NCBI RefSeq assembly: GCF_022539505.1
Contig: NC_061512.1
Location: forward strand, 256,076,510 to 256,140,509
DNA length: 64,000 bases
DNA from: Lolium rigidum
Taxonomy: Eukaryota > Streptophyta > Magnoliopsida > Poales > Poaceae
Reading direction: 5' to 3'
Shown: piece after piece, positions 1 to 64,000 of the stretch
Numbering within the stretch: position 1 is the first letter of the stretch
Layout: each line of letters begins with the position of its first letter
Notes under the pieces: generated by a model
The model's input: the letters and a program-made list of their open reading frames with translations, nothing else
What the model was told of the DNA's origin: nothing
The model's database searches: none
Program-made: the position numbers and the translations under genes

Positions 1-455
1 CGAGGAGGAGGACGGTGGTGACGACGGCGATGTGATTGTGGGGATGTTTGTGGTCACGCTTAAACAATGAGAGATGCGGCGAGAGGAGATCCCGGCGAGT
101 GCTTCTTGGCGTGTGTGCGGCTTAGCTGCGACGAACTCGGGCGTCTTATGTAGTGCTCTGCCGGCTCGGTTGTGACGCTGCGGGCACAGACAGCCACAGC
201 GGTAGGTAGTGGATGGAGTTGGCCGCCTCCACCTTTTGGTGTTTGAAACGGCGCCCCAACGACTAGGAGAGCTTCGTCGTTTCTGCCGGCTCTCTTCCTT
301 GCTGCGTTGCAATTTGCAGTGCTAGATCCGGGACTCTCGGGTCCGGTCAAACAAAAGTGGAATATGTGCACGGTCTTCCCTTCTTAATTGGGGTGCACTT
401 TCGAGTTTGGTCTCTGCACACAAATGTTTATGATATTTTGTAACTTTTTGTATGA
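1..455. other. Window edge, no supported gene
   Basis: An open plus-strand frame runs from base 2 to a TGA at 68-70 and encodes an acidic tail (EEEDGGDDGD then VIVGMFVVTLKQ). It could be the last codons of a gene starting outside the window, but 22 residues are too few to judge. The rest is moderately GC-rich DNA without a convincing frame. Confidence 0.3.
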
Positions 456-457
456 TA

Positions 458-536
458 CTACCTAAAATAAGTGTCTTAGCTTTGTGAATGTATTTAGAGA
501 CATTTTAGTAAGGCATTTATTTTTAGATGGAGGGAG
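458..536. mobile_element. Stowaway-like MITE (Tc1/mariner)
   Basis: The right end reads GATGGAGGGAG followed by TA, the inverse of the Stowaway terminus CTCCCTCC. The left end (CTACCTAAAATAAGTGTC) is a decayed version of the same terminus and is also preceded by TA. Length (79 bp), AT-rich interior and the TA target duplication fit a Stowaway MITE. It has no coding capacity. Confidence 0.7.
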
Positions 537-786
537 TACTATGTTATCCTGAAATCTTAGGAGCGGGCGCGTGCCAGAGGGATGTCTTGGGCACACGCAC
601 TAGGCGACAACCTGTTGCCGTCCGGCTATCACAAAAATGGTAGGCTAGCTGATATCATATGTCGTTTTTTAAAACTGTAACTCTTAAATCGTGTGGAGAA
701 ATTACAATTCGTTTTCACTTCTAAAATCTCCACGACGAGAGCTTCGAAACTAGACCATATTTTCATATGTTTCGATGAATTTTTTT

Positions 787-1345
787 AACAAGCAACTTTG
801 ATACGCGACAGAGCAACTTTATTATGCAGCAAAACAACTTTCGTGTACGACAAAGCAACTTTGATGTGCAACGAAGATGTACACTTTTTGGTACACGAAG
901 GCACAACTTTGGTGCCCGACAACAATTTTCGTATCCATCGGAGCAATTTTAATGTGTGACGAAGCAACTTAAGTGCTCTGCAGAGCAACATTGGTACCCG
1001 GCGACGTAGTTTTCAAACCCTGCAGAGTAACGTACATTGGTACCCGGCTACGTAGTTTTCGAACCCTACAGAGTAATTTTGGCGCCCAACCGAGCAAATT
1101 AATATCCAGAGCAACTTTGGTACTCAACAAAGTAAATTTGGTTTGTGACGGCCCAATTTTGGCGTCTAGCGAAGCAACTTTGGTGCCCACCGAATAAATT
1201 TTGATAGATGACTGAGCAACTTTGGCGTCCAGTGATGCAATTTTCGTTGTGAATGTAGATTTACGCCGTGCAACAAAGTTGCTTCGCCCCGCAGTAAAGT
1301 TGCATCATCTCGTGTTATAATTGCTTTGTTGCACGTAGAAGTTGC
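787..1345. repeat. Degenerate CAACTTTG minisatellite with orientation flip
   Basis: The motif GCAACTTTGGT recurs roughly every 24-30 bases, separated by short variable spacers such as GCCCGACGAA or GTGCGACAAA. From about 1255 the motif appears in the opposite orientation (CAAAGTTGC at 1272, 1291 and 1321), so the two arms could pair as a long imperfect hairpin. All reading frames here are shadows of the repeat. I cannot assign it to a named family. Confidence 0.6.
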
Positions 1346-2930
1346 TCTAGAAAAAACTTTATCAAAATACATGGAAATGAGATCTAGTTTTGAAGAGCTC
1401 ACCGCAAGAAATTCAAAAGTGAAAGCGGATCCTAATTTCGACATCTGGTGCAAAAGTTATAGGATTTTGAATATTTGAAAAGGAAAATTAATGTGCATGA
1501 TGTCATCACAGTGCATGTGCTACAATCACTGGGCGTTCACACTAACAAAGCTATCATGCTTTCTTTTTTATACGCCCGCTCAAATGCACCAACAGGCACG
1601 CGACTGCCCGCTAGACGACGTTTTCAAAAGGGGTGCCTATACAATGCATTTTGAGGTGTCGAAGCGTACGTGCTGCACGCATCAAGGCGTTGTTGGCTAT
1701 GGCCCACTTTCTTATTCTTCTTCGTTGGATCTTCTTCCTCTAGACACAGAACGATGCCTTGCCTCCGTCGTTCGCTAGGCAGCCTACTACAGCCCGCGGC
1801 CGGCGCTGCCACGCCCTCCTCGATCTGCCAAACACCGCCAGTCCACCACCGTCCAAATCCCCGTCTAAAGCCCTCCGACATAGAATAAAACAAACCCCCT
1901 CACCCTAAACCTCAAGATCTCATCGTCGGCGAGCTCCCCGCACCCCACTCGCACCACAACCCTAAGTTTTATTCCTCACCTTCGCCGGTGACGCCACGGC
2001 TAGCCGCTTCATCCCCGTCACAGGTGAGGTGTTGGCCTAGCCATGTCGTTCCTAATGTCGATGATGTTGGTCGTCGTCGCGTCCCCATCCTCTCCGGGTG
2101 GCCACCACTGTCTTCCTATTTTCGGTGGCAGTCACCACTAACGGCCCCGACCCAGTCACTGCACACAAGTGTCAAAGGGTACGCGGTGCGAGGCTTTGGG
2201 GCTACAACGGGCGGCATATAAGATTTACCTTTTCAAAAGGTACATGTTGCTGAGGCGCAATCGTTTTGGGTGGGAAAAGCCAAGTAGCCTCCTGGTCCAT
2301 TAGACGAATCGTGTTGGGCCTTGGGCCTCTTACTTTGTTTGCACGACACGGGTGAAGTTTATATGCCTTGCTCGAAAAATGTCGAGCTTCTTTTTTCTTT
2401 TCGTAACAGGAGTTAAGAGGGCAATGGGTCGGGTTTCGCCGGGTCAAGCTCTCCCACGCACATTGCCCGATTAACAAATGGGTAAGGGTCCGTACACGGG
2501 ATTTCTACCCAAACTTTTGAACTAGGTCAGGTAGTTAAATGGGCCATTATTTGTACTTTAGGGGACTTAGTGAGCCAAGTAAAGTTGGGAGTGGGTATGA
2601 TCCAAGTGACTTTTTGTGGGGAGGGGGGCATACTTTGTTCTTTACATTACTCTCACATATGCATTGATTAACACGTATCTATATTCTCCTTGTTCCTCTT
2701 GTTCTAAATTATACTTATCATTGGAGTTTTGTTGAATAGATCAAAACCATTTCGCGGCGAACTCGGAAAATCTCAATGGAACTTGTCGTAGATGGGTTAA
2801 CCACAAACAAAAACCTTTTCTTATGTCTTATCAAACAATACACTTCATTATATGTTGCCCAATCTAACCATACACTTTGTTTACTTCAAGATATGAAGAC
2901 CATTGGGAACCATCCAATGGTTGAATGAAG
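1346..2930. other. Gene-poor stretch with leader-like patch
   Basis: Bases 1740-2220 are GC-rich and resemble a grass 5' leader and first exon (CCCTAAACC, CAGGTGAGG as a possible donor at 2020-2028), but no frame with recognisable protein similarity follows. The remainder is AT-rich. Nothing else is supported. Confidence 0.3.
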
Positions 2931-2938
2931 ACCATTGA

Positions 2939-4478
2939 GAACCAACCAGAGGTTGCACGGTTAAGAGCACTCTTCCCGCACCCAGCCCACTAGGGATCAA
3001 ACCTCACGTTTCACGCTTTGGTGCCTCATAAAGGCCAAATATTATTACAGTGTGAGGCAATGTTCTCGTCAATATCGAGCCATCTACGGTGACTTCTTCA
3101 CTCTCAAGACCCGCCAACTCAGTATCTTGAAGGTGCCCTAAGAATAGGTGTCAGTACTTGGAAAAGGCTTATAGGCCCCGAACTACCGCTGGCACGCAAA
3201 AATATGGCCCGTCGGCTCTATATTACCGCTGATGCACAAAATTTATGGGTACCGATGATGCCCAAATACCACCGGAGGACATAAATTTTTTTGTGCCGGG
3301 GGTAAGGGCATCCAAGGTCCCGCCAAGGCAGAGCCATGCCCGACATTTAGTGCCCGGCCCACCACTATAGTGGGCCGCAGATGGTATACTGGTTACCCCC
3401 ATGGATCACCTTTCAATTTTGAAAAATAAAAGAAAATGATAAAAAATTAAAATTTCAAAATCTTTTGAGATGACCATGCGCATGTGTTCTAGTTGTTAGG
3501 AAAATTAACAAATATGAATTTCGACTATTTTATAAAATGGCGTCATGTTTCGGTAAATGGTTTTGCAGGTTGCATACAACCTCCGATGAAATATTTTTTT
3601 ATATGAAAATATATCTACATAAAAAGTTACATCCGGTTTCAACGGAACTTGGCCATTTACTGATTTTTTTAGATTCCTAAAAGTTTAATAGGAAAATGGA
3701 GTTCAGGTTTTTGATTTAGATGTAGTTTTTTTTAAATACCACCGGCGCTGACCCACATTGGAAACAAGCATGTGGCCTCTTCTCCTTTCTCACTTTCTCC
3801 CCTCCTCCTCCTCCTCTTCAACTTTCTCCTTTTTTCCTCATCTCTCTTCTTCCCCTCTTAGACTCCCATGGCCTCCTCCTCCTCCTGCACCTAACGGCCT
3901 CCTGCTCCTCCTCTCATGTGCCAACGGCCTTCACCTCATGTTGCACCGATGACCTCCTGTTCCTCCTGCATTGACGGCATCATCCTCCTCCTTCTGCACC
4001 GACGACTCGAGCCTCCTCCTGCACCGACAGTCTCGACCATCTACTCCTCCACCTACACCGCACAGATGGCCTCAGCCTCCTCCTCTTCCTTCTGCCCCTC
4101 CTCCTGCAACTCCTACACCGGCGCGACAACGACAACATGGACGAGGAGGCCGCCCACGACCACTGTTCCCGAGCTAGATCTAGATCCCAAGCTAGATCTA
4201 GACCTAGATCGTTTTTTTTAATTCTAAAAAAGAATACCGCTAACGCACCATAGTGGTGCGCTAACAATAAATCATTTTACCTGCCATGGGTCCGGGCTGG
4301 TGCGCCGGTAATAGACCGTTATCACCGACCTGATTCAACCGGCGGGCGCTGGTGCGCCGGCGGTAACCTATTTTTGTCCGTCGGTGGTTGGCTTTTTTCG
4401 TAGTAGTGTATGCCTACATCCATAAGGTTGAGTGTATGTATGTTTGTGAGCGCATATATTGGGTTTCTAAAAAAGAAT
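2939..4478 (+). mobile_element. SINE-like retroposon split by a CACTA element
   Basis: The left part (2939-3151) begins with a tRNA-like head: GGTTAAGAGCA resembles an A box and GGATCAAACC a B box. The right part (4409-4478) ends in TTTCTAAAAAAG, a short poly(A) tail. The outer flanks carry ACCATTGA at 2931-2938 and 4479-4486, a plausible target duplication. The two halves read naturally into each other once the element at 3152-4408 is removed. The family name is unknown to me, and the tRNA relationship is inferred from box-like motifs only. Confidence 0.5.
3152..4408. mobile_element. Non-autonomous CACTA transposon
   Basis: The right terminus read in reverse is CACTACTACGAAAAAAGCC, a canonical CACTA end. 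The left terminus CAGTACTTGGAAAAGGC is the same end with one substitution in the first five bases. Subterminal repeats of the form ACCGCTGGC or GCGCCGGCGGTAA occur near both ends. The flanking triplets are TGT and TAT, so the 3-bp target duplication is imperfect. The interior (3770-4210) is a CTC/CCT-rich low-complexity tract and a run of CTAGATCTAGA-type repeats. No transposase is present. Confidence 0.75.
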
Positions 4479-4527
4479 ACCATTGAAGTGAGGAAGTGTT
4501 CATGCAAGGAAACATGGTAGAAAAGAG

Positions 4528-4615
4528 TGAAACTTTTCTTTTTATTTTTTCGAAATGGGATTCACCCCGGCCTCTACATCGGTTGATGCACACAACCTTT
4601 TATTAAAAAATCTGA
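4528..4615 (-). repeat. Possible LINE 3' end (minus strand)
   Basis: Read on the minus strand, this ends in CGAAAAAATAAAAAGAAAAG, like a 3' terminus with an A-rich tail. The preceding GGCCGGGGTGAATCCC is a segment I associate with dispersed grass retroposons. No target duplication was found, so this is tentative. Confidence 0.3.
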
Positions 4616-6299
4616 ATATTCAAAATTTACAAATCAAGGATCAACAAGGGTCAATACAAATATCAACCACCGAAAAATATCCATCATTGCAAATGCATGA
4701 CATATTCCCATCTTTGGGATCATGTCCTTACCCGGACACGCATTTTCATTTGTAGGTTGCTTCTCTTACCATGACATGAAGCAAAGTTGGTATTGAGCAC
4801 ATGAAGGGCAAGTTTTGTTCCTCGCAATATCGGTCCCCACATGCGCTAGGCCAAGTTTGGGCCGATTGGTTTGCCACGGCGTTCCGTTTCGATTCTCAAA
4901 GCGGCTCAAAAGTTGGCTCCTCAGGCACGCTTGATTCGGGCGTTCTCGTTGGGGCAGGCGTTGGTGAGTGCAACGTGGAAAAAGGCTTGCCCGCATGGGA
5001 TAAGAGGGGATAATCTGGCACACATCAAGGAATCGCGCCATAAATCGTCTCACCGCCCTCTTGCCTCTCACTCCATTTTCTCACCACACTCTCCGCTCGT
5101 CTTCTCTCCCTCCTCTTGTCGTCGGCGGTTCCAATCAGCCGCCAGTAGATTGAAGAACAATGCTGCAATGACGGAGAAGATGACACTCATAGCCCTCATC
5201 CCGGAGGACTTCATCGACTCCGAAGCCGGCACATTTTATCTGCTTCAGGCAATTCTCCTCGAGGTTTGTAAATGGCTGTACGTTTTCAAGCCACTCTGAG
5301 CCGCTTGGGAATGCGTAGATATGTGTTAGTAAGCTTACTGTCGTGCCTAATCTTGCATGCACGCATTGATTTGTATTGTTTTTTTTTGCCGATTAGATGG
5401 TTAAGCTAGATTTTTCCCATATAATTTCATCTCTTCTATTCATGCGGTATGTGATTACCAGATCGACATGTTCATACATGGTCGAACAGTTTAATTTCAT
5501 CCGAAATGGTTAGATTCATTTTTAGGGTTAGATCTATTAAACATTTTTTTACCGTACATGCCGATGATATGAATGTAGAACTTGATCATGAAGGAATGTT
5601 CGTTCTCAACCTAGTGGCATGCTCCTCGACCTTGATTTGATCATGGCCTAGGTTGAGTAGGATCATCGCTCCCATCGATGTTGCGCCGGAAAGGGATGTT
5701 TCTACTGAACCTAGTACCATGATCATAAAGTAGCATTTGATCATGCCCTCGGATCAGTAGGATCATCTCTTACCTTCGTTTGAAGTTGTAATATTAGGCA
5801 CTAACATTTTATGAGCTAGATTTATATGCATCTCATTGAACTTGATATTGTACATCGGCTAACGATTATAATATGGCAAAATCCTATTGCGGTGGTAAGT
5901 GAACCATGTACATTTGTGCTAACAAGAGTGTTTTTGTGCTAACAAATATGTCAACAAGATGACCTGTATCTATCTTATGTTCTGACCAAGAACATTGCTT
6001 GTACACCAACTTAGGTAGACACGGATTCATCTCGCTGACTATTGTATGAGGCCTTCGTATGAATGTTCATAGTTTTGCTCATCTTATAACCCAATGATTA
6101 AAATGTGACCACTAATTGTTTGCCGGATGATCCTTTATGACCTTGACAAATGTACAATTACTAAAGCATGTGCATTGCTTTTGGTCAGAAATGATCATTC
6201 GTGCGGCCAGGTAGTGATATGAGGCTTCAAGTTTGGTTGCAATTATGTGTTTAACACAACATGTACCTTTAGTTTATATCAATTGGATCGTTTTCTTGA
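4616..6299 (+). other. Exon-like fragment followed by AT-rich spacer
   Basis: A CT-rich leader (5050-5125) precedes an ATG at 5168 opening a short frame (MTEKMTLIALIPEDFIDSEA onward) that meets a possible donor (GAGGTTTGTAA) near 5260. It may be the first exon of the decayed B3 gene about 1 kb downstream, separated by an intron-like AT-rich stretch, but there is no direct link. Bases 5300-6299 hold nothing else recognisable. Confidence 0.25.
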
Positions 6300-6332
6300 C
6301 AATGCCCGCAATGGGCCGAGGGTGTCCAAAAC

Positions 6333-6770
6333 GTGGGAGGAGGGTGTTTCAACGTAGCTGCAGAACACATCGCTTGCAAGAGGCCGAGGGGAAGGCCTGC
6401 GAAGGTTGGACACTTTCACAATGATGCTGGTCCAAGCCATTTCGCCAAGGTTGTAGTGTCACCTGGCCAGGAATTGTTGGCAATTCCTAAAGGCTTCAGG
6501 CAGTACATTGGCAGTATATTGGCAACGTCCCCAAGACCATTGTGTTGAAGACCAACACCGGCTGCTCGTGGATGGTCAAGGCGAGAGAAGTTGACGGAAA
6601 GATTTTGCAATCACTCACGAAATCAAGATCGAGTGCTTCATGACCTTCAACACGCTCAAGAATGATGCCTACAAGGTTACCATCTTTGACTACACCAGGA
6701 CTGAGATCGTGAAGAAGAGCCCATGGCATGATCCCCCCTTGCCACGATGGAGGAGTGGAAGCAGGTACTG
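6333..6770 (+). pseudogene. AT-hook/B3-domain DNA-binding protein, pseudogene
   Basis: The frame from 6333 contains KRPRGRPAK, an AT-hook core, followed by HFAKVVVSPGQELLAIPKGF, the opening strand pattern of a plant B3 domain. The reading then breaks: the sequence TTGGCAGTATATTGGCAACG contains a local duplication of about 11 bases that shifts the frame. Later B3 elements (VLKTNTGCSWMVKAREVDGK, then FNTLKNDAYKVTIFDYTRTE) appear in other frames. B3 proteins of the REM type bind DNA and act in transcription, commonly in reproductive tissue. Several frame changes make this a non-functional copy. The identification rests on motif pattern only. Confidence 0.6.
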
Positions 6771-7430
6771 GTAATCTCTGTTCATGTTTGTCTGTTGTCC
6801 TGAACTTGTTGTTACCGTTGTGTCTTGAACTTGGGTGTAAACGTTGTATCCTAGGTGTTCGAAAACACTCTTTTTATGGTTAAGTATATATACATCTGGA
6901 CCTCATGAATGCTTACACTAGATTTATCATGTACTTTGTAGGGTCACTTGGTTGCACTGGCGGAACTAAAAGTTATATATACATGAAGACTTAAAACAAG
7001 CATAACTTCAAAATTTTAAGTATGTCTAACTCTATTCATATACTTTAAGGAAATCATATTCGATGATTTCAATCTTCATGCTCTTTTATTCCCGTGTGTG
7101 AAATACTCGTTCTTTCATTCTATGAACACACTCGTTCTTTCATTCTTCGTCCTCTTACTTCCCTCCATGTTACTTTCATTATTCTGTATAAGGCTTTATG
7201 GTGGCTCTAATTTAACCTTTCATATTGATTAGTGCAATGTTACCTTCTATACAACCAATTCACTCATGTTTACTAAAGGACGGTAATGATTTCAGACGTT
7301 GTGAACTATAGTCAAGCACCAAGCATTAAAAGTATACCCATGGAAGCTTAATAAGAAGGAAATGGTAACTCACCATACCTATTCTTGTTAAGGGAGGTGC
7401 TTTATCAGTATAGATGCTTTCTCATAGTCA
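6771..7430. other. AT-rich spacer, nothing recognised
   Basis: No frame, inverted repeat or terminus stood out here. The first 100 bases could be 3' untranslated sequence of the B3 pseudogene. Confidence 0.3.
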
Positions 7431-7851
7431 GGGCATCTCCAACGGGACGATACAAACAAACGTTTTTCGTCCGTTTGTGTCGGCGCGGATAAAAAATATG
7501 CTCTAGGGGCTAGACGTACAACGTCCGTAGCGTCCATCCTGAGGCAAACGTGGATCAAATATGCGACAGAAATACGTCTGTGTGGACGCGTCCGTTTGCG
7601 TCCATTTGGGCTGCATGGCCCCTTCCCTCTCCTCCTTTAATGCACGGTAGAACCACGTGCTGGCCACTCCTCACCACATAAAAGGAATCTTTATCTCTCT
7701 CCTCACTAATCACTGCATGGTATGTCCTTGCGGTCAAAAAATGCGTCCCTACCGCTGGAGAGGGGCTGACGCATGCGGACATGTGATCACTTTTTATGTC
7801 CGTGTCTAACACAAATGGACATAAAAATGCGTTGCCCCGTTGAAGATGCCC
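7431..7851. mobile_element. PIF/Harbinger-type MITE
   Basis: The ends are GGGCATCTCCAACGGG on the left and, read in reverse, GGGCATCTTCAACGGGGC on the right. Flanking triplets are TCA and TTA, a TTA target duplication with one change. The interior repeats CAAACG/CGTCCG-type blocks typical of this family. The subterminal sequence resembles that next to the split transposase at 45383-45620, so this may be a deletion derivative of that element. Confidence 0.7.
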
Positions 7852-8338
7852 TTATTCTAATACCCTAGCGTACATTCTAGGTTCACTTGGTTGGTTGTAC
7901 ATGTACATAGAAACAACCATTGGATTGGTGTACCGTACAAGTAGAAACAATTGTCCGACTCTAGATGATTCTTGCTCATAAATGGAGAATTGTTTTTGTA
8001 ACATCTTGTATGGTAAATATCGAAGTCTCCTGAATATTTTCCAAATAATGTTTTTGAGGAATCGGATATTTTCCAAATCATGTAAATAGTTATTTCGAGA
8101 AACTCAATTGAAAGCATGTTCCTTTGTATTTTTTTCTCAAATCCCTTTAAAAAAAGAAAAAAGAAGAGACTCTGAGTTTTTCAATTACCTCTCTACTTGG
8201 TGGTCCTCTTAATCTTGATTATACTCACCATCAGGGTTGGTGTCAGATACCGCTTCAAATTCAGCTTGCGGACATGCGGTAGATGTATTCTGGCAACAAA
8301 CATAAAATGTCTTATTCTGGCTTGTCTAATCATACTCT
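7852..8338. other. AT-rich spacer, nothing recognised
   Basis: No gene or element was found. The last 18 bases (8321-8338) form the left target duplication of the next feature. Confidence 0.3.
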
Positions 8339-9135
8339 CTTTTTTGACAATCAATACCACATATATTCATAGCAATAAATATTAGATGGTAGAGATAAAT
8401 GAACTGACTCCAACGATTACAAAATAAAGTCTAAAAGATAATGAAATCTTTGAGGTCTTCAAATTCTTTTTCTTCCATAATACAATCTCTGAAGGCAGCC
8501 AAACATAGATAACGAACCATAGGCCTGTAGATACCGACGAAAGTTCTTCCATAATTTTTTGAGCCGCAATGCCAAGGTTGCGTGCACGCACGTAACCATT
8601 AAAGCAGTCATTCAACATCGGCAAGAGTATCAACACCAGTATATCAGGGAATAACAACCGACTAGCTTTGTCATCATCGACGGAGAGCCGAGAGTACGAA
8701 TCACCATTGTCGAGGATGTAGCAGCCGGAACAAAAGCTGCGAGAATAATCCTCCTCGCGGAAACAACGACAAAAGATCCAAAATCGATCTGGCGAAGCAA
8801 GATCTGAAGACCCATAGCTAGAAAATTTTGATTTTTCAACACCACCATTGATGTCGGGAAGAAGATCTCGTCACCAAACGAAAGACCGAAGATCACTTAT
8901 TGCAGACGATGCCATCTCCATTGAGAGGAAACCAACAAGAAGACGGCTACCAAAATCCTAACATAATCTAATGAAAATAATATTTTTATTGAAAACTCCA
9001 CGCATAGATCGGGTTCCTCACTCCTCCCGACGCTGGCGAAGCCGACCGGAGGAGGGGGAACCGATCTATGGAGGAGGATGAACTGGAGGCGGCTAGGGTT
9101 GAGGCGGCGGCTGCGCGTGGGGTGCGTTGACTGAC
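8339..9135 (-). mobile_element. Non-coding retroposon with 18-bp target duplications
   Basis: CTTGTCTAAYCATACTCT flanks the segment at 8321-8338 and 9136-9153 with one mismatch. Inside the left copy lies a T run, so the element is a minus-strand copy ending in poly(A). Its 5' part (right side) is GC-rich and leader-like (CCGCCGCCTCAACCCTAGCC), its 3' part AT-rich. No reverse transcriptase or long frame is present. The signature is that of a LINE-mobilised insertion; whether it is a short non-autonomous family or a processed host transcript cannot be decided here. Confidence 0.65.
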
Positions 9136-9310
9136 CTTGTCTAACCATACTCTTTATGCTATGGTGCCCGATATTAAGACAAGTTTAACTTCTAAAATAT
9201 GAAGACCACCTGCTTAGGAGGTGGTTCCGTAGGAAGAATTGGGGGTGAAGAGCATAATAACTATATCACTGGGAAAAGCGGGATATTTCTGGGAAGCAGA
9301 TTTGGTGCAC

Positions 9311-9666
9311 ATGAGCACCAGTGCTCTTGGTTTTCAAAATATTTAAAAATTATATATCTATATTTCAAAAAATCATTGCATTTATTTCATAAATACATAC
9401 ATATGTCCTGAATACTTGTGCAAAGTTTTGCTAGAAATTGCATTATATTTTGAGCTACACGGAAAAAACAAATTTGTGGCTACATATAGAGAGGTAGATA
9501 TTTGACAGAAATTTGTCTTTTTTCGTATAGCTCAAAATACAACATATTTTACCCAAGTTCATACCGTATCTTCGGAATGTTTATATGTATGTGGATATTT
9601 AATCTCATTTTTTGGAAATTTTAAAAATATGGTTTTTAAAAAGCAGGAGCACTAGTGCTCATCTGC
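9311..9666. mobile_element. Long-hairpin (foldback) MITE
   Basis: The left end ATGAGCACCAGTGCTC pairs with the right end GAGCACTAGTGCTCAT, and pairing continues inward: TATTTTGAGCTACACGGAAA on the left against TTTCGTATAGCTCAAAATA on the right. Most of the element can form one imperfect hairpin. The superfamily is uncertain. Confidence 0.6.
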
Positions 9667-11266
9667 CTACTAAGACACTTTTCGAACATTTTCGTGTCTT
9701 TGGAACCATATCACAGCCAGGATAAACATTTTTATTTGACATATACTTTCCTTCAAAATGACATCATGCAAAGTGGGCGTTGAAAACACGAAGAGGCATC
9801 TTGCAAACGCTTGGCGAACTTGGAGTGCTACTTTGCAAAAGAAACCAACCTATGCTTAGTCACAGCATATGTTAACTCCCACGGAAAAGAATAACAAACG
9901 ATGCTGCCATAGCCGTCTCGTGAGTGCGAGGAACCACACATCAAACACACATTCCTCATTTGTCGGCTCTTGTTCGCCTTATATGAAAGCTCGGTTGAAC
10001 CGGCCAAAGATTCTAAAATCCCTAGTGTCCTTGCATAGGTTCAGCGTCAGAAATCAGTCTAGACTAACAACCATGTGCGGTGAACTTCTAGACATCACTC
10101 TATCCGGTTGAAAAAAGTCACTTTCCTGGCGACCCGAATAATTACCGACGGTAGGTGTACCCTTATTGTTCGAGGCCGACGCCGGCCGGTATGACGGCGA
10201 TTGTCCGATGACTGAAGAAATGAAAAAGAAAAGGTTATGCCAATTCCACATGCGTGATTACTTGATGCCGACTCTTCCGGCAAAAAAAGTAAGGGCTCAT
10301 TTGACTCAAACAAATTGTTTAGGTATTTTATAGGATTTAAATTCTTAAGCTTTCTTCGTACAAAGGTTGGTTGATTCATAGGATTGCAGTACTTTAAAAT
10401 TTCTAGAAGAGATTCATTTGCACTATATTTCAGAGAGGAATTTTTTCCTTCACTCTAATCTATTTTTATAATTTATTTAATTTTTCTGTGTAATTGTGGG
10501 CCCAAAATTGTATAGTTTCCTAATCCTACATGATTAGAGAGCATGCCATAAAGGTTTCTATATTGGTTCTTACCCCCTGAAAAAAAGGCTACTTGGAGGC
10601 GGCTGCTTAGTGCGCGTACGGAATACATGAATGTGTAACAAACTAGCAATGAGATTAAGCCTCCCTGACCAGTGACCATGCATGAGGCCATATTGTCGAT
10701 CGATCGACCGGCCGGGTGGGTAGCTAGACAGATCTCGCTAGATCAGGGGTAGGTTATTCTGAACATGAATTCCACGGTCAACTCTTCCGGAACGCGACGA
10801 GAACCTGCATGTTGTCGAAAGAAGAAGAAATATTGTAGCCAACAAGTGTCTAACTGACATTGTACATGCTTGAACAGTGATGCCGGAACTGATGCAGAAG
10901 TCACACGTGCATATTAGCCATGATAGTGGCCAAAGCTAGATCAAAGTCAGACAAGGGCGACCTTAATAATTACCGACGACAGGTGCATCCATCTTGTTAG
11001 TTGTTAGTAGGGGACGCCTGCAACGTCGCCGGTCTAAATTGTGGGCAGAACAGGATACCATCTGTCCTTGACTTTCCTGAACGAATCGTGTGACTCATTC
11101 TGAGCAACTGGGATGTTTGGTGATCTCTTGGCCGACATAAAGAAATCCACCATATACTTTCGCAATTGCCTTTCAATAAAGGGAAACATTATTCACATGC
11201 ATAGAGTTAAGGACGTGATTACTTGCATGCACATAGTTAAGTTCGCTCCCGGGCAAAGTTTTCAGC
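9667..11266. other. Non-coding region with local duplications
   Basis: No gene was identified. Two short segments are duplicated within it: 10118-10180 and 10958-11020 share AATAATTACCGACGRYAGGTG and the following bases. No transposon ends were recognised between 9667 and 11266. Confidence 0.4.
10745..10870 (+). repeat. Duplicated segment, uninterrupted copy
   Basis: GGGGTAGGTTATTCTGAACA through CAACAAGTGTCTAACTGACA recurs at 13848-13949, 16441-16451 and 17781-17800. There it is interrupted by two PIF/Harbinger elements. This copy acts as the empty site for both insertions. Confidence 0.7.
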
Positions 11267-11786
11267 ATCGAGATACTAGGTGATATCGTTTTTCGATCAA
11301 CAATATCGTATCGCATAATCATATCGTAGTATCATGATACTATGAGATTTCTAATTTTTTAAAATACAATTGACTTATGTATTAAATAAAATAGTTACCT
11401 ATCACATTTTTCTAGAAAAACATAGTGGCATGTCATATTGTTCTTGTAAGGGAGTGGTATATCATATTCTGGACTTGGAGCATGCAGCGCAACACCACAA
11501 GAAGGATGGAGAGGTGGCAAATACTATGTTTAGTCCACAACAAGAAACCAACAAAAATGTTACGTGCTTATAAGGTTCACTGATGTTAGGATGTTAACTA
11601 GTTTCTTGATTAGTTTAACCGATGTGTGGTATCCATTGTCATAAAGGTATCGGGATACTATTAATTTAAGGAATAGCATCGCACTCTCACAAGGATACCA
11701 CCCGATTGAGATACACAATACGATAAGTATCATTTCACTCTGATAGGATCTTAGTATCGTAAGATACTAGGATCTGTATTATGATA
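11267..11786. mobile_element. MITE-like segment rich in GATAC/GTATC
   Basis: The left end CAGCATCGAGATACTAGG resembles the right end read in reverse (CAGTATCATAATACAGATCC onward, with CTAGTATCTTACGATAC following). Both arms are full of GATAC, TATCG and GTATC motifs. The pattern suggests a decayed inverted-repeat element, but the exact ends are uncertain. Confidence 0.4.
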
Positions 11787-11812
11787 CTGACAACATCACG
11801 GGAAATTCAATT

Positions 11813-12176
11813 CGGCTCCCGGGTGCGTATGCTCCCTCTACCAAAAAAATATATTTCGAAATGTTAAAAAATTTGGACAAAAAATTCTACATGTACATCT
11901 TCATTATGTATGTGCATTCGTCAAGTTTCACGAAAAACAATATTTTTGTGGTCTATGTAAAAAGGAGAAACTTTATCATGTGAAAAGCATTATTTTTAGC
12001 ACCGAATTTTATCTTTTTTACACACGTCACATGATAAGTCGATTTTTTATGAAACGACTTTGTGAGCGCGTAGCACGTGAAGATGTACGTACCAATTTTT
12101 TGTTTCAATTTTTTTGAAATTTAAAATATGTGTAATATGCATTTCAAATTATAGGGAGCATATGCACCCATGTTCC
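11813..12176. mobile_element. Long-hairpin (foldback) MITE
   Basis: The left end GGGTGCGTATGCTCCCT pairs with the right end AGGGAGCATATGCACCC, and inner arms match further (TTTCGAAATGTTAAAA against TTTTTTTGAAATTTAAAA). It is non-coding. It differs in sequence from the hairpin element at 9311-9666. Confidence 0.6.
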
Positions 12177-12303
12177 AAAACACCACTCCCCGCAACATCA
12201 CGTAACTACGTAGCATTGTAGCATTGCTCCAGAAGAAAACACGCGATAAAGTGGAGGATGCTCAGCCAACCAATTAACCTAGATTTGGCTAGCTATTTAG
12301 GAC

Positions 12304-13677
12304 CACTAGTAGAAATCGGGGCTTTAGCACCGGTTCGAAATGGTCATATACACCGGATGGCCAACCGCTGCAACGCATCCGGTGCTAAAGGCCCCACTTT
12401 AGCACCGGTTCAGTTGCGAACCGGTGCTAAAGGGGCACCACGTGGCGGCTGCCGAGCGCCCGAGCGAGTACGGACCGGTGCTAAAGGGTCTACCGCGGTA
12501 GGAAAACGCCCCAAAACGCTGCCGCGGTAGAAACCCGCTATCGTAAAAAAATTTCGAATTATTTTCCACTCCCTTTTTTTCAGAATTAGTTATTTCACAA
12601 GTTTAGTCTCTAACTACACTTATCTCTAGTCAAATAACTTACTCATGGTCAAATTTGTCGCTCGGTCACCCATCCTCCCACTACTTTAGCACTAGCACGC
12701 TTAACTTCCAAGTTCCTTCTCGTCTCGCATCCAAGTGCTTCGCACGCATGTATATGATACTAGTATCATATCAATCATATTAACATGTTGGTCGATGTCA
12801 TATTTCTTTATTGTTTGAATCTCAAATAATTCTTTTAATAAAAAATGTAATAATGTAATAATAATCTTGAATAAATAAATAAACATTAACTTTATAATTT
12901 GTATTTTTTGTATTTTTTAATTTTTTAATTTTTTAATATTTTTTTTGCCAAACCTAAAACCTGAAAATTTGAAAATCTTACAAAAGTAATAGTAATCTTT
13001 ATGCAGGATGCAATTATTAATTTTAATTTAAAAAAATATAAAAAATATAAAATCCTCAATTTCTAGCAAAAAAACTAAAATCTTCCTGCTTTCATATTAT
13101 AATTTGGAATTTTGAGAATCTAAAAATTGGATAACCGGGAAAACCCCAGCGAATCCGGATGCAACTTTTTCCCACCATCATTTTGATATATTATACGCTT
13201 TTTTCCGACGTTGTATGCAAAAGTTAATGCCATTTTACCTTTTTCTAAACTTTTTATGCAAAAAAAATCGAATTTTTTTATTTTCCCTAATAGTAGGTTG
13301 CGTAACATACAAGAATCTCAAAGATTATTTTTAAAATTTTCTATCATTTTTTTTCTATTTTACAGAGTTAGAATAGACGATCCACAGGGGGGTGGAGGTG
13401 CGTGGGGAGCAGAAAAACCTTTAGCACCGGTTCGTGTTACGAACCGGTGCTAAAGATCTTTTAGCACTGGTTCGTAAGGTTCATGGCTGATGCCAACCCT
13501 TTGGCATCGGTTCGTAAGGTTCGCGGCTAATGCTAGCCCTTTGACATTCCGCACGAACTGGTGCTAAAACTCTAGCCTCTCGAACCGGTGCTAATGCACC
13601 CGTTAACAACAATTCGTAGTCGATCCGGTGCTAATGCTCTTTGGAGCCAAAAATCAAAACCTCTTTTTCTACTAGTG
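12304..13677. mobile_element. Non-autonomous CACTA transposon
   Basis: The element begins CACTAGTAGAAATCGGGG and ends TTTTTCTACTAGTG, a matching inverted end. Subterminal repeats CTTTAGCACCGGTTCG and their inverses CGAACCGGTGCTAAAG occur many times near both ends, as expected for binding sites of a CACTA transposase. Flanking triplets are GAC and TAC. The central 1 kb is AT-rich and non-coding. Confidence 0.8.
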
Positions 13678-13847
13678 TACTGGCTGTTACAAAGTCATGT
13701 GGAGTCAACTAATTAAACACGCTCTATGGTCCAGTCTTGCTGATTAAATGTTCAGATCTTCGTGGATCTGCAGCACAAATGATAAATCGGATTATAATCA
13801 TATTATCATGTCACATGTTGCGACCAGCTGCCCAGATTGCTCGGTCG

Positions 13848-13949
13848 GGGTAGGTGATTCTGAACAGGAATTCCACAGTCTGCTCTATCTCTGGGAACGC
13901 CACGAGAACTTGCATGCATGTTGCGGAAAGAAAGAAAAACCGCAACTAA
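13848..13949 (+). repeat. Duplicated segment, interrupted copy
   Basis: This is the paralogue of 10745-10870. Homology stops at 13949 with the TAA target, resumes for CAAGTGTCTA at 16441, stops again, and resumes at 17781 with TAACTGACAT. Confidence 0.65.
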
Positions 13950-14193
13950 GAGCATCTCCAGTCGCGTCTCCCAAACCGCGCCGGATCGAGTGTTTGGGGG
14001 ACGTGTTTTGTTCGTGCCGCGTTTGGGGGACGTCGCTCCCCAGCCGCGTCCCCCAAACGCCGCCCCCAATCAGAAATTCAAATAGATGCATTCAAAAGAG
14101 ATCGTTCCCGCCGATTCGTCGCGATCGGAGTAGCGGCGATCGATCAAAGCACTGCGGCGCGCGATCATATTACGGACCGGTGGTGCATGCAAA

Positions 14194-16037
14194 TTAGAAG
14201 AAGGGGAAGGGGTTGGTCGACGGCGTCGTGTCCTGAGTCGACGCAGGCCCGTCGAGCACGACGACCTCGTCGCGATCTGCCTGTTCCTGTGCATGGTGCG
14301 TACGCTCCGTCGCCGACGCGGAGGCCGACGCAGGTGTAGCGATAGAAGACGCGTCGACCCTGCTCTTGCTGCTTGCGCCGCTGCCGCCGATGCCGATGCC
14401 GCTGCCCGGAGCCGCCGCGTCCGCCGCCGCCATTTTGGCTTCGATATCGTCGAGGATCCGGCCTTTGAAGAAGTTGTGCGCCGCTCGCGTCCGGGGAGAC
14501 ATTCCCTCTGTCGGCGTTCTCGGCGGGGACATGTCGTCCCTGCGTTTCTTGAGCTCCGGCTTCTCCTCTTGCCTCTTGAGCAGCTCGGCCCACCTTTGGT
14601 CGGCCTTCTTGTCGCGGGAGATAAAGGTCGAGGAGACGTCGGCGAGGCATTTCGTGATCGACGCTGCGTCTTCTCGAGACGACGCGGCGTCGGCCAAGGC
14701 GGCCTTGGCAGCCTTGTTGCCGATAGGGCGCCCTGTCGAATTTGCCGGCCGGCGCGTCCAGATCAATGGCGTCCTTCCCCTTGGACAGCGACAAGCGCGT
14801 CAGCCGCCATTTCTCATTCATTTTGAGCTTGCCATAGCAAAGCATCAGCGCGAAAGACTTGTGACCTTCCGAGTTCTTGGCGTACAAATCCACGGCCCGA
14901 TCAAACTAACCAAAGGAAGCAGAGTCATTTCATCGAACACAATGTGGGCGCTACGGATTATGGAAGAAACAGTCGTACCAGTTGGCCGACGTCGGCGCCG
15001 TTGTCGCCTCCGGTCTCTAAGTCGTGATGGTACCCATGGAAGGAGTTCACCGACGCCTGGATGATGGCCCATCGCGTCGACATTGCCTTCGGCTCCTCTT
15101 CATTGTCACTTTCCGGTAGTCGCTGTTGATGAGCTTGCGCTCATCGAACTCGGCCTTGATCCTCGCCCAATACTTCCCGCCTTTTTGGTTGGCGCCGATG
15201 ATGGAGTCATGGCTCACCGTCGCCCACGACTCGCACAGACATTGATCTTCCAGAGGCGTCCACTTCGGGCCTCGTGTGCCCGACGCCTTCTTCTTCTTCT
15301 TCTTCTTCTTCTTCTTCTTCTTCTTCTTCTTCTTCTTCTTCTTCTTCTTCTTCTTCTTCGTCCTCACGCCGTCCGCGTCTACCTCCACGAGATCATCGTC
15401 ACCGGCACCCTCGTCGTCCTCTTCCTCGCCGCCCTCTTCGTCCTCATCGTCCTCCTCCTCGTCGTCCTCCACCCCGTCCTCTTCCTCGTCGTCCTCCTCC
15501 TCAACCCCGTCGTCCTCCTCAGCACCGGCGCCGTCGTATTCGAGCGGACCCCTGCGGCCGGTGAAAGGGCCGCCGTCCGGACCGGGTTGTTGGGGTTGAA
15601 GCCGCCGTGCGGCAGCGCATCCTGGTAGTGCGGCGACAAGTTAGGCGTCACGCACCCGGGAGTGCCGGAGGGGCCGTCGTTGTAGAAGGCGGATGACGAC
15701 GGAGAGAAGACTCCCGGAACGTACACCGGCACGTTCGTACTATATGGGCTCGCGTTGGTGGCGGCGATACACCCGGCCATTATGTGCTGGTGCTGGCGCG
15801 CCGCCAGACCTTCTTCTCCGAGCTCCGCCGCCCTCCGTCCTTTCCGCTCCGCCGTCGATAGCTTCCGGCGCAGGCAATCTTGCTGCCATTGATCTTCGGT
15901 CATTCCTTCGGACTTCTTCTTCGCAGCCGGCGCCTTCCGCGGCTCGCGAACGGCGCTTTCGCCCCTATCGTCGCATTGCCCGGCGGCTTCTTGGCCGCTT
16001 TCTTCGCCAACTTTTTGGGGGCTGTCGGCGGCGCCAT
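14194..16037 (-). pseudogene. PIF/Harbinger ORF1 (Myb/SANT-like, NAM-associated), pseudogene
   Basis: The start is MAPPTAPKKLAKKAAKKPPG at 16037. In order the decayed protein shows a basic N-terminus, an acidic low-complexity stretch, a poly-lysine run from the CTT repeat, a Myb/SANT-like domain (GPKWTPLEDQCLCESWATVS), and a C-terminal NAM-associated domain (GRPIGNKAAKAALADAASS). An intron seems to lie at about 14909-14977, with the acceptor TTGGTTAG before TTTGATCGGGCC. Frame changes occur near 15940, 15500 and 14770. ORF1 proteins of this superfamily bind DNA and help the transposase enter the nucleus. Such genes are often mislabelled as host proteins. Confidence 0.75.
15287..15359. repeat. 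(CTT)n microsatellite within ORF1
   Basis: About 24 perfect CTT triplets lie in the element. On the minus strand they encode the poly-lysine run just before the SANT-like domain. Confidence 0.95.
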
Positions 16038-16654
16038 GGAATGGGGAGAGGGTAGCGGCGGCGGGTGGACGGCGGGAGGGAGAAAGAAATCGGCGGGATA
16101 GGAGAAATGAATCGGCGGCGGGATATGTTTTGGGAGGCCTGTGCGCGGCGGTATAGGCGCGATTTGGCGGGAGCGGCGGGATTTGGCGGGAGTGTGAGAC
16201 GAATTTTCCCTGTGCCGGCGACGGGTCGGCCCCGCGTCGGTTGGCCTCGCTTTTCGTTGTGTCCGGCGTCCCCGGAGTGTCCCCTGTGGGACGGGGACGG
16301 GCTCGGGGCGCCGGACACCGTATCGGGCCGCGCCGGACAAAAATGGGCTTTGGGGGACGCGGCTGGAACTCTTTTTTTGTCCGGCGCGCCCCAAATCCCT
16401 TTGGGGGACGGTTTGAGGGACGCGACTGGAGATGCTCTAACAAGTGTCTATGAGCATCTCCACCCGCAGCTCCTAAATAGGTGCTAACAGCTCTGTTTAG
16501 GGGGTGCCAGCACAGCATCTTCTATCTGGGGGAGCTGTTCCCACATCGGCGTCCCAAAAACAATGGCTTCGATAGATGTTTTTTTACACAAACTACATAT
16601 TATGCTTAGAGTTTTATTTATTATGCTTAGAGTTTTATTTTATGTCATTCAAGA

Positions 16655-16712
16655 TCGAGGAATGAATAATATTTTCGGTCAAATTCGAGTAAAACATTAT
16701 TCACTCCTCAAT
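16655..16712. repeat. Short inverted repeat
   Basis: GAGGAATGAATAATATTTT pairs with TAAAACATTATTCACTCCTC about 20 bases downstream, forming an imperfect hairpin. Directly upstream, TTATGCTTAGAGTTTTATTT occurs twice in tandem (16600-16640). Confidence 0.6.
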
Positions 16713-16954
16713 CCCGGATGATATTTAAAACATTCTTATCTCTAGCCTACTACCTACTGGCCATCCAGCTCTGTGGAGGTGAACGATCGACATGAGCTCT
16801 CTTCCATGCTCTCTACCCTGTTCCTCCGTCGTTGATCCCCCGCTGCTCTCTCCGCCACGAACGTCAAGTAGGCGGCTCTATCCGCGGCCACCGCCTCCTG
16901 ACGCAGCAGCTGCTCCAGCTCCTCCCGCCGCCGACGGGGATCCAACTCCTGCCT

Positions 16955-17374
16955 CTATAGCCGGAGCTGGATCTCCGCCAAACAACGCGCATCGTAGACT
17001 TCATCCTGACGCTGCGTCTCCTCCCGCTGCAACCGCCGCAGTGCAAGCTCCTCCCACCCTTTCTGCCGTCGCGCCTCCCACCGGCGCTGGCTCACCGCCT
17101 CCCGCCACCGCCGTGCCTCCAGGAACTCCAGCCGCTCCGCCTCCTCGAGCGCCACCCGGTTCTCCTCCTCCTCATGGCGCTGCTGCTCCGCCTCCCCGCG
17201 CTCCCTCCGCTCCCGCCGCTCCGCCTCCTGGCGCTGCCGCTCGCCCTCGTCGTAGGCATCTACGGTCGCCGCTAGCGCCGCCTCCTCCCATGCATCGTAC
17301 TCTGCGAGCTGCGGGTCTGCCTCCAACACTTCTACGGCCGCCTCTAGCGCCGCCTCGTCCCACGAATCCCACAT
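16955..17374 (-). CDS. Charged coiled-coil ORF of a Harbinger-like element
   Basis: This 139-codon frame starts MWDSWDEAALEAAVEVLEAD. An acidic tryptophan-containing N-terminus is followed from about residue 45 by an uninterrupted Glu/Arg/Gln-rich stretch (ERQRQEAERRERRERGEAEQ onward) predicted to be helical and coiled. The frame stops at 16955, but similar Arg/Glu-rich coding potential (MDPRRRREELEQLLRQEAVA) continues in another frame from 16945 to 16754. The original protein was probably longer and a frameshift truncated it. No known enzymatic domain is visible. The function is unknown; its position inside a PIF-type element suggests an accessory, ORF1-like protein. Confidence 0.5.
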   Translation of the reverse strand: MWDSWDEAALEAAVEVLEADPQLAEYDAWEEAALAATVDAYDEGERQRQEAERRERRERGEAEQQRHEEEENRVALEEAERLEFLEARRWREAVSQRRWEARRQKGWEELALRRLQREETQRQDEVYDARCLAEIQLRL

Positions 17375-17864
17375 TGTGTTTTTTCTAGGTTTTTTGCGGC
17401 AATGGCAGCGAAGGAGGGATAATATAGACCGCCGGCGAGGCGGGAAACATCCCGCGCGGTGTCGTGGCGGGAGACTTTCCCGCGCGGCACCGTGGCGGGA
17501 GAGATTCCGGCCAGGCGTCGTGGCGGTAAAATATCCCGCGCGGCTCTCTGGCATCACTGATCACTGACAGGCGGCTCTCACGCCCAAAAAATTCATCCTC
17601 GCAAGGCGCCGACGCGCCCGATTCACGCCCTTGGCGAAGGGGCCGACACGGGGTTGCCGGCGATTCTATTGGGCTCGAAAATTGGCGGCGCGTTTGGGAC
17701 GCGCCGGTGCGAGCCCATTTTTGCTCCCGGCCCCCAAAAAGCTATCGGGACCGCTATCGGGGACGCCGGTGAAGATGCTCTAACTGACATAGTACACGAT
17801 CAATGTTCCTACGTGGTGTTTGGCGAAAAACCACAGAGACTTTAAATAGGGTATATATAGGAAC

Positions 17865-18081
17865 ATAAACCTTTAGTCCAAGTTAATATTACCTGCCACA
17901 TCTTTAGTTTGGGTTAGTGTCTCCAACCGAAATTAAAGATCCATTCTAACCGGAACTGATACTGGCTGGCACCGTGCAGCTAGTCATTTGAACCGGAACT
18001 GATGCTCACAGTAGTTCCGTTTCCTAATGCGACCGAAACTGATGCTCAGTCTCCAACCGAAGGACTTGTTTTCTACTAGTG
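17865..18081. mobile_element. CACTA transposon remnant (one end)
   Basis: The right end read in reverse is CACTAGTAGAAAACAAGTCC, a CACTA terminus. Inside it lie several copies of AACCGGAACTGATGCT and CTCCAACCGAA, the subterminal repeats. No left terminus was found, so only one end is preserved or the left end is too decayed. Confidence 0.5.
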
Positions 18082-18945
18082 GAAGCAATGCATGATATCT
18101 ACCGGGCATGGTAGAAATAAATTTATTGTTTGTTCCAAGTTCCAACTAGCTAGCTTCGTTTCTAAATATAATCTTTTTTAGATTGCTAAACTATAGGTTT
18201 CTAAAAAGGCTTACATTTCCGTACAAAGGTAATATTTTATAGCACAAAGGGAACTCCATATTATTAACTCCACGTTGTGACTTGGTCTCCCCTCGTTATC
18301 TGAGCGAAGTCGAACTGATGTACTTGCAAGTGTTCGAAATTTCAGAATGAAAATATGGACCGTTTTGCCTACCATTCTGGACTGAAGTTATGACATACCT
18401 ACCGACTTGGTTCGAGCATGCAGACATGTTGTTTTCGCTAGCCGGATCGAAGTCATGGGGTTAGTGGAAGCTGGCCTGATGCTCACGGCTGGCCCGCCTT
18501 CTTCCTGGAACGACTGTATGTTGCATTTAGGGTCGTTGAAGAGAAGAGACCGAGCGAGCAGTGCGCGTCTGTCCGAATGCGACTGGATCCTTAGCTGACT
18601 TGAACACGGATATACCCCCGTTTCTGGTAAGAACTCAACCGTATCTAGTTGACAACGTACTCTGCCTCCTTCCATGATTAGCTCGAGAGAGAAAGATTAC
18701 TATCAGAGAATTGATCTAGATGGTGATAGCACATGGCAGCCCAGAATAATTCTGTACCTTGAGTCAGCCACTAGATCAGGCAAACATGGGTTCACACGCA
18801 ACAGCCAGAGACTAAAACAACAACCGTGGTCTTCAGTACGGAACCTGTCCTTGCATAGTTGAATGGATGATCTCATTAGGTCAAGGAGTGGTCGCGGGTA
18901 GCAGCTAAGAAAAGTCGCCCATCTGGCTGATATGTACGTCCGTCT
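18082..18945. other. Spacer without recognised gene
   Basis: The DNA is of intermediate GC content. No frame has recognisable similarity and no transposon ends were seen. Confidence 0.3.
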
Positions 18946-21180
18946 GGGGCGCCTTTTGGTAGCTAGGGCATCCTTTGACTCGCATGTGTCCCGCAGTTTT
19001 TAGGTCGTTTGATTTTCCGGGCTCCTTCGCGTTGCCGCTCCACACGGTTGTTAAAGCACCCGCGGTACAGGTCCGGGAGGAACGTCCAGTTTGACAGTTT
19101 TTCTAGGGACATGTCCGGGCGAGACGAAAATCGACAACGCCGTTCGCGCGAGTGCTCGGCCTCGGCATGACGGGAGAAGGCAAAATCCGAGCGGCGTAGC
19201 GCGGAAAAGGTAGGGTTAACCTCCCTCTTCGGTTACCCTCTCCATTAGCTCCTTCCCAAAATTTCTTTTTCCCCAATTTTCGCACCGGCGGCGGCTGCGG
19301 CGACCCAGATCTGGCCTCGCGCATCTGATCCTGGCCATGGTCTGGACGAGGAGCTCCTCCCTTCGGTCTCCGGGGCCGGACCAGGGTCGTTGTTTCCAGC
19401 TGCGGCGGACCTTGCGCACATCTTCTCCGATTTCTGGCCGTCTCTATCGTCTGCCATGACGGAGGTAAGGGGAAACTCCTCTGCTCCAATTTAGTGTTAG
19501 ATTCATGTTGGTAGAACTAGTTGGATTCAATAAGACTGTTCGTAATGCATATATTTTGTTTAAGTAGACCGACCAGCTCCAGCTTGTGCACCACGCCTCA
19601 CCACTCATCATTTGCATACAAGCATGGATCTTGATGGTGCACAAGAGAGCAGTTAGGCATGATGCTTTTCCTACAGTCATGTACGATCCTATGTTACAAC
19701 GAGATCACGAGAGGATAACCAACTTAAACTATATCTACAACTGCAACAATGTAGAGGCTACCTAGATGTTTCGAACGAGAAGAGCCCTTTTCTATGCAGT
19801 TGTGAAAACGTTCAAGGCTGGAGGACTGTCGGTTGATAGCATCCACGCCTCTATCGAAGAACAAGTCACAATGTTTATTCATGTCGTGGGTCATAACCAG
19901 AGGTTCAGAGTCATCCGAAGCACATTCAGGCGATCCACGAATACTATCTCTCGGTTCTTCCAGCATGTGTTGTACGCAGTTGGAAAACTCATAGGTGAAA
20001 TGATCAAGCCAGCATCAATGAACACACCACCCAAGATCAAGAACAACTACAAGTGGTTCCCATATTTCAGGGTGAGTAAAAAATCATGTTCTTTCTACAT
20101 ATCAGATGTGTGGTCACTGTCACAAACATGATTGTGTGCTAATTGTTTAACAGTATTGCATTGGCGTTATCGATGGTACTCATGTGACTGCATAGGTAAG
20201 TTCTGATGGGTTGCAAATCCCTGAGGGTAAGTTCTAACTTGGAGATGCTGGATATGCATGCCGACCTGGTATTCTACCTCCCTTCAGGAAAAAAAAAGGT
20301 ACCACCTCAATGAGTTTACTCCAAGGAACCAACCTCAGAATGCGAAAGAGTTGTTAAATCTGAGACACTCAAGCCTTAGAGTCGCCATTGAGAGGGCTTT
20401 TGCTGCATTGAAGAACAGGTTCAAGGTCCTTGACCATAAACCGTTCCACACTTTTGATATTGAAGTAAAGCTGGTCGTTGCTTATTGCATTCTTCACAAC
20501 TGGATCCTAGGTTGGGGCGAGGATGACTTCTTCCAAGAGGTTGTAACTTTTGATAAAGTTGAGACCGGTCATGGTGTGGAGGCATGCGATAATGAGCCTG
20601 GAAGGAGAAGTGGAAAGAGTGGCAGACGCAATGTGGGAAGCCAGATGCAACACCACCATTTGAGAAGTAGACGAACATGTGAAGAAGTGAAGTGAAGAAT
20701 TGAAGAAGAAGTGAAGAATAAGAAGCCCCCATTGATCCCTTGTTTCTCGAACCCCAATTTGATCCTCGTATGTTGAACTACCCCGTGATGATAAACTACC
20801 ATTCGTTGTAGCTAGGCAGTATCGTTATGAACTGCCATTTGTAGTAGCTAAGGCTAATTTTGTGAACTGCTACCTTCGGAAGTGTGCAACTGTGATGAAC
20901 TGTGATTGTTGTGTGATATTATGGTAAGGCTACCCATTGTAGAGAAGAGGTTGCATTATGCTTGCCTAGATGGTACCAAACAGATGTAGTTTCATCTCCA
21001 TCGGGTTTTGGGGTTGGCTGCAGGCAAACAAATAAAAAGGCTTTTTTGACCCAAACCATGCAGCCCGACCTACCAAACAATAGGTCAATTTTGATCTGTG
21101 ACTCGTTCCGAACGCGCAGGTGCCCTGGCACCATTGCGCCAATGAGCCCCAAATTGGGTCCAGGCTACCAAACACGCCTC
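18946..21180 (+). mobile_element. PIF/Harbinger element with decayed transposase
   Basis: The right end read in reverse is GAGGCGTGTTTGGTAGCCTG. The left end GGGGCGCCTTTTGGTAGC is a degenerate match. The enclosed transposase pseudogene is of the PIF/Harbinger type, which supports the assignment. A clean 3-bp target duplication was not found, so the left boundary is approximate. Confidence 0.6.
19624..20663 (+). pseudogene. PIF/Harbinger transposase (DDE_Tnp_4), internally deleted
   Basis: Recognisable parts in order are an N-terminal helical region (MYDPMLQRDHERITNLNYIY at 19679), the block FIHVVGHNQRFRVIRSTFRR, the first catalytic Asp in IDGTHVT (codon 20172-20174), LGDAGYACRPGILPPFR, and the catalytic Glu in RVAIERAF (codon 20390-20392). 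Between IDGTHVTA and DGLQIPEG the segment that should hold the second Asp is missing. The junction lies at a repeated GTAAGTTCT, which suggests deletion between short repeats. A TAG at 19763-19765 and further frame changes also break it. The original end is probably the TGA at 20661. It cannot be catalytically active. Confidence 0.85.
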
Positions 21181-21434
21181 TCATGTCCAGCCAGGAAAAT
21201 GCATGGATTGGCAGCAGACAGCGGCACATTGTCAAAATTTAGTTGCACGTAAACAACAAACAGTAACTACATACATCAAAATGTGAAACCGTCTTTCAAC
21301 AAATTTAGCACCACGGGGGCGTCTTTCAACATCCATCAGTGGACGTAGGGACTTGGGGCCTTCTCCGATATATGATGTGAAGCCGGTGCCCTACGCCTCT
21401 TCAACTTAAGTGGTTATGTCTGCGGTGATAAAGA

Positions 21435-22734
21435 TGTTGGAGATATGCCCAAGAGGCAATAATAAAGTGGGTATTATTATATCTTTGTGTTTATGATAAA
21501 TGTTCGCATCACGTGCTATAATTGTATTAACCGGAAACATTAATACATGTTTGTTATGTAAACAGAAAAGAGTCCCTAGTAAGCCTCTTGTAAAACTAGC
21601 TTGTTGATTAATAGACGATCATGGTTTCCTGATCATGAACATTGGATGTTATTAATAACAAGGTTATTCCATTGGGTGAATGATATACTGGACACACACC
21701 CAAATAAGCATAGCATAAGATCAAGTCATTAAGTTCATCTTGCTATAAGTTTTCGATACATAGTAACCTAGTCCTTCGACCATGAGATCATGTAAATCAC
21801 TTACACCGGAAGCGTACTTTGATTACATCAAACTCCACTGCGTAATTGGGTGGTTATAAAGATGGGATTGATTATTCGGAAAGTATGAATTGAGGCAATG
21901 GATCAAGAGTGGGATTTGTCCATCCTAATGACGAATAGATATACTCTGGGCCCAGTCGGTGGAATGTCGTCTAATTAGCTTGCAAGCATGTGACACGGTC
22001 ACAAGAGATGACATACCACGGTACGAGTAAAGAGTACTTGTCCGTAACGAGGTTGAACTAGGTATGGAGATACCGATGATCGAACCTCGGACAAGTAAAG
22101 TATCGCGTGAAAAAGGGAATCGTTATCGTATGTTAATGGTTCAATCGATCACTAAGTTATCGCTGAATGTGTGGGAGCCATTATGGATCTCCAGGTCCCG
22201 CTATTGGTCCTTGATCGGAGAGGAGTCTCGATCATGTCCGCATAGTTCACGAACCGTAGGGTGACGCGCTTAAGGTTCGATGTCGTATAAGTAGATTCAA
22301 AATATGAGATGGAGACCGAATGTTGTTCGGAGTCTCGGGTGGGATCCAGGACATCACTAGGAGGTCCGGAATGGTCCGAAGAATAAGATTCATATAAGGG
22401 AAGTTAATTTCTAGGGTTCGGAAAAAGTTTGGGATTTTCCGGTGAAAGACCGAGAAGGTTCTAGAAGGTTCCGAAGGGTGCCCTAGTGGGCCCACGACCA
22501 TAGGAGAGGCCACATGGGCCTAGGGGGTGCTGCCTTGCCCTAATGGGCCAGGCGCACCAAGCCCTCAAGGCCCAGGCTGGCCACCCTTTAGGGTTTCCCC
22601 AAACCTTAGGGGGCGGGGGGAAGACTTGGGGGGAAGAAATGTCCCCCCCCATCTTTGGCCGCCGGCCCTAGATGGGATTGGGGCGTGGGGGGCCACCCCA
22701 ACTAACCCTCCACCCTATATAAAGAGGGGAGGGG
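21435..22734 (+). mobile_element. BARE/Angela-like copia LTR, truncated
   Basis: It starts TGTTGGAGATATGCCCAAGA, the typical start of BARE/WIS/Angela-group copia LTRs. It ends at 22734, where a gypsy LTR has inserted. A promoter-like TATATAAAGAGG lies at 22717-22728. No internal region or second LTR is visible; any remainder should lie beyond the inserted element, on the far side of the 26138-26237 gap. Confidence 0.8.
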
Positions 22735-24329
22735 TGATACGTCTCCGACGTATCGATAATTTCTTATGTTCCATGCCACATTATTGATGATATCTACATG
22801 TTTTATACACATTATATGTCGTATTTATGCATTTTCCGGCACTAACCTATTAACGAGATGCCGAAGAGCCGATTCTGTTGTTTTCGCTGTTTTTGGTTTC
22901 ATAAATCCTAGTAAGGAAATATTCTCGGAATTGGATGAAATCAACGCCCGGGGGCCTATTTTGCCACGAAGCTTCCGGAAGACCGAAGAGAAGACGAAGT
23001 GGGGCCACGGGCGCCGCCACACTAGGGCGGCGCGGCCCGGGGGGCCCGCGCGGCCCTAGCGTGTGGGGCCCCCGTGACCCCTCCGAGGCTGCCCTTCCGC
23101 CTACATATAGTCTTCGTCGCGAAACCCCCGCATGCGAGAGCCACGATACGGAAAACCTTCCGGAGACGCCGCCGCCGCCAATCCCATCTCGGGGGATTCA
23201 GGGAGATCGCCTCCGGCACCCTGCCGGAGAGGGGAATCATCTCCCGGAGGACTCTTCACCGCCATGGTCGCCTCCGGAGTGATGAGTGAGTAGTTCACCC
23301 CTGGACTATGGGTCCATAGCAGTAGCTAGATGGTCGTCTTCTCCTTATGTGCTTCATTGTCGGATCTTGTGAGCTGCCTAACATGATCAAGATCATCTAT
23401 CTGTAATTCTATATGTTGTGTTTGTCGGGATCCGATGGATAGAGAATACCATGTTATGTTGATTATCAATCTATTACCTATGTGTTGTTTATGATCTTGC
23501 ATGCTCTCCGTTATTAGTAGAGGCTCGGCCAAGTTTTTACTCTTAACTCCAAGAGGGAGTATTTATGCTCGATAGTGGGTTCATGCCTCCATTAAATCCG
23601 GGACAGTGACGAGAAAGTTCTAAGGTTGTGGATGTCTTGTTGCCACTAGGGATAAAACATTGATGCTATGTCCGAGGATGTAGTTATTGATTACATTACG
23701 CACCATACTTAATGCAATTGTCTCGTTGTTTGCAACTTAATACTGGAAGGGGTTCGGATGATAACTCGAAGGTGGACTTTTTAGGCATAGATGCATGCTG
23801 GATAGCGGTCTATGTACTTTGTCGTAATTCCCAATTAAATCTCACTATACTTATCATATCATGTATGTGCATTGTCATGCTCTCTCTATTTGTCAATTGC
23901 CCGACTGTAATTTGTTCACCCAACATGTTGTTTATCTTATGGGAGAGACACCTCTAGTGAACTGTGGACCCCGGTCCATTCTTTTACATTGAATACAATC
24001 TACTGCAATACTTGTTCTACTTGTTTTCCGCAAACAATCATCATCCACACTATACATCTAATCCTTTGTTACAGCAAGCCGGTGAGATTGACAACCTCAC
24101 TCTGTTTCGTTGGGGCAAAGTACTTTGGTTGTGTTGTGCAGGTTCCACGTTGGCGCCGGAATCCCCGGTGTTGCGCCGCACTACATCCCGCTGCCATCAA
24201 CCTTCAACGTGCTTCTTGGCTCCTCCTGGTTCGATAAACCTTGGTTTCTTTCTGATGGAAAACTTGCTGCTGTACGCATCACACCTTCCTCTTGGGGTTC
24301 CCAACGGACGTGTGCTTTACACGCCATCA
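22735..24329 (+). repeat. 5' LTR of element C'
   Basis: The LTR starts TGATACGTCTCCGACGTATC and ends in ACGCCATCA (1595 bp). ACATATAG at about 23102 is a possible promoter element. Partial similarity to the LTRs at 34879 and 42013 (AACCTATTAACGAGATGCCG and TCCTAGTAAGGAAATATTCT) shows they are related families. Confidence 0.75.
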
Positions 24330-24340
24330 AGCATTTTTTC

Positions 24341-24432
24341 TGGCGCCGTTGCCGGGGACCGAAGAAAAGTTACACCACAAAGATTTTCAACTCCCACGTC
24401 AACAACATTTTTTCTGGCGCCGTTGCCGGGGA
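24341..24432 (+). other. Duplicated primer binding site
   Basis: TGGCGCCGTTGCCGGGGA, complementary to the 3' end of tRNA-Asp with one mismatch to the usual form, lies at 24341-24358, 11 bases after the LTR. The same 18 bases, preceded by the same CATTTTTTC, recur at 24415-24432. Either could prime minus-strand synthesis. Confidence 0.8.
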
Positions 24433-24633
24433 GATCAAGACACGCTGCAAGGAGAGTCTCCACAATCCAATCTCTTTACTTTGTTTTTGTCTTGCTTTAT
24501 TTTATTTACTACTTTGTTTGCTGCATTATATCAAAACACAAAAAAATTAGTTGCTAGCTTTACTTTATTTACTGTCTTGCACTCTATATCAAAAACACAA
24601 AAAAAAATTTACTTGCATTTTACTTTTGTTACC

Positions 24634-25506
24634 ATGTCTAGTTCTGCACTTGTTACTTCTTCACCTGAGGAATTAGTCTTCACTTTTAAACAAGGGGATG
24701 AGGAGAGTTTTAAAGATGCTTGGTCCAGAATTTTTACTTCTTATCGAAAAGCTGAACCTCAAATGACTCTAAGTTTGCTCCTTAGTAATTTTTATTTTGG
24801 TCTTATGATTCGCTATAGATATGCCTTGGATGCTCTAGTGGGAGGAGATTTCCTTCATTGCAATGGGGATCAAGCTTTTAATGCCATAAAGAAGTTGGTT
24901 GCATCACATGATTCAGCTAATAACTTTGATTCAGCCCTTATTAGCATTTATAATAGATTAAACACTCTTGAGACAAGTGCATCTCGCTTGAATGAAAATT
25001 ATAGATATGTTCGTAACCGTCTTGATCAAGTTTTAGTGAACTACGAACCTTCATTATGGGATCCTACTATTAAAATTATTATCGGTGATCAAACTCTTCA
25101 TGCCAATTGTGATATTATGTCTGAATTTTGCCTAATGCCTAAGAGTATTCATGAATCTTTGAAACTTTGGGGATTCGTTGAAGGGGGAGAAGGAATAACT
25201 CTTATTGATAACTCTGTTATAATTCCTAAAGGAATAGCTGCGGGTGTGCATACAACCATTCTTGGGAGAACAATATCCATTGATTATCTTGTTATTGAAT
25301 GTGCAGGAACATGACAAATCACACTCGGAAGATCTCTGCTGAAACTATTGGGAGCAGTCATAGACATGGGAGAAGGCACCCTAAAATTCACCTCTACACC
25401 CAGGGGTAGACATATATTCCCTAAGCCAAAGAGTAATAAAAAGAACAAGAAAGGTAAGGGTAAAGCCCAAGGTAATGTCGATGCATCATCTCTTGATAAT
25501 ACTTGA
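24634..25506 (+). pseudogene. Athila-type gag/protease-like ORF with one premature stop
   Basis: The frame starts MSSSALVTSSPEELVFTFKQ and stays open for 226 codons. A TGA at 25312-25314 interrupts it, after which the same frame continues for 63 codons to a natural end (DASSLDNT). The first 130 residues resemble retrotransposon gag, with QMTLSLLLSNFYFGLMIRYR. The rest resembles a degenerate protease-like region (ILGRTISIDYLVIE, then LLGAVIDMGEGTLKF after the stop) and ends in a Lys/Asn-rich basic tail. The single stop suggests recent inactivation. No zinc knuckle or polymerase is visible. Confidence 0.65.
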
Positions 25507-26137
25507 TATACACTTTCTGCGCCTAGCTGAAAGGCGTTAAAGAAAAGCGCTTATGGGAGACAACCCATGTTTTTACTAAAGTAATTTTATTATATATTTG
25601 AGTCTTGGAAGTTGTTTACTACTGTAGCAACCTCTCCTTATCTTAGTTTTGTGCATTGTTGTGCCAAGTAAAGTCGTTGATAGTAAGGTTCATACTAGAT
25701 TTGGATTACTGCACAGAAACAGATTTCTTTGCTGTCACGAATTTCGACCTGCCTCTTTGTAGGTAACGCAGAAAAATATGCCAATTTACGTGCGTGATCC
25801 TCAGATATGTACGCAACTTTCATTCAATTTGGGAATTTTCATTTGAGCAAGTCTGGTGCCTCAATAAAATCCGTCTTTACGGACTGTTCTGTTTTGATGA
25901 TTCTGCCTTTTATTTCGCATTGCCTCTTTTGCTATGATGGATGAATTTCTTTGTTCCATTAATGTCCGAGTAGCTTTGTGCAATGTCCAGAAGTGTTAAG
26001 AATGATTATGTCACCTCTGAACATGTGAATTTTTATTGTGCACTAACCCTGTAATGAGTTGTTTCGAGTTTGGTGTGGAGGAAGTTTTCAAGGATCAAGA
26101 GAGGGAGATGATACAATATGATCAAGGAGAGTGAAAG

Positions 26138-26237
26138 NNNNNNNNNNNNNNNNNNNNNNNNNNNNNNNNNNNNNNNNNNNNNNNNNNNNNNNNNNNNNNN
26201 NNNNNNNNNNNNNNNNNNNNNNNNNNNNNNNNNNNNN
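26138..26237. other. Assembly gap (100 N)
   Basis: Exactly 100 N are present, a conventional placeholder for unknown length. The left side ends inside element C'; the right side starts inside a coding part of a Tat-type element. Confidence 1.
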
Positions 26238-29200
26238 TTGAGCTCTTTTTGCTGCCTCTTGATGGTCTCGCTGTCAGTTTTCTTTTTCAGCTCTAGCTCG
26301 CCCTTTTCCCTGACATGCTCGGAGTTTTTCTCCGCCAGCTGTTTTTCGGCCTGCTCTTTCTTAAGTTCCGCCTCCTTTAGCTTCGTCTCCAATTCTTGGT
26401 ACGAGGAGCGCAGGTTCTCGAGTTCAGTCGAAGCTGTTGCAAGGGAGGAGGATGCGCCTATAATAATATACGTTAACAGCAAATTTGAAGTCGGAATCTG
26501 GTTAATGACGAAGAAGGCGGAAACCAACCTTGGGCGTCTGCCAGTTGTTTAGCCAGTTCCGCATTCTCATCCTTCAGAGTCCGGATATTTTCCGCCTGAC
26601 TCAGAGTTACGCGGCGCTGCAGGGCAATGTTTTTGTGCAGCTCGTAGTGCAGCGCCTGCTTGTTCTCGTAAAAATTCAACAGTGCAGGAGTAAAAATTCC
26701 GCCTATAACAGTGGTTTCTTTCAAAGCATCATTGCCGGAACTTTTCCGCCATAATGCTTGGGGGCTACTGGTCCATTCTAAAAAACTTTCCCGGAAGTAC
26801 TTTTTTCTCTAAGCATATAAGCGCTAACTATTATTTGAGTTTCCGCATACATGCTTGGGGGCTACTGGGGAGTACCTTTTGCTTACAGACGAGCTTGTCG
26901 AAGAACTGGCCGACATCCTTTTTAAAATCTTGGATCTCCGATGTCGTGGCATCAGGTTTCCCCCAGGCATTGTTCAGCATGGCGTTGAGCAGATCTTGTT
27001 CAAGCTCCCATTTCTCCGCCTCGGACAGCTTGTTGAAAAACTTGGTAGCATACGCCTTGGGGGTGGAAGTGATGTCAGCCGGATCTCCGAAGTTCTTCGG
27101 AAAAACGACGATGTCGCCAGCACCATCTCCGGCCTTCTCAGAAGAAGTGACTTCAGCCTCTCCTTGGCCTTGTTCTCCTGCATCTTCTTGGGCAGGGCCT
27201 TTGGCCTTAGGATCTTCTCCACCTACCTTGTCGCTCGCTGACCGGAATTATTTCCGGTGGAGTGTCCGTGGCGGGAGGGGGAGACGGGTCGGCTCCGAGG
27301 AGGAGATGGCTGAGGAGTAGGGTGAGAGGCACTTGGCGGAGCCGGAGTAGCTGGACCGACTGCCGGAGATTTCTTCATGTATTTGGTAATGGGCTCCTGG
27401 CTGGCGGTCCGCGTGGCAGCGGGTTTCGGGTTCCTGCAAACAAGTGAAAGGATTCAGACAAGAGATAATTTCGCTAAGCTAAAATCGTGTCATGCTCGGA
27501 AACTTACGGGGCGCCGGGGATGATGGGGCGCGTGCCTTGGCCGGCTGTCGAGAGCATCCTCATACGTGCACGCTCCGCTTTCCTTGAGTCTAGTGGAGGT
27601 GGTTTTACCGTCTTCGGTTTCTTGGCGGAGGCCTCGCCGCTAGCTCCGGCCTCAGAGCCGGAAGCCTTGGCGCGGGGACGCTTTGTAGGTCGAGGGGCCG
27701 CCTTGCGAGGTGCCTGTTCCTCTTCCTCCTCGTCGTCATCCGGAACCTCCTCCGCCGTGTCTTCGGTGACGGGGACGCGGACAATGGTGCGAAAGTCTTC
27801 CTCCGCCAAAGTGTTGAGCTGGAAGGAAGATGGATAAAAGTTAAGTTAAACATCCAAAAAGTCGTGAAGTTTGAAGCAGCGAAAAGAACAAAGCTTACCG
27901 GAGGACACTGGTCGTTTGTATAGATGTCTTTGGTCAGTTCCGGGACCTGTTGGCCCCTCGGAATCTTCACCAGTGTCTTGATCCTTCTCTTCAGAGAGTC
28001 GGCCGGAAGGTCGTGGCGGGTAACTCGGAGAAGATCATCCGCCCCGGTATAAGCGCACATCAGGCGCGCGTTGTATCGTAGAGGCTGGATTCTCCGAGAA
28101 AACCAGCTAAGTGTGAGCTGGGCTCCGGTTAGTCCATCGTGGACTAGCCAGGAAATTCTCCGCGCAGCCTTCTCCGGAGTGGGGTGCGGGCGAGCGAAGG
28201 GACGAAGCTCCGGCTTGCAAGCTCTTCCGGAGGTTCGTTGACAAGCCAGGGCAGGCCTTCATGGACTTTCGGAACTGAGGCATTCTTCTCATAAAACCAT
28301 CCGGCGTTCCAGTACCGGACGGATTCGTGCGAGTCATGGGGAGGGTACATGCGACTAGGGCGGAGCATAAACGTCATGCTTCCGCAGTTCACCATTGCTT
28401 TCTCCTTGGTTTCTTTCTTCACCCGGAAAAAGAACTGCCACAATTTGACGTCCGGCCGGATCCCAAGATGTCCTTCGCAGAGAGTCACGAAGTTGGACAA
28501 AAGAAGGTATGAGTTCGGGCAAATGTTGTGTGGCTGGAGCCCGTAGGTGCTGAGGATGGAGAGAAAAAATTCCGAACAAGGAAGTGAAAGACCGCGTTCC
28601 ACCCAAGCCTTAGTCATAACAACTTCTCCGGCTTCTGGCTTGGGGACGACGGAATCACGCGTGAAACTCCAATGTGAGGAGATCATTCCTTCGTTCTGGA
28701 GCTCTCTAAGCTCCACGTCGGTGGTTTCGCAAGGCCACCATTGACCCCTTTCTCCTTCGCGGATCCGGGCCTTGGACGCCTTCTTGTTTTCCGCCTCCTG
28801 CACCTTTGCTGCCATCCGAGCTTGCCCCTCGAGTTCTTCTTGGATCTCTTGGAGGGTAGGAATCCGGCTTGGAGCGGTGCTGGAAGATGCGGAAAAAGGT
28901 TGAGCTAGTCTGATGTCGGAAACATACGGTGGCAGGAATGATATGGGATCCGGGCATATGGGTTCTATCTGATTGGGATCCGGGCTATTCGAAGAGCTAC
29001 CAGTACAAAGTGACGATTCGTGTGGCATGCTTCCGGCTGCACCCATACAAAGTGTTTGAGTACCCGGATCACTAAGCCTATCTTCTACACTAGGTTGTCT
29101 TCTACAAAGCCGATGAACTTACCACTAATGGCGCGGTGGCTCGACGGAGCTCCGGCGGAGATGAGGTCGCCGAACTTGAAGGAAATCGACCCGCGTGACC

Positions 29201-29290
29201 ACGAATCGGCGGCGGAGCGAGTTTCTCGTTCAAACGTGGGAATCTTGGTGCGAAGGGGGCCTTGGTTCGGCGGCGCGTGAAGTTCACCGT
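26238..29290 (-). pseudogene. Antisense additional ORF, gypsy-type 'Transposase_28' (PF04195-like), spliced
   Basis: The approximate exons, read on the minus strand, are 29290-29125, 29060-27900, 27820-27504, 27433-26889, 26720-26535 and 26455-26238, the last cut by the gap. Splice signals can be seen (GCCCCGTAAGTTT donor at 27504, TTGTTTGCAG acceptor at 27433, CGTCTGTAAGC donor at 26889). Exon 2 holds the conserved block (NICPNSYLLLSNFVTLCEGH, then LWQFFFRVKKE) characteristic of the Pfam family named putative gypsy-type transposon. Exon 3 is acidic then basic (EEVPDDDEEEEEQAP). The last exons form a Lys/Glu coiled coil (ELETKLKEAELKKEQAEKQL). A frameshift lies near 28190. Antisense ORFs of this kind are known from Tat/Ogre-lineage elements; their role is not known. 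Confidence 0.65.
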
Positions 29291-29904
29291 AGCGGAGCTC
29301 GCCGGAGTCGAGATCTGGCGGGCGGCGCAGGCGCGAGGAGGAAGACGATGTGGTGAGAGGGGGTGAAAGAATGAGTTTTTACCGGGCTGCGGGGTATTTA
29401 TAGGCCGCGCTTGGAGATTCGGGATCCGGATCCAACGGTGGAAACTGAACGGTCGCGCCGTTGGATGGAAGACACGTGTTTAGGTCAAATGCGGTAAAAC
29501 GACGTGAAGGTAATTTAACCATGCACTCCCGAAAATTCCGGTTGAGGATTTGCATCTGCGAAAATTTAGCGCGGGAAATAAGGAAGTTGTGCGCGGGAAA
29601 TACGGAACTTCCGTTGTTGAGCGTGATCTGAGGATGAAGGATTTCCGAAGCCGTTTGAGTCTTTTAAGATTCCGGATATAATTTGTCTCTCAATCGAGCA
29701 GGGAGTAACCCGGAAATGTTCTTTGGAACGTCGATGGATGAAGTCCCGCGGGATGGGAGCATTTTCCGGCTATAAGTTGGAAAAAGAAGAAAATGCAAAG
29801 TTGGAGCTCTTCAAGTTTCTCCGCGTTACCAACGTTTGCCGGAGATCATGATGGACCAGCAAGGCGGAAATTGCAGGGGAAACTCGGAGAACTCTGGGGG
29901 CTAC

Positions 29905-30462
29905 TGTTGTGGGTATACTTCATAGGTGTACCATCGACGGTGCCTAGATCCGGCAAGCCCGGGTGGCCCACAGACGGTGATGAGGCATGTGGCCCATCGG
30001 GCGGCCCAGTTGCTGTTGATCATGAAGGAAGAAGTCCAGCCCAGGATCAGTAAGCCGGATCCGTACCGCCATAGGAGTAACCCGGATCCATGGAGGCCCA
30101 TGAAGGACCCGGATCCAGGAAGACGAATATGGAAGGCGGATCCGTGACGTGCACGGCAAGATATTGTACCGTAGTTAGGCTATCTGTAATCCGGCTAGGA
30201 CTCTCCATGTAAACCCTAGACCCGTGCGCCTTTATAAGCCGGATCCCGGGAGCCCTAGAGGCACAACCACAACTCATTGTAACAACGCGAAAGTGCCCAG
30301 ATAATTCCAGACAAGCAGCAGTAGGCCCCGTCATCGTGCAGGTGTTCCGAAGCTGGGTAACTCGCGTACCACCGTCCCGTGTGCACTCCGCCCTATGGCC
30401 CCTACTTCTTCTCCCCCTCGTGAGGATCCCTCCTCCGGGGTACCGTCGATTAGGCAACGACA
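29905..30462 (+). repeat. 3' LTR of the Tat-type element
   Basis: It starts TGTTGTGGGTATACTTCATA and ends CAACGACA (558 bp). CTTTATAAGCC near 30229 is the likely promoter element. CGGATCC occurs repeatedly along it. The reverse-oriented partner is 54021-54577. Confidence 0.85.
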
Positions 30463-33400
30463 CCGTGGCTTTTCCGTATCGAAGATTTAGGTCAGGGAGG
30501 CTTAAATAGGCGAAGAGGCGGAGTCGGAAGGGCTACGGGGCAGCCACACAACAGGGGGGGGCGCCCCCCTGGGCCGCGCCGGCCTCATGTGTGGGGCCCA
30601 CCTGGCTCTCCTCTGGCCCCTCTCCGGTGTTCTGGAAGCTTCGTGGAATTATAAGATGCTGGGCGTTGATTTCGTCCGATTCCGAGAATATTTCCTTACT
30701 AGGATTTCTGAAACAAAAAACAACGAGAAAACGAGGAACCGCCGTTCGGCATCTCGTCAATAGGTTAGTTCCGGAAAATGCATAAATATGACATATAATG
30801 TGTATAAAACATGTGAGTATCATCATAAAAGTAGCATGGAACATAAGAAATTATAGATACGTTTGAGACGTATCAAGCATCCCCAAGCTTAGTTCCTACT
30901 CGCCCTCGAGTAGGTAAACGATAACAAGGATAATTTCTGAAGTGACATGCTATCATAATCTTGATCAATACTATTGTAAAGCATATGAGATGAATGCAGC
31001 GATTCGAAGCAATGATGAAGATGATGAGTAAACAAATGAATCATATAGCAAAGACTTTTCATGAATAATACTTTCAAGACAAGCATCAATAAGACTTGCA
31101 TAAGAGTCAACTCATAAAGCAATAAATTCTTAGTAGAAAGTTTTGAAACAACACAAAGGAAGATATAAGTTTCAGCAGTTGCTTTCAACTTCAACATATT
31201 TATCTCATGGATAATTGTCAACATAAAGCAATATAACAAGTGCAATAGGTAAACATGTAAGAATCAATGCACACAGTTGACACAAGTGTTTGCTTCTGAG
31301 ATAGAAAGAAGATAGGTAGACTGACTCAACATAAAGTAAAAGAATGGCCCTTCGCAGAGGGAAGCATGGATTACTATTTTTGTGCTAGAGCTTTTCATTT
31401 TGAAAACATAGAAACAATTTTGTCAACGGTAGTAATAAATCATATGTGTTATGTATAAGACATCCTATAAGTTGCAAGCCTCATGCATAGTATACCAATA
31501 GTGCTCGCACCTTGTCCTAATTAGCTTGGATTAACATGGATTATCATTGCATAGCATATGTTTCAACCAAGTGTCACAAAGGGGTACCTCTATGCCGCTC
31601 TGTACAAAGGTCTAAGGAGAAAGTTCGCATTGGATTTCTCGCTTTTGATTATTCTCAACTTAGACATCCATACCGGGACAACATAGACAACGAGATAATG
31701 GACTCCTCTTTAATGCATAAGCATTCAACAACGAGATAAAATTCTCATAAGAGATTGAGGATTGATGTCCAAACGGAAACTTCCACCATGATTCATGGCT
31801 TTAGTTAGCGGCCCAATGTTCTTCTCTAACAATATGCATACTCAAACCATTTGATCATGAAAATCGCCCTTACTTCAGACAAGACGAACATGCATAGCAA
31901 CTCACATGATATTCAACAAAGGTATAAAAGTTGATGGCGTCCCCAGAAGCATGGTTACCGCTCAACAAGCAACTTATAAGAAATAAGATACATAGCTACA
32001 TATTCTTCACCACAATAGTTTTTAAGGCTATTTTCCCATGAGCTATATATTTTAAAGACAAAGAATAGAATTTTAAAGGTAGCACTCAAGTAATGTACTT
32101 TGGAATGGCAGAGAAATACCATGTAGTAGGTAGGTATGGTGGACACAAATGGCATAGTATTTGGCTCAAGGATTTGGATGCACGAGAAGAATTTCTCTCA
32201 ATACAAGGCTAGGCTAGCAAGGTTGTTTGAAGCAAACTCAAGTATAAAAGGTGCAGCAAAGCTCACATATGAACATATTGTAAGTATTATAAGACTTTAC
32301 ATTGTCTCCTTGTTGTTCAAACACCTTAACCAGAAAATATCTAGACTCTAGAGAAACCAATCATGCAAACCAAATTTTAACAAGCTCTATGTAGTTCTTC
32401 ATTAATGGGTGCAAAGTACATGATGCAAGAGCTTAAACATGATCTATATGAGCACAACAATTGCCAAGTATCACATTATTCAAGACATTATACCATTTAC
32501 CACATGCGGCATTTTCTGTTTCCAACCATATAATAATGAATGAAGTAGTTCAACATTCGCAATGAACATTAAAAGTATAGCTAAGAACACATGTGTTCAT
32601 ATGAAACAGCGGAGCGTGTCTCTCTCCCACACAAGCATGTATTTATTCGGAGAATGAAAATAATAAAACGAAAATAAAAGCACACAGACGCTCCAAGTAA
32701 AGCACATAAGATGTGACGGAATAAAAATATAGTTTCACTAGAGGTGACCTGATAAGTTGTCGATGAAGAAGGGGATGCCCAAGGCATCCCCAAACTTAGA
32801 TGCTTGAGTCTTCTTGAAATATACAGGGATGAACCACGGGGGCATCCCCAAGCTTAGACTTTTCACTCTTCTTGATCATATTTTATCATCCTCCTCTCTT
32901 GACCCTTGAAAACTTCCTCCACACCAAACTCAAAACAAACTCATTAAAGGGTTAGTGCGTAATCAAAAATTCACATATTCAGAGGTGACACAATCATTCT
33001 TAACACTTCTGGACATTACCCAAAGCTACTGAAAATTAATGGAACAAAGAAATCCATCAAACATAGCAAAACAGGCAATGCGAAATAAAAGACAGAATCT
33101 AACAAAATAGAACAGTCCGTAAAGACGAATTTTTTAGAGGCACCAGACTTGCTCAGATGAAAATGCTCAAATTGAATGAAAGTTGCGTACATATCTGAGG
33201 ATCACGCACGTAAATTGGCAGATTTTTCTGAGTTACCTACAGAGAATCCTACTCAAATTCGTGACAGCCAAGAAATCTGTTTCACGCGCAAGTAATCCAA
33301 ATCTAGTATTGACTTTACTATCAAAGACTTTACTTGGCACAACAATGCAATAACATAAAGATAAGAAGAGGTTGTTACAGTAGTAACAACTTCCAAGACT

Positions 33401-34878
33401 CAAATATAAAACAAAATTGCTGTAGTAAAATAAAGACATGGGTTATCTCCCTAGAAGTGCTTTCTTTATAGCCATTAAGATGGGCTCAGCAGTTTTAATG
33501 ATGCACTCGCAAGAAATAAGAGTTGAAGCAAAAGAGAGCATCAAGAAGCAAATTCAAAACAAATTTAAGCCTAACCCACTTCCTATGAAAAGGAATCTTG
33601 TAAATAAACAAATTCATGAAGCATAATGCAACAAGCATAGAAAGATAAAACAAGTGTAACTTCAAAAATTTCAGCATATAGAGAGGTGTTTTAGTAACAT
33701 GAAAATTTCTACAACCATATTTTCCTCTCTCATAATGATTTTCAGTAGCATCATGAACAAACTCAACAATATAACTATCAAATGAAACATTCTTATCATG
33801 AGCTATATGCATAAAATTATTACTCTCCACATAAGCATAATCAATTTTATTAGTTGTAGTGGGAGCAAATTCAACAAAGTAGCTATCATTATTATTCTCA
33901 TCAAGTGTAGGAGGCATAGTATAATCATAATAAAATTTACTCTCCATAGTAGGCGGCACCAAAAGACCACTATCATTATAATCATCATAAATCGGAGGCA
34001 AAGTATCATCAAAGAAAATTTTCTCCTCAAAACTTGGGGGACTAAAAATATCATGCTTATCAAAACCAGCTTCCCCAAGCTTAGAATTTTCCATATCATT
34101 AGCAACAATGGTGTTCAAAGCGTTCATACTAATATCATTGCTACTAGCATGCAAATAAGTTTCCATAAGTTTTTTAATTTTCGCATCAAACAATCCATGT
34201 CTTAACTCAGGAAATAGAATAAGAAGCTCATTGTTATTTTCCATTATGCCTAACTAGTGAAAAATAAAAACAAGAAATAAAAAGATGCAATTGCAGGATC
34301 TAAAGGAAATAGCTTCGAGCACTCACACACCGGCAACAATGCTAGGAAATAGCTTAGTAGTCGGAGGATGTGAATACCTTTTACCTTACCTCCCCGGCAA
34401 CGGCGCCAGAAAATAGCTTGATGTCTACGCACGCTTCTATTCCTGTAGACAGTGTTGGGCCTCCAAGAGCAGAGGTTTGTAGAACATCAGCAAGTTTCCC
34501 TTAAGTGAATCACCCAAGGTTTAGAGGACAAAGATATCTCTCTCAAGCAACCCTGCAATCACGATACAAGAAGTCTCTTGTGTCCCCAACACACCTAATA
34601 CACTTGTCAGATGTATAGGTGCACTAGTTCGGCGAAGAGATAGTGAAATACAAGTGGTATGAATGAATATGAGCAGTAGTAACGGCGCCGTAAAATAGCT
34701 TGCCGGGCGTGCGATTGATGGTAGTAATATTGCAGGAAGTAAAGATGCGAGAAAATAGTAAATAAGCGATGATTGCAGTATTTGGAAACAAGGCCTAGGG
34801 ATCATACTTTCACTAGTGGACACTCTCAACATTGATCACATAATAAAACCACTCTACACTCTCTTGTTGGATGATGAA
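30463..34878 (-). mobile_element. Athila-like element A, internal region and LTR parts
   Basis: Read on the minus strand: the last 460 bases of the 5' LTR (34878-34419, ending GTAGACATCA), the PBS CTGGCGCCGTTGCCGGGGAG just inside it, an intact ORF (34244-33495), about 2.6 kb of non-coding DNA, the polypurine-like GCTTGGGGATGCT, and the first 413 bases of the 3' LTR (30875-30463). The Tat element interrupts the 3' LTR. Element B interrupts the 5' LTR at 34878. The rest of the 5' LTR is at 43496-44891 and the rest of the 3' LTR at 54583-56042. Confidence 0.85.
33495..34244 (-). CDS. Putative membrane protein of element A (intact)
   Basis: An intact 249-codon frame starts at the ATG at 34244, about 170 bases inside the PBS, where gag would normally begin. 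Residues 1-50 look helical (MENNNELLILFPELRHGLFD). Residues 60-165 are acidic and rich in Asp, Asn and Tyr, with repeated DDTLPPIYDDYNDS-like and DYTMPP motifs. The C-terminus has two hydrophobic segments (FLKLHLFYLSMLVALCFMNL and FVLNLLLDALFCFNSYFL), so a membrane location is likely. No gag, protease, reverse transcriptase or zinc-knuckle motif is visible. The same ORF, interrupted, is in element B. The function is unknown; an env-like origin is possible but unproven. Confidence 0.6.
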   Translation of the reverse strand: MENNNELLILFPELRHGLFDAKIKKLMETYLHASSNDISMNALNTIVANDMENSKLGEAGFDKHDIFSPPSFEEKIFFDDTLPPIYDDYNDSGLLVPPTMESKFYYDYTMPPTLDENNNDSYFVEFAPTTTNKIDYAYVESNNFMHIAHDKNVSFDSYIVEFVHDATENHYERGKYGCRNFHVTKTPLYMLKFLKLHLFYLSMLVALCFMNLFIYKIPFHRKWVRLKFVLNLLLDALFCFNSYFLRVHH

Positions 34879-36363
34879 TGATACGTCTCAAACGTATCTA
34901 TAATTTCTTATGTTCCATGCTACTTTTATGATGATACTTACATGTTTTATACACACTTTACATCGTTTTGATGCATTTTCCGGAACTAACCTATTGACGA
35001 GATGCCGAAGGACCAGCTTGCTCGTTTTCTGCTGTTTTTGGTTTCGTAAATCCTAGTAAGGAAATATTCTTGGAATCGGACGAAATCAACGCCCAGCATC
35101 TTAGAATTCCACGGAGCTTCCAGAACACCCGAGAGCCACCAGAGGGGAGCCCTGGGGGGCCCACACGTGTGGGCGCCGCGGCCAGGGGGTAGGGCATGCG
35201 CCCCTAGTGTGTGGTCCCACCAGGACTCCACCGACCTTGCCCTTCCGCCTACTTAAAGCCTCCGTCGCGAAAACCCTAGACGGAAAAGCCACGGTACGAG
35301 AAACCTTCCAGAGCCGCCGCCATCGCGAAGCCAAGATCTGGGGGACAGGAGTCTCTGTTCCGGCACGCCGCCGGGACGGGGAAGTGCCCCCGAAGGCATC
35401 TCCATCAACACCACCGCCATCTTCATCACCGCTGCCGTCTCCCATGAGGAGGGAGTAGTTCTCCATCGAGGCTAAGGGCCGTACCGGTAGCTATGTGGTT
35501 AATCTCTCTCCTATGTACTTCAATACAATGATCTCATGAGCTGCCTTACATGATTGAGATTCATATGAGTTTTGTATCACTATTCATCTATGTGTTACTC
35601 TAGTGATGTTATTAAAGTATTCTATTCCTCCTTCATGGTGTAACGGTGACAAGGTGTGCATCATGTAAGTACTTGGCGTAGGTTATGATTGTAATCTCTT
35701 GTAGATTATGAAGTTAATTATTACTATGATAGTATTGATGTGATCTATTCCTCCTTCATAATGTGATGGTGACAGTGTGCATGCTATGTTAGTACTTGGT
35801 GTAATTGCAATGATCTATCATGCACTCTAAGGTTATTTAAATATGAATATCGAATGTTGTGGAGCTTGTTAACTCCGGCATTGAGGTGCTCTTGTAGCCC
35901 TACACAATTAGTGGTGTTCATCATCCAACAAGAGAGTGTAGAGTGGTTTTATTATGTGATCAATATTGAGAGTGTCCACTAGTGAAAGTATGATCCCTAG
36001 GCCTTGTTTCCAAACACTGAAACTCCGTTTATTTATCGTTTCGTTGCATGTTTACTCGCTGCCATATTTTATTCAGATTGCTATTACCACTCATATACAT
36101 CCATACTACTTGTATTTCACTATCTCTTCGCCGAACTAGTGCACCTATACATCCGACAAGTGTATTAGGTGTGTTGGGGACACAAGAGACTTCTTGTATC
36201 GTGATTGCAGTGGTTGCTTGAGAGGGATATCTTTGTCCTCTTCCTCCCCGAGTTCGATAAACCTTGGGTGATCCACTTAAGGGAAACTTGCCGCTGTTCT
36301 ACAAACCTCTCGCTCTTGGAGGCCCAACACTGTCTACAAGAATAGAAGCACCCGTAGACATCA
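34879..36363 (+). repeat. 5' LTR of element B
   Basis: TGATACGTCTCAAACGTATC starts it and GTAGACATCA ends it (1485 bp). It is nearly identical to 42013-43495, with scattered substitutions, so the insertion is fairly young. Confidence 0.9.
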
Positions 36364-36677
36364 AGCACTTTTCTCGGCGCCGTTGCCGGGAGGAAAGGTA
36401 AAATACACTCATACTCCGGTCCCGTGTAACCGAGTACTTTTCTCGTTGCCATTGTGTGAGTGTTCGAAGCTATTTCCTTTAGATCCCGCAATTGTATCTT
36501 TTTGTTTCTTGTTAAACACTAGTAAGGCATAATGGAAAACATCTGTGAGCTTTTTATACTATTTCCTGAGTCAAGACATGAATGGTTTAATGCGAAAATT
36601 AAAATACCTATGGAATCTTATTTGCATGCTAGTGGCAATGATATTAGTATGAACGCTTTGAACACCATTGTTGCTAA

Positions 36678-37900
36678 CGGATGAAGCTCGGTGATCACAT
36701 GGGTACGTGAGCACGCGTTTATTGCACGACACGTGTCTAACATCGTTAGTTTGCCGTTTGTATCTGAGATGGAACGCAACGTGTGGTCTAAAAAGTAAAG
36801 CCAGACCTCCTTTATCCTTCTCAATCGAGAGCCCCGCTAATCCCCATCGACAGAACGACCTCGCTGGAAACAGCTCGAACAGCGCCGGAAGATCTAGAGT
36901 CAACGGGATGCCGGATGCGCAGCTTTGGCCGGATTCGGAAGCGATTCTTCGTCGCCGGCGCTGGTAAAATAGGGAGGCAGAGGCTGCCCCGACCGTCCAG
37001 CCGCCGCCCCGACCTGCCTTCTCTCCGCGATTCGAGCGGAACACCTGCCGAACTCCCTCGCGAATCCCACCATCCGGAGCACCTGCAGGTAGCAGATGAC
37101 CCGGAAGAGGACGCAGATCATGAAGAAGACGGCGGTGCGGTAGACCCAGGAGGCGACGTCGAGCGCGCAGGCGGCGGCGTTCCACCGGGGGAGCGGAACG
37201 GAGCGGCGTCCCGAGCACTCGGCAGGGCCTTGTACGCGGCGTCGGCGAGGGAGCAGGGCACGAGGAAGCATGCGAGGACGCGGAAGGAGCGGGCCAGCTG
37301 CGCGGTGTAGCCCGCACGCACCGCGTCGGAGTCATGGCGGAGGCGGTCGATGCAGAGCAGGCGGCGCAGGCCCACCCGGAGCAGCGAGGCGAGGGAGAGG
37401 TGCGCGAGCGCGGCCGCCAGCGTGAGCGAGGCCTGCACCTGCCCGTCGAAGGGCCGGTCCGGCGTGTCGGGAGGGAGCGCGAGGGTGACGGCCGCGGGCG
37501 CCGCCACGGCTAGGAGGAAGAAGGCCGCCCAGGAACCCGCGGAGCGGGGACCGGAGATGTGGTCGACGCACATCCAGCGGAGGCAGGCCCGGAAGCTGCG
37601 GAGCTCGTCCCGCGCGTGCGACGCGCATCGGGTGTACAGCGCCGCCGACGGATCCCGATGCGGCGGTGCGCCAAGGGGAGGTGGCCGGTTGGGGCCGCGT
37701 CTGACTTCTCGCCTGTGAGCTGCAACCAAAAAAGGGGAAAGCAGGGGCTAGGAGTGGGAGGTGATGCGGGGAAAGCAAGGGAAGCAGCCAAAAAGGGTTT
37801 CACGCCGTTGGTCGTCGTGAGGCAGCAATTAAATCTCAACGTTGATCCAACGGTGACTAGAGGGTGCGCACGTACCCCCCTGAACACCAAATCCACTCTC
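36678..37900. mobile_element. Pack-MULE-like element carrying a DUF3537 fragment
   Basis: TTGTTGCTAA is duplicated exactly at 36668-36677 and 37901-37910; element A carries the empty site. The right end read in reverse (GAGAGTGGATTTGGTGTTCA, then GGGGGGTACGTGCGCACCC) matches the left end of the insertion at 40649. The left end (CGGATGAAGCTCGGTG) matches the right end of that insertion. The 9-10 bp target, terminal repeats and captured GC-rich host sequence fit a Pack-MULE. No transposase is present. Confidence 0.8.
37030..37705 (-). pseudogene. Captured DUF3537 (PF12056-like) gene fragment
   Basis: The minus strand encodes a typical stretch of this plant membrane-protein family: HARDELRSFRACLRWMCVDH, a hydrophobic helix (AGSWAAFFLLAVAAPAAVTL), RRLLCIDRLRHDSDAVRAGY, TAQLARSFRVLACFLVPCSL, then after a frameshift near 37200 CALDVASWVYRTAVFFMICV and FRVICYLQVLRMVGFARE. 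Upstream, TTTTTTGGTTGCAG looks like a captured intron end with its acceptor. The family's function is not established. The GC content is far above that of the surrounding retrotransposon, as expected for a host exon. The donor gene lies outside this window. Confidence 0.75.
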
Positions 37901-40648
37901 TTGTTGCTAATGATATAGAAAGTTCTAAGCTTGGGGAAGCTGATTTTGATGAGCATGATATTTTTGGTCCCCCAAGCATTGAGGAGAAAATTTTCTTTGA
38001 TGATACTTTGCCTCCTATTTATGATGATTATAATGATAGTGGTCTTCTGGTGCCACCTACTATGGAGGATAAAGCTTGTTATGATTATACTATGCCTCCT
38101 ATATTTGATGATGATAATAATAATGATAGCTACTTTGTTGAATTTGCTCCCACTACAACTAATAAAATTGATTATGCTTATGTGGAGAGTAATAATTTTA
38201 TGCATGAGACTCATGATAAGAATGTTTCATTTGATAGTTATATTGTTGAGTTTGCTCATGATGCTACTGAAAGTTATTATGAGAGAGGAAAATATGGTTG
38301 TAGAAGCTTTCATGTTACTAAAACACCTCTCTATATGCTGAAATTTTTGAAGTTACACTTGTTTTATCTTTCTATGCTTGTTGCATTATGCTCCATGAAT
38401 TTGTTTATTTACAAGATTCCTATGCATAGGAAGCATGTTAGGCTTAAATTTGTTTTGAATTTGCTTTTTGATGTTCTCTTTTGCTTCAACTACTATTTTT
38501 TGCGAGTGCATCATTAAAACTGCTGAGCCCATCTTAATGGCTATAAAGAAAGCACTTCTTGGGAGATAACCCATGTCTTTATTTTACTACAGCAATTTTG
38601 TTTTATATTTGAGTCTTGGAAGTTGTTACTACTGTAGCAACCTCTCCTTATCTTTATTTTATTGCATTGTTGTGCCAAGTAAAGTCTTTGATAGTAAAGT
38701 CAATACTAGATTTGGATTGCTGCGCAGAAACAGATTTCTTGCTCGTCACGAATTTCAATATGCCTCTCCGTAGGTAACTCGAAAAATCTGCCAATTTACG
38801 TGCGTGATCCTCGGATATGTACGCAACTTTCATTCAATTTGGGCATTTTCATCTCGAGCAAGTCCGGTGCCTCTTAAAAATTCGTCTTTACGGATCGTTC
38901 TGCTTTTGATGATTCTGCCTTTTATTTCGCATTGCCTCTTTTGTCGTGTTGGATGGATTTCTTTGTTCCATTAACTTCCAAGTAGCTTTGGGCAATGTCC
39001 AGAAGTGTTAAGAATGATTGTGTCACCTATGAATATGTGAATTTTTTATTATGCACTAACCCTCTAATGAGTTTGTTTCGAGTTTGGTGTGGAGGAAGTT
39101 TTCAAGGGTCAAGAGAGGAGGATGATACAATATGATCAAGAAGAGTGAAAAGTCTAAGCTTGGGGATGCCCCCGTGGTTCATCCCTGCATATTTCAAGAA
39201 GACTCAAGCATCTAAGCTTGGGGATGCCCAAGGCATCCCCTTCTTCATCAACAACTTATCAGGTCATTTCTCTTGAAACTATATTTTTATTCAGTCACAT
39301 CTTATGTACTTTACTTGGAGCGTCTGTTTGTTTTTGTTTTTGTTTTTGTTTGAATAAAATATGATCCATCATGCTTGTGTGGGAGAGAGACACGCTCCGC
39401 TGTTGCATATGAACACATGTGTTCTTAGTTTTATTTTTAATGTTCATGGCGAAGGTTGAAACTGCTTCGTTCATTGTTATATGGTTGGAAACAGAAAATG
39501 ATGCATGTGGTAATTGGTATATGGTCTTGAATAATTTGATACTTGGCAATTGTTGTGCTCATATAGATCATGTTTAAGCTCTTGCATCATGTACTTTGCA
39601 CCTATTAATGAAGAACTACATAGAGCTTGTTAAAATTTGGTTTGCATGATTGGTCTCTAGAGTCTAGATATTTTCTGGTTAAGGTGTTTGAACAACAAGG
39701 AGACGATGTAAAGTCTTATAATGCTTACAATATGTTCTTATGTAAGTCTTGCTGCACCGTTTTATACTTGAGTTTGCTTCAAACAACCTTGCTAGCCTAG
39801 CCTTGTATTGAGAGGAATTCTTCTCGTGCATCCAAATCCTTGAGCCAAAGACTATGCCATTTGTGTCCACCATACCTACCTACCACATGGTATTTCTCTG
39901 CCATTCCAAAGTAAATTACTTCACGTGCTACCTTTAAACAATTCAAAACTTTATTATCTCTTATTTGTGTCAATGTTTTATAGCTCATGAGGAAGTATGT
40001 GGTGTTTTATCTTTCAATCTTGTTGGGCAGCTTTCACCTATGGACTAGTGGCTTCATCCACTTATCCAATAATTTTGCAAAAAGAGCTGGCGCGGGGTTC
40101 CCAGCCCCCAATTAATTAACTTTCATTAATTATTTTTCTTCACATGTTTTGCCCTGATTCATCAGTAAGCAACTTAATTTTGCAAATAGACACTCCTCCA
40201 TGGTATGTGAATGTTGGAAGGCACCCGAGGATTCGGTTAGCCATGGCTTGTGTAAGCAAAAGGTTGGGAGGAGTGTCATCAATAATGAAACTAAAATACA
40301 TGTGTAAACAAAAGAGAAGAGGGATGATCTACCTTGCCGGTAGAGATAACGTCCTTCATGGGAGCCGCTCTTGAAAGTCTGGTTGATGAGGTAGTTAGAG
40401 TGCCCACTACCATTCGTTGACAACAACAAACACCTCTCAAAACTTTACTTTTATGCTCTCTATATGATTTCAAAACTTAAAAAGCTCTAGCACATGATTT
40501 AATCCCTGCTTCCTCTCGCGAAGGGCCATTCTTTTACTTTATTGTTGAGTCAGTTTACCTATTCTTTCTATCCTAGAAGCAAACACTTGTATCAACTGTG
40601 TGCATTGATTCTTACATGTTTACCTATTGCACTTGTTATATTGCTTTA

Positions 40649-41656
40649 GAGAGTGGATTTGGTGTTCAGGGGGGTACGTACGCACCCCCTAGATACCGTT
40701 GGATTTGCTTTTAGATTCGCTCTCCGTGAGTAGATGCTAACGGAGATCAAACGGCCGTGAAATCCCCTTCCGTGAGTTATTAGCGATTAAAATAGATGCG
40801 GGTTTCTTCCGCAGAGGCACCCCTTCCGTGAGTTGCTATCCTGCCTCCTCGACCACGACCCCACCGCGCTTGTTCTCCAGCGCTTATCAGTGGTGACGGC
40901 CGGCTTCCTTGAGCTCGGCGCAACGCCGGGCACCATGGATCTGCGTAGAACGACGGGTCGGGAGGCTACTCATCGCGTCGTGTAGGAGCTTGGGCTGGCG
41001 TCCAAATCGACTCAACGGGGGACTAGGGGCAGCCATGGCGGTCCAGATCTTCTCTCCTCCCGGCCGGACTCGGGGGCGGCCGAGCTCCCGCAGATTCGAT
41101 TCTTCCCCCAACAGATCGACGGTGGGCGGGCTCCCGGAGTCGAAGAAGACGGCCGCCATGGCCTCCCCCTCGAGCGTCCGCCATGCCCCCCACATCGAGC
41201 GTTCGCTCGCCGGCAGCGCTCGACGGTGGGCAGGCTCCCGGAGTCGCAGTAGACGGCCACGCGTCGCCGTCCGTCCTCCACCGCTCGGGTGACCTCCACC
41301 GCTCGACGGATCTGGGGCAGCAGGGAAGATGGGGTTGGGGAGGAGACGAGGTCGGGATGCTTCCGTGCGCGTGCGGGATGGGGTTGGGGAAGATGGGGTT
41401 GGGGAGGAGCTAGCTGGGTGGCGGTGGAGGCGCTAGGCCAGCCGGCAGCAGTGCTCGGTCGATCTGCAGTGGATCTGGCGTGTTTTTTTTTTATGAGATG
41501 ATCTGGCGTGTGGTTGGGGAGGACAGAATGAGTGGGGGTGGAGGGGAAGAGCACACGCTGAGTTCCCATCTCGTGACGGACAAGTGAACGTCGTTAGCCA
41601 CGTGTATGTTTCTGGGGGCGTGCGCACCTACCCATCTGGGTACCAGGTTTCATCCG
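40649..41656. mobile_element. Second Pack-MULE-like element, same family
   Basis: TATTGCTTTA is duplicated at 40639-40648 and 41657-41666. Element A has the uninterrupted site (inverse strand, about 31215-31240). The left end is GAGAGTGGATTTGGTGTTCA followed by GGGGGGTACGTACGCACC; the right end read in reverse starts CGGATGAAACCTGGTACCC. The interior is GC-rich, presumably captured host DNA, with an internal partial duplication (CGACGGTGGGCGGGCTCCCG at about 41117 and CGACGGTGGGCAGGCTCCCG at 41221). I cannot name the source gene. Confidence 0.75.
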
Positions 41657-42012
41657 TATTGCTTTATGTTGACAACTATCCATGAGATATACATGTTACA
41701 AGTTGAAAGCAATTGCTGAAACTTAATCATCCTTTGTGTTGCTTCAATGCCTTTACTTTGAATTTATTGCTTTATGAGTAACTCTTATGCAAGTCTTATT
41801 GATGCTTGTCTTGAAAGTATTATTCATGAAAAGTCTTTGCTATATGATTCAGTTGTTTACTCATTGTCTTTACCATTGCTTTGAATCGCTGCATTCATCT
41901 CATATGATTTACAATAGTATTGATCAAGATTATGATAGCATGTCACTTCAGAAATTATCCTTGTTATCGTTTACCTACTCGAGGGCGAGTAGGAACTAAG
42001 CTTGGGGATGCT

Positions 42013-43495
42013 TGATACGTCTCAAACGTATCTATAATTTCTTATGTTCCATGCTACTTTTATGATGATACTTACATGTTTTATACACACTTTACATCGT
42101 TTTGATGCATTTTCCGGAACTAACCTATTAACGAGATGCCGAAGGGCCAGCTTGTCTGTTTTCGCTGTTTTTGGTTTCAGAAATCCTAGTAAGGAAATAT
42201 TCTCGGAATCGGACGAAATCAACGCCCAGCATCTTAGAATTCCACGGAGCTTCCAGAACACCCAAGAGCCACCAGAGGGGAGCCCTGGGGGGCCCACACG
42301 TGTGGGCGGCGCGGCCAGGGGGTAGGGCGCGCCCCCCTAGTGTGTGGTCCCACCAGGACTCCACCGACCTTGCCCTTCCGCCTACTTAAAGCCTCCGTCG
42401 TGAAAACCCTAGACGGAAAAGCCACGGTACGAGAAACCTTCCAGAGCCGCCGCCATCGCGAAGCCAAGATCTGGGGGACAGGAGTCTCTGCTCCGGCACG
42501 CCGCCGGGACGGGGAAGTGCCCCCGGAAGGCATCTCCATCGACACCACCGCCATCTTCATCACCGCTGCCGTCTCCCATGAGGAGGGAGTAGTTCTCCAT
42601 CGAGGCTAAGGGCTGTACCGGTAGCTATGTGGTTAATCTCTCTCCTATGTACTTCAATACAATGATCTCATGAGCTGCCTTACATGATTGAGATTCATAT
42701 GAGTTTTGTATCACTATTCATCTATGTGTTACTCTAGTGATGTTATTAAAGTATTCTATTCCTCCTTCATGGTGTAACGGTGACAGTGTGTGCATCATGT
42801 AAGTACTTGGCGTAGGTTATGATTGTAATCTCTTGTAGATTATGAAGTTAATTATTACTATGATAGTATTGATGTGATCTATTCCTCCTTCATAGTGTGA
42901 TGGTGACAGTGTGCATGCTATGTTAGTACTTGGTGTAATTGCAATGATCTATCATGCACTCTAAGGTTATTTAAATATGAATATCGAATGTTGTGGAGCT
43001 TGTTAACTCCGGCATTGAGGTGCTCTTGTAGCCCTACACAATTAGTGGTGTTCATCATCCAACAAGAGAGTGTAGAGTGGTTTTATTATGTGATCAATGT
43101 TGAGAGTGTCCACTAGTGAAAGTATGATCCCTAGGCCTTGTTTCCAAACACCGAAACTCCGTTTATTTATTGTTCGTTGCATGTTTACTCGCTGCCATAT
43201 TTTATTCAGATTGCTATTACCACTCATATACATCCATACTACTTGTATTTCACTATCTCTTCGCCGAACTAGTGCACCTATACATCCGATAAGTGTATTA
43301 GGTGTGTTGGGGACACAAGAGACTTCTTGTATCGTGATTGCAGGGGTTGCTTGAGAGGGATATCTTTGTCCTCTTCCTCCCCGAGTTCGATAAACCTTGG
43401 GTGATCCACTTAAGGGAAACTTGCTGCTGTTCTACAAACCTCTGCTCTTGGAGGCCCAACACTGTCTACAAGAATAGAAGCACCCGTAGACATCA
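42013..43495 (+). repeat. 3' LTR of element B
   Basis: It has the same ends as the 5' LTR (1483 bp) and is followed by the target duplication ATGAA. It lacks a roughly 370-base block present in the LTRs of A (about 43850-44220). Confidence 0.9.
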
Positions 43496-44891
43496 ATGAA
43501 CACCATTAATTGTGTAGGGCTACAAGAGCACCTCAATGCCGGAGTTAACAAGCTCCACAACATTCAATGTTCATATTTAAATAACCTTAGAGTGCATGAC
43601 AGACCAACGCAATTATACCGAGTACTAACATAGCATGCACACTGTCACCTTCAAGCTACGAAAGGGGGAATAGATCACATCAATACTATCATAGTAATAG
43701 TTAACTTCGTAATCTACAAGAGATCACAATCATAAACTACGCCAAGTACTACATGATGCACACACTCGTCACCATTACATCATGGAGGAGGAATAGACTA
43801 CTTTAATAACATCACTAGAGTAGCACATAGATTAATAGTGATATAAAGCACATTGCAATCATAAAAGAATATAAATAAGCACTTCACTATGCTATTCTGA
43901 ATTACTCTTTGGCAAGATAACGAACACTAATTCATCATGTAGGCAAACCTTAAAGATGTATTCCCAAGTACTAATAAACACCCCACGCTGTCACTGTGAG
44001 CATTCATAGGAGGTACTAACACGCCACAATTTCATAGAGACATCCAACTCAAATCATAACTCAGTGAATAAGTATTCTGTGAAATATAGCCTAAGAGACC
44101 CACACGGTGCACACACTGTCACCTTTACACACGTGGGACAATGAGTCTCCGGAGATCACATAAGTAAAATCCACTTGAATAGCATAACAACATCTATATT
44201 ACAAGCTCATCATATGGATCTCAATCATGTAAGGCAGCTCATGAGATCATTGTATTGAAGTACATGGGAGAGAGATTAACCACATAGCTACCGGTACAGC
44301 CCTTAGCCTCGATGGAGAACTACTCCCTCCTCATGGGAGACAAGCAGCGGTGATGAAGATGGCGGTGGTGTCGATGGAGATGCCTTCCGGGGGGACTTCC
44401 CCGTCCCGGCGGCGTGCCGAAACAGAGACTTCTGTCCCCCAGATCTTGGCTTCGCGATGGCGGCGGCTCTGGAAGGTTTCTCGTACAGTGGCTTTTCCGT
44501 ATCGAAGAATTAGGTCAGGGAGGCTTAAATAGGCGAAGAGGCGGAGTCGGAAGGGCTACGGGGCAGCCACACAACAGGGGGGGCCCTGGGCCGCGCCGGC
44601 CTCATGTGTGGGGCCCACCTGGCTCTCCTCTGGCCCCTCTCCGGTGTTCTGGAAGGTTCGTGGAATTATAAGATGCTGGGCGTTGATTTCGTCCGATTCC
44701 GAGAATATTTCCTTACTAAGATTTCTGAAACCAAAAACAGCAGAAAACAGGAACTGGCCCTTCGGCATCTCGTCAATAGGTTAGTTCCGGAAAATGCATA
44801 AATATGACATATAATGTGTATAAAACATGTGAGTATCATCATAAAAGTAGCATGAAACATAAGAAATTATAGATACGTTTGAGACGTATCA
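43496..44891 (-). mobile_element. Element A, outer part of its 5' LTR
   Basis: Homology to the LTR family resumes directly after element B's target duplication. Read on the minus strand it starts TGATACGTCTCAAACG at 44891. CTCCC at 44892-44896 is the target duplication, matching GGGAG at 56043-56047. Near 44490 this LTR shows the uninterrupted sequence AAGCCACTGTACGAGAAACC, the empty form of the site hit by the Tat element in the other LTR. Confidence 0.85.
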
Positions 44892-45382
44892 CTCCCCAGG
44901 TGACCTACGAGATCAATGGAAATGAATACAACAAGCCATATTATCTTGCTGATGGCATCTACCCTGACTGGGTCACACTGGTGAAGACAGTCCGTAATCC
45001 AAACTCTGAGAAGACGAGGAGGTTTGCCAAGATGCAAGAGGCTTGCAGGAAAGATGTGGAGTGTGGATTTGGTGTGCTCCAAGCTCGGTGGGCAATTGTC
45101 CGTCACCCGGCAAGAACATGGTCGCTGAAGACCATGCATGAGGTGATGACATGTTGCGTGATCATGCACAACATGATCGTTGAGAACGAGCGTCCTGATG
45201 GCCGCAATGAGAACCACTGAGAATTCAAATGTGAGCTGGTTGCGCCACTTCATGGAGCTTCATCTTGGGAGGACTATCTACATATGAATGTAGAAGTCAC
45301 TAACGAGAACATCTGCAAACAGCTGCAAACGGATCTGATTGAGTATCAGTGGACATTGGTTGGGCATGAAGATCATGCCTAG
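44892..45382 (+). pseudogene. PIF/Harbinger transposase, C-terminal part
   Basis: The frame opens at the LTR junction (PQVTYEINGNEYNKPYYLAD) and contains the catalytic Glu in KDVECGFGVLQARW (codon 45059-45061) and CCVIMHNMIVENER. A TGA at 45218-45220 interrupts it, but the same frame continues with FKCELVAPLHGASSWEDYLH to a TAG at 45380. The N-terminal part, with both catalytic Asp residues, is at 56043-56870 on the other strand. The break is exactly at the target site of element A. Confidence 0.85.
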
Positions 45383-46937
45383 AGAAATACTATCTTATTT
45401 TCATGCAGGCTTTTCAAAATTTGAATGTAATAGTTGGATTCTTTATTTTGTTGTTTGAAAACTTCATAATTGATGCAAACGCGGAAATGTGTCGTACCGC
45501 TGGAGCCACCCTCAGGCGCAAACGGACGCGCGGATAAAAACGGTCTGTCTAGCATCGGCCGCGCGACGCAAACGGGGTTAGCGGACACCGAAATGCGTCG
45601 CGCCGCTAGAGAGCTGCAAACGGAGCAGCTGCCTACGAAATCTGCCTTTCGAATAGGATGACACGTCTACGTCATGATTTCTTCTCGAACTGTCCACGTC
45701 TTGATTTGATTTGCACACCAAACTGAGGAACCTTGGAGACTGTTTGTGTATTGTGGACTATGACAGAGGGTCGACGCTCGCTGTTTGGCCGACAAGAGAC
45801 AGCCCCCGTCACCCGTGTATGTAGGTAGAGGGCGGAGCGGTCGATGGTGACGGCCGGCGCGCGGTGCTTTCTCGCGTCGCCGTCGGTGGCCCGGTGGCCG
45901 TGGAGTGGAGCGGGACGGATCGGTTCGCCGGAACCAGAAAACATGCTACGGGTGCTGGAAACTCTGAAAATCGGGAGCGACCAAATTCGCTTCTTGGTAG
46001 CGTACATGGATCTAGTTTCCGTATATTTCAAAGATCGAACCGCTTGTTTGATGGCACGCGTGTTTCGTTTGTACTCCGCTATCATCCTTGTAGTCTGAAG
46101 TTTTCGAGGGAGGCGATAGTACAGCAACGCATCGCTGTTTCAGCTCCATGCCGCTGCCGGCCTGCTCACCGATGACGGATAGATAGATCTGGCGCCAGTG
46201 GGCCAGCTACGGTGCTTGCTGTCTTTTTTTTTAAAGAACGAAGACCACAACGACCTGGAGCTTGCATTACTTCGGCCATGGGTAAACAGCTACACATCAG
46301 ACTTTACGGAAGTTGAAAATTACACAATATGGCCTTGCACTTTTACATGGAACACCCTACAAAAATAGCAACGGCTTGAAATGGGGAGGAGGGACAACGA
46401 GACTCTGTCTCGCTGAGCTGTGGAAAAAAAAGTAGAAAAATAACAATTCAATTGACATAAACGGAAATCTGTGGCGTGCAACCCGGTCGCACCGAACTTT
46501 CAGCAAAGACAAAAAGTTTTCTTGCCTTGACAATTCGGATGAGACAGCAGCAGAAGATGAAGGGGATTTGTCTGATCTGTTTCAGTGCTCTTTTTGCGGT
46601 GCCCAAATGTGCAGGCAAGGCAAGGGAGAAAAGATTAATTCCTGTCCAATTGGCATCAGTAGCGTAAAGCTGCACGCAGAAAGGAGATACGCATCAGAAT
46701 AATGGAGAGCGTATCGTCTCGCGCGCGCTGGCGGCCAGGATTTCCTCACCGTGATTACTGATTAGCCTAGCTCGTTCACCGTATACCTTGCTCGCGTTGC
46801 CTGGCTCCATGTACGCATCTTCTGGTGGTTGACCAACGGTTATATGCTATCGTTAGTTCGTTACAGCATCTCTAGCAATGGCATCGTTACAAGGTCTCTA
46901 GCAGATACCATAAAAATGGCAAGACCATATAATGCTC
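45383..46937. other. Harbinger subterminal region, then unassigned DNA
   Basis: Bases 45470-45620 contain GCAAACG and GCGTCGCGCCG-type blocks like those of the MITE at 7431-7851; GCGTCGCGCCGCTAGAGAGC may be the decayed end of the PIF element. From 45620 to 46937 no gene or element was recognised. Confidence 0.35.
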
Positions 46938-46940
46938 TTA

Positions 46941-47478
46941 GATAATCTCCAATCAGCTCCCATACAGCGTCAGGCAAAGGCGAGTTGTGTATGGGGAGCT
47001 CCGGCTCAAGATTTTTCTATGTGGGGCTGTTTTCCTAGCCGTGCTCCCCCTAAATCCCCCTCCCCTTCCTCCCCTCCTAAATTTTAAAAACGGTGTGAAT
47101 GTAGGAAGTAGATACATATGTATGGCGCAAACTCAACAATCACGGAGCAGTTCAGCTCATACATAGTAACATGAAATTAAAACAGGAAAAAGAACTAGTC
47201 AAGGCCGAGGCGGTTGTAGAAGACGATGTAGTCGCTGTCTTCATCGTAGCTCCCGTCCTTGGGCTCCACCTAGGAGCTGCAGCCTTGGCCGAGGTTGCCA
47301 CGGCGGTGCGGTGGAGAGTCCTCCACCTCGAAGACGATGCTGAGGGAATTTCAACCGCGGCTCCTTGCCACCTGCGATGTGCTCGGGGACATCGGCGAGC
47401 ATGCATTCGAGCACGCCCCATCAGATTCGGCGCGCCAAGGAGTTCTTGGTCGGGGGCGGCGGGCGATTGGAGATGCTC
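46941..47478. mobile_element. PIF/Harbinger-type MITE
   Basis: TTA flanks it at 46938-46940 and 47479-47481. The right end read in reverse is GAGCATCTCCAATCGCC; the left end GATAATCTCCAATCAGC is the same with changes. It is non-coding apart from short chance frames. Confidence 0.7.
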
Positions 47479-47481
47479 TTA

Positions 47482-48625
47482 TGGTCGTGCCATGATTCTT
47501 GCCACGCATTCCTGGGATGAGGTGGAAAAAAAGAGGAGCTGTTCTAGTGGACCCTTGCCTCGTTGCCGTATTCTCTTGACCGTTGGACTGGATCATCGGG
47601 CGCGCTGGGTAGACTGGTAGAGTAATCATCTGCAACAACCTTGAAACGGTCGAAGAGTGTGTAGCATCGTATCGATGATTCGATGGTGCGTCGTGGTGGG
47701 CGCACCGCATGCGCCGATTGATTTGCTGTGGGATCGTGCCCACGGGTTTGCCGCCAGCTGAATCGCAGCATCAGCAAGGGTCTGGGGTCAACCCTGTGCG
47801 CTTGGTGCTTCAGTAACTGACGGCCTGACGACGACGCGCGCGCACTAAAAGTGTGAGGTGTAGTAACTGGCAACCTAACCGTGTGGCACGCTGTTACGCT
47901 TCGCTTTGGTTGCGGCAGTTTGCGGTTGCATGAAAGCGACGCGAAACCTACACAAGAGACCCGAATAAAGTAGGTTCCGCACGTAGTGTAGTATATTGTT
48001 TTTCGGAGGTGAAGATCCAGGTACGTACTAGTGGCGTTGGGCAAGTTGGGTTTGGGGAGCTGCACAAGTCGACAGCCACCGAGTCCCGGGGCCAAAACGT
48101 CCATCTCCAGCTTGTGCCGCTCTCCCTCTGGGAGCGTCCTCCGTGCGCCACCTCCATCTCCACCACGCAAGACGCCTACGGGAGCAGCAGCCCATCGCCA
48201 TCATCAAATCCGTCGTCGTCGGCCACGCCCGCGACGTGCCCCGCCGCCCACCACATCTCAGCTCGCTCTTCCAGTCTCCCCTGTTCAGTAACTTCAGTGC
48301 AAGTGCAACAGTGAGCCTTGGCGCACGCAACGCATACTATGATATCCCCCCACCACACCACACCACGCGAGCGAGTAGTATGGCCTATGCCATGGGAGCT
48401 GGGCCCTGCCTGCGTTCCCGATCTGGATCTGGCCGACCAGAAATAGGAGCCGTAGATGCGACCACCGTTGCGCTTGCGCGCGTTCCACCAACACGGCACC
48501 GCACCCACACCCACGCACGCAGGAGACCCGTTTCCTTTCTTCAACGCACGCACCAGCACAGGGAACAAAATAAAACTTTCGCAAAAAAAAAAAAAAAAAA
48601 CCACAAACGCCTGATCCAACGCGTA
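47482..48625. other. Unassigned GC-rich stretch
   Basis: Several overlapping short frames exist, but none has recognisable similarity. CCCCTGTTCAGTAACT near 48285 could be a splice donor of a decayed host exon. A run of 18 A lies at 48583-48600. Confidence 0.3.
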
Positions 48626-49310
48626 AGGGCATCTCCAACGGAGGTTGAGCAATTGTTTGCGTCAGCACGGACGAAACATGCGTTTGGACCCTGCTCCAAC
48701 GGGGTGACGCATAGCGATCGGGCAGTCCGCAGCGACGCATATGTTTCGAATGATGCGAGCAGAGCGGTCTGGTCACCGGCGCACTCGAAGCGGCTACGTA
48801 CGTTCTCGTTGTCGTCTGTGATGTCATGGATGACGGCGTATGTGGGTGGGGTCACCGCAAGGGCGGCGCTAGCCGCCACCATCTACGCCTGTGCATCGGC
48901 GATTTCCGCCCTACCCGCCCCCAGCCGCTGACGCTCTAGCTCGCGCCCTGTCGCCTCCGCTTCCGCAACCTCCGCCTCCGCCGCCTCCCGGTCCAGCTGC
49001 TTGGCCTGAAAGGCGTCGGCGGTTAGCTGCTCCTCCTCCTCCGGGTGGACTTGGCGGCACATCTGTACAACTTGATCCCAGCTAAGGTTGTGCTCGGCCA
49101 TGGATGGATGCTAGGGTTTAGGTTGAGGTGTGGCCGTCACCCCCGTCGGTGTCCACCAAACATAGCCACGACGGGCGGGAAACGGCGTTCGCGCGCAGGT
49201 CCTTTCCCGCGTGCGCGAAACACCGGCGAAACGCGCCAATCTATTGGGCACGAGCGGGAACCGGTAATCGTCGGCGGTAGGCCTCGACGGGACGTTAAAC
49301 CGCCATTAAC
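48626..49310. mobile_element. PIF/Harbinger-like element, one end visible
   Basis: The left end GGGCATCTCCAACGGAGG follows TAA, the expected target triplet. A minus-strand ORF lies inside. No matching right terminus was found, so the right limit is only where recognisable similarity fades. Confidence 0.5.
48660..49101 (-). pseudogene. Coiled-coil ORF of a Harbinger-like element, one stop
   Basis: The frame starts MAEHNLSWDQVVQMCRQVHP at 49101. A Glu/Ala-rich helical stretch follows (DREAAEAEVAEAEATGRELE). A TAG stops it at 48883-48885, after which the same frame continues (PPTYAVIHDITDDNENVRSR). It occupies the same position, and is of similar composition, as the ORF at 16955-17374, but the sequences are not obviously homologous. 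The function is unknown. Confidence 0.45.
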
Positions 49311-49375
49311 GGCCTTGATGGTGTTTATGCTTAAAAAAATGCGTGAAAGAACATCTCTCGGGTTATAGTTTTATA

Positions 49376-52070
49376 TGTTTGATGACAATATATGTGATAC
49401 ACTAATGTGCGTTGATATAGTGCAGAAATTAGTTGTTGTTGAAGTTGTGTTGAGAAAGAAGAAAAAGAAAGCAGGAATGTTACTCTAGGCCGGAAAATAT
49501 GAAAAACAACTAAGGACATGAGTGTCGAAACCCCCTGGACTCTGGCCGGATATTTGGTCGGATGTTCTTGTCGAGCCCGGATATTCCGGGGTGGCCGGAT
49601 TATCTGGTCCATACTTAGGCCGGATTATCCAGCCCCAAATTCCTGCAACGGCTCGATTCTCAGGGAGTATAAATACCCCTTCTTCCTCAACCTCAAGATG
49701 CTCATTCCTACTCAAGTTCGTCCACCATTAGAGTCACACCAAGAAACACAAGATTCACTAGATCTCCTCTTCCAACTATCCAAAGCTCTTGACCTTTGGA
49801 GAATCAAAGGAGAAGACCGCGATCTACATCTTCACTGAAGCGATTTACATTTCCTCCTCATTTGCTTGAGGACCCCTTTGCTAGTGTTCCATTTGGAAAC
49901 ACTAGTTGCTTGTGGTTGATTTGTTCTTATTATTGTTGTTGTGTTGTTACAGCTATTGGGAGCGTCCAATTCAGTTGTGGATGCGTGCCCCAAGAACCTT
50001 GTAAAGATCTGGTTTCCGCCTTGAGGAAATCCCTTAGTGGAACTGGGCTAGGCCTTTGTGGCGTTGCTCACAGGAGACCTAAGTGAGGCCTTCGTGGTCC
50101 TCCAAACGTAGACGTACTTCCTCTTAAAAGGAAGGAACTACGAGAATCATCTTCGTGTCTCCGCGTGCTCTACTCTCGATTACCTCTATCCTTAATAGCT
50201 CTATTATATCTTGTCTAGCTATATCTTGCTAGTTATATATCTTGTCATATAAGTTCACATAGTTGCATATCTAGAGAATTTATCTTTGTGTCAAGCCTAA
50301 ATTGAAAAAGAACTAAAAATTAGGTAGCACCTAATCACCCCCCTCTAGGTGCGACACACGATCCTTTCAATTGGTATCAGAGCCTCAGCTCTTATTTTGG
50401 GCTTAAACCGCCTAAGAGTATGCCAGATGATGGGCATTCGGAAGGGGCCGCAAAGCCGGCCTCCATGGAGGATCTCAAGTTGATGGAAACATCATCGAGA
50501 TCCTTCATGGAAGCTAATATGGAAATATGAAGACATATTTTTCGGGGCTTATAAAACCTACCCCTCCCGCCGTTCCTGTCATAGAGGAAAATGACAAGGA
50601 CTCTTTAGAAGAGGGAGAGACTTTGGGCTCACCCTCTACTATAAAGCCCTTCGATGGTGATCACTTAGACAAAATTAAAACCCCTCACACTTCTCCTAAA
50701 AAGGGTGATGGTGACAGCTACAATGCCATTCCTCCTCCGTTTCGCTCTCCCGATATCCCGTTTCCCCACCCTTATATAAACAATAGGGGTGATCCACCCA
50801 AGTTTAATGTTGAAGATTTTAATAAGTGGCAATTTGAGTTTCGCTCTTATGTATGCACTGCCTCTAATGAGTTTTGGAGAATCATTGTTGAAGGTTTCAA
50901 GCCTTACAACCCCAACAAATTGAATAGAAGAGAAGATGTTGATAACAAACTCAACTCCATTTCCTTAAACATGATTAAACAAGGTGTGGGGACAAAGGAC
51001 TTGTCTTATGTTCGTAACTTCACCACCGCAAGGAAGCTTGGGAGGGCTTGTCCGTAATCTTTATGGGAAGTGAAAGAATGAAGAGAAACAAGTATAGTGC
51101 TCTTCGAAACCAAGACGAAGGGTTCATGAGGTTGCCAGTTGAAGATCATCATGAGATGTATAGAAGGCTTATCACCATTGCCGATGCCTTTCAGAATGTG
51201 GGTGCCCAACATATTGATGACTTTTGGATCAAGCACAAGTATATTGATTGCATGATGCCTTATAAACCCATTGATGTCAAGAGTCTCCTTGGAAGAGAAA
51301 ACTATCCTAAACTAACCTCCTATCAAGTGGTGCACGATATGCAAGCGCTCAAGGTGGCCGGACAAAACTCTCAAGATTCTTGGAATCATGCTATAGGGAT
51401 GGCGAGAGGTACAAATCTTGCTTTGAAGATCAATACGGTGGAAGAGATGGACACTCAAGAACCATATAGGACCTCTTGGAGCATGTCCTATCCGGAGGAT
51501 TTGGAATACCACTACCATGACCATATGGTATTCCATGCATGAACCTTTTGGGTTGATCCATCCAAAGCAAAGTAAGAAAACATCAAGAGAAACAAAACAA
51601 GTGGGTTCAAGAGCTCGGGTCGAAGATCAAGATCTTGCTTCAGTTGTGGTGACAAGTTTCATTTCATCGTCGAGTGCCCCTATGAGAATAGAGAAACTCA
51701 TGGTGGAAGACTCATTTCCAAGAACAAGAGCAAAGATTCAAACGCCCCCAACAAGAAACTCTACATCTAGAATAACAAGAACAAGAGGCTATCAAGGATT
51801 GTGCTAATGACTAAGAAGAGTATTCTTCCGACGACAATGATAGTGATAGTGATGAAGAAGAGACCTCAAAGGAAGTGGCCGCTATTGCTACTATCAATAT
51901 TCCCTCTTCATCCCTCTTTGAATCCCCCAGTGAGAACCCTCACATCCAGAATGCACATTGCTTCATGACAAGGTCCTCCTTGAATACATCTATTGTGCTA
52001 GGAGCATTCCAACGAAGGGCTCTATATCTCGATGATGTAAAATCAGTTTGCAGCACGCTGGGCTCACTTT
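49376..52070 (+). mobile_element. Truncated copia element (LTR, PBS, broken gag)
   Basis: The LTR ends at 50369 (CGATCCTTTCA) and is followed by the PBS TGGTATCAGAGC at 50372-50383, the initiator-Met tRNA site used by copia elements. AGTATAAATACCCC at 49666 is the promoter-like element. The LTR start (about 49376, TGTTTGATGACAA) is a guess. Only gag-like sequence follows; protease, integrase and reverse transcriptase are absent and no 3' LTR is seen. Confidence 0.7.
50420..52040 (+). pseudogene. Copia gag (UBN2-like) with zinc knuckle, pseudogene
   Basis: The leader MPDDGHSEGAAKPASMEDLK is followed after a stop by the main frame from 50527. The gag core (FNVEDFNKWQFEFRSYVCTA) matches the copia UBN2 pattern. 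A frameshift near 51045 moves the reading to the frame with FMGSERMKRNKYSALRNQDE, which runs to 51542. A zinc knuckle CFSCGDKFHFIVEC (C-X2-C-X4-H-X4-C) follows in another frame near 51640. An acidic tail ends the similarity by about 52040. Confidence 0.7.
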
Positions 52071-52079
52071 TTGGGTGAG

Positions 52080-52732
52080 CAGCCATGTGCCGCTTCACCA
52101 GACGCACTAAAATGCAGCACGAAGTGGGGTAGCGCTTTACCAGAGGCCGTAAAACAGAGTTCCATAAACTTAGGGCCTTTTTATGTGTGCCACCGTAGGA
52201 TGGAGCCGTAGAGTGAATCCTGCATGGTTGCGCGTAGCGGAGCTTTCGGGCCGGTCCCTATGGGCGGGATCCTAGACGGGGTTTCTCAACGTAGTTTTGG
52301 GTCCCGCCAAATGCCAGGATTCTTTTGAGACCGCCGGTGCGAGGCTATTTTTTGCAATACTTTTTTTTATAAAACTATATTCATGTAAACTATCAATGGG
52401 GAATGATGTGTATTTTTTTACTACAAAAAATGACAAAAGTGTGAATCTGAATATAGTGATTTTAAAGCTCTAAAAATATTAGACTTTATAACTTTTGTTC
52501 AACTCATGATATGAAATATTTTGAATTGAGATTGTAGGTTTGTCAGGATTTTGCTCCATGATTTTTTTTTGAAATACGTAAAGATAGTTTTCGAATTTTT
52601 AAAATATACAGATAGCCCTGGATGTCGGGAGCCAAAAAGGACATTCCGGTAGATTCTCTGTATAAATTACACTTTGGAGAAATCTTGAGCTCGTTTTGAA
52701 CTTTTCTGCGAGTGAGTCACCCTGGAGTGGAG
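52080..52732. other. Unassigned end of contig B
   Basis: Bases 52040-52330 hold repeat-like sequence (TTTGCAGCACGCTGGGCTC and GTTTTGGGTCCCGCC) of unknown type. The rest is AT-rich. The frame crossing the gap from the right contig is a coincidence of open reading through N. Confidence 0.3.
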
Positions 52733-52832
52733 NNNNNNNNNNNNNNNNNNNNNNNNNNNNNNNNNNNNNNNNNNNNNNNNNNNNNNNNNNNNNNNNNNNN
52801 NNNNNNNNNNNNNNNNNNNNNNNNNNNNNNNN
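52733..52832. other. Assembly gap (100 N)
   Basis: Exactly 100 N. The right side starts inside the 5' coding part of the Tat-type element. Confidence 1.
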
Positions 52833-53962
52833 CGGCTGGTGATCTGCGGGCGTGTTGAAGGGTATCCTGCGAGGCGGAATTGCTTCTCTGACAATGCGAT
52901 CGGCCTCCGCCTGCGCATAGATCATCTTTACTTCCCACTCAGCCCTCATGTCTTTGACCTGCTCGAGTGTGGCAGTAATCTCGCGGTCCTGTCTGTCGAA
53001 GTTTTCCAGCCAGGCTGCATGATCTGCCCTTCCTATCTTCAATGCAGCTTCGGTATCGGCGAGCTTCTTGGCTGTGGCCAGCATTTCCTTTCTGGCGGTC
53101 TCTAGAGCCTCCAGATCTGCGGCGTCGCCCGGGGTTATAGGTGTGTTAAGAACTGCTCGCGCGGCCACCTCCTCTGCTGACAGGATTTCCTCCGAAGAAG
53201 AATCCCTTTGGGGTCGCACCCGAGACATTGGAGATCCTTGAGGGTCGGATTGGCTGACTTGGTCTCCAGATCCGGTTTGTCCCAGCGCTGCTACCGTTGC
53301 GAGAACCTGCTTAGGCTGGGCGGAGTCGACTTCAGGCTGATCGCTGAAACCATACTCCCCTAGCTTGCGGACGAAGTCATCAGATTCCGTGGACGGGGTG
53401 TCTCCGGACATTGGGCTTAGATTGCCCAAAATCGACTCTTCAACCGGAGTTTCGCTTTCTCCGACAGGCTGAGCCTGATCCGGATCCGCGCCGCTTTCCG
53501 GTGCCTCCACCTGCTCAGGACCAGCTCCATCTTCTTGAGGGGCGGTTCCGGCGGTATGGGCCAAGAAGTGTACGAAGTGGCACCTCTGCTTTTCTAACAC
53601 CTGGGAGACCCAGGCGGATCTGCATTGGTCTTCCACCTTTGTTTCCTGCACAGGGGCGGATTGGGTGGGCTTTGAAATTTCCAGATCTGAGGCGGAATCT
53701 TCCTTGGGAAGCTCCTGCATCTCGGATCGGATCTTCGCGACGGCGTCCAGCTCGCGGCGGTCGCGTCAGCGTTACTTACCAGTGGGTTTCCGTCGGAATC
53801 GACGGTTTCCCCGATGAAGATGTGTATGCCGCCAATTGGGACGATGGAGAGCTTGACGGGGTTTGCCCTAGCCGGAATCCAGCACTCATCCGGAGGGACG
53901 ATCGGCAGACTTCCGGCGTAAAGGACGCGCCCTACAGCGATGGTGTCGTCGTAGCTTCCCAT
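52833..53962 (-). pseudogene. Tat-type gag N-terminal region, partial
   Basis: An ATG at 53962 opens MGSYDDTIAVGRVLYAGSLP, which reaches a possible splice donor (CCACTGGTAAGTAAC, about 53784). A different frame then runs to the gap: acidic and Glu/Pro-rich (PEQVEAPESGADPDQAQPVG), then a helical segment (ETARKEMLATAKKLADTEAA), and ends RRIPFNTPADHQP at the gap. Whether the change of frame is an intron or a mutation cannot be told. No zinc knuckle or protease is present on this side of the gap. Confidence 0.5.
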
Positions 53963-54020
53963 GGCGGAACCCTCCCGGTTCCGGCCTCCGGACGCCACGA
54001 GCCCCACGGTGGGCGCCAAC

Positions 54021-54577
54021 CGTCGTTGCCTAATCGACGGTACCCCGGAGGAGGGATCCTCACGAGGGGAGAAGAAGTAGGGGCCATAGGGCGGAGTGCA
54101 CACGGGACGGTGGTACGCGAGTTACCCGGCTTCGGAACACCTGCACGATGACAGGGCCTACCGCTGCTTGTCCGGAATTATCCGGGGCGCTTTCGCGTTG
54201 TTACAATGAGTTGTGGTTGTGCCTCTAGGGCTCCCGGGATCCGGCTTATAAAGGCGCACGGATCTAGGGTTTACATGGAGAGTCCTAGCCGGATTACAGA
54301 TAGCCTAACTACGGTACAATATCTTGCCGTGCACGTCACGGATCCGCCTTCCATATTCGTCTTCCTGGATCCGGGTCCTTCATGGGCCTCCATGGATCCG
54401 GGTTACTCCTATGGCGGTACGGATCCGGCTTGCGATCTCGGGCTGGACTTCTTCCTTCATGATCAACAGCAACTGGGCCGCCCGATGGGCCACATGCCTC
54501 ATCACCGTCTGTGGGCCACCCGGGCTTGCCGGATCTAGGCACTGTCGATGGTACACCTATGAAGTATACCCACAACA
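54021..54577 (-). repeat. 5' LTR of the Tat-type element
   Basis: This 557-bp copy closely matches 29905-30462 read in reverse. The last base next to the PBS differs (ACGAC here against ACGACA there). Confidence 0.85.
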
Positions 54578-54582
54578 CACGG

Positions 54583-56042
54583 TACGAGAAACCTTCCAGA
54601 GCCGCCGCCATCGCGAAGCCAAGATCTGGGGGACAGAAGTCTCTGTTCCGGCACGCCGCCGGGACGGGGAAGTGCCCCAGGAAGGCATCTCCATCGACAC
54701 CGCCGCCATCTTCATCACCGCTGTTGTCTCCCATGAGGAGGGAGTAGTTCTCCATCGAGGCTAAGGGCTGTACCGGTAGCTATGTGGTTAATCTCTCTCC
54801 CATGTACTTCAATACAATGATCTCATGAGCTGCCTTACATGATTGAGATCCATATGATGAGCTTGTAATCTAGATGTCGTTATGCTATTCAAGTGGATTT
54901 TACTTATGTGATCTCCGGAGACTCCTTGTCCCACGTGTGTAAAGGTGACGAGTGTGTGCACCGTGTGGGTCTCTTAGGCTATATTTCACAGAATACTTAT
55001 TCACCGAGTTATGATTTGAGTTGGATGTCTCTATGAAATTGTGGTGTGTTAGTACCTCCTATGAATGCTCACAGTGACAGCGTGGGGTGTTTATTAGTAC
55101 TTGGGAATACATCTTTAAGGTTTGCCTACATGATGAATTAGTGTTTGTTATCTTGCCAAAGAGTAATTCAGAATAGCATAGTGAAGTACTTATTTATATT
55201 CCTTTATGATTGCAATGTGCTTTATATCACTATTAATCTATGTGCTACTCTAGTGATGTTATTAAAGTAGTCTATTCCTCCTCCATGATGTAATGGTGAC
55301 AGTGTGTGCATCATGTAGTACTTGGCGTAGTTTATGATTGTGATCTCTTGTAGATTATGAAGTTAACTATTACTATGATAGTATTGATGTGATCTATTCT
55401 CCCTTTCGTAGCTTGAAGGTGACAGTGTGCATGCTATGTTAGTACTCGGTATAATTGCGTTGGTCTATCATGCACTCTAAGGTTATTTAAATATGAACAT
55501 TGAATGTTGTGGAGCTTGTTAACTCCGGCATTGAGGTGCTCTTGTAGCCCTACACAATTAATGGTGTTCATCATCCAACAAGAGAGTGTAGAGTGGTTTT
55601 ATTATGTGATCAATGTTGAGAGTGTCCACTAGTGAAAGTATGATCCCTATGCCTTGTTTCCAAATACTGCAATCATCGCTTATTTACTGTTTTACTGCAT
55701 CTTTACTTCCTGCAATATTACTACCATCAACTGCACGCCAGCAAGCTATTTTATGGCGCCGTTACTACTGCTCATATTCATTCATACCACTTGTATTTCA
55801 CTATCTCTTCGCCGAACTAGTGCACCTATACATCTGACAAGTGTATTATGTGTGTTGGGGACACAAGAAACTTCTTGTATCGTGATTGCAGGGTTGCTTG
55901 AGAGGGATATCTTTGTCCTCTACCTCCCTGAGTTCGATAAACCTTGGGTGATTCACTTAAGGGAAACTTGCTGCTGTTCTACAAACCTCTGCTCTTGGAG
56001 GCCCAACACTGTCTACAGGAATAGAAGCGTGCGTAGACATCA
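54583..56042 (+). mobile_element. Element A, remaining part of its 3' LTR
   Basis: The sequence starts TACGAGAAACCTTCCAGAGC, exactly where the LTR part at 30463-30875 stops, and runs to GTAGACATCA at 56042. Together the parts give about 1870 bases, agreeing with A's 5' LTR (about 1850). It contains the block (ATTTCACAGAATACTTATTC) that separates A's LTRs from B's. GGGAG at 56043-56047 is the target duplication. Confidence 0.85.
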
Positions 56043-56870
56043 GGGAGCTTTGCCTTGCATGAGCCTGTTGAAAACAGGGGATCGGTGCAACACATTGATG
56101 TCATTGTTGGAACCAGCCATACCAAAGAATGAATGCCAAATCCATAAATCTTGAGATATGACAGCTTCAAGAATGATAGTCCGTCCCTCCTCATGCCCGC
56201 TATACGCACCCTGCCATCCAAATGGACAGTTTTTCCACTTCCATTGCATGCAATCTATGCTGCCAATCATTCCTGGGAACCCTCTAGACTCGTTGATAGA
56301 CAGGAGCCGCCTTATATCCTCAACAGTTGGCTCCCTACAGTAATGTTGTCCGAACACGGTAATTACGGCTCGGTAAAACCTGTACATGGCCTCAAGGCAG
56401 GTGCTCTCACCCATTCGAAGATACTCATCGAATATATCCGCAGCCATTCCATATGAGAGCATGCGAATAGCCGCGGAGCATTTTTGGTAGGAGGTGAAGC
56501 CTAGCGCACCTGTTGCATCGGGCCTGCATTGGAAGTAGGGGTCGTAGTTTCTGACGCCGCGTAGAATGACCAAGAACATGTCCCTTGACATCCTGTACCG
56601 ACACCGGAACACTTTTTCCGGGAACACCGGATTGGTGAGGTGGAAGTAGTCCTTGTGGAGGCGGGCCTGCCCTGCCACTCTGTTGCGCGGCAGGTTTTTG
56701 GAGCGCCCATTCACAGAGCCCCGGTGCACCGGCCCCTGGTTTGAGGTGAACTCGTGGATCATGGAGGCCACAGTAGTTGCCAATGTCTACGCCGACTGAT
56801 CGGACTCGTCGTCAGAAGAGGAGTCAACGACCTCCGCGCGGAACTTCTCCACCATATGCCACATGTCCAT
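56043..56870 (-). pseudogene. PIF/Harbinger transposase, N-terminal part
   Basis: The frame begins at about 56870 (MDMWHMVEKFRAEVVDSSSD), meets a TAG at 56787-56789, then continues open from MATTVASMIHEFTSNQ to the LTR junction at RLMQGKAP. The blocks SRDMFLVILRGVRNYD, FTSYQKCSAAIRMLSYGMAA, GSIDCMQWKWKNCPFGWQG (first Asp, codon 56253-56255) and GSNNDINVLHRSPVFNRL (second Asp, codon 56100-56102) are diagnostic for plant PIF/HARBI1-like nucleases. The Glu lies in the C-terminal part at 44892-45382. All three catalytic residues survive, but two stops and the LTR insertion inactivate the gene. Confidence 0.9.
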
Positions 56871-57591
56871 CTGCGTGGGTACGAATTGTTGATCAATGGC
56901 CGCACACAAATAGCGCCGAAAATAGGAGAAGAAACCTACCGGCGCAATTGACCGAACAGGTCGTGGGCGGCGCGGAAGGGCGGCGCAACCGGCAACGTTT
57001 GGCCCCAAAACAGCCGGCAGGTACGCGGAGGAGCCAAGCCCGAGTACGATCCTGCTCTCCGCGCGGCGACAACGGAGCCGACGGCGAGTACTGCGGCGCT
57101 GCGGCGGGACGGCGGCGGGTGGGGTTGGGGTGGTGGCGTCGCGCTAGGGCAGCAAAGAAGGGGAAAAAGAAGCAAATTCAGTCACGCACGCCCACGCCCC
57201 GGGCGTCTTGGGTTGCGAAACGAGCTGGCTGGAGCTGGCCGTTTTGGCGCCGGGAGGCCCGGCACTCGTTGCCTGTCGACTTGGCTGCTACCCAGAGACC
57301 AAATCAAACTGAAGATGAGCAAAAGCGAGAAGAATGTACCGCGTGCTTGGATTTTGCTGATGACCAAATCCCAAGTTAAAACTTTTCAAAAAAAAAAGAT
57401 CCCAAGTTAAAAAAATTTAGGCGCGGTACGTTTTGCACTATTCTGAGCGCTATAGTTTGAGCTCCGACTGCAGCGCGCGACATCACTCTACCCACGCGCG
57501 AAGAAAACCTGCCAAGAAACTTCCCTCCTGCGCGTCGCCGCCCCACCGCCAAAATCCTCGCTTTCGCGCGGCCGCCCGCGCAATTCCAGCG

Positions 57592-58780
57592 ATGGACGCA
57601 TCCTTCGGCACCCCTCTGACCCCTCCCTACTCCATTCCACCTACCGCCGCCACCGTCGCCTCCATCGTGGCGCCGCCGAATGCGCCAAACCCTAGTGGTG
57701 CCGCCGACGCCGGGAACAACGCCGCCCGCGCCCTCTTCGTCCCACCTCGCCCGACGCTGTACACAGGCATCGCCGCCGCGCAGGTGGCCACCGCGCATGC
57801 CGCTGACAAGGCGCAGCCGCCGACCAAGAGGAAGGTGCTCGCCAAGCGCCTATCGCCCGCGCCCGGTGCTGACTAGCCGCCGCCAAAGAAGGGGAAGGCG
57901 TCCGCTACTCGTCGCGTGCAACATCCTCCACCGCCAGCTCCATCAAGCAGTCATCCGCCGCCGCCATCCGCCAACACTTCCGACACGCACATGGTGTTCG
58001 ATGAAGTGCCGGAGAGGTAAACAACATTTCTGTTTATCGATTTCTTAGTTTAGATGCATACATTGCTAGAGAGCCATGAATTTTATTGCAATGTTGTGTC
58101 GACGACACGTCTTTCATGGACGCAATGAATGTTGGATCTTCATTCACGAATGACGAAATTGTTGAAGAGGAGGAATATGACGATGTCGATGAGGAAGGAG
58201 AGGGGTTGATTGGACCGCCCTACAGGTCGGTCGGCAAAGTACACCATAGCGGAGGATAAGTTGCTTTGCAAGACATGGTTGACAATTGAAATGGATCCAA
58301 CAACCGGCTTCGATCAAACTAGAGAGACCTATTGGATGAGGATGAAGGAGTACTTCGACGCCAACAACACAAGTGGGAATGAGAGCAGTGTGCGTTCTCT
58401 TCGGTCTTGTTGGTCCGGCATCAACATCGACTGTCAAAAGTGGGCGGGCGTGCAAGCCAATATTGTTGTCATTAACCCAAGTGGCACAAATGTTATCGAC
58501 AGGGTAAGCAATTCTACTACTTGGTTGATCATCTCTACGCATGGTTGTTGTTCTATATGGCTCATCTATTTTCTTTTGTTTGCTTTGTAGAACTCTATGG
58601 TTCAAGGTTTGTTTAGAGATGTGATAAAAAAGAATAATAAAGGCAACAAGATTCTTGTCAAGCCATTCACGATGCATCATTGCTATGAAGTGCTAGGGAA
58701 CGAAGAAAAGTGGAAGACCAGTGGAAAATTGGATGCGGCAACCATGGCCGCCAATGCAACCGGTGTTATCACCAGATTTT
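57592..58780 (+). pseudogene. PIF/Harbinger ORF1 (Myb/SANT-like), divergent from the transposase
   Basis: Exon 1 starts MDASFGTPLTPPYSIPPTAA, is Pro/Ala-rich with a basic patch (PTKRKVLAKRL), has a TAG at 57874-57876, and ends GAAGTGCCGGAGAGGTAAAC near 58014. Exon 2 (about 58100-58503) holds an acidic run and, after a one-base shift near 58220, the SANT-like domain (GRSAKYTIAEDKLLCKTWLT, then RSLRSCWSGINIDCQKWAGV). The donor GGTAAG is at 58504 and the acceptor TTTGTAG at 58590. Exon 3 (KPFTMHHCYEVLGNEEKWKT) stops matching at about 58775, where the next LTR element begins. It lies about 700 bp from the transposase start, head to head, as in autonomous PIF elements. Confidence 0.8.
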
Positions 58781-58784
58781 AACC

Positions 58785-59912
58785 AAGTCCGGAGATGGGC
58801 CGCGATTGAAGATAGGCTTAGAGGACATACGTATGAAGTGTCTATGAATCGGCCTTGTACGAGAGTTTGGGCTAGATTGCCCGTGTATCTGTAAATTATG
58901 GTAGATTACGAATTAAGAGATAGAGTTTAGCTCGTACACGGTTAGGTTTATTCCTGAATTAGAAAGTCCACGGACTATAAATATGTACCTAGGGTTATTG
59001 AGAAAGGAGGACGATCACGTTCACAACAAACCAATCTAGGCGCATCGCCACCCCTTGTTTCGAGGGTTTCTCCCGGGTAAGCAACATGCTGCCTCTTGCG
59101 ATCTAGGCAGTATCAGTTTATTCGTTACCGGTGTTGCTCGTGCTGAAGCCTTTTTGATGGCGAGCAACACCCTTATCGTAGATGTTTTGGAGCTAACGTC
59201 GATGCTTTTATGTTATGCTTGTTTAGCTATGCTACCCCTCAACATCTAGCTGCCCTTACACCTATCTTGGGTGTAAGGGCAGCATCTTGCTTAATCTCTA
59301 GTTAGTAGATCCGATCTGTTATAGTTGTTCCTTGTTCTACAAGGATTAGTTTGATATCTGCATGGTTAGGCCTTGCAAACGGGTTGAACGATCCGGTAGT
59401 GCGTAAGGTGTGGTTTGCTGATCCTAGAAGGGATTGTTCCGGGAACCAACTTCATGTCGGTTTTTAGGCCTCGTTTAGGACTAGTTTTCTATCATCTTTC
59501 GTATCTGCTAGGCTCAACTACGCGTAGGACGTTCCGGTTATGCGGTGAAAACCCTGGACTGTCGTAGATTGGTTTAGCTTTGTATTGATAAAGCAGGATC
59601 CCCATGTCATCGTAAATCCAACATGGACCATGGGGCAATCGGCTCCTCGAGCCGATCCACGAAACAACTTAAGAGCCGATCGGGGCTCGTATTTAATGTT
59701 TACGTGTTTGCCATGCAGGAAACTGATCGAAGCAATCCATCACCTTCCTGACCAGGTATAGGTCAGGTGGCACGCCCTCGCAACCGCCAGGACGTGCGCC
59801 AGAGGCATTGCGGGCCGTTGCCCGAGGGACCAGGATCCACCAGCAGTCCTGGGAGCCTCCCGGCTCTACGTGTTGCCCGTTGCTGCTCGCCGGTGGGTTT
59901 TGGTAGGCAACA
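58785..59912 (+). repeat. 5' LTR of the second Tat-like element
   Basis: The end GTAGGCAACA (59912) is clear because a five-base spacer and the PBS follow. The start is uncertain (58775-58893), as no target duplication could be used. GACTATAAATATGTACC at 58974 is the promoter-like site. A perfect 14-bp stem with a 7-base loop lies at 59249-59283, and ATCGGCTCCTCGAGCCGAT near 59639 is a second inverted repeat. Confidence 0.65.
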
Positions 59913-59917
59913 CATTC

Positions 59918-59935
59918 TGGCACGCTCGGTGGGAC
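59918..59935 (+). other. Primer binding site
   Basis: TGGCACGCTCGGTGGGAC begins with TGG, five bases after the LTR, as expected for a tRNA 3' end complement. I cannot be sure which tRNA it matches. Confidence 0.6.
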
Positions 59936-59970
59936 ACTCTACAGCAACTACGTCGACATCTGCAGCAACC

Positions 59971-62900
59971 ATGTCTAAATCTGCGGATGAGGTGGTGGGC
60001 GAACCAGTCACGTACGCAGATCTGCTTGAGGAGCACAAGAAGAAATACGATGAGATTAAAGCCATCTTGGAAGCCGATCTCATCGGCTCCTTCATGAAGA
60101 CCCGTTCACATGGCATCAGGTGGAAAGGGTTCTCCCCCGAAGGCGTTCTTGATGAAGTGGATCTGTCTACCCCTTCAGAGGAGCGCACCAGAGCTCTGCG
60201 CCAGGAAATTAATTACATGGTGGCTCATTCTCTACACCGTCATTCTGAGAGCTTGGTGAACGCTTTCGAGCGTGTTGCGGTTCGCGTGGTGCAGGAAATC
60301 ATGAAGCATCAGTACTCCCCGTCTGGACCTACCCTAGGGACACACCAGGGAGAACTACCGTTCCAGACCAGACCGCCGCTGCCATTCGCGCTTACAGCTC
60401 CAGAACTACAGGGTTCACCGGCGTACGTCGTCTACAAGGTTGGAGGCGATCCTGGCGATTGCCAATTCCTGTATGAGCCGCCTAAGGAGATCCCACATGG
60501 ATACGTGTGCACGTACGTGCCGGACTGCAATACCTTGGCGCGCATGAACCAGAGTGCACCATCAGGGATTCTTGGAGCAGACGCCGATAAACAGGCATGG
60601 CTAGCTAAGTATGCCACCGGAACGAGTCATGAAAGCTCGGTCCCTGCAGCTCATACCGTGGAGCAAATCAGCACGATCCTGAGAGACCAGTTCGGCATCC
60701 TGCCGAAGAGGAAGACAATCGGCTATTCCAAGCCGTACCCCGACGAGTATGATTTGATCCCGCTGCCACCAAAGTATCGGCTCCCTGAATTCTCAAAGTT
60801 CAATGGATCAGAAGGGTCTAGCTCAATAGAGCACGTGAGCCGATATTTGGCACAGTTGGGCATGATTTCAGCATCGGACCCGTTACGTGTAAGGTTTTTT
60901 GCACAATCTCTCACGGGATCAGCCTTTGGGTGGTACACCTCATTGCCACCAAACTCAGTCCGGACGTGGAAGCAACTGGAAGAGCAGTTTCATGTCCAGT
61001 ACCACTCAGAAGATACCGAGGCTGGCATTGCCGATCTCACGCGAGTGCGGCAGAAGCGGGGAGAAACGGTGTCGGAATACATTCAACGTTTCAGGGCTGT
61101 TAGGAACCGATGTTATTCGGTTCGTTTAACTGAGAAAGAAGCAGTCGATCTGGCAGCATTGGGCCTCGCAACGCCGATCAAGGATCTGGCTTTCCAAGTA
61201 GAATACAGTTCATTGGCGCACATGGTCCAGAAACTAACATCGTATGAGCGGCGTCACCCTGAATTGTACCAGGACAAGTTCAAGCGTCCGGTAGGCCTGG
61301 TCGAGACAGAAGAAGTTGAAGATTCTGCCGAAGACCTGGAAGTAGCCGTGGCTGAATGGGCTCGGGGGGCAGCTCCCGTATCCTGCAAATGGGTAAAACC
61401 ACAAGGGCCTGCAAAAGGGTTTGATTTCGATGTGACCAAGGCTGAGCAGATATTTGATTTATTGCTAAAGGAAAAACAGCTGAAGTTACCCGAAGGCCAT
61501 AAAATCCCTACGGCGCAAGAAATGAACGGGAGACCGTACTGCAAGTGGCATCACTCGTCCACCCATACCACCAAGGACTGCAAAGAGTTTCGTCGGCAGA
61601 TCCAAACGGCGATAGAGCAAGGCCGATTGATCTTTGGGCAGTTTACCATGAAAGTGGACACACATCCGTTCCCTGGCGTCGACATGGTGGAATTCAATCA
61701 CCCCACGAGGCATCCGCCATGTTTCTCATTTGATGTTAACATGGTAGGGCCTGTACACCACCATGGCAAGGATAAAGAAGAAAGCAGTCATGCCCGTGGC
61801 AAGGAAAAGGAGGAGGCCGGCCCACGCGACCGGCCCCGGTATGATGACAAACGGTACCTCACGGAGGAACAAGTCAGAAGCGTGCGATATCAACGACCAT
61901 TCTCCGCACATCTCCTTAACAAGTATGAACGTCAGTATGACCGACGTCGGCAGTACGACAGAGATGACGAAAGATATCATCGGTCTGACGTAGACAATGG
62001 AAGATATCGTCGGTATGATAGAGACGACGAAGGATATGAGCGCCGCGCTAAGGGGAGGTCAAGGGAGCAGGAAGACATGGATAGACACTGGGACTGTCCC
62101 TTCTTTAAGCACTGCTGGGATTCAGGAATGAGCCGATTGCCCACAATCGACAGCTGCCCGGAGTGTAGACAACAGAAGAAGGATGCAGGAGGAGTTTCAG
62201 TTTTCAAGCGTCTAGGGCCTCTCCCACCACAGAACAAACGAGCTGAGTCATCTCAAGATGAAGACTTTGAGGAGTCAGAAGATGAAGAAGAGGATAGATA
62301 CCACCGGCCAAGGTGGTGTCCTGATGGACTCAGCCACTCCCAGAAGCGTAGGGTTCAGCGGCTACAAAGCTTGGAGCAAGCCGAGGCGCAATACCTGCAC
62401 ACGTTGAGGAAAGCGCGGCCCGATCTGGCCGTGAAAATTCAGCAAACTTTGGACGAGGAGAATCGTCCACCGAAGAAAGAATGGCGCCCCAAGCAAGTAA
62501 AAGTCGATGTGGGTACATCGGCTGGCACAAATATGGTGTTCATACTTCCCTCGGAGTTTCGAGCTCCAGAAACTGAAGAAGTGCCGATAGCACAATTTGA
62601 CTGCAGTCCACGGCCAGTTATCTTTGAAAAGCCTCGAGAGAAAGGCTACAAACATTTGAAGGCCTTGTACCTGAAAGGTTATATCAATGGGCAGCCGGTC
62701 GGCAGGATGCTGGTTGACACGGGAGCGGCAGTCAACATAATGCCATACTCCATGCTACGACGTTTGGGACGCTCTAATGCAGACTTGATCAAGACCAACG
62801 TCACACTAAGCGACTTCAACGGCCAAGCCTCAGAGACGCAAGGCGTTCTGAACGTGGATTTAACCGTAGGCCGAAAGACCATCCCTACATCATTCTTCAT

Positions 62901-63183
62901 CGTCGATAGCAAGAGCACCTACGCTGTCCTGCTAGGGAGGGATTGGATTCGCGCCAACTGCTGCATTCCATCTACAATGCACCAATGCCTGATACAGTGG
63001 GATGGAAATGAAGTGGAGGTCGTGCATGCAGATGATTCGACCGAGGTCTCCATAGCTGGCATGAATATTTGGGACTCGAAAGACCAAGAGCCGCTCTCTG
63101 GAATCAGTTTGGACGACTGTGATCGCATCGAGGTTTCAAAAAACGGGGTGAGGCTGGTCTTATCCACCGGCCTGACAGAGTAG
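59971..63183 (+). CDS. Gag-protease polyprotein of a Tat-like gypsy element (open, 1070 aa)
   Basis: The reading is open upstream into the LTR, but the first ATG after the PBS is at 59971 (MSKSADEVVGEPVTYADLLE). A retrotransposon gag domain lies at about residues 260-400 (AQSLTGSAFGWYTSLPPNSV). A knuckle-like CKWHHSSTHTTKDC is near residue 523. An Arg/Tyr/Asp-rich linker (about 640-700) is followed by a second Cys cluster (CPFFKHCWD to CPEC, about 707-735). A retroviral-type aspartic protease has DTGAAVNIM at residues 916-924. The frame has no stop, unusual among the decayed ORFs here. Without polymerase the element would depend on a helper. Confidence 0.85.
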   Translation: MSKSADEVVGEPVTYADLLEEHKKKYDEIKAILEADLIGSFMKTRSHGIRWKGFSPEGVLDEVDLSTPSEERTRALRQEINYMVAHSLHRHSESLVNAFERVAVRVVQEIMKHQYSPSGPTLGTHQGELPFQTRPPLPFALTAPELQGSPAYVVYKVGGDPGDCQFLYEPPKEIPHGYVCTYVPDCNTLARMNQSAPSGILGADADKQAWLAKYATGTSHESSVPAAHTVEQISTILRDQFGILPKRKTIGYSKPYPDEYDLIPLPPKYRLPEFSKFNGSEGSSSIEHVSRYLAQLGMISASDPLRVRFFAQSLTGSAFGWYTSLPPNSVRTWKQLEEQFHVQYHSEDTEAGIADLTRVRQKRGETVSEYIQRFRAVRNRCYSVRLTEKEAVDLAALGLATPIKDLAFQVEYSSLAHMVQKLTSYERRHPELYQDKFKRPVGLVETEEVEDSAEDLEVAVAEWARGAAPVSCKWVKPQGPAKGFDFDVTKAEQIFDLLLKEKQLKLPEGHKIPTAQEMNGRPYCKWHHSSTHTTKDCKEFRRQIQTAIEQGRLIFGQFTMKVDTHPFPGVDMVEFNHPTRHPPCFSFDVNMVGPVHHHGKDKEESSHARGKEKEEAGPRDRPRYDDKRYLTEEQVRSVRYQRPFSAHLLNKYERQYDRRRQYDRDDERYHRSDVDNGRYRRYDRDDEGYERRAKGRSREQEDMDRHWDCPFFKHCWDSGMSRLPTIDSCPECRQQKKDAGGVSVFKRLGPLPPQNKRAESSQDEDFEESEDEEEDRYHRPRWCPDGLSHSQKRRVQRLQSLEQAEAQYLHTLRKARPDLAVKIQQTLDEENRPPKKEWRPKQVKVDVGTSAGTNMVFILPSEFRAPETEEVPIAQFDCSPRPVIFEKPREKGYKHLKALYLKGYINGQPVGRMLVDTGAAVNIMPYSMLRRLGRSNADLIKTNVTLSDFNGQASETQGVLNVDLTVGRKTIPTSFFIVDSKSTYAVLLGRDWIRANCCIPSTMHQCLIQWDGNEVEVVHADDSTEVSIAGMNIWDSKDQEPLSGISLDDCDRIEVSKNGVRLVLSTGLTE

Positions 63184-63197
63184 CAAGACCAGAGGCA

Positions 63198-63575
63198 ATG
63201 GACGTACGTGGCAAGGCCGATCCCTGCGATCGGCCCCAAAAAATAAAAAGCAATGATCTCGCCTCAAGCATGTCACGTAGTCATCATAGAGCACCAATAA
63301 GTTGTAAACCCTCATTGAGCAATGCAATCAAGAAGGAGGCCGATTCTAGCAATCGGCCAAAATTATCCTTGCCATACGTTTTGCCTGGGTTCAGCATCGA
63401 TCTAGCAGGCGATGGGAAGCTAGGGTATGGGTTTACATCAGCTGATGAACTAGGAGAGATTGACATTGGTCCTGGGGATAAGCCACGACCAACATTCATC
63501 AGCAAAACCCAGCCGATGTTCAAGTACAGTTCCTGGAATCAGACAACTGGAGAGCCGATATCTTCAATTACTTGA
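63198..63575 (+). pseudogene. Remnant of the polymerase N-terminal leader
   Basis: A 125-codon frame follows the gag-protease stop by 15 bases. GDGKLGYGFTSADELGEIDI and GDKPRPTFIS resemble the linker that precedes reverse transcriptase in Tat-lineage elements. It ends without any reverse transcriptase motif, and a polypurine-like CGGGGGGCACC follows at 63588. Confidence 0.4.
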
Positions 63576-63648
63576 AAGATTCGGCTCGGGGGGCACCTAA
63601 TATGGAATATCGGACGATGAAATATGGGGCCGATGCACGAAATCGGCC
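63215..63648. repeat. Three hairpins GGCCGAT-N7-ATCGGCC
   Basis: Three 21-base units occur at 63215-63235, 63338-63358 and 63628-63648. Each has the same 7-bp stem and a different 7-base loop (CCCTGCG, TCTAGCA, GCACGAA). Single GCCGAT motifs are also frequent around them. Confidence 0.9.
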
Positions 63649-63793
63649 AGTAAAAAAAAATATACACACAACAACAGGATACAAGTACAGCCGATGCACT
63701 GACATCGACTTTAGAACTGAAAAGCCGATGCACAGCCATAGACTCTAGAAGTACAAGCTCGATTGAGCAGTTATCAGGTTACATGGGGAGGTT

Positions 63794-64000
63794 CTACTGA
63801 AGGAATGCCTCAAGGGCATGGAGGGCGTCAGCACGAACACGATCCACCTCGGCACTCTCGGCCTCATCATCTTCGTCCTTGCCTGTCACCAGCTGCTTGT
63901 TCAAGGCGCGTATTTCGGCCAGATCAGTCTTCAGTTCAGCTTTGAGGCCTTCTGCTTCCTCGTGGGAGTGGGCGATAAGGGCTTCCTTAGCTTGGATAAG
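63794..64000 (-). CDS. Antisense additional ORF, C-terminal coiled coil (partial)
   Basis: The minus-strand frame enters from the window edge (LIQAKEALIAHSHEEAEGLK) and ends at a stop at 63794-63796 after AESAEVDRVRADALHALEAF. The composition is that of a coiled coil. Its position between the coding region and the expected 3' LTR is the same as that of the antisense gene of the first Tat element, so it is probably the 3' end of the same type of gene. Confidence 0.5.
   Translation of the reverse strand, partial: LIQAKEALIAHSHEEAEGLKAELKTDLAEIRALNKQLVTGKDEDDEAESAEVDRVRADALHALEAFLQ

Follow-up and report, generated by a model that had tools for sequence, protein, structure and literature searches.

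Contig B of the Lolium rigidum assembly has very likely been misoriented by Hi-C scaffolding, and reversing it between its neighbors is the simplest correction. Contig B (26,495 bp, 26238–52732) lies within the window, the 64,000 nt stretch of Lolium rigidum DNA analyzed here (GCF_022539505.1, NC_061512.1 256,076,510–256,140,509, scaffold C5). It appears to be misoriented relative to contig C, which follows it and extends beyond the window edge, and its reverse complement, i.e., the minus strand, is very probably the true orientation. As a preliminary description of this DNA had stated, both ends of contig B are gaps of exactly 100 N, located at 26138–26237 (contig A/contig B) and 52733–52832 (contig B/contig C). 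Spacers of 100 N are the output of ALLHiC. The assembly has a size of 2.44 Gb, an N50 of 361.79 Mb and 1,764 scaffolds, and was built from nanopore reads assembled into Flye contigs, followed by ALLHiC scaffolding and hand curation in Juicebox (PMC9664059). The same source reports that 70.4% of the Viridiplantae BUSCOs are duplicated, and its authors rated contig placement as easier than for polyploids (PMC9664059).

The first junction is a Tat element that is split over contigs B and C. Contig B carries the 3' part of the Tat interior (26238–29904, plus strand) and the 3' LTR (29905–30462, plus strand). Immediately 5' of this LTR is the PPT-like (polypurine tract-like) motif GGGGGCTAC, and the interior contains an antisense ORF with PF04195. 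Contig C carries the 5' part of the interior (52833–54020, minus strand) and the 5' LTR (54021–54577, minus strand), beside which lies the PBS-like (primer binding site-like) motif TGGCGCCCACCGTGGGG. Self-comparison places the two LTRs on opposite strands at 97.5%, and in the LTR alignment 544/555 aligned positions are identical between 29905–30461 (plus) and 54022–54577 (minus). The LTRs had been described as pointing in opposite directions with the outer flanks CCGTG and CACGG, and this is indeed the case: the copies of the target-site duplication are CCGTG at 30463–30467, which is CACGG on the other strand, and CACGG at 54578–54582. The Tat copy thus has two LTRs, PBS-like and PPT-like motifs, and a 5-bp target duplication, all of which are general features of LTR elements. 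Since the PBS-like side is on contig C and the PPT-like side is on contig B, contig C holds the 5' half and contig B the 3' half of one Tat element. This requires 52833 and 26238, at which the two halves break off, to point toward each other.

The second junction is element A, the LTR element into which Tat has inserted. On contig B, it consists of the first part of the 3' LTR (30463–30884, minus strand), which is cut off by the Tat insertion, the interior (30885–34418, minus strand), whose limits follow from the LTR ends together with PPT- and PBS-like motifs, the last part of the 5' LTR (34419–34878, minus strand), which is cut off by a nested element termed B2, and the first part of the 5' LTR (43496–44891, minus strand). 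The rest of the 3' LTR is located on contig C (54578–56042, plus strand). In the self-comparison, contig B has the LTR pieces 30462–30875, 34419–34878, and 43496–44891, all in minus orientation, and contig C has the piece 54578–56042 in plus orientation. The sequences beyond the two Tat LTRs had been proposed to be the halves of a single LTR, and the matches to the uninterrupted minus-strand LTR at 43496–44891 agree with this, with the half at 30462–30875 matching 44485–44891 and the half at 54578–55571 matching 43496–44490. The uninterrupted target near 44490 in the element A 5' LTR reads CACTG, one base from CACGG. The exact Tat target, AAGCCACGGTACGAGAAACC, is intact in both B2 LTRs, with ACGAGAAACC at 35296 and 42429. 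The outer flanks of element A, which had also been described as one duplication on opposite strands, are CTCCC (44892–44896) and GGGAG (56043–56047). Read along the minus strand of contig B, the order is GGGAG, the 5' LTR from 44891 with B2 inside, the interior from 34418 to 30885, the 3' LTR from 30884, CACGG, and Tat. The plus strand of contig C reads the Tat LTR end at 54577, the target CACGG, the remainder of the element A 3' LTR at 54578–56042, and the flank GGGAG.

The nested element B2 (34879–43495, plus strand) is located inside the element A 5' LTR and has LTRs at 34879–36364 and 42013–43495, of which 1456/1482 aligned positions are identical. In the self-comparison, these LTRs extend over 34873–36364 and 42007–43496 on the same strand, and reading the sequence itself moved the outer ends to 34879 and 43495. 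B2 provides an internal control, as its duplication, ATGAA, is found in the ordinary same-strand form at 34874–34878 and 43496–43500. No Pfam match (E ≤ 0.01) was obtained for the three ORFs of the A and B2 interiors that were scanned (33495–34253, 36792–37310, and 37861–38517), which are some of the interior ORFs present. The Athila-type label that the preliminary description gave to element A, for which Athila gag-pol or env-like proteins would be expected, thus gained no support from these three ORFs. The identical LTR positions are 1811/1853 for element A, compared in three pieces, alongside the values given above for Tat (544/555) and B2 (1456/1482). The LTR divergence fits the nesting order, but by margins too slight to carry weight.

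The third junction is a PIF/Harbinger transposase that is interrupted at the element A site. The C-terminal piece is on contig B (44897–45217, plus strand), starts with QVT, and covers positions 104–202 of the 205 positions of Plant_tran (PF04827). The N-terminal piece is on contig C (56043–56783, minus strand), ends with KAP, and covers positions 2–103. The PF04827 matches over the two pieces have E-values of 8.4e-45 and 1.8e-44, and they bear out the split between KAP and QVT that had been read from the translations. DDE_Tnp_4 scores 23.5 bits on the contig B piece, which is below the cut-off of 24.8. The two pieces were compared with homologues separately, each on its own. Among the 120 homologues listed of 424 found, 69 are matched by both pieces and the other 51 by the N-terminal (contig C) piece only. 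The pieces abut at an offset of 0 in 65 of these 69 homologues, while the remaining four have offsets of -6, -34, -43, and -50. In the Lolium multiflorum protein P0013, the contig C piece corresponds to positions 102–254 at 94% and the contig B piece to positions 255–361 at 93%. PIF/Harbinger elements have terminal inverted repeats and a 3-bp target duplication. One ungapped search of 45217–52732 against 56784–59900 returned no convincing pair of PIF terminal repeats.

Other Tat copies in the genome provide a further view of the same element. Probes were taken from the two inner ends of the window's Tat copy, 52833–53333 (the C probe) and 26238–26737 (the B probe), and 40 matches were scored for each, out of 1,362 and 1,049 candidates, respectively. 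Positions 52900 and 26300 thus both lie within a high-copy Tat repeat. Among the two lists of 40, there are nine probe pairs within 40 kb, the window itself and eight others; the remaining 31 matches of each list are without a partner in the other list, as is expected for lists that end at 40 matches. Each of the eight other paired copies has its probes on opposite strands, separated by 7,312–7,438 bp, and the B side lies beyond the 52833 edge. In the window, both probes are on the same strand with 26,095 bp between them. After reversal of contig B, the strand layout of the window's Tat becomes the one found in these eight copies.

The sequence past the probe edges has also been compared, for each probe over 30 of the 40 scored matches, comprising the window locus and 29 others, one of which served as the reference. 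For the B probe, the 29 non-window loci share sequence past the 26238 edge, with alignments that come within 11 bp of the edge, and the window's own locus has no match there. For the C probe, the 29 non-window loci likewise share sequence past 52833. Taking the best single alignment of each locus, 27 come within 50 bp of the edge, whereas the other two (L021 and L028) end ~525–600 bp short of it. The window's own locus again has no match past this edge.

The missing middle has been characterized in one other genomic copy, L081. From the B side to the C side, it contains an integrase (rve), RVT_3, an RNase H (RT_RNaseH), a reverse transcriptase (RVT_1), and gag, all on the minus strand; 10 of its 21 ORFs were scanned for domains and 5 of the 10 had a match. 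A second RNase H between the RNase H of the polymerase and the integrase is the hallmark of the Tat lineage. The Tat label is thus supported by the domain order and strand in one other genomic copy, and the part with the second RNase H of the window's own copy would lie in the gap. Neither contig A nor any other part of the window matches the L081 middle. Because the paired copies have 7.31–7.44 kb between the same points, the 100-N gap between contigs B and C would stand for ~7.4 kb if the window's Tat copy is full-length.

As judged from sequence comparison, the 26238 end of contig B belongs with the 52833 end of contig C, since the Tat flanks, the element A flanks, the transposase, and the other Tat copies agree, largely independently. 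Reversing 26238–52732 was claimed to resolve all three junctions, and it does: Tat, element A, and the transposase become continuous. The central claim of the preliminary description, that contig B is inverted in the assembly, is therefore very probably right, given that the three junctions hold and that the strand layout in 8/8 other Tat copies agrees with them. The position of contig A is a separate matter. We infer from the scaffold order that contig A adjoins the 52732 end of contig B. Contig A ends in repeat sequence resembling the interiors of elements A and B2, as 25517–26136 resembles 38523–39150 at 88% in the self-comparison. For the last 732 bp of contig B (52001–52732), no near-identical second place, such as an alternative-haplotype copy, was found among the 40 candidates scored of 134, and the next-best place matches at 77% over ~150 bases; by this search, the contig B terminus at 52732 is low-copy sequence. 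No feature linking the end of contig A to the 52732 end of contig B was seen in the self-comparison and the end search.

The nesting shows the order of events at this locus. A PIF/Harbinger transposase gene was interrupted by LTR element A, with the 5-bp duplication GGGAG. Later, B2 inserted into the element A 5' LTR and Tat into the element A 3' LTR (CACGG), either of which may have been first. On each side of the gap, the contig ends within the repetitive interior of Tat, and ~7.4 kb probably went unassembled. The 26.5-kb contig B would then have been joined with 100-N spacers in flipped orientation, which would leave the two halves of Tat, of element A, and of the transposase mismatched in strand.

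Three other explanations can be weighed against a contig flipped by scaffolding. Separate elements of the same families, lying in opposite orientation, could have matching flanks by chance, and Tat elements are common in this genome. At random places in this window, a single reverse-complement 5-mer match has a chance of 0.0011, so the two independent 5-bp duplications together have a chance of ~1e-6, with the LTR halves and the protein still uncounted. The complementary halves of one LTR, the complementary 5' and 3' Tat halves, and the complementary transposase halves, with an offset of 0 in 65/69 homologues matched by both (120 listed of 424), also speak against a coincidence, which is extremely improbable. 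The contig order could also be wrong, such that B or C comes from elsewhere, 26238 still meets 52833, and contig A is not the neighbor of contig B. The junctions establish the adjacency of B and C alone and not that of A and B, which leaves room for such an error. On the other hand, the scaffolding itself placed A, B, and C adjacent to each other, and an in-place flip of contig B is the smallest single change. An error in contig order is therefore regarded as unlikely.

A real inversion of at least 26.5 kb in the sequenced plant, with breakpoints in the missing Tat middle and in the gap between A and B, would presumably leave the same junction traces if both breakpoints were in the gaps. Such an inversion could possibly arise if, e.g., the Tat element recombined ectopically with an inverted copy hidden in the other gap, and recombination between repeats would place the breakpoints where assemblies break. 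However, both breakpoints would be needed within the two unsequenced stretches of the window. The Tat route also needs a second, inverted Tat in the other gap, and the 1,362 candidates per 2.44 Gb amount to ~1 per 1.8 Mb as a rough count. The absence of a match to the L081 Tat middle in the window, contig A included, also argues against an inversion via Tat. Because the contig joins and the breakpoints would have to coincide twice, a real inversion is considered very unlikely, whereas a short misoriented contig needs no double coincidence. We infer that the cause is scaffolding rather than a real inversion, and the flip of contig B in place is the simplest correction. The misoriented contig is very probably an ordinary assembly artefact of a known kind, without unusual biology.

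The significance of the flipped contig is practical, not biological. Near 256.1 Mb of scaffold C5, the reference of a major herbicide-resistant weed seems to contain a flipped contig, and comparing it with other Lolium genomes would reveal a spurious inversion of 26 kb. An earlier report of the orientation error was not found in a thin literature search on Lolium assembly, inversion, and misassembly. More generally, a nested LTR element that is split over a gap can be used to audit the contig orientation and to estimate the gap size without reads. The cues for this audit are the outer target duplications, the PBS and PPT sides, and the strand layout of other copies.

Repeat-mediated inversion between inverted LTR elements would likewise produce elements whose flanks are mismatched and located on opposite strands. 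In such an inversion, the breakpoints would be in the recombined repeats; the ends of contig B, in contrast, coincide with two 100-N joins. Errors similar to that of contig B, in which a short contig is in place but reverse-complemented between its neighbors, are described in the HiC-Hiker study, which notes that contig shortness makes Hi-C orientation harder (PMC7672694). The local orientation error before correction is given there as 4.3% for human with 3D-DNA and 11.7% for worm, rates that come from short-read contigs in 3D-DNA scaffolds and are a rough guide for an ALLHiC nanopore contig such as contig B (PMC7672694). The same source considers it infeasible to repair large numbers of short contigs by hand, and describes ALLHiC as more accurate than 3D-DNA in the local layout, a point that we counted against the misorientation of contig B (PMC7672694). 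The hand curation of the assembly has been counted against it as well. The HiC-Hiker errors were detected against a reference, whereas the error in contig B has been recognized from the anatomy of nested transposons (PMC7672694). The LTR Assembly Index, like the present audit, uses LTR elements as a yardstick for assemblies (PMC6265445), and a value for the Lolium rigidum assembly is given in its report (PMC9664059). The index scores continuity, whereas here the flanks and halves of the split elements reveal the orientation of a contig (PMC6265445).

Contig A, the leftmost of the three contigs, terminates within a diverged LTR element (22726–26137, plus strand) whose LTR starts near 22735. This element belongs to the family of element A, which interrupts the PIF/Harbinger transposase, and of B2, and in a self-comparison of the window 25517–26136 matches 38523–39150 with 88% identity. 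Whatever else exists of this element is expected within the first gap. Contig breaks usually fall in repeats. Contig B nevertheless ends at its other side in sequence that is low-copy in the assembly (52001–52732), and this stretch is a good anchor for mapping reads.

B2 is a second LTR element, of the same family as element A, and is located inside the 5′ LTR of the latter (34879–43495). A scan of three ORFs from the interiors of A and B2 gave no Pfam match, so both elements may be non-autonomous.

Antisense ORFs occur at 28144–29118 and 26238–26548 (both minus strand) within the 3′ portion of Tat, a retrotransposon split across the gaps. One of them matches Transposase_28 (PF04195, E = 2.5e-20); the second extends into the gap and, by eye, looks coiled-coil-like. 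Another retrotransposon is oriented toward the right edge of the window; its 1,143-aa open frame (59752–63183, plus strand) contains Retrotrans_gag and aspartyl protease domains.

A further PIF-type transposase fragment is found on contig A (20231–20695, plus strand; DDE_Tnp_4, E = 1.8e-08). It spans Plant_tran positions 137–198, a range also present in the C-terminal transposase fragment on contig B, so the contig A fragment is a separate copy.
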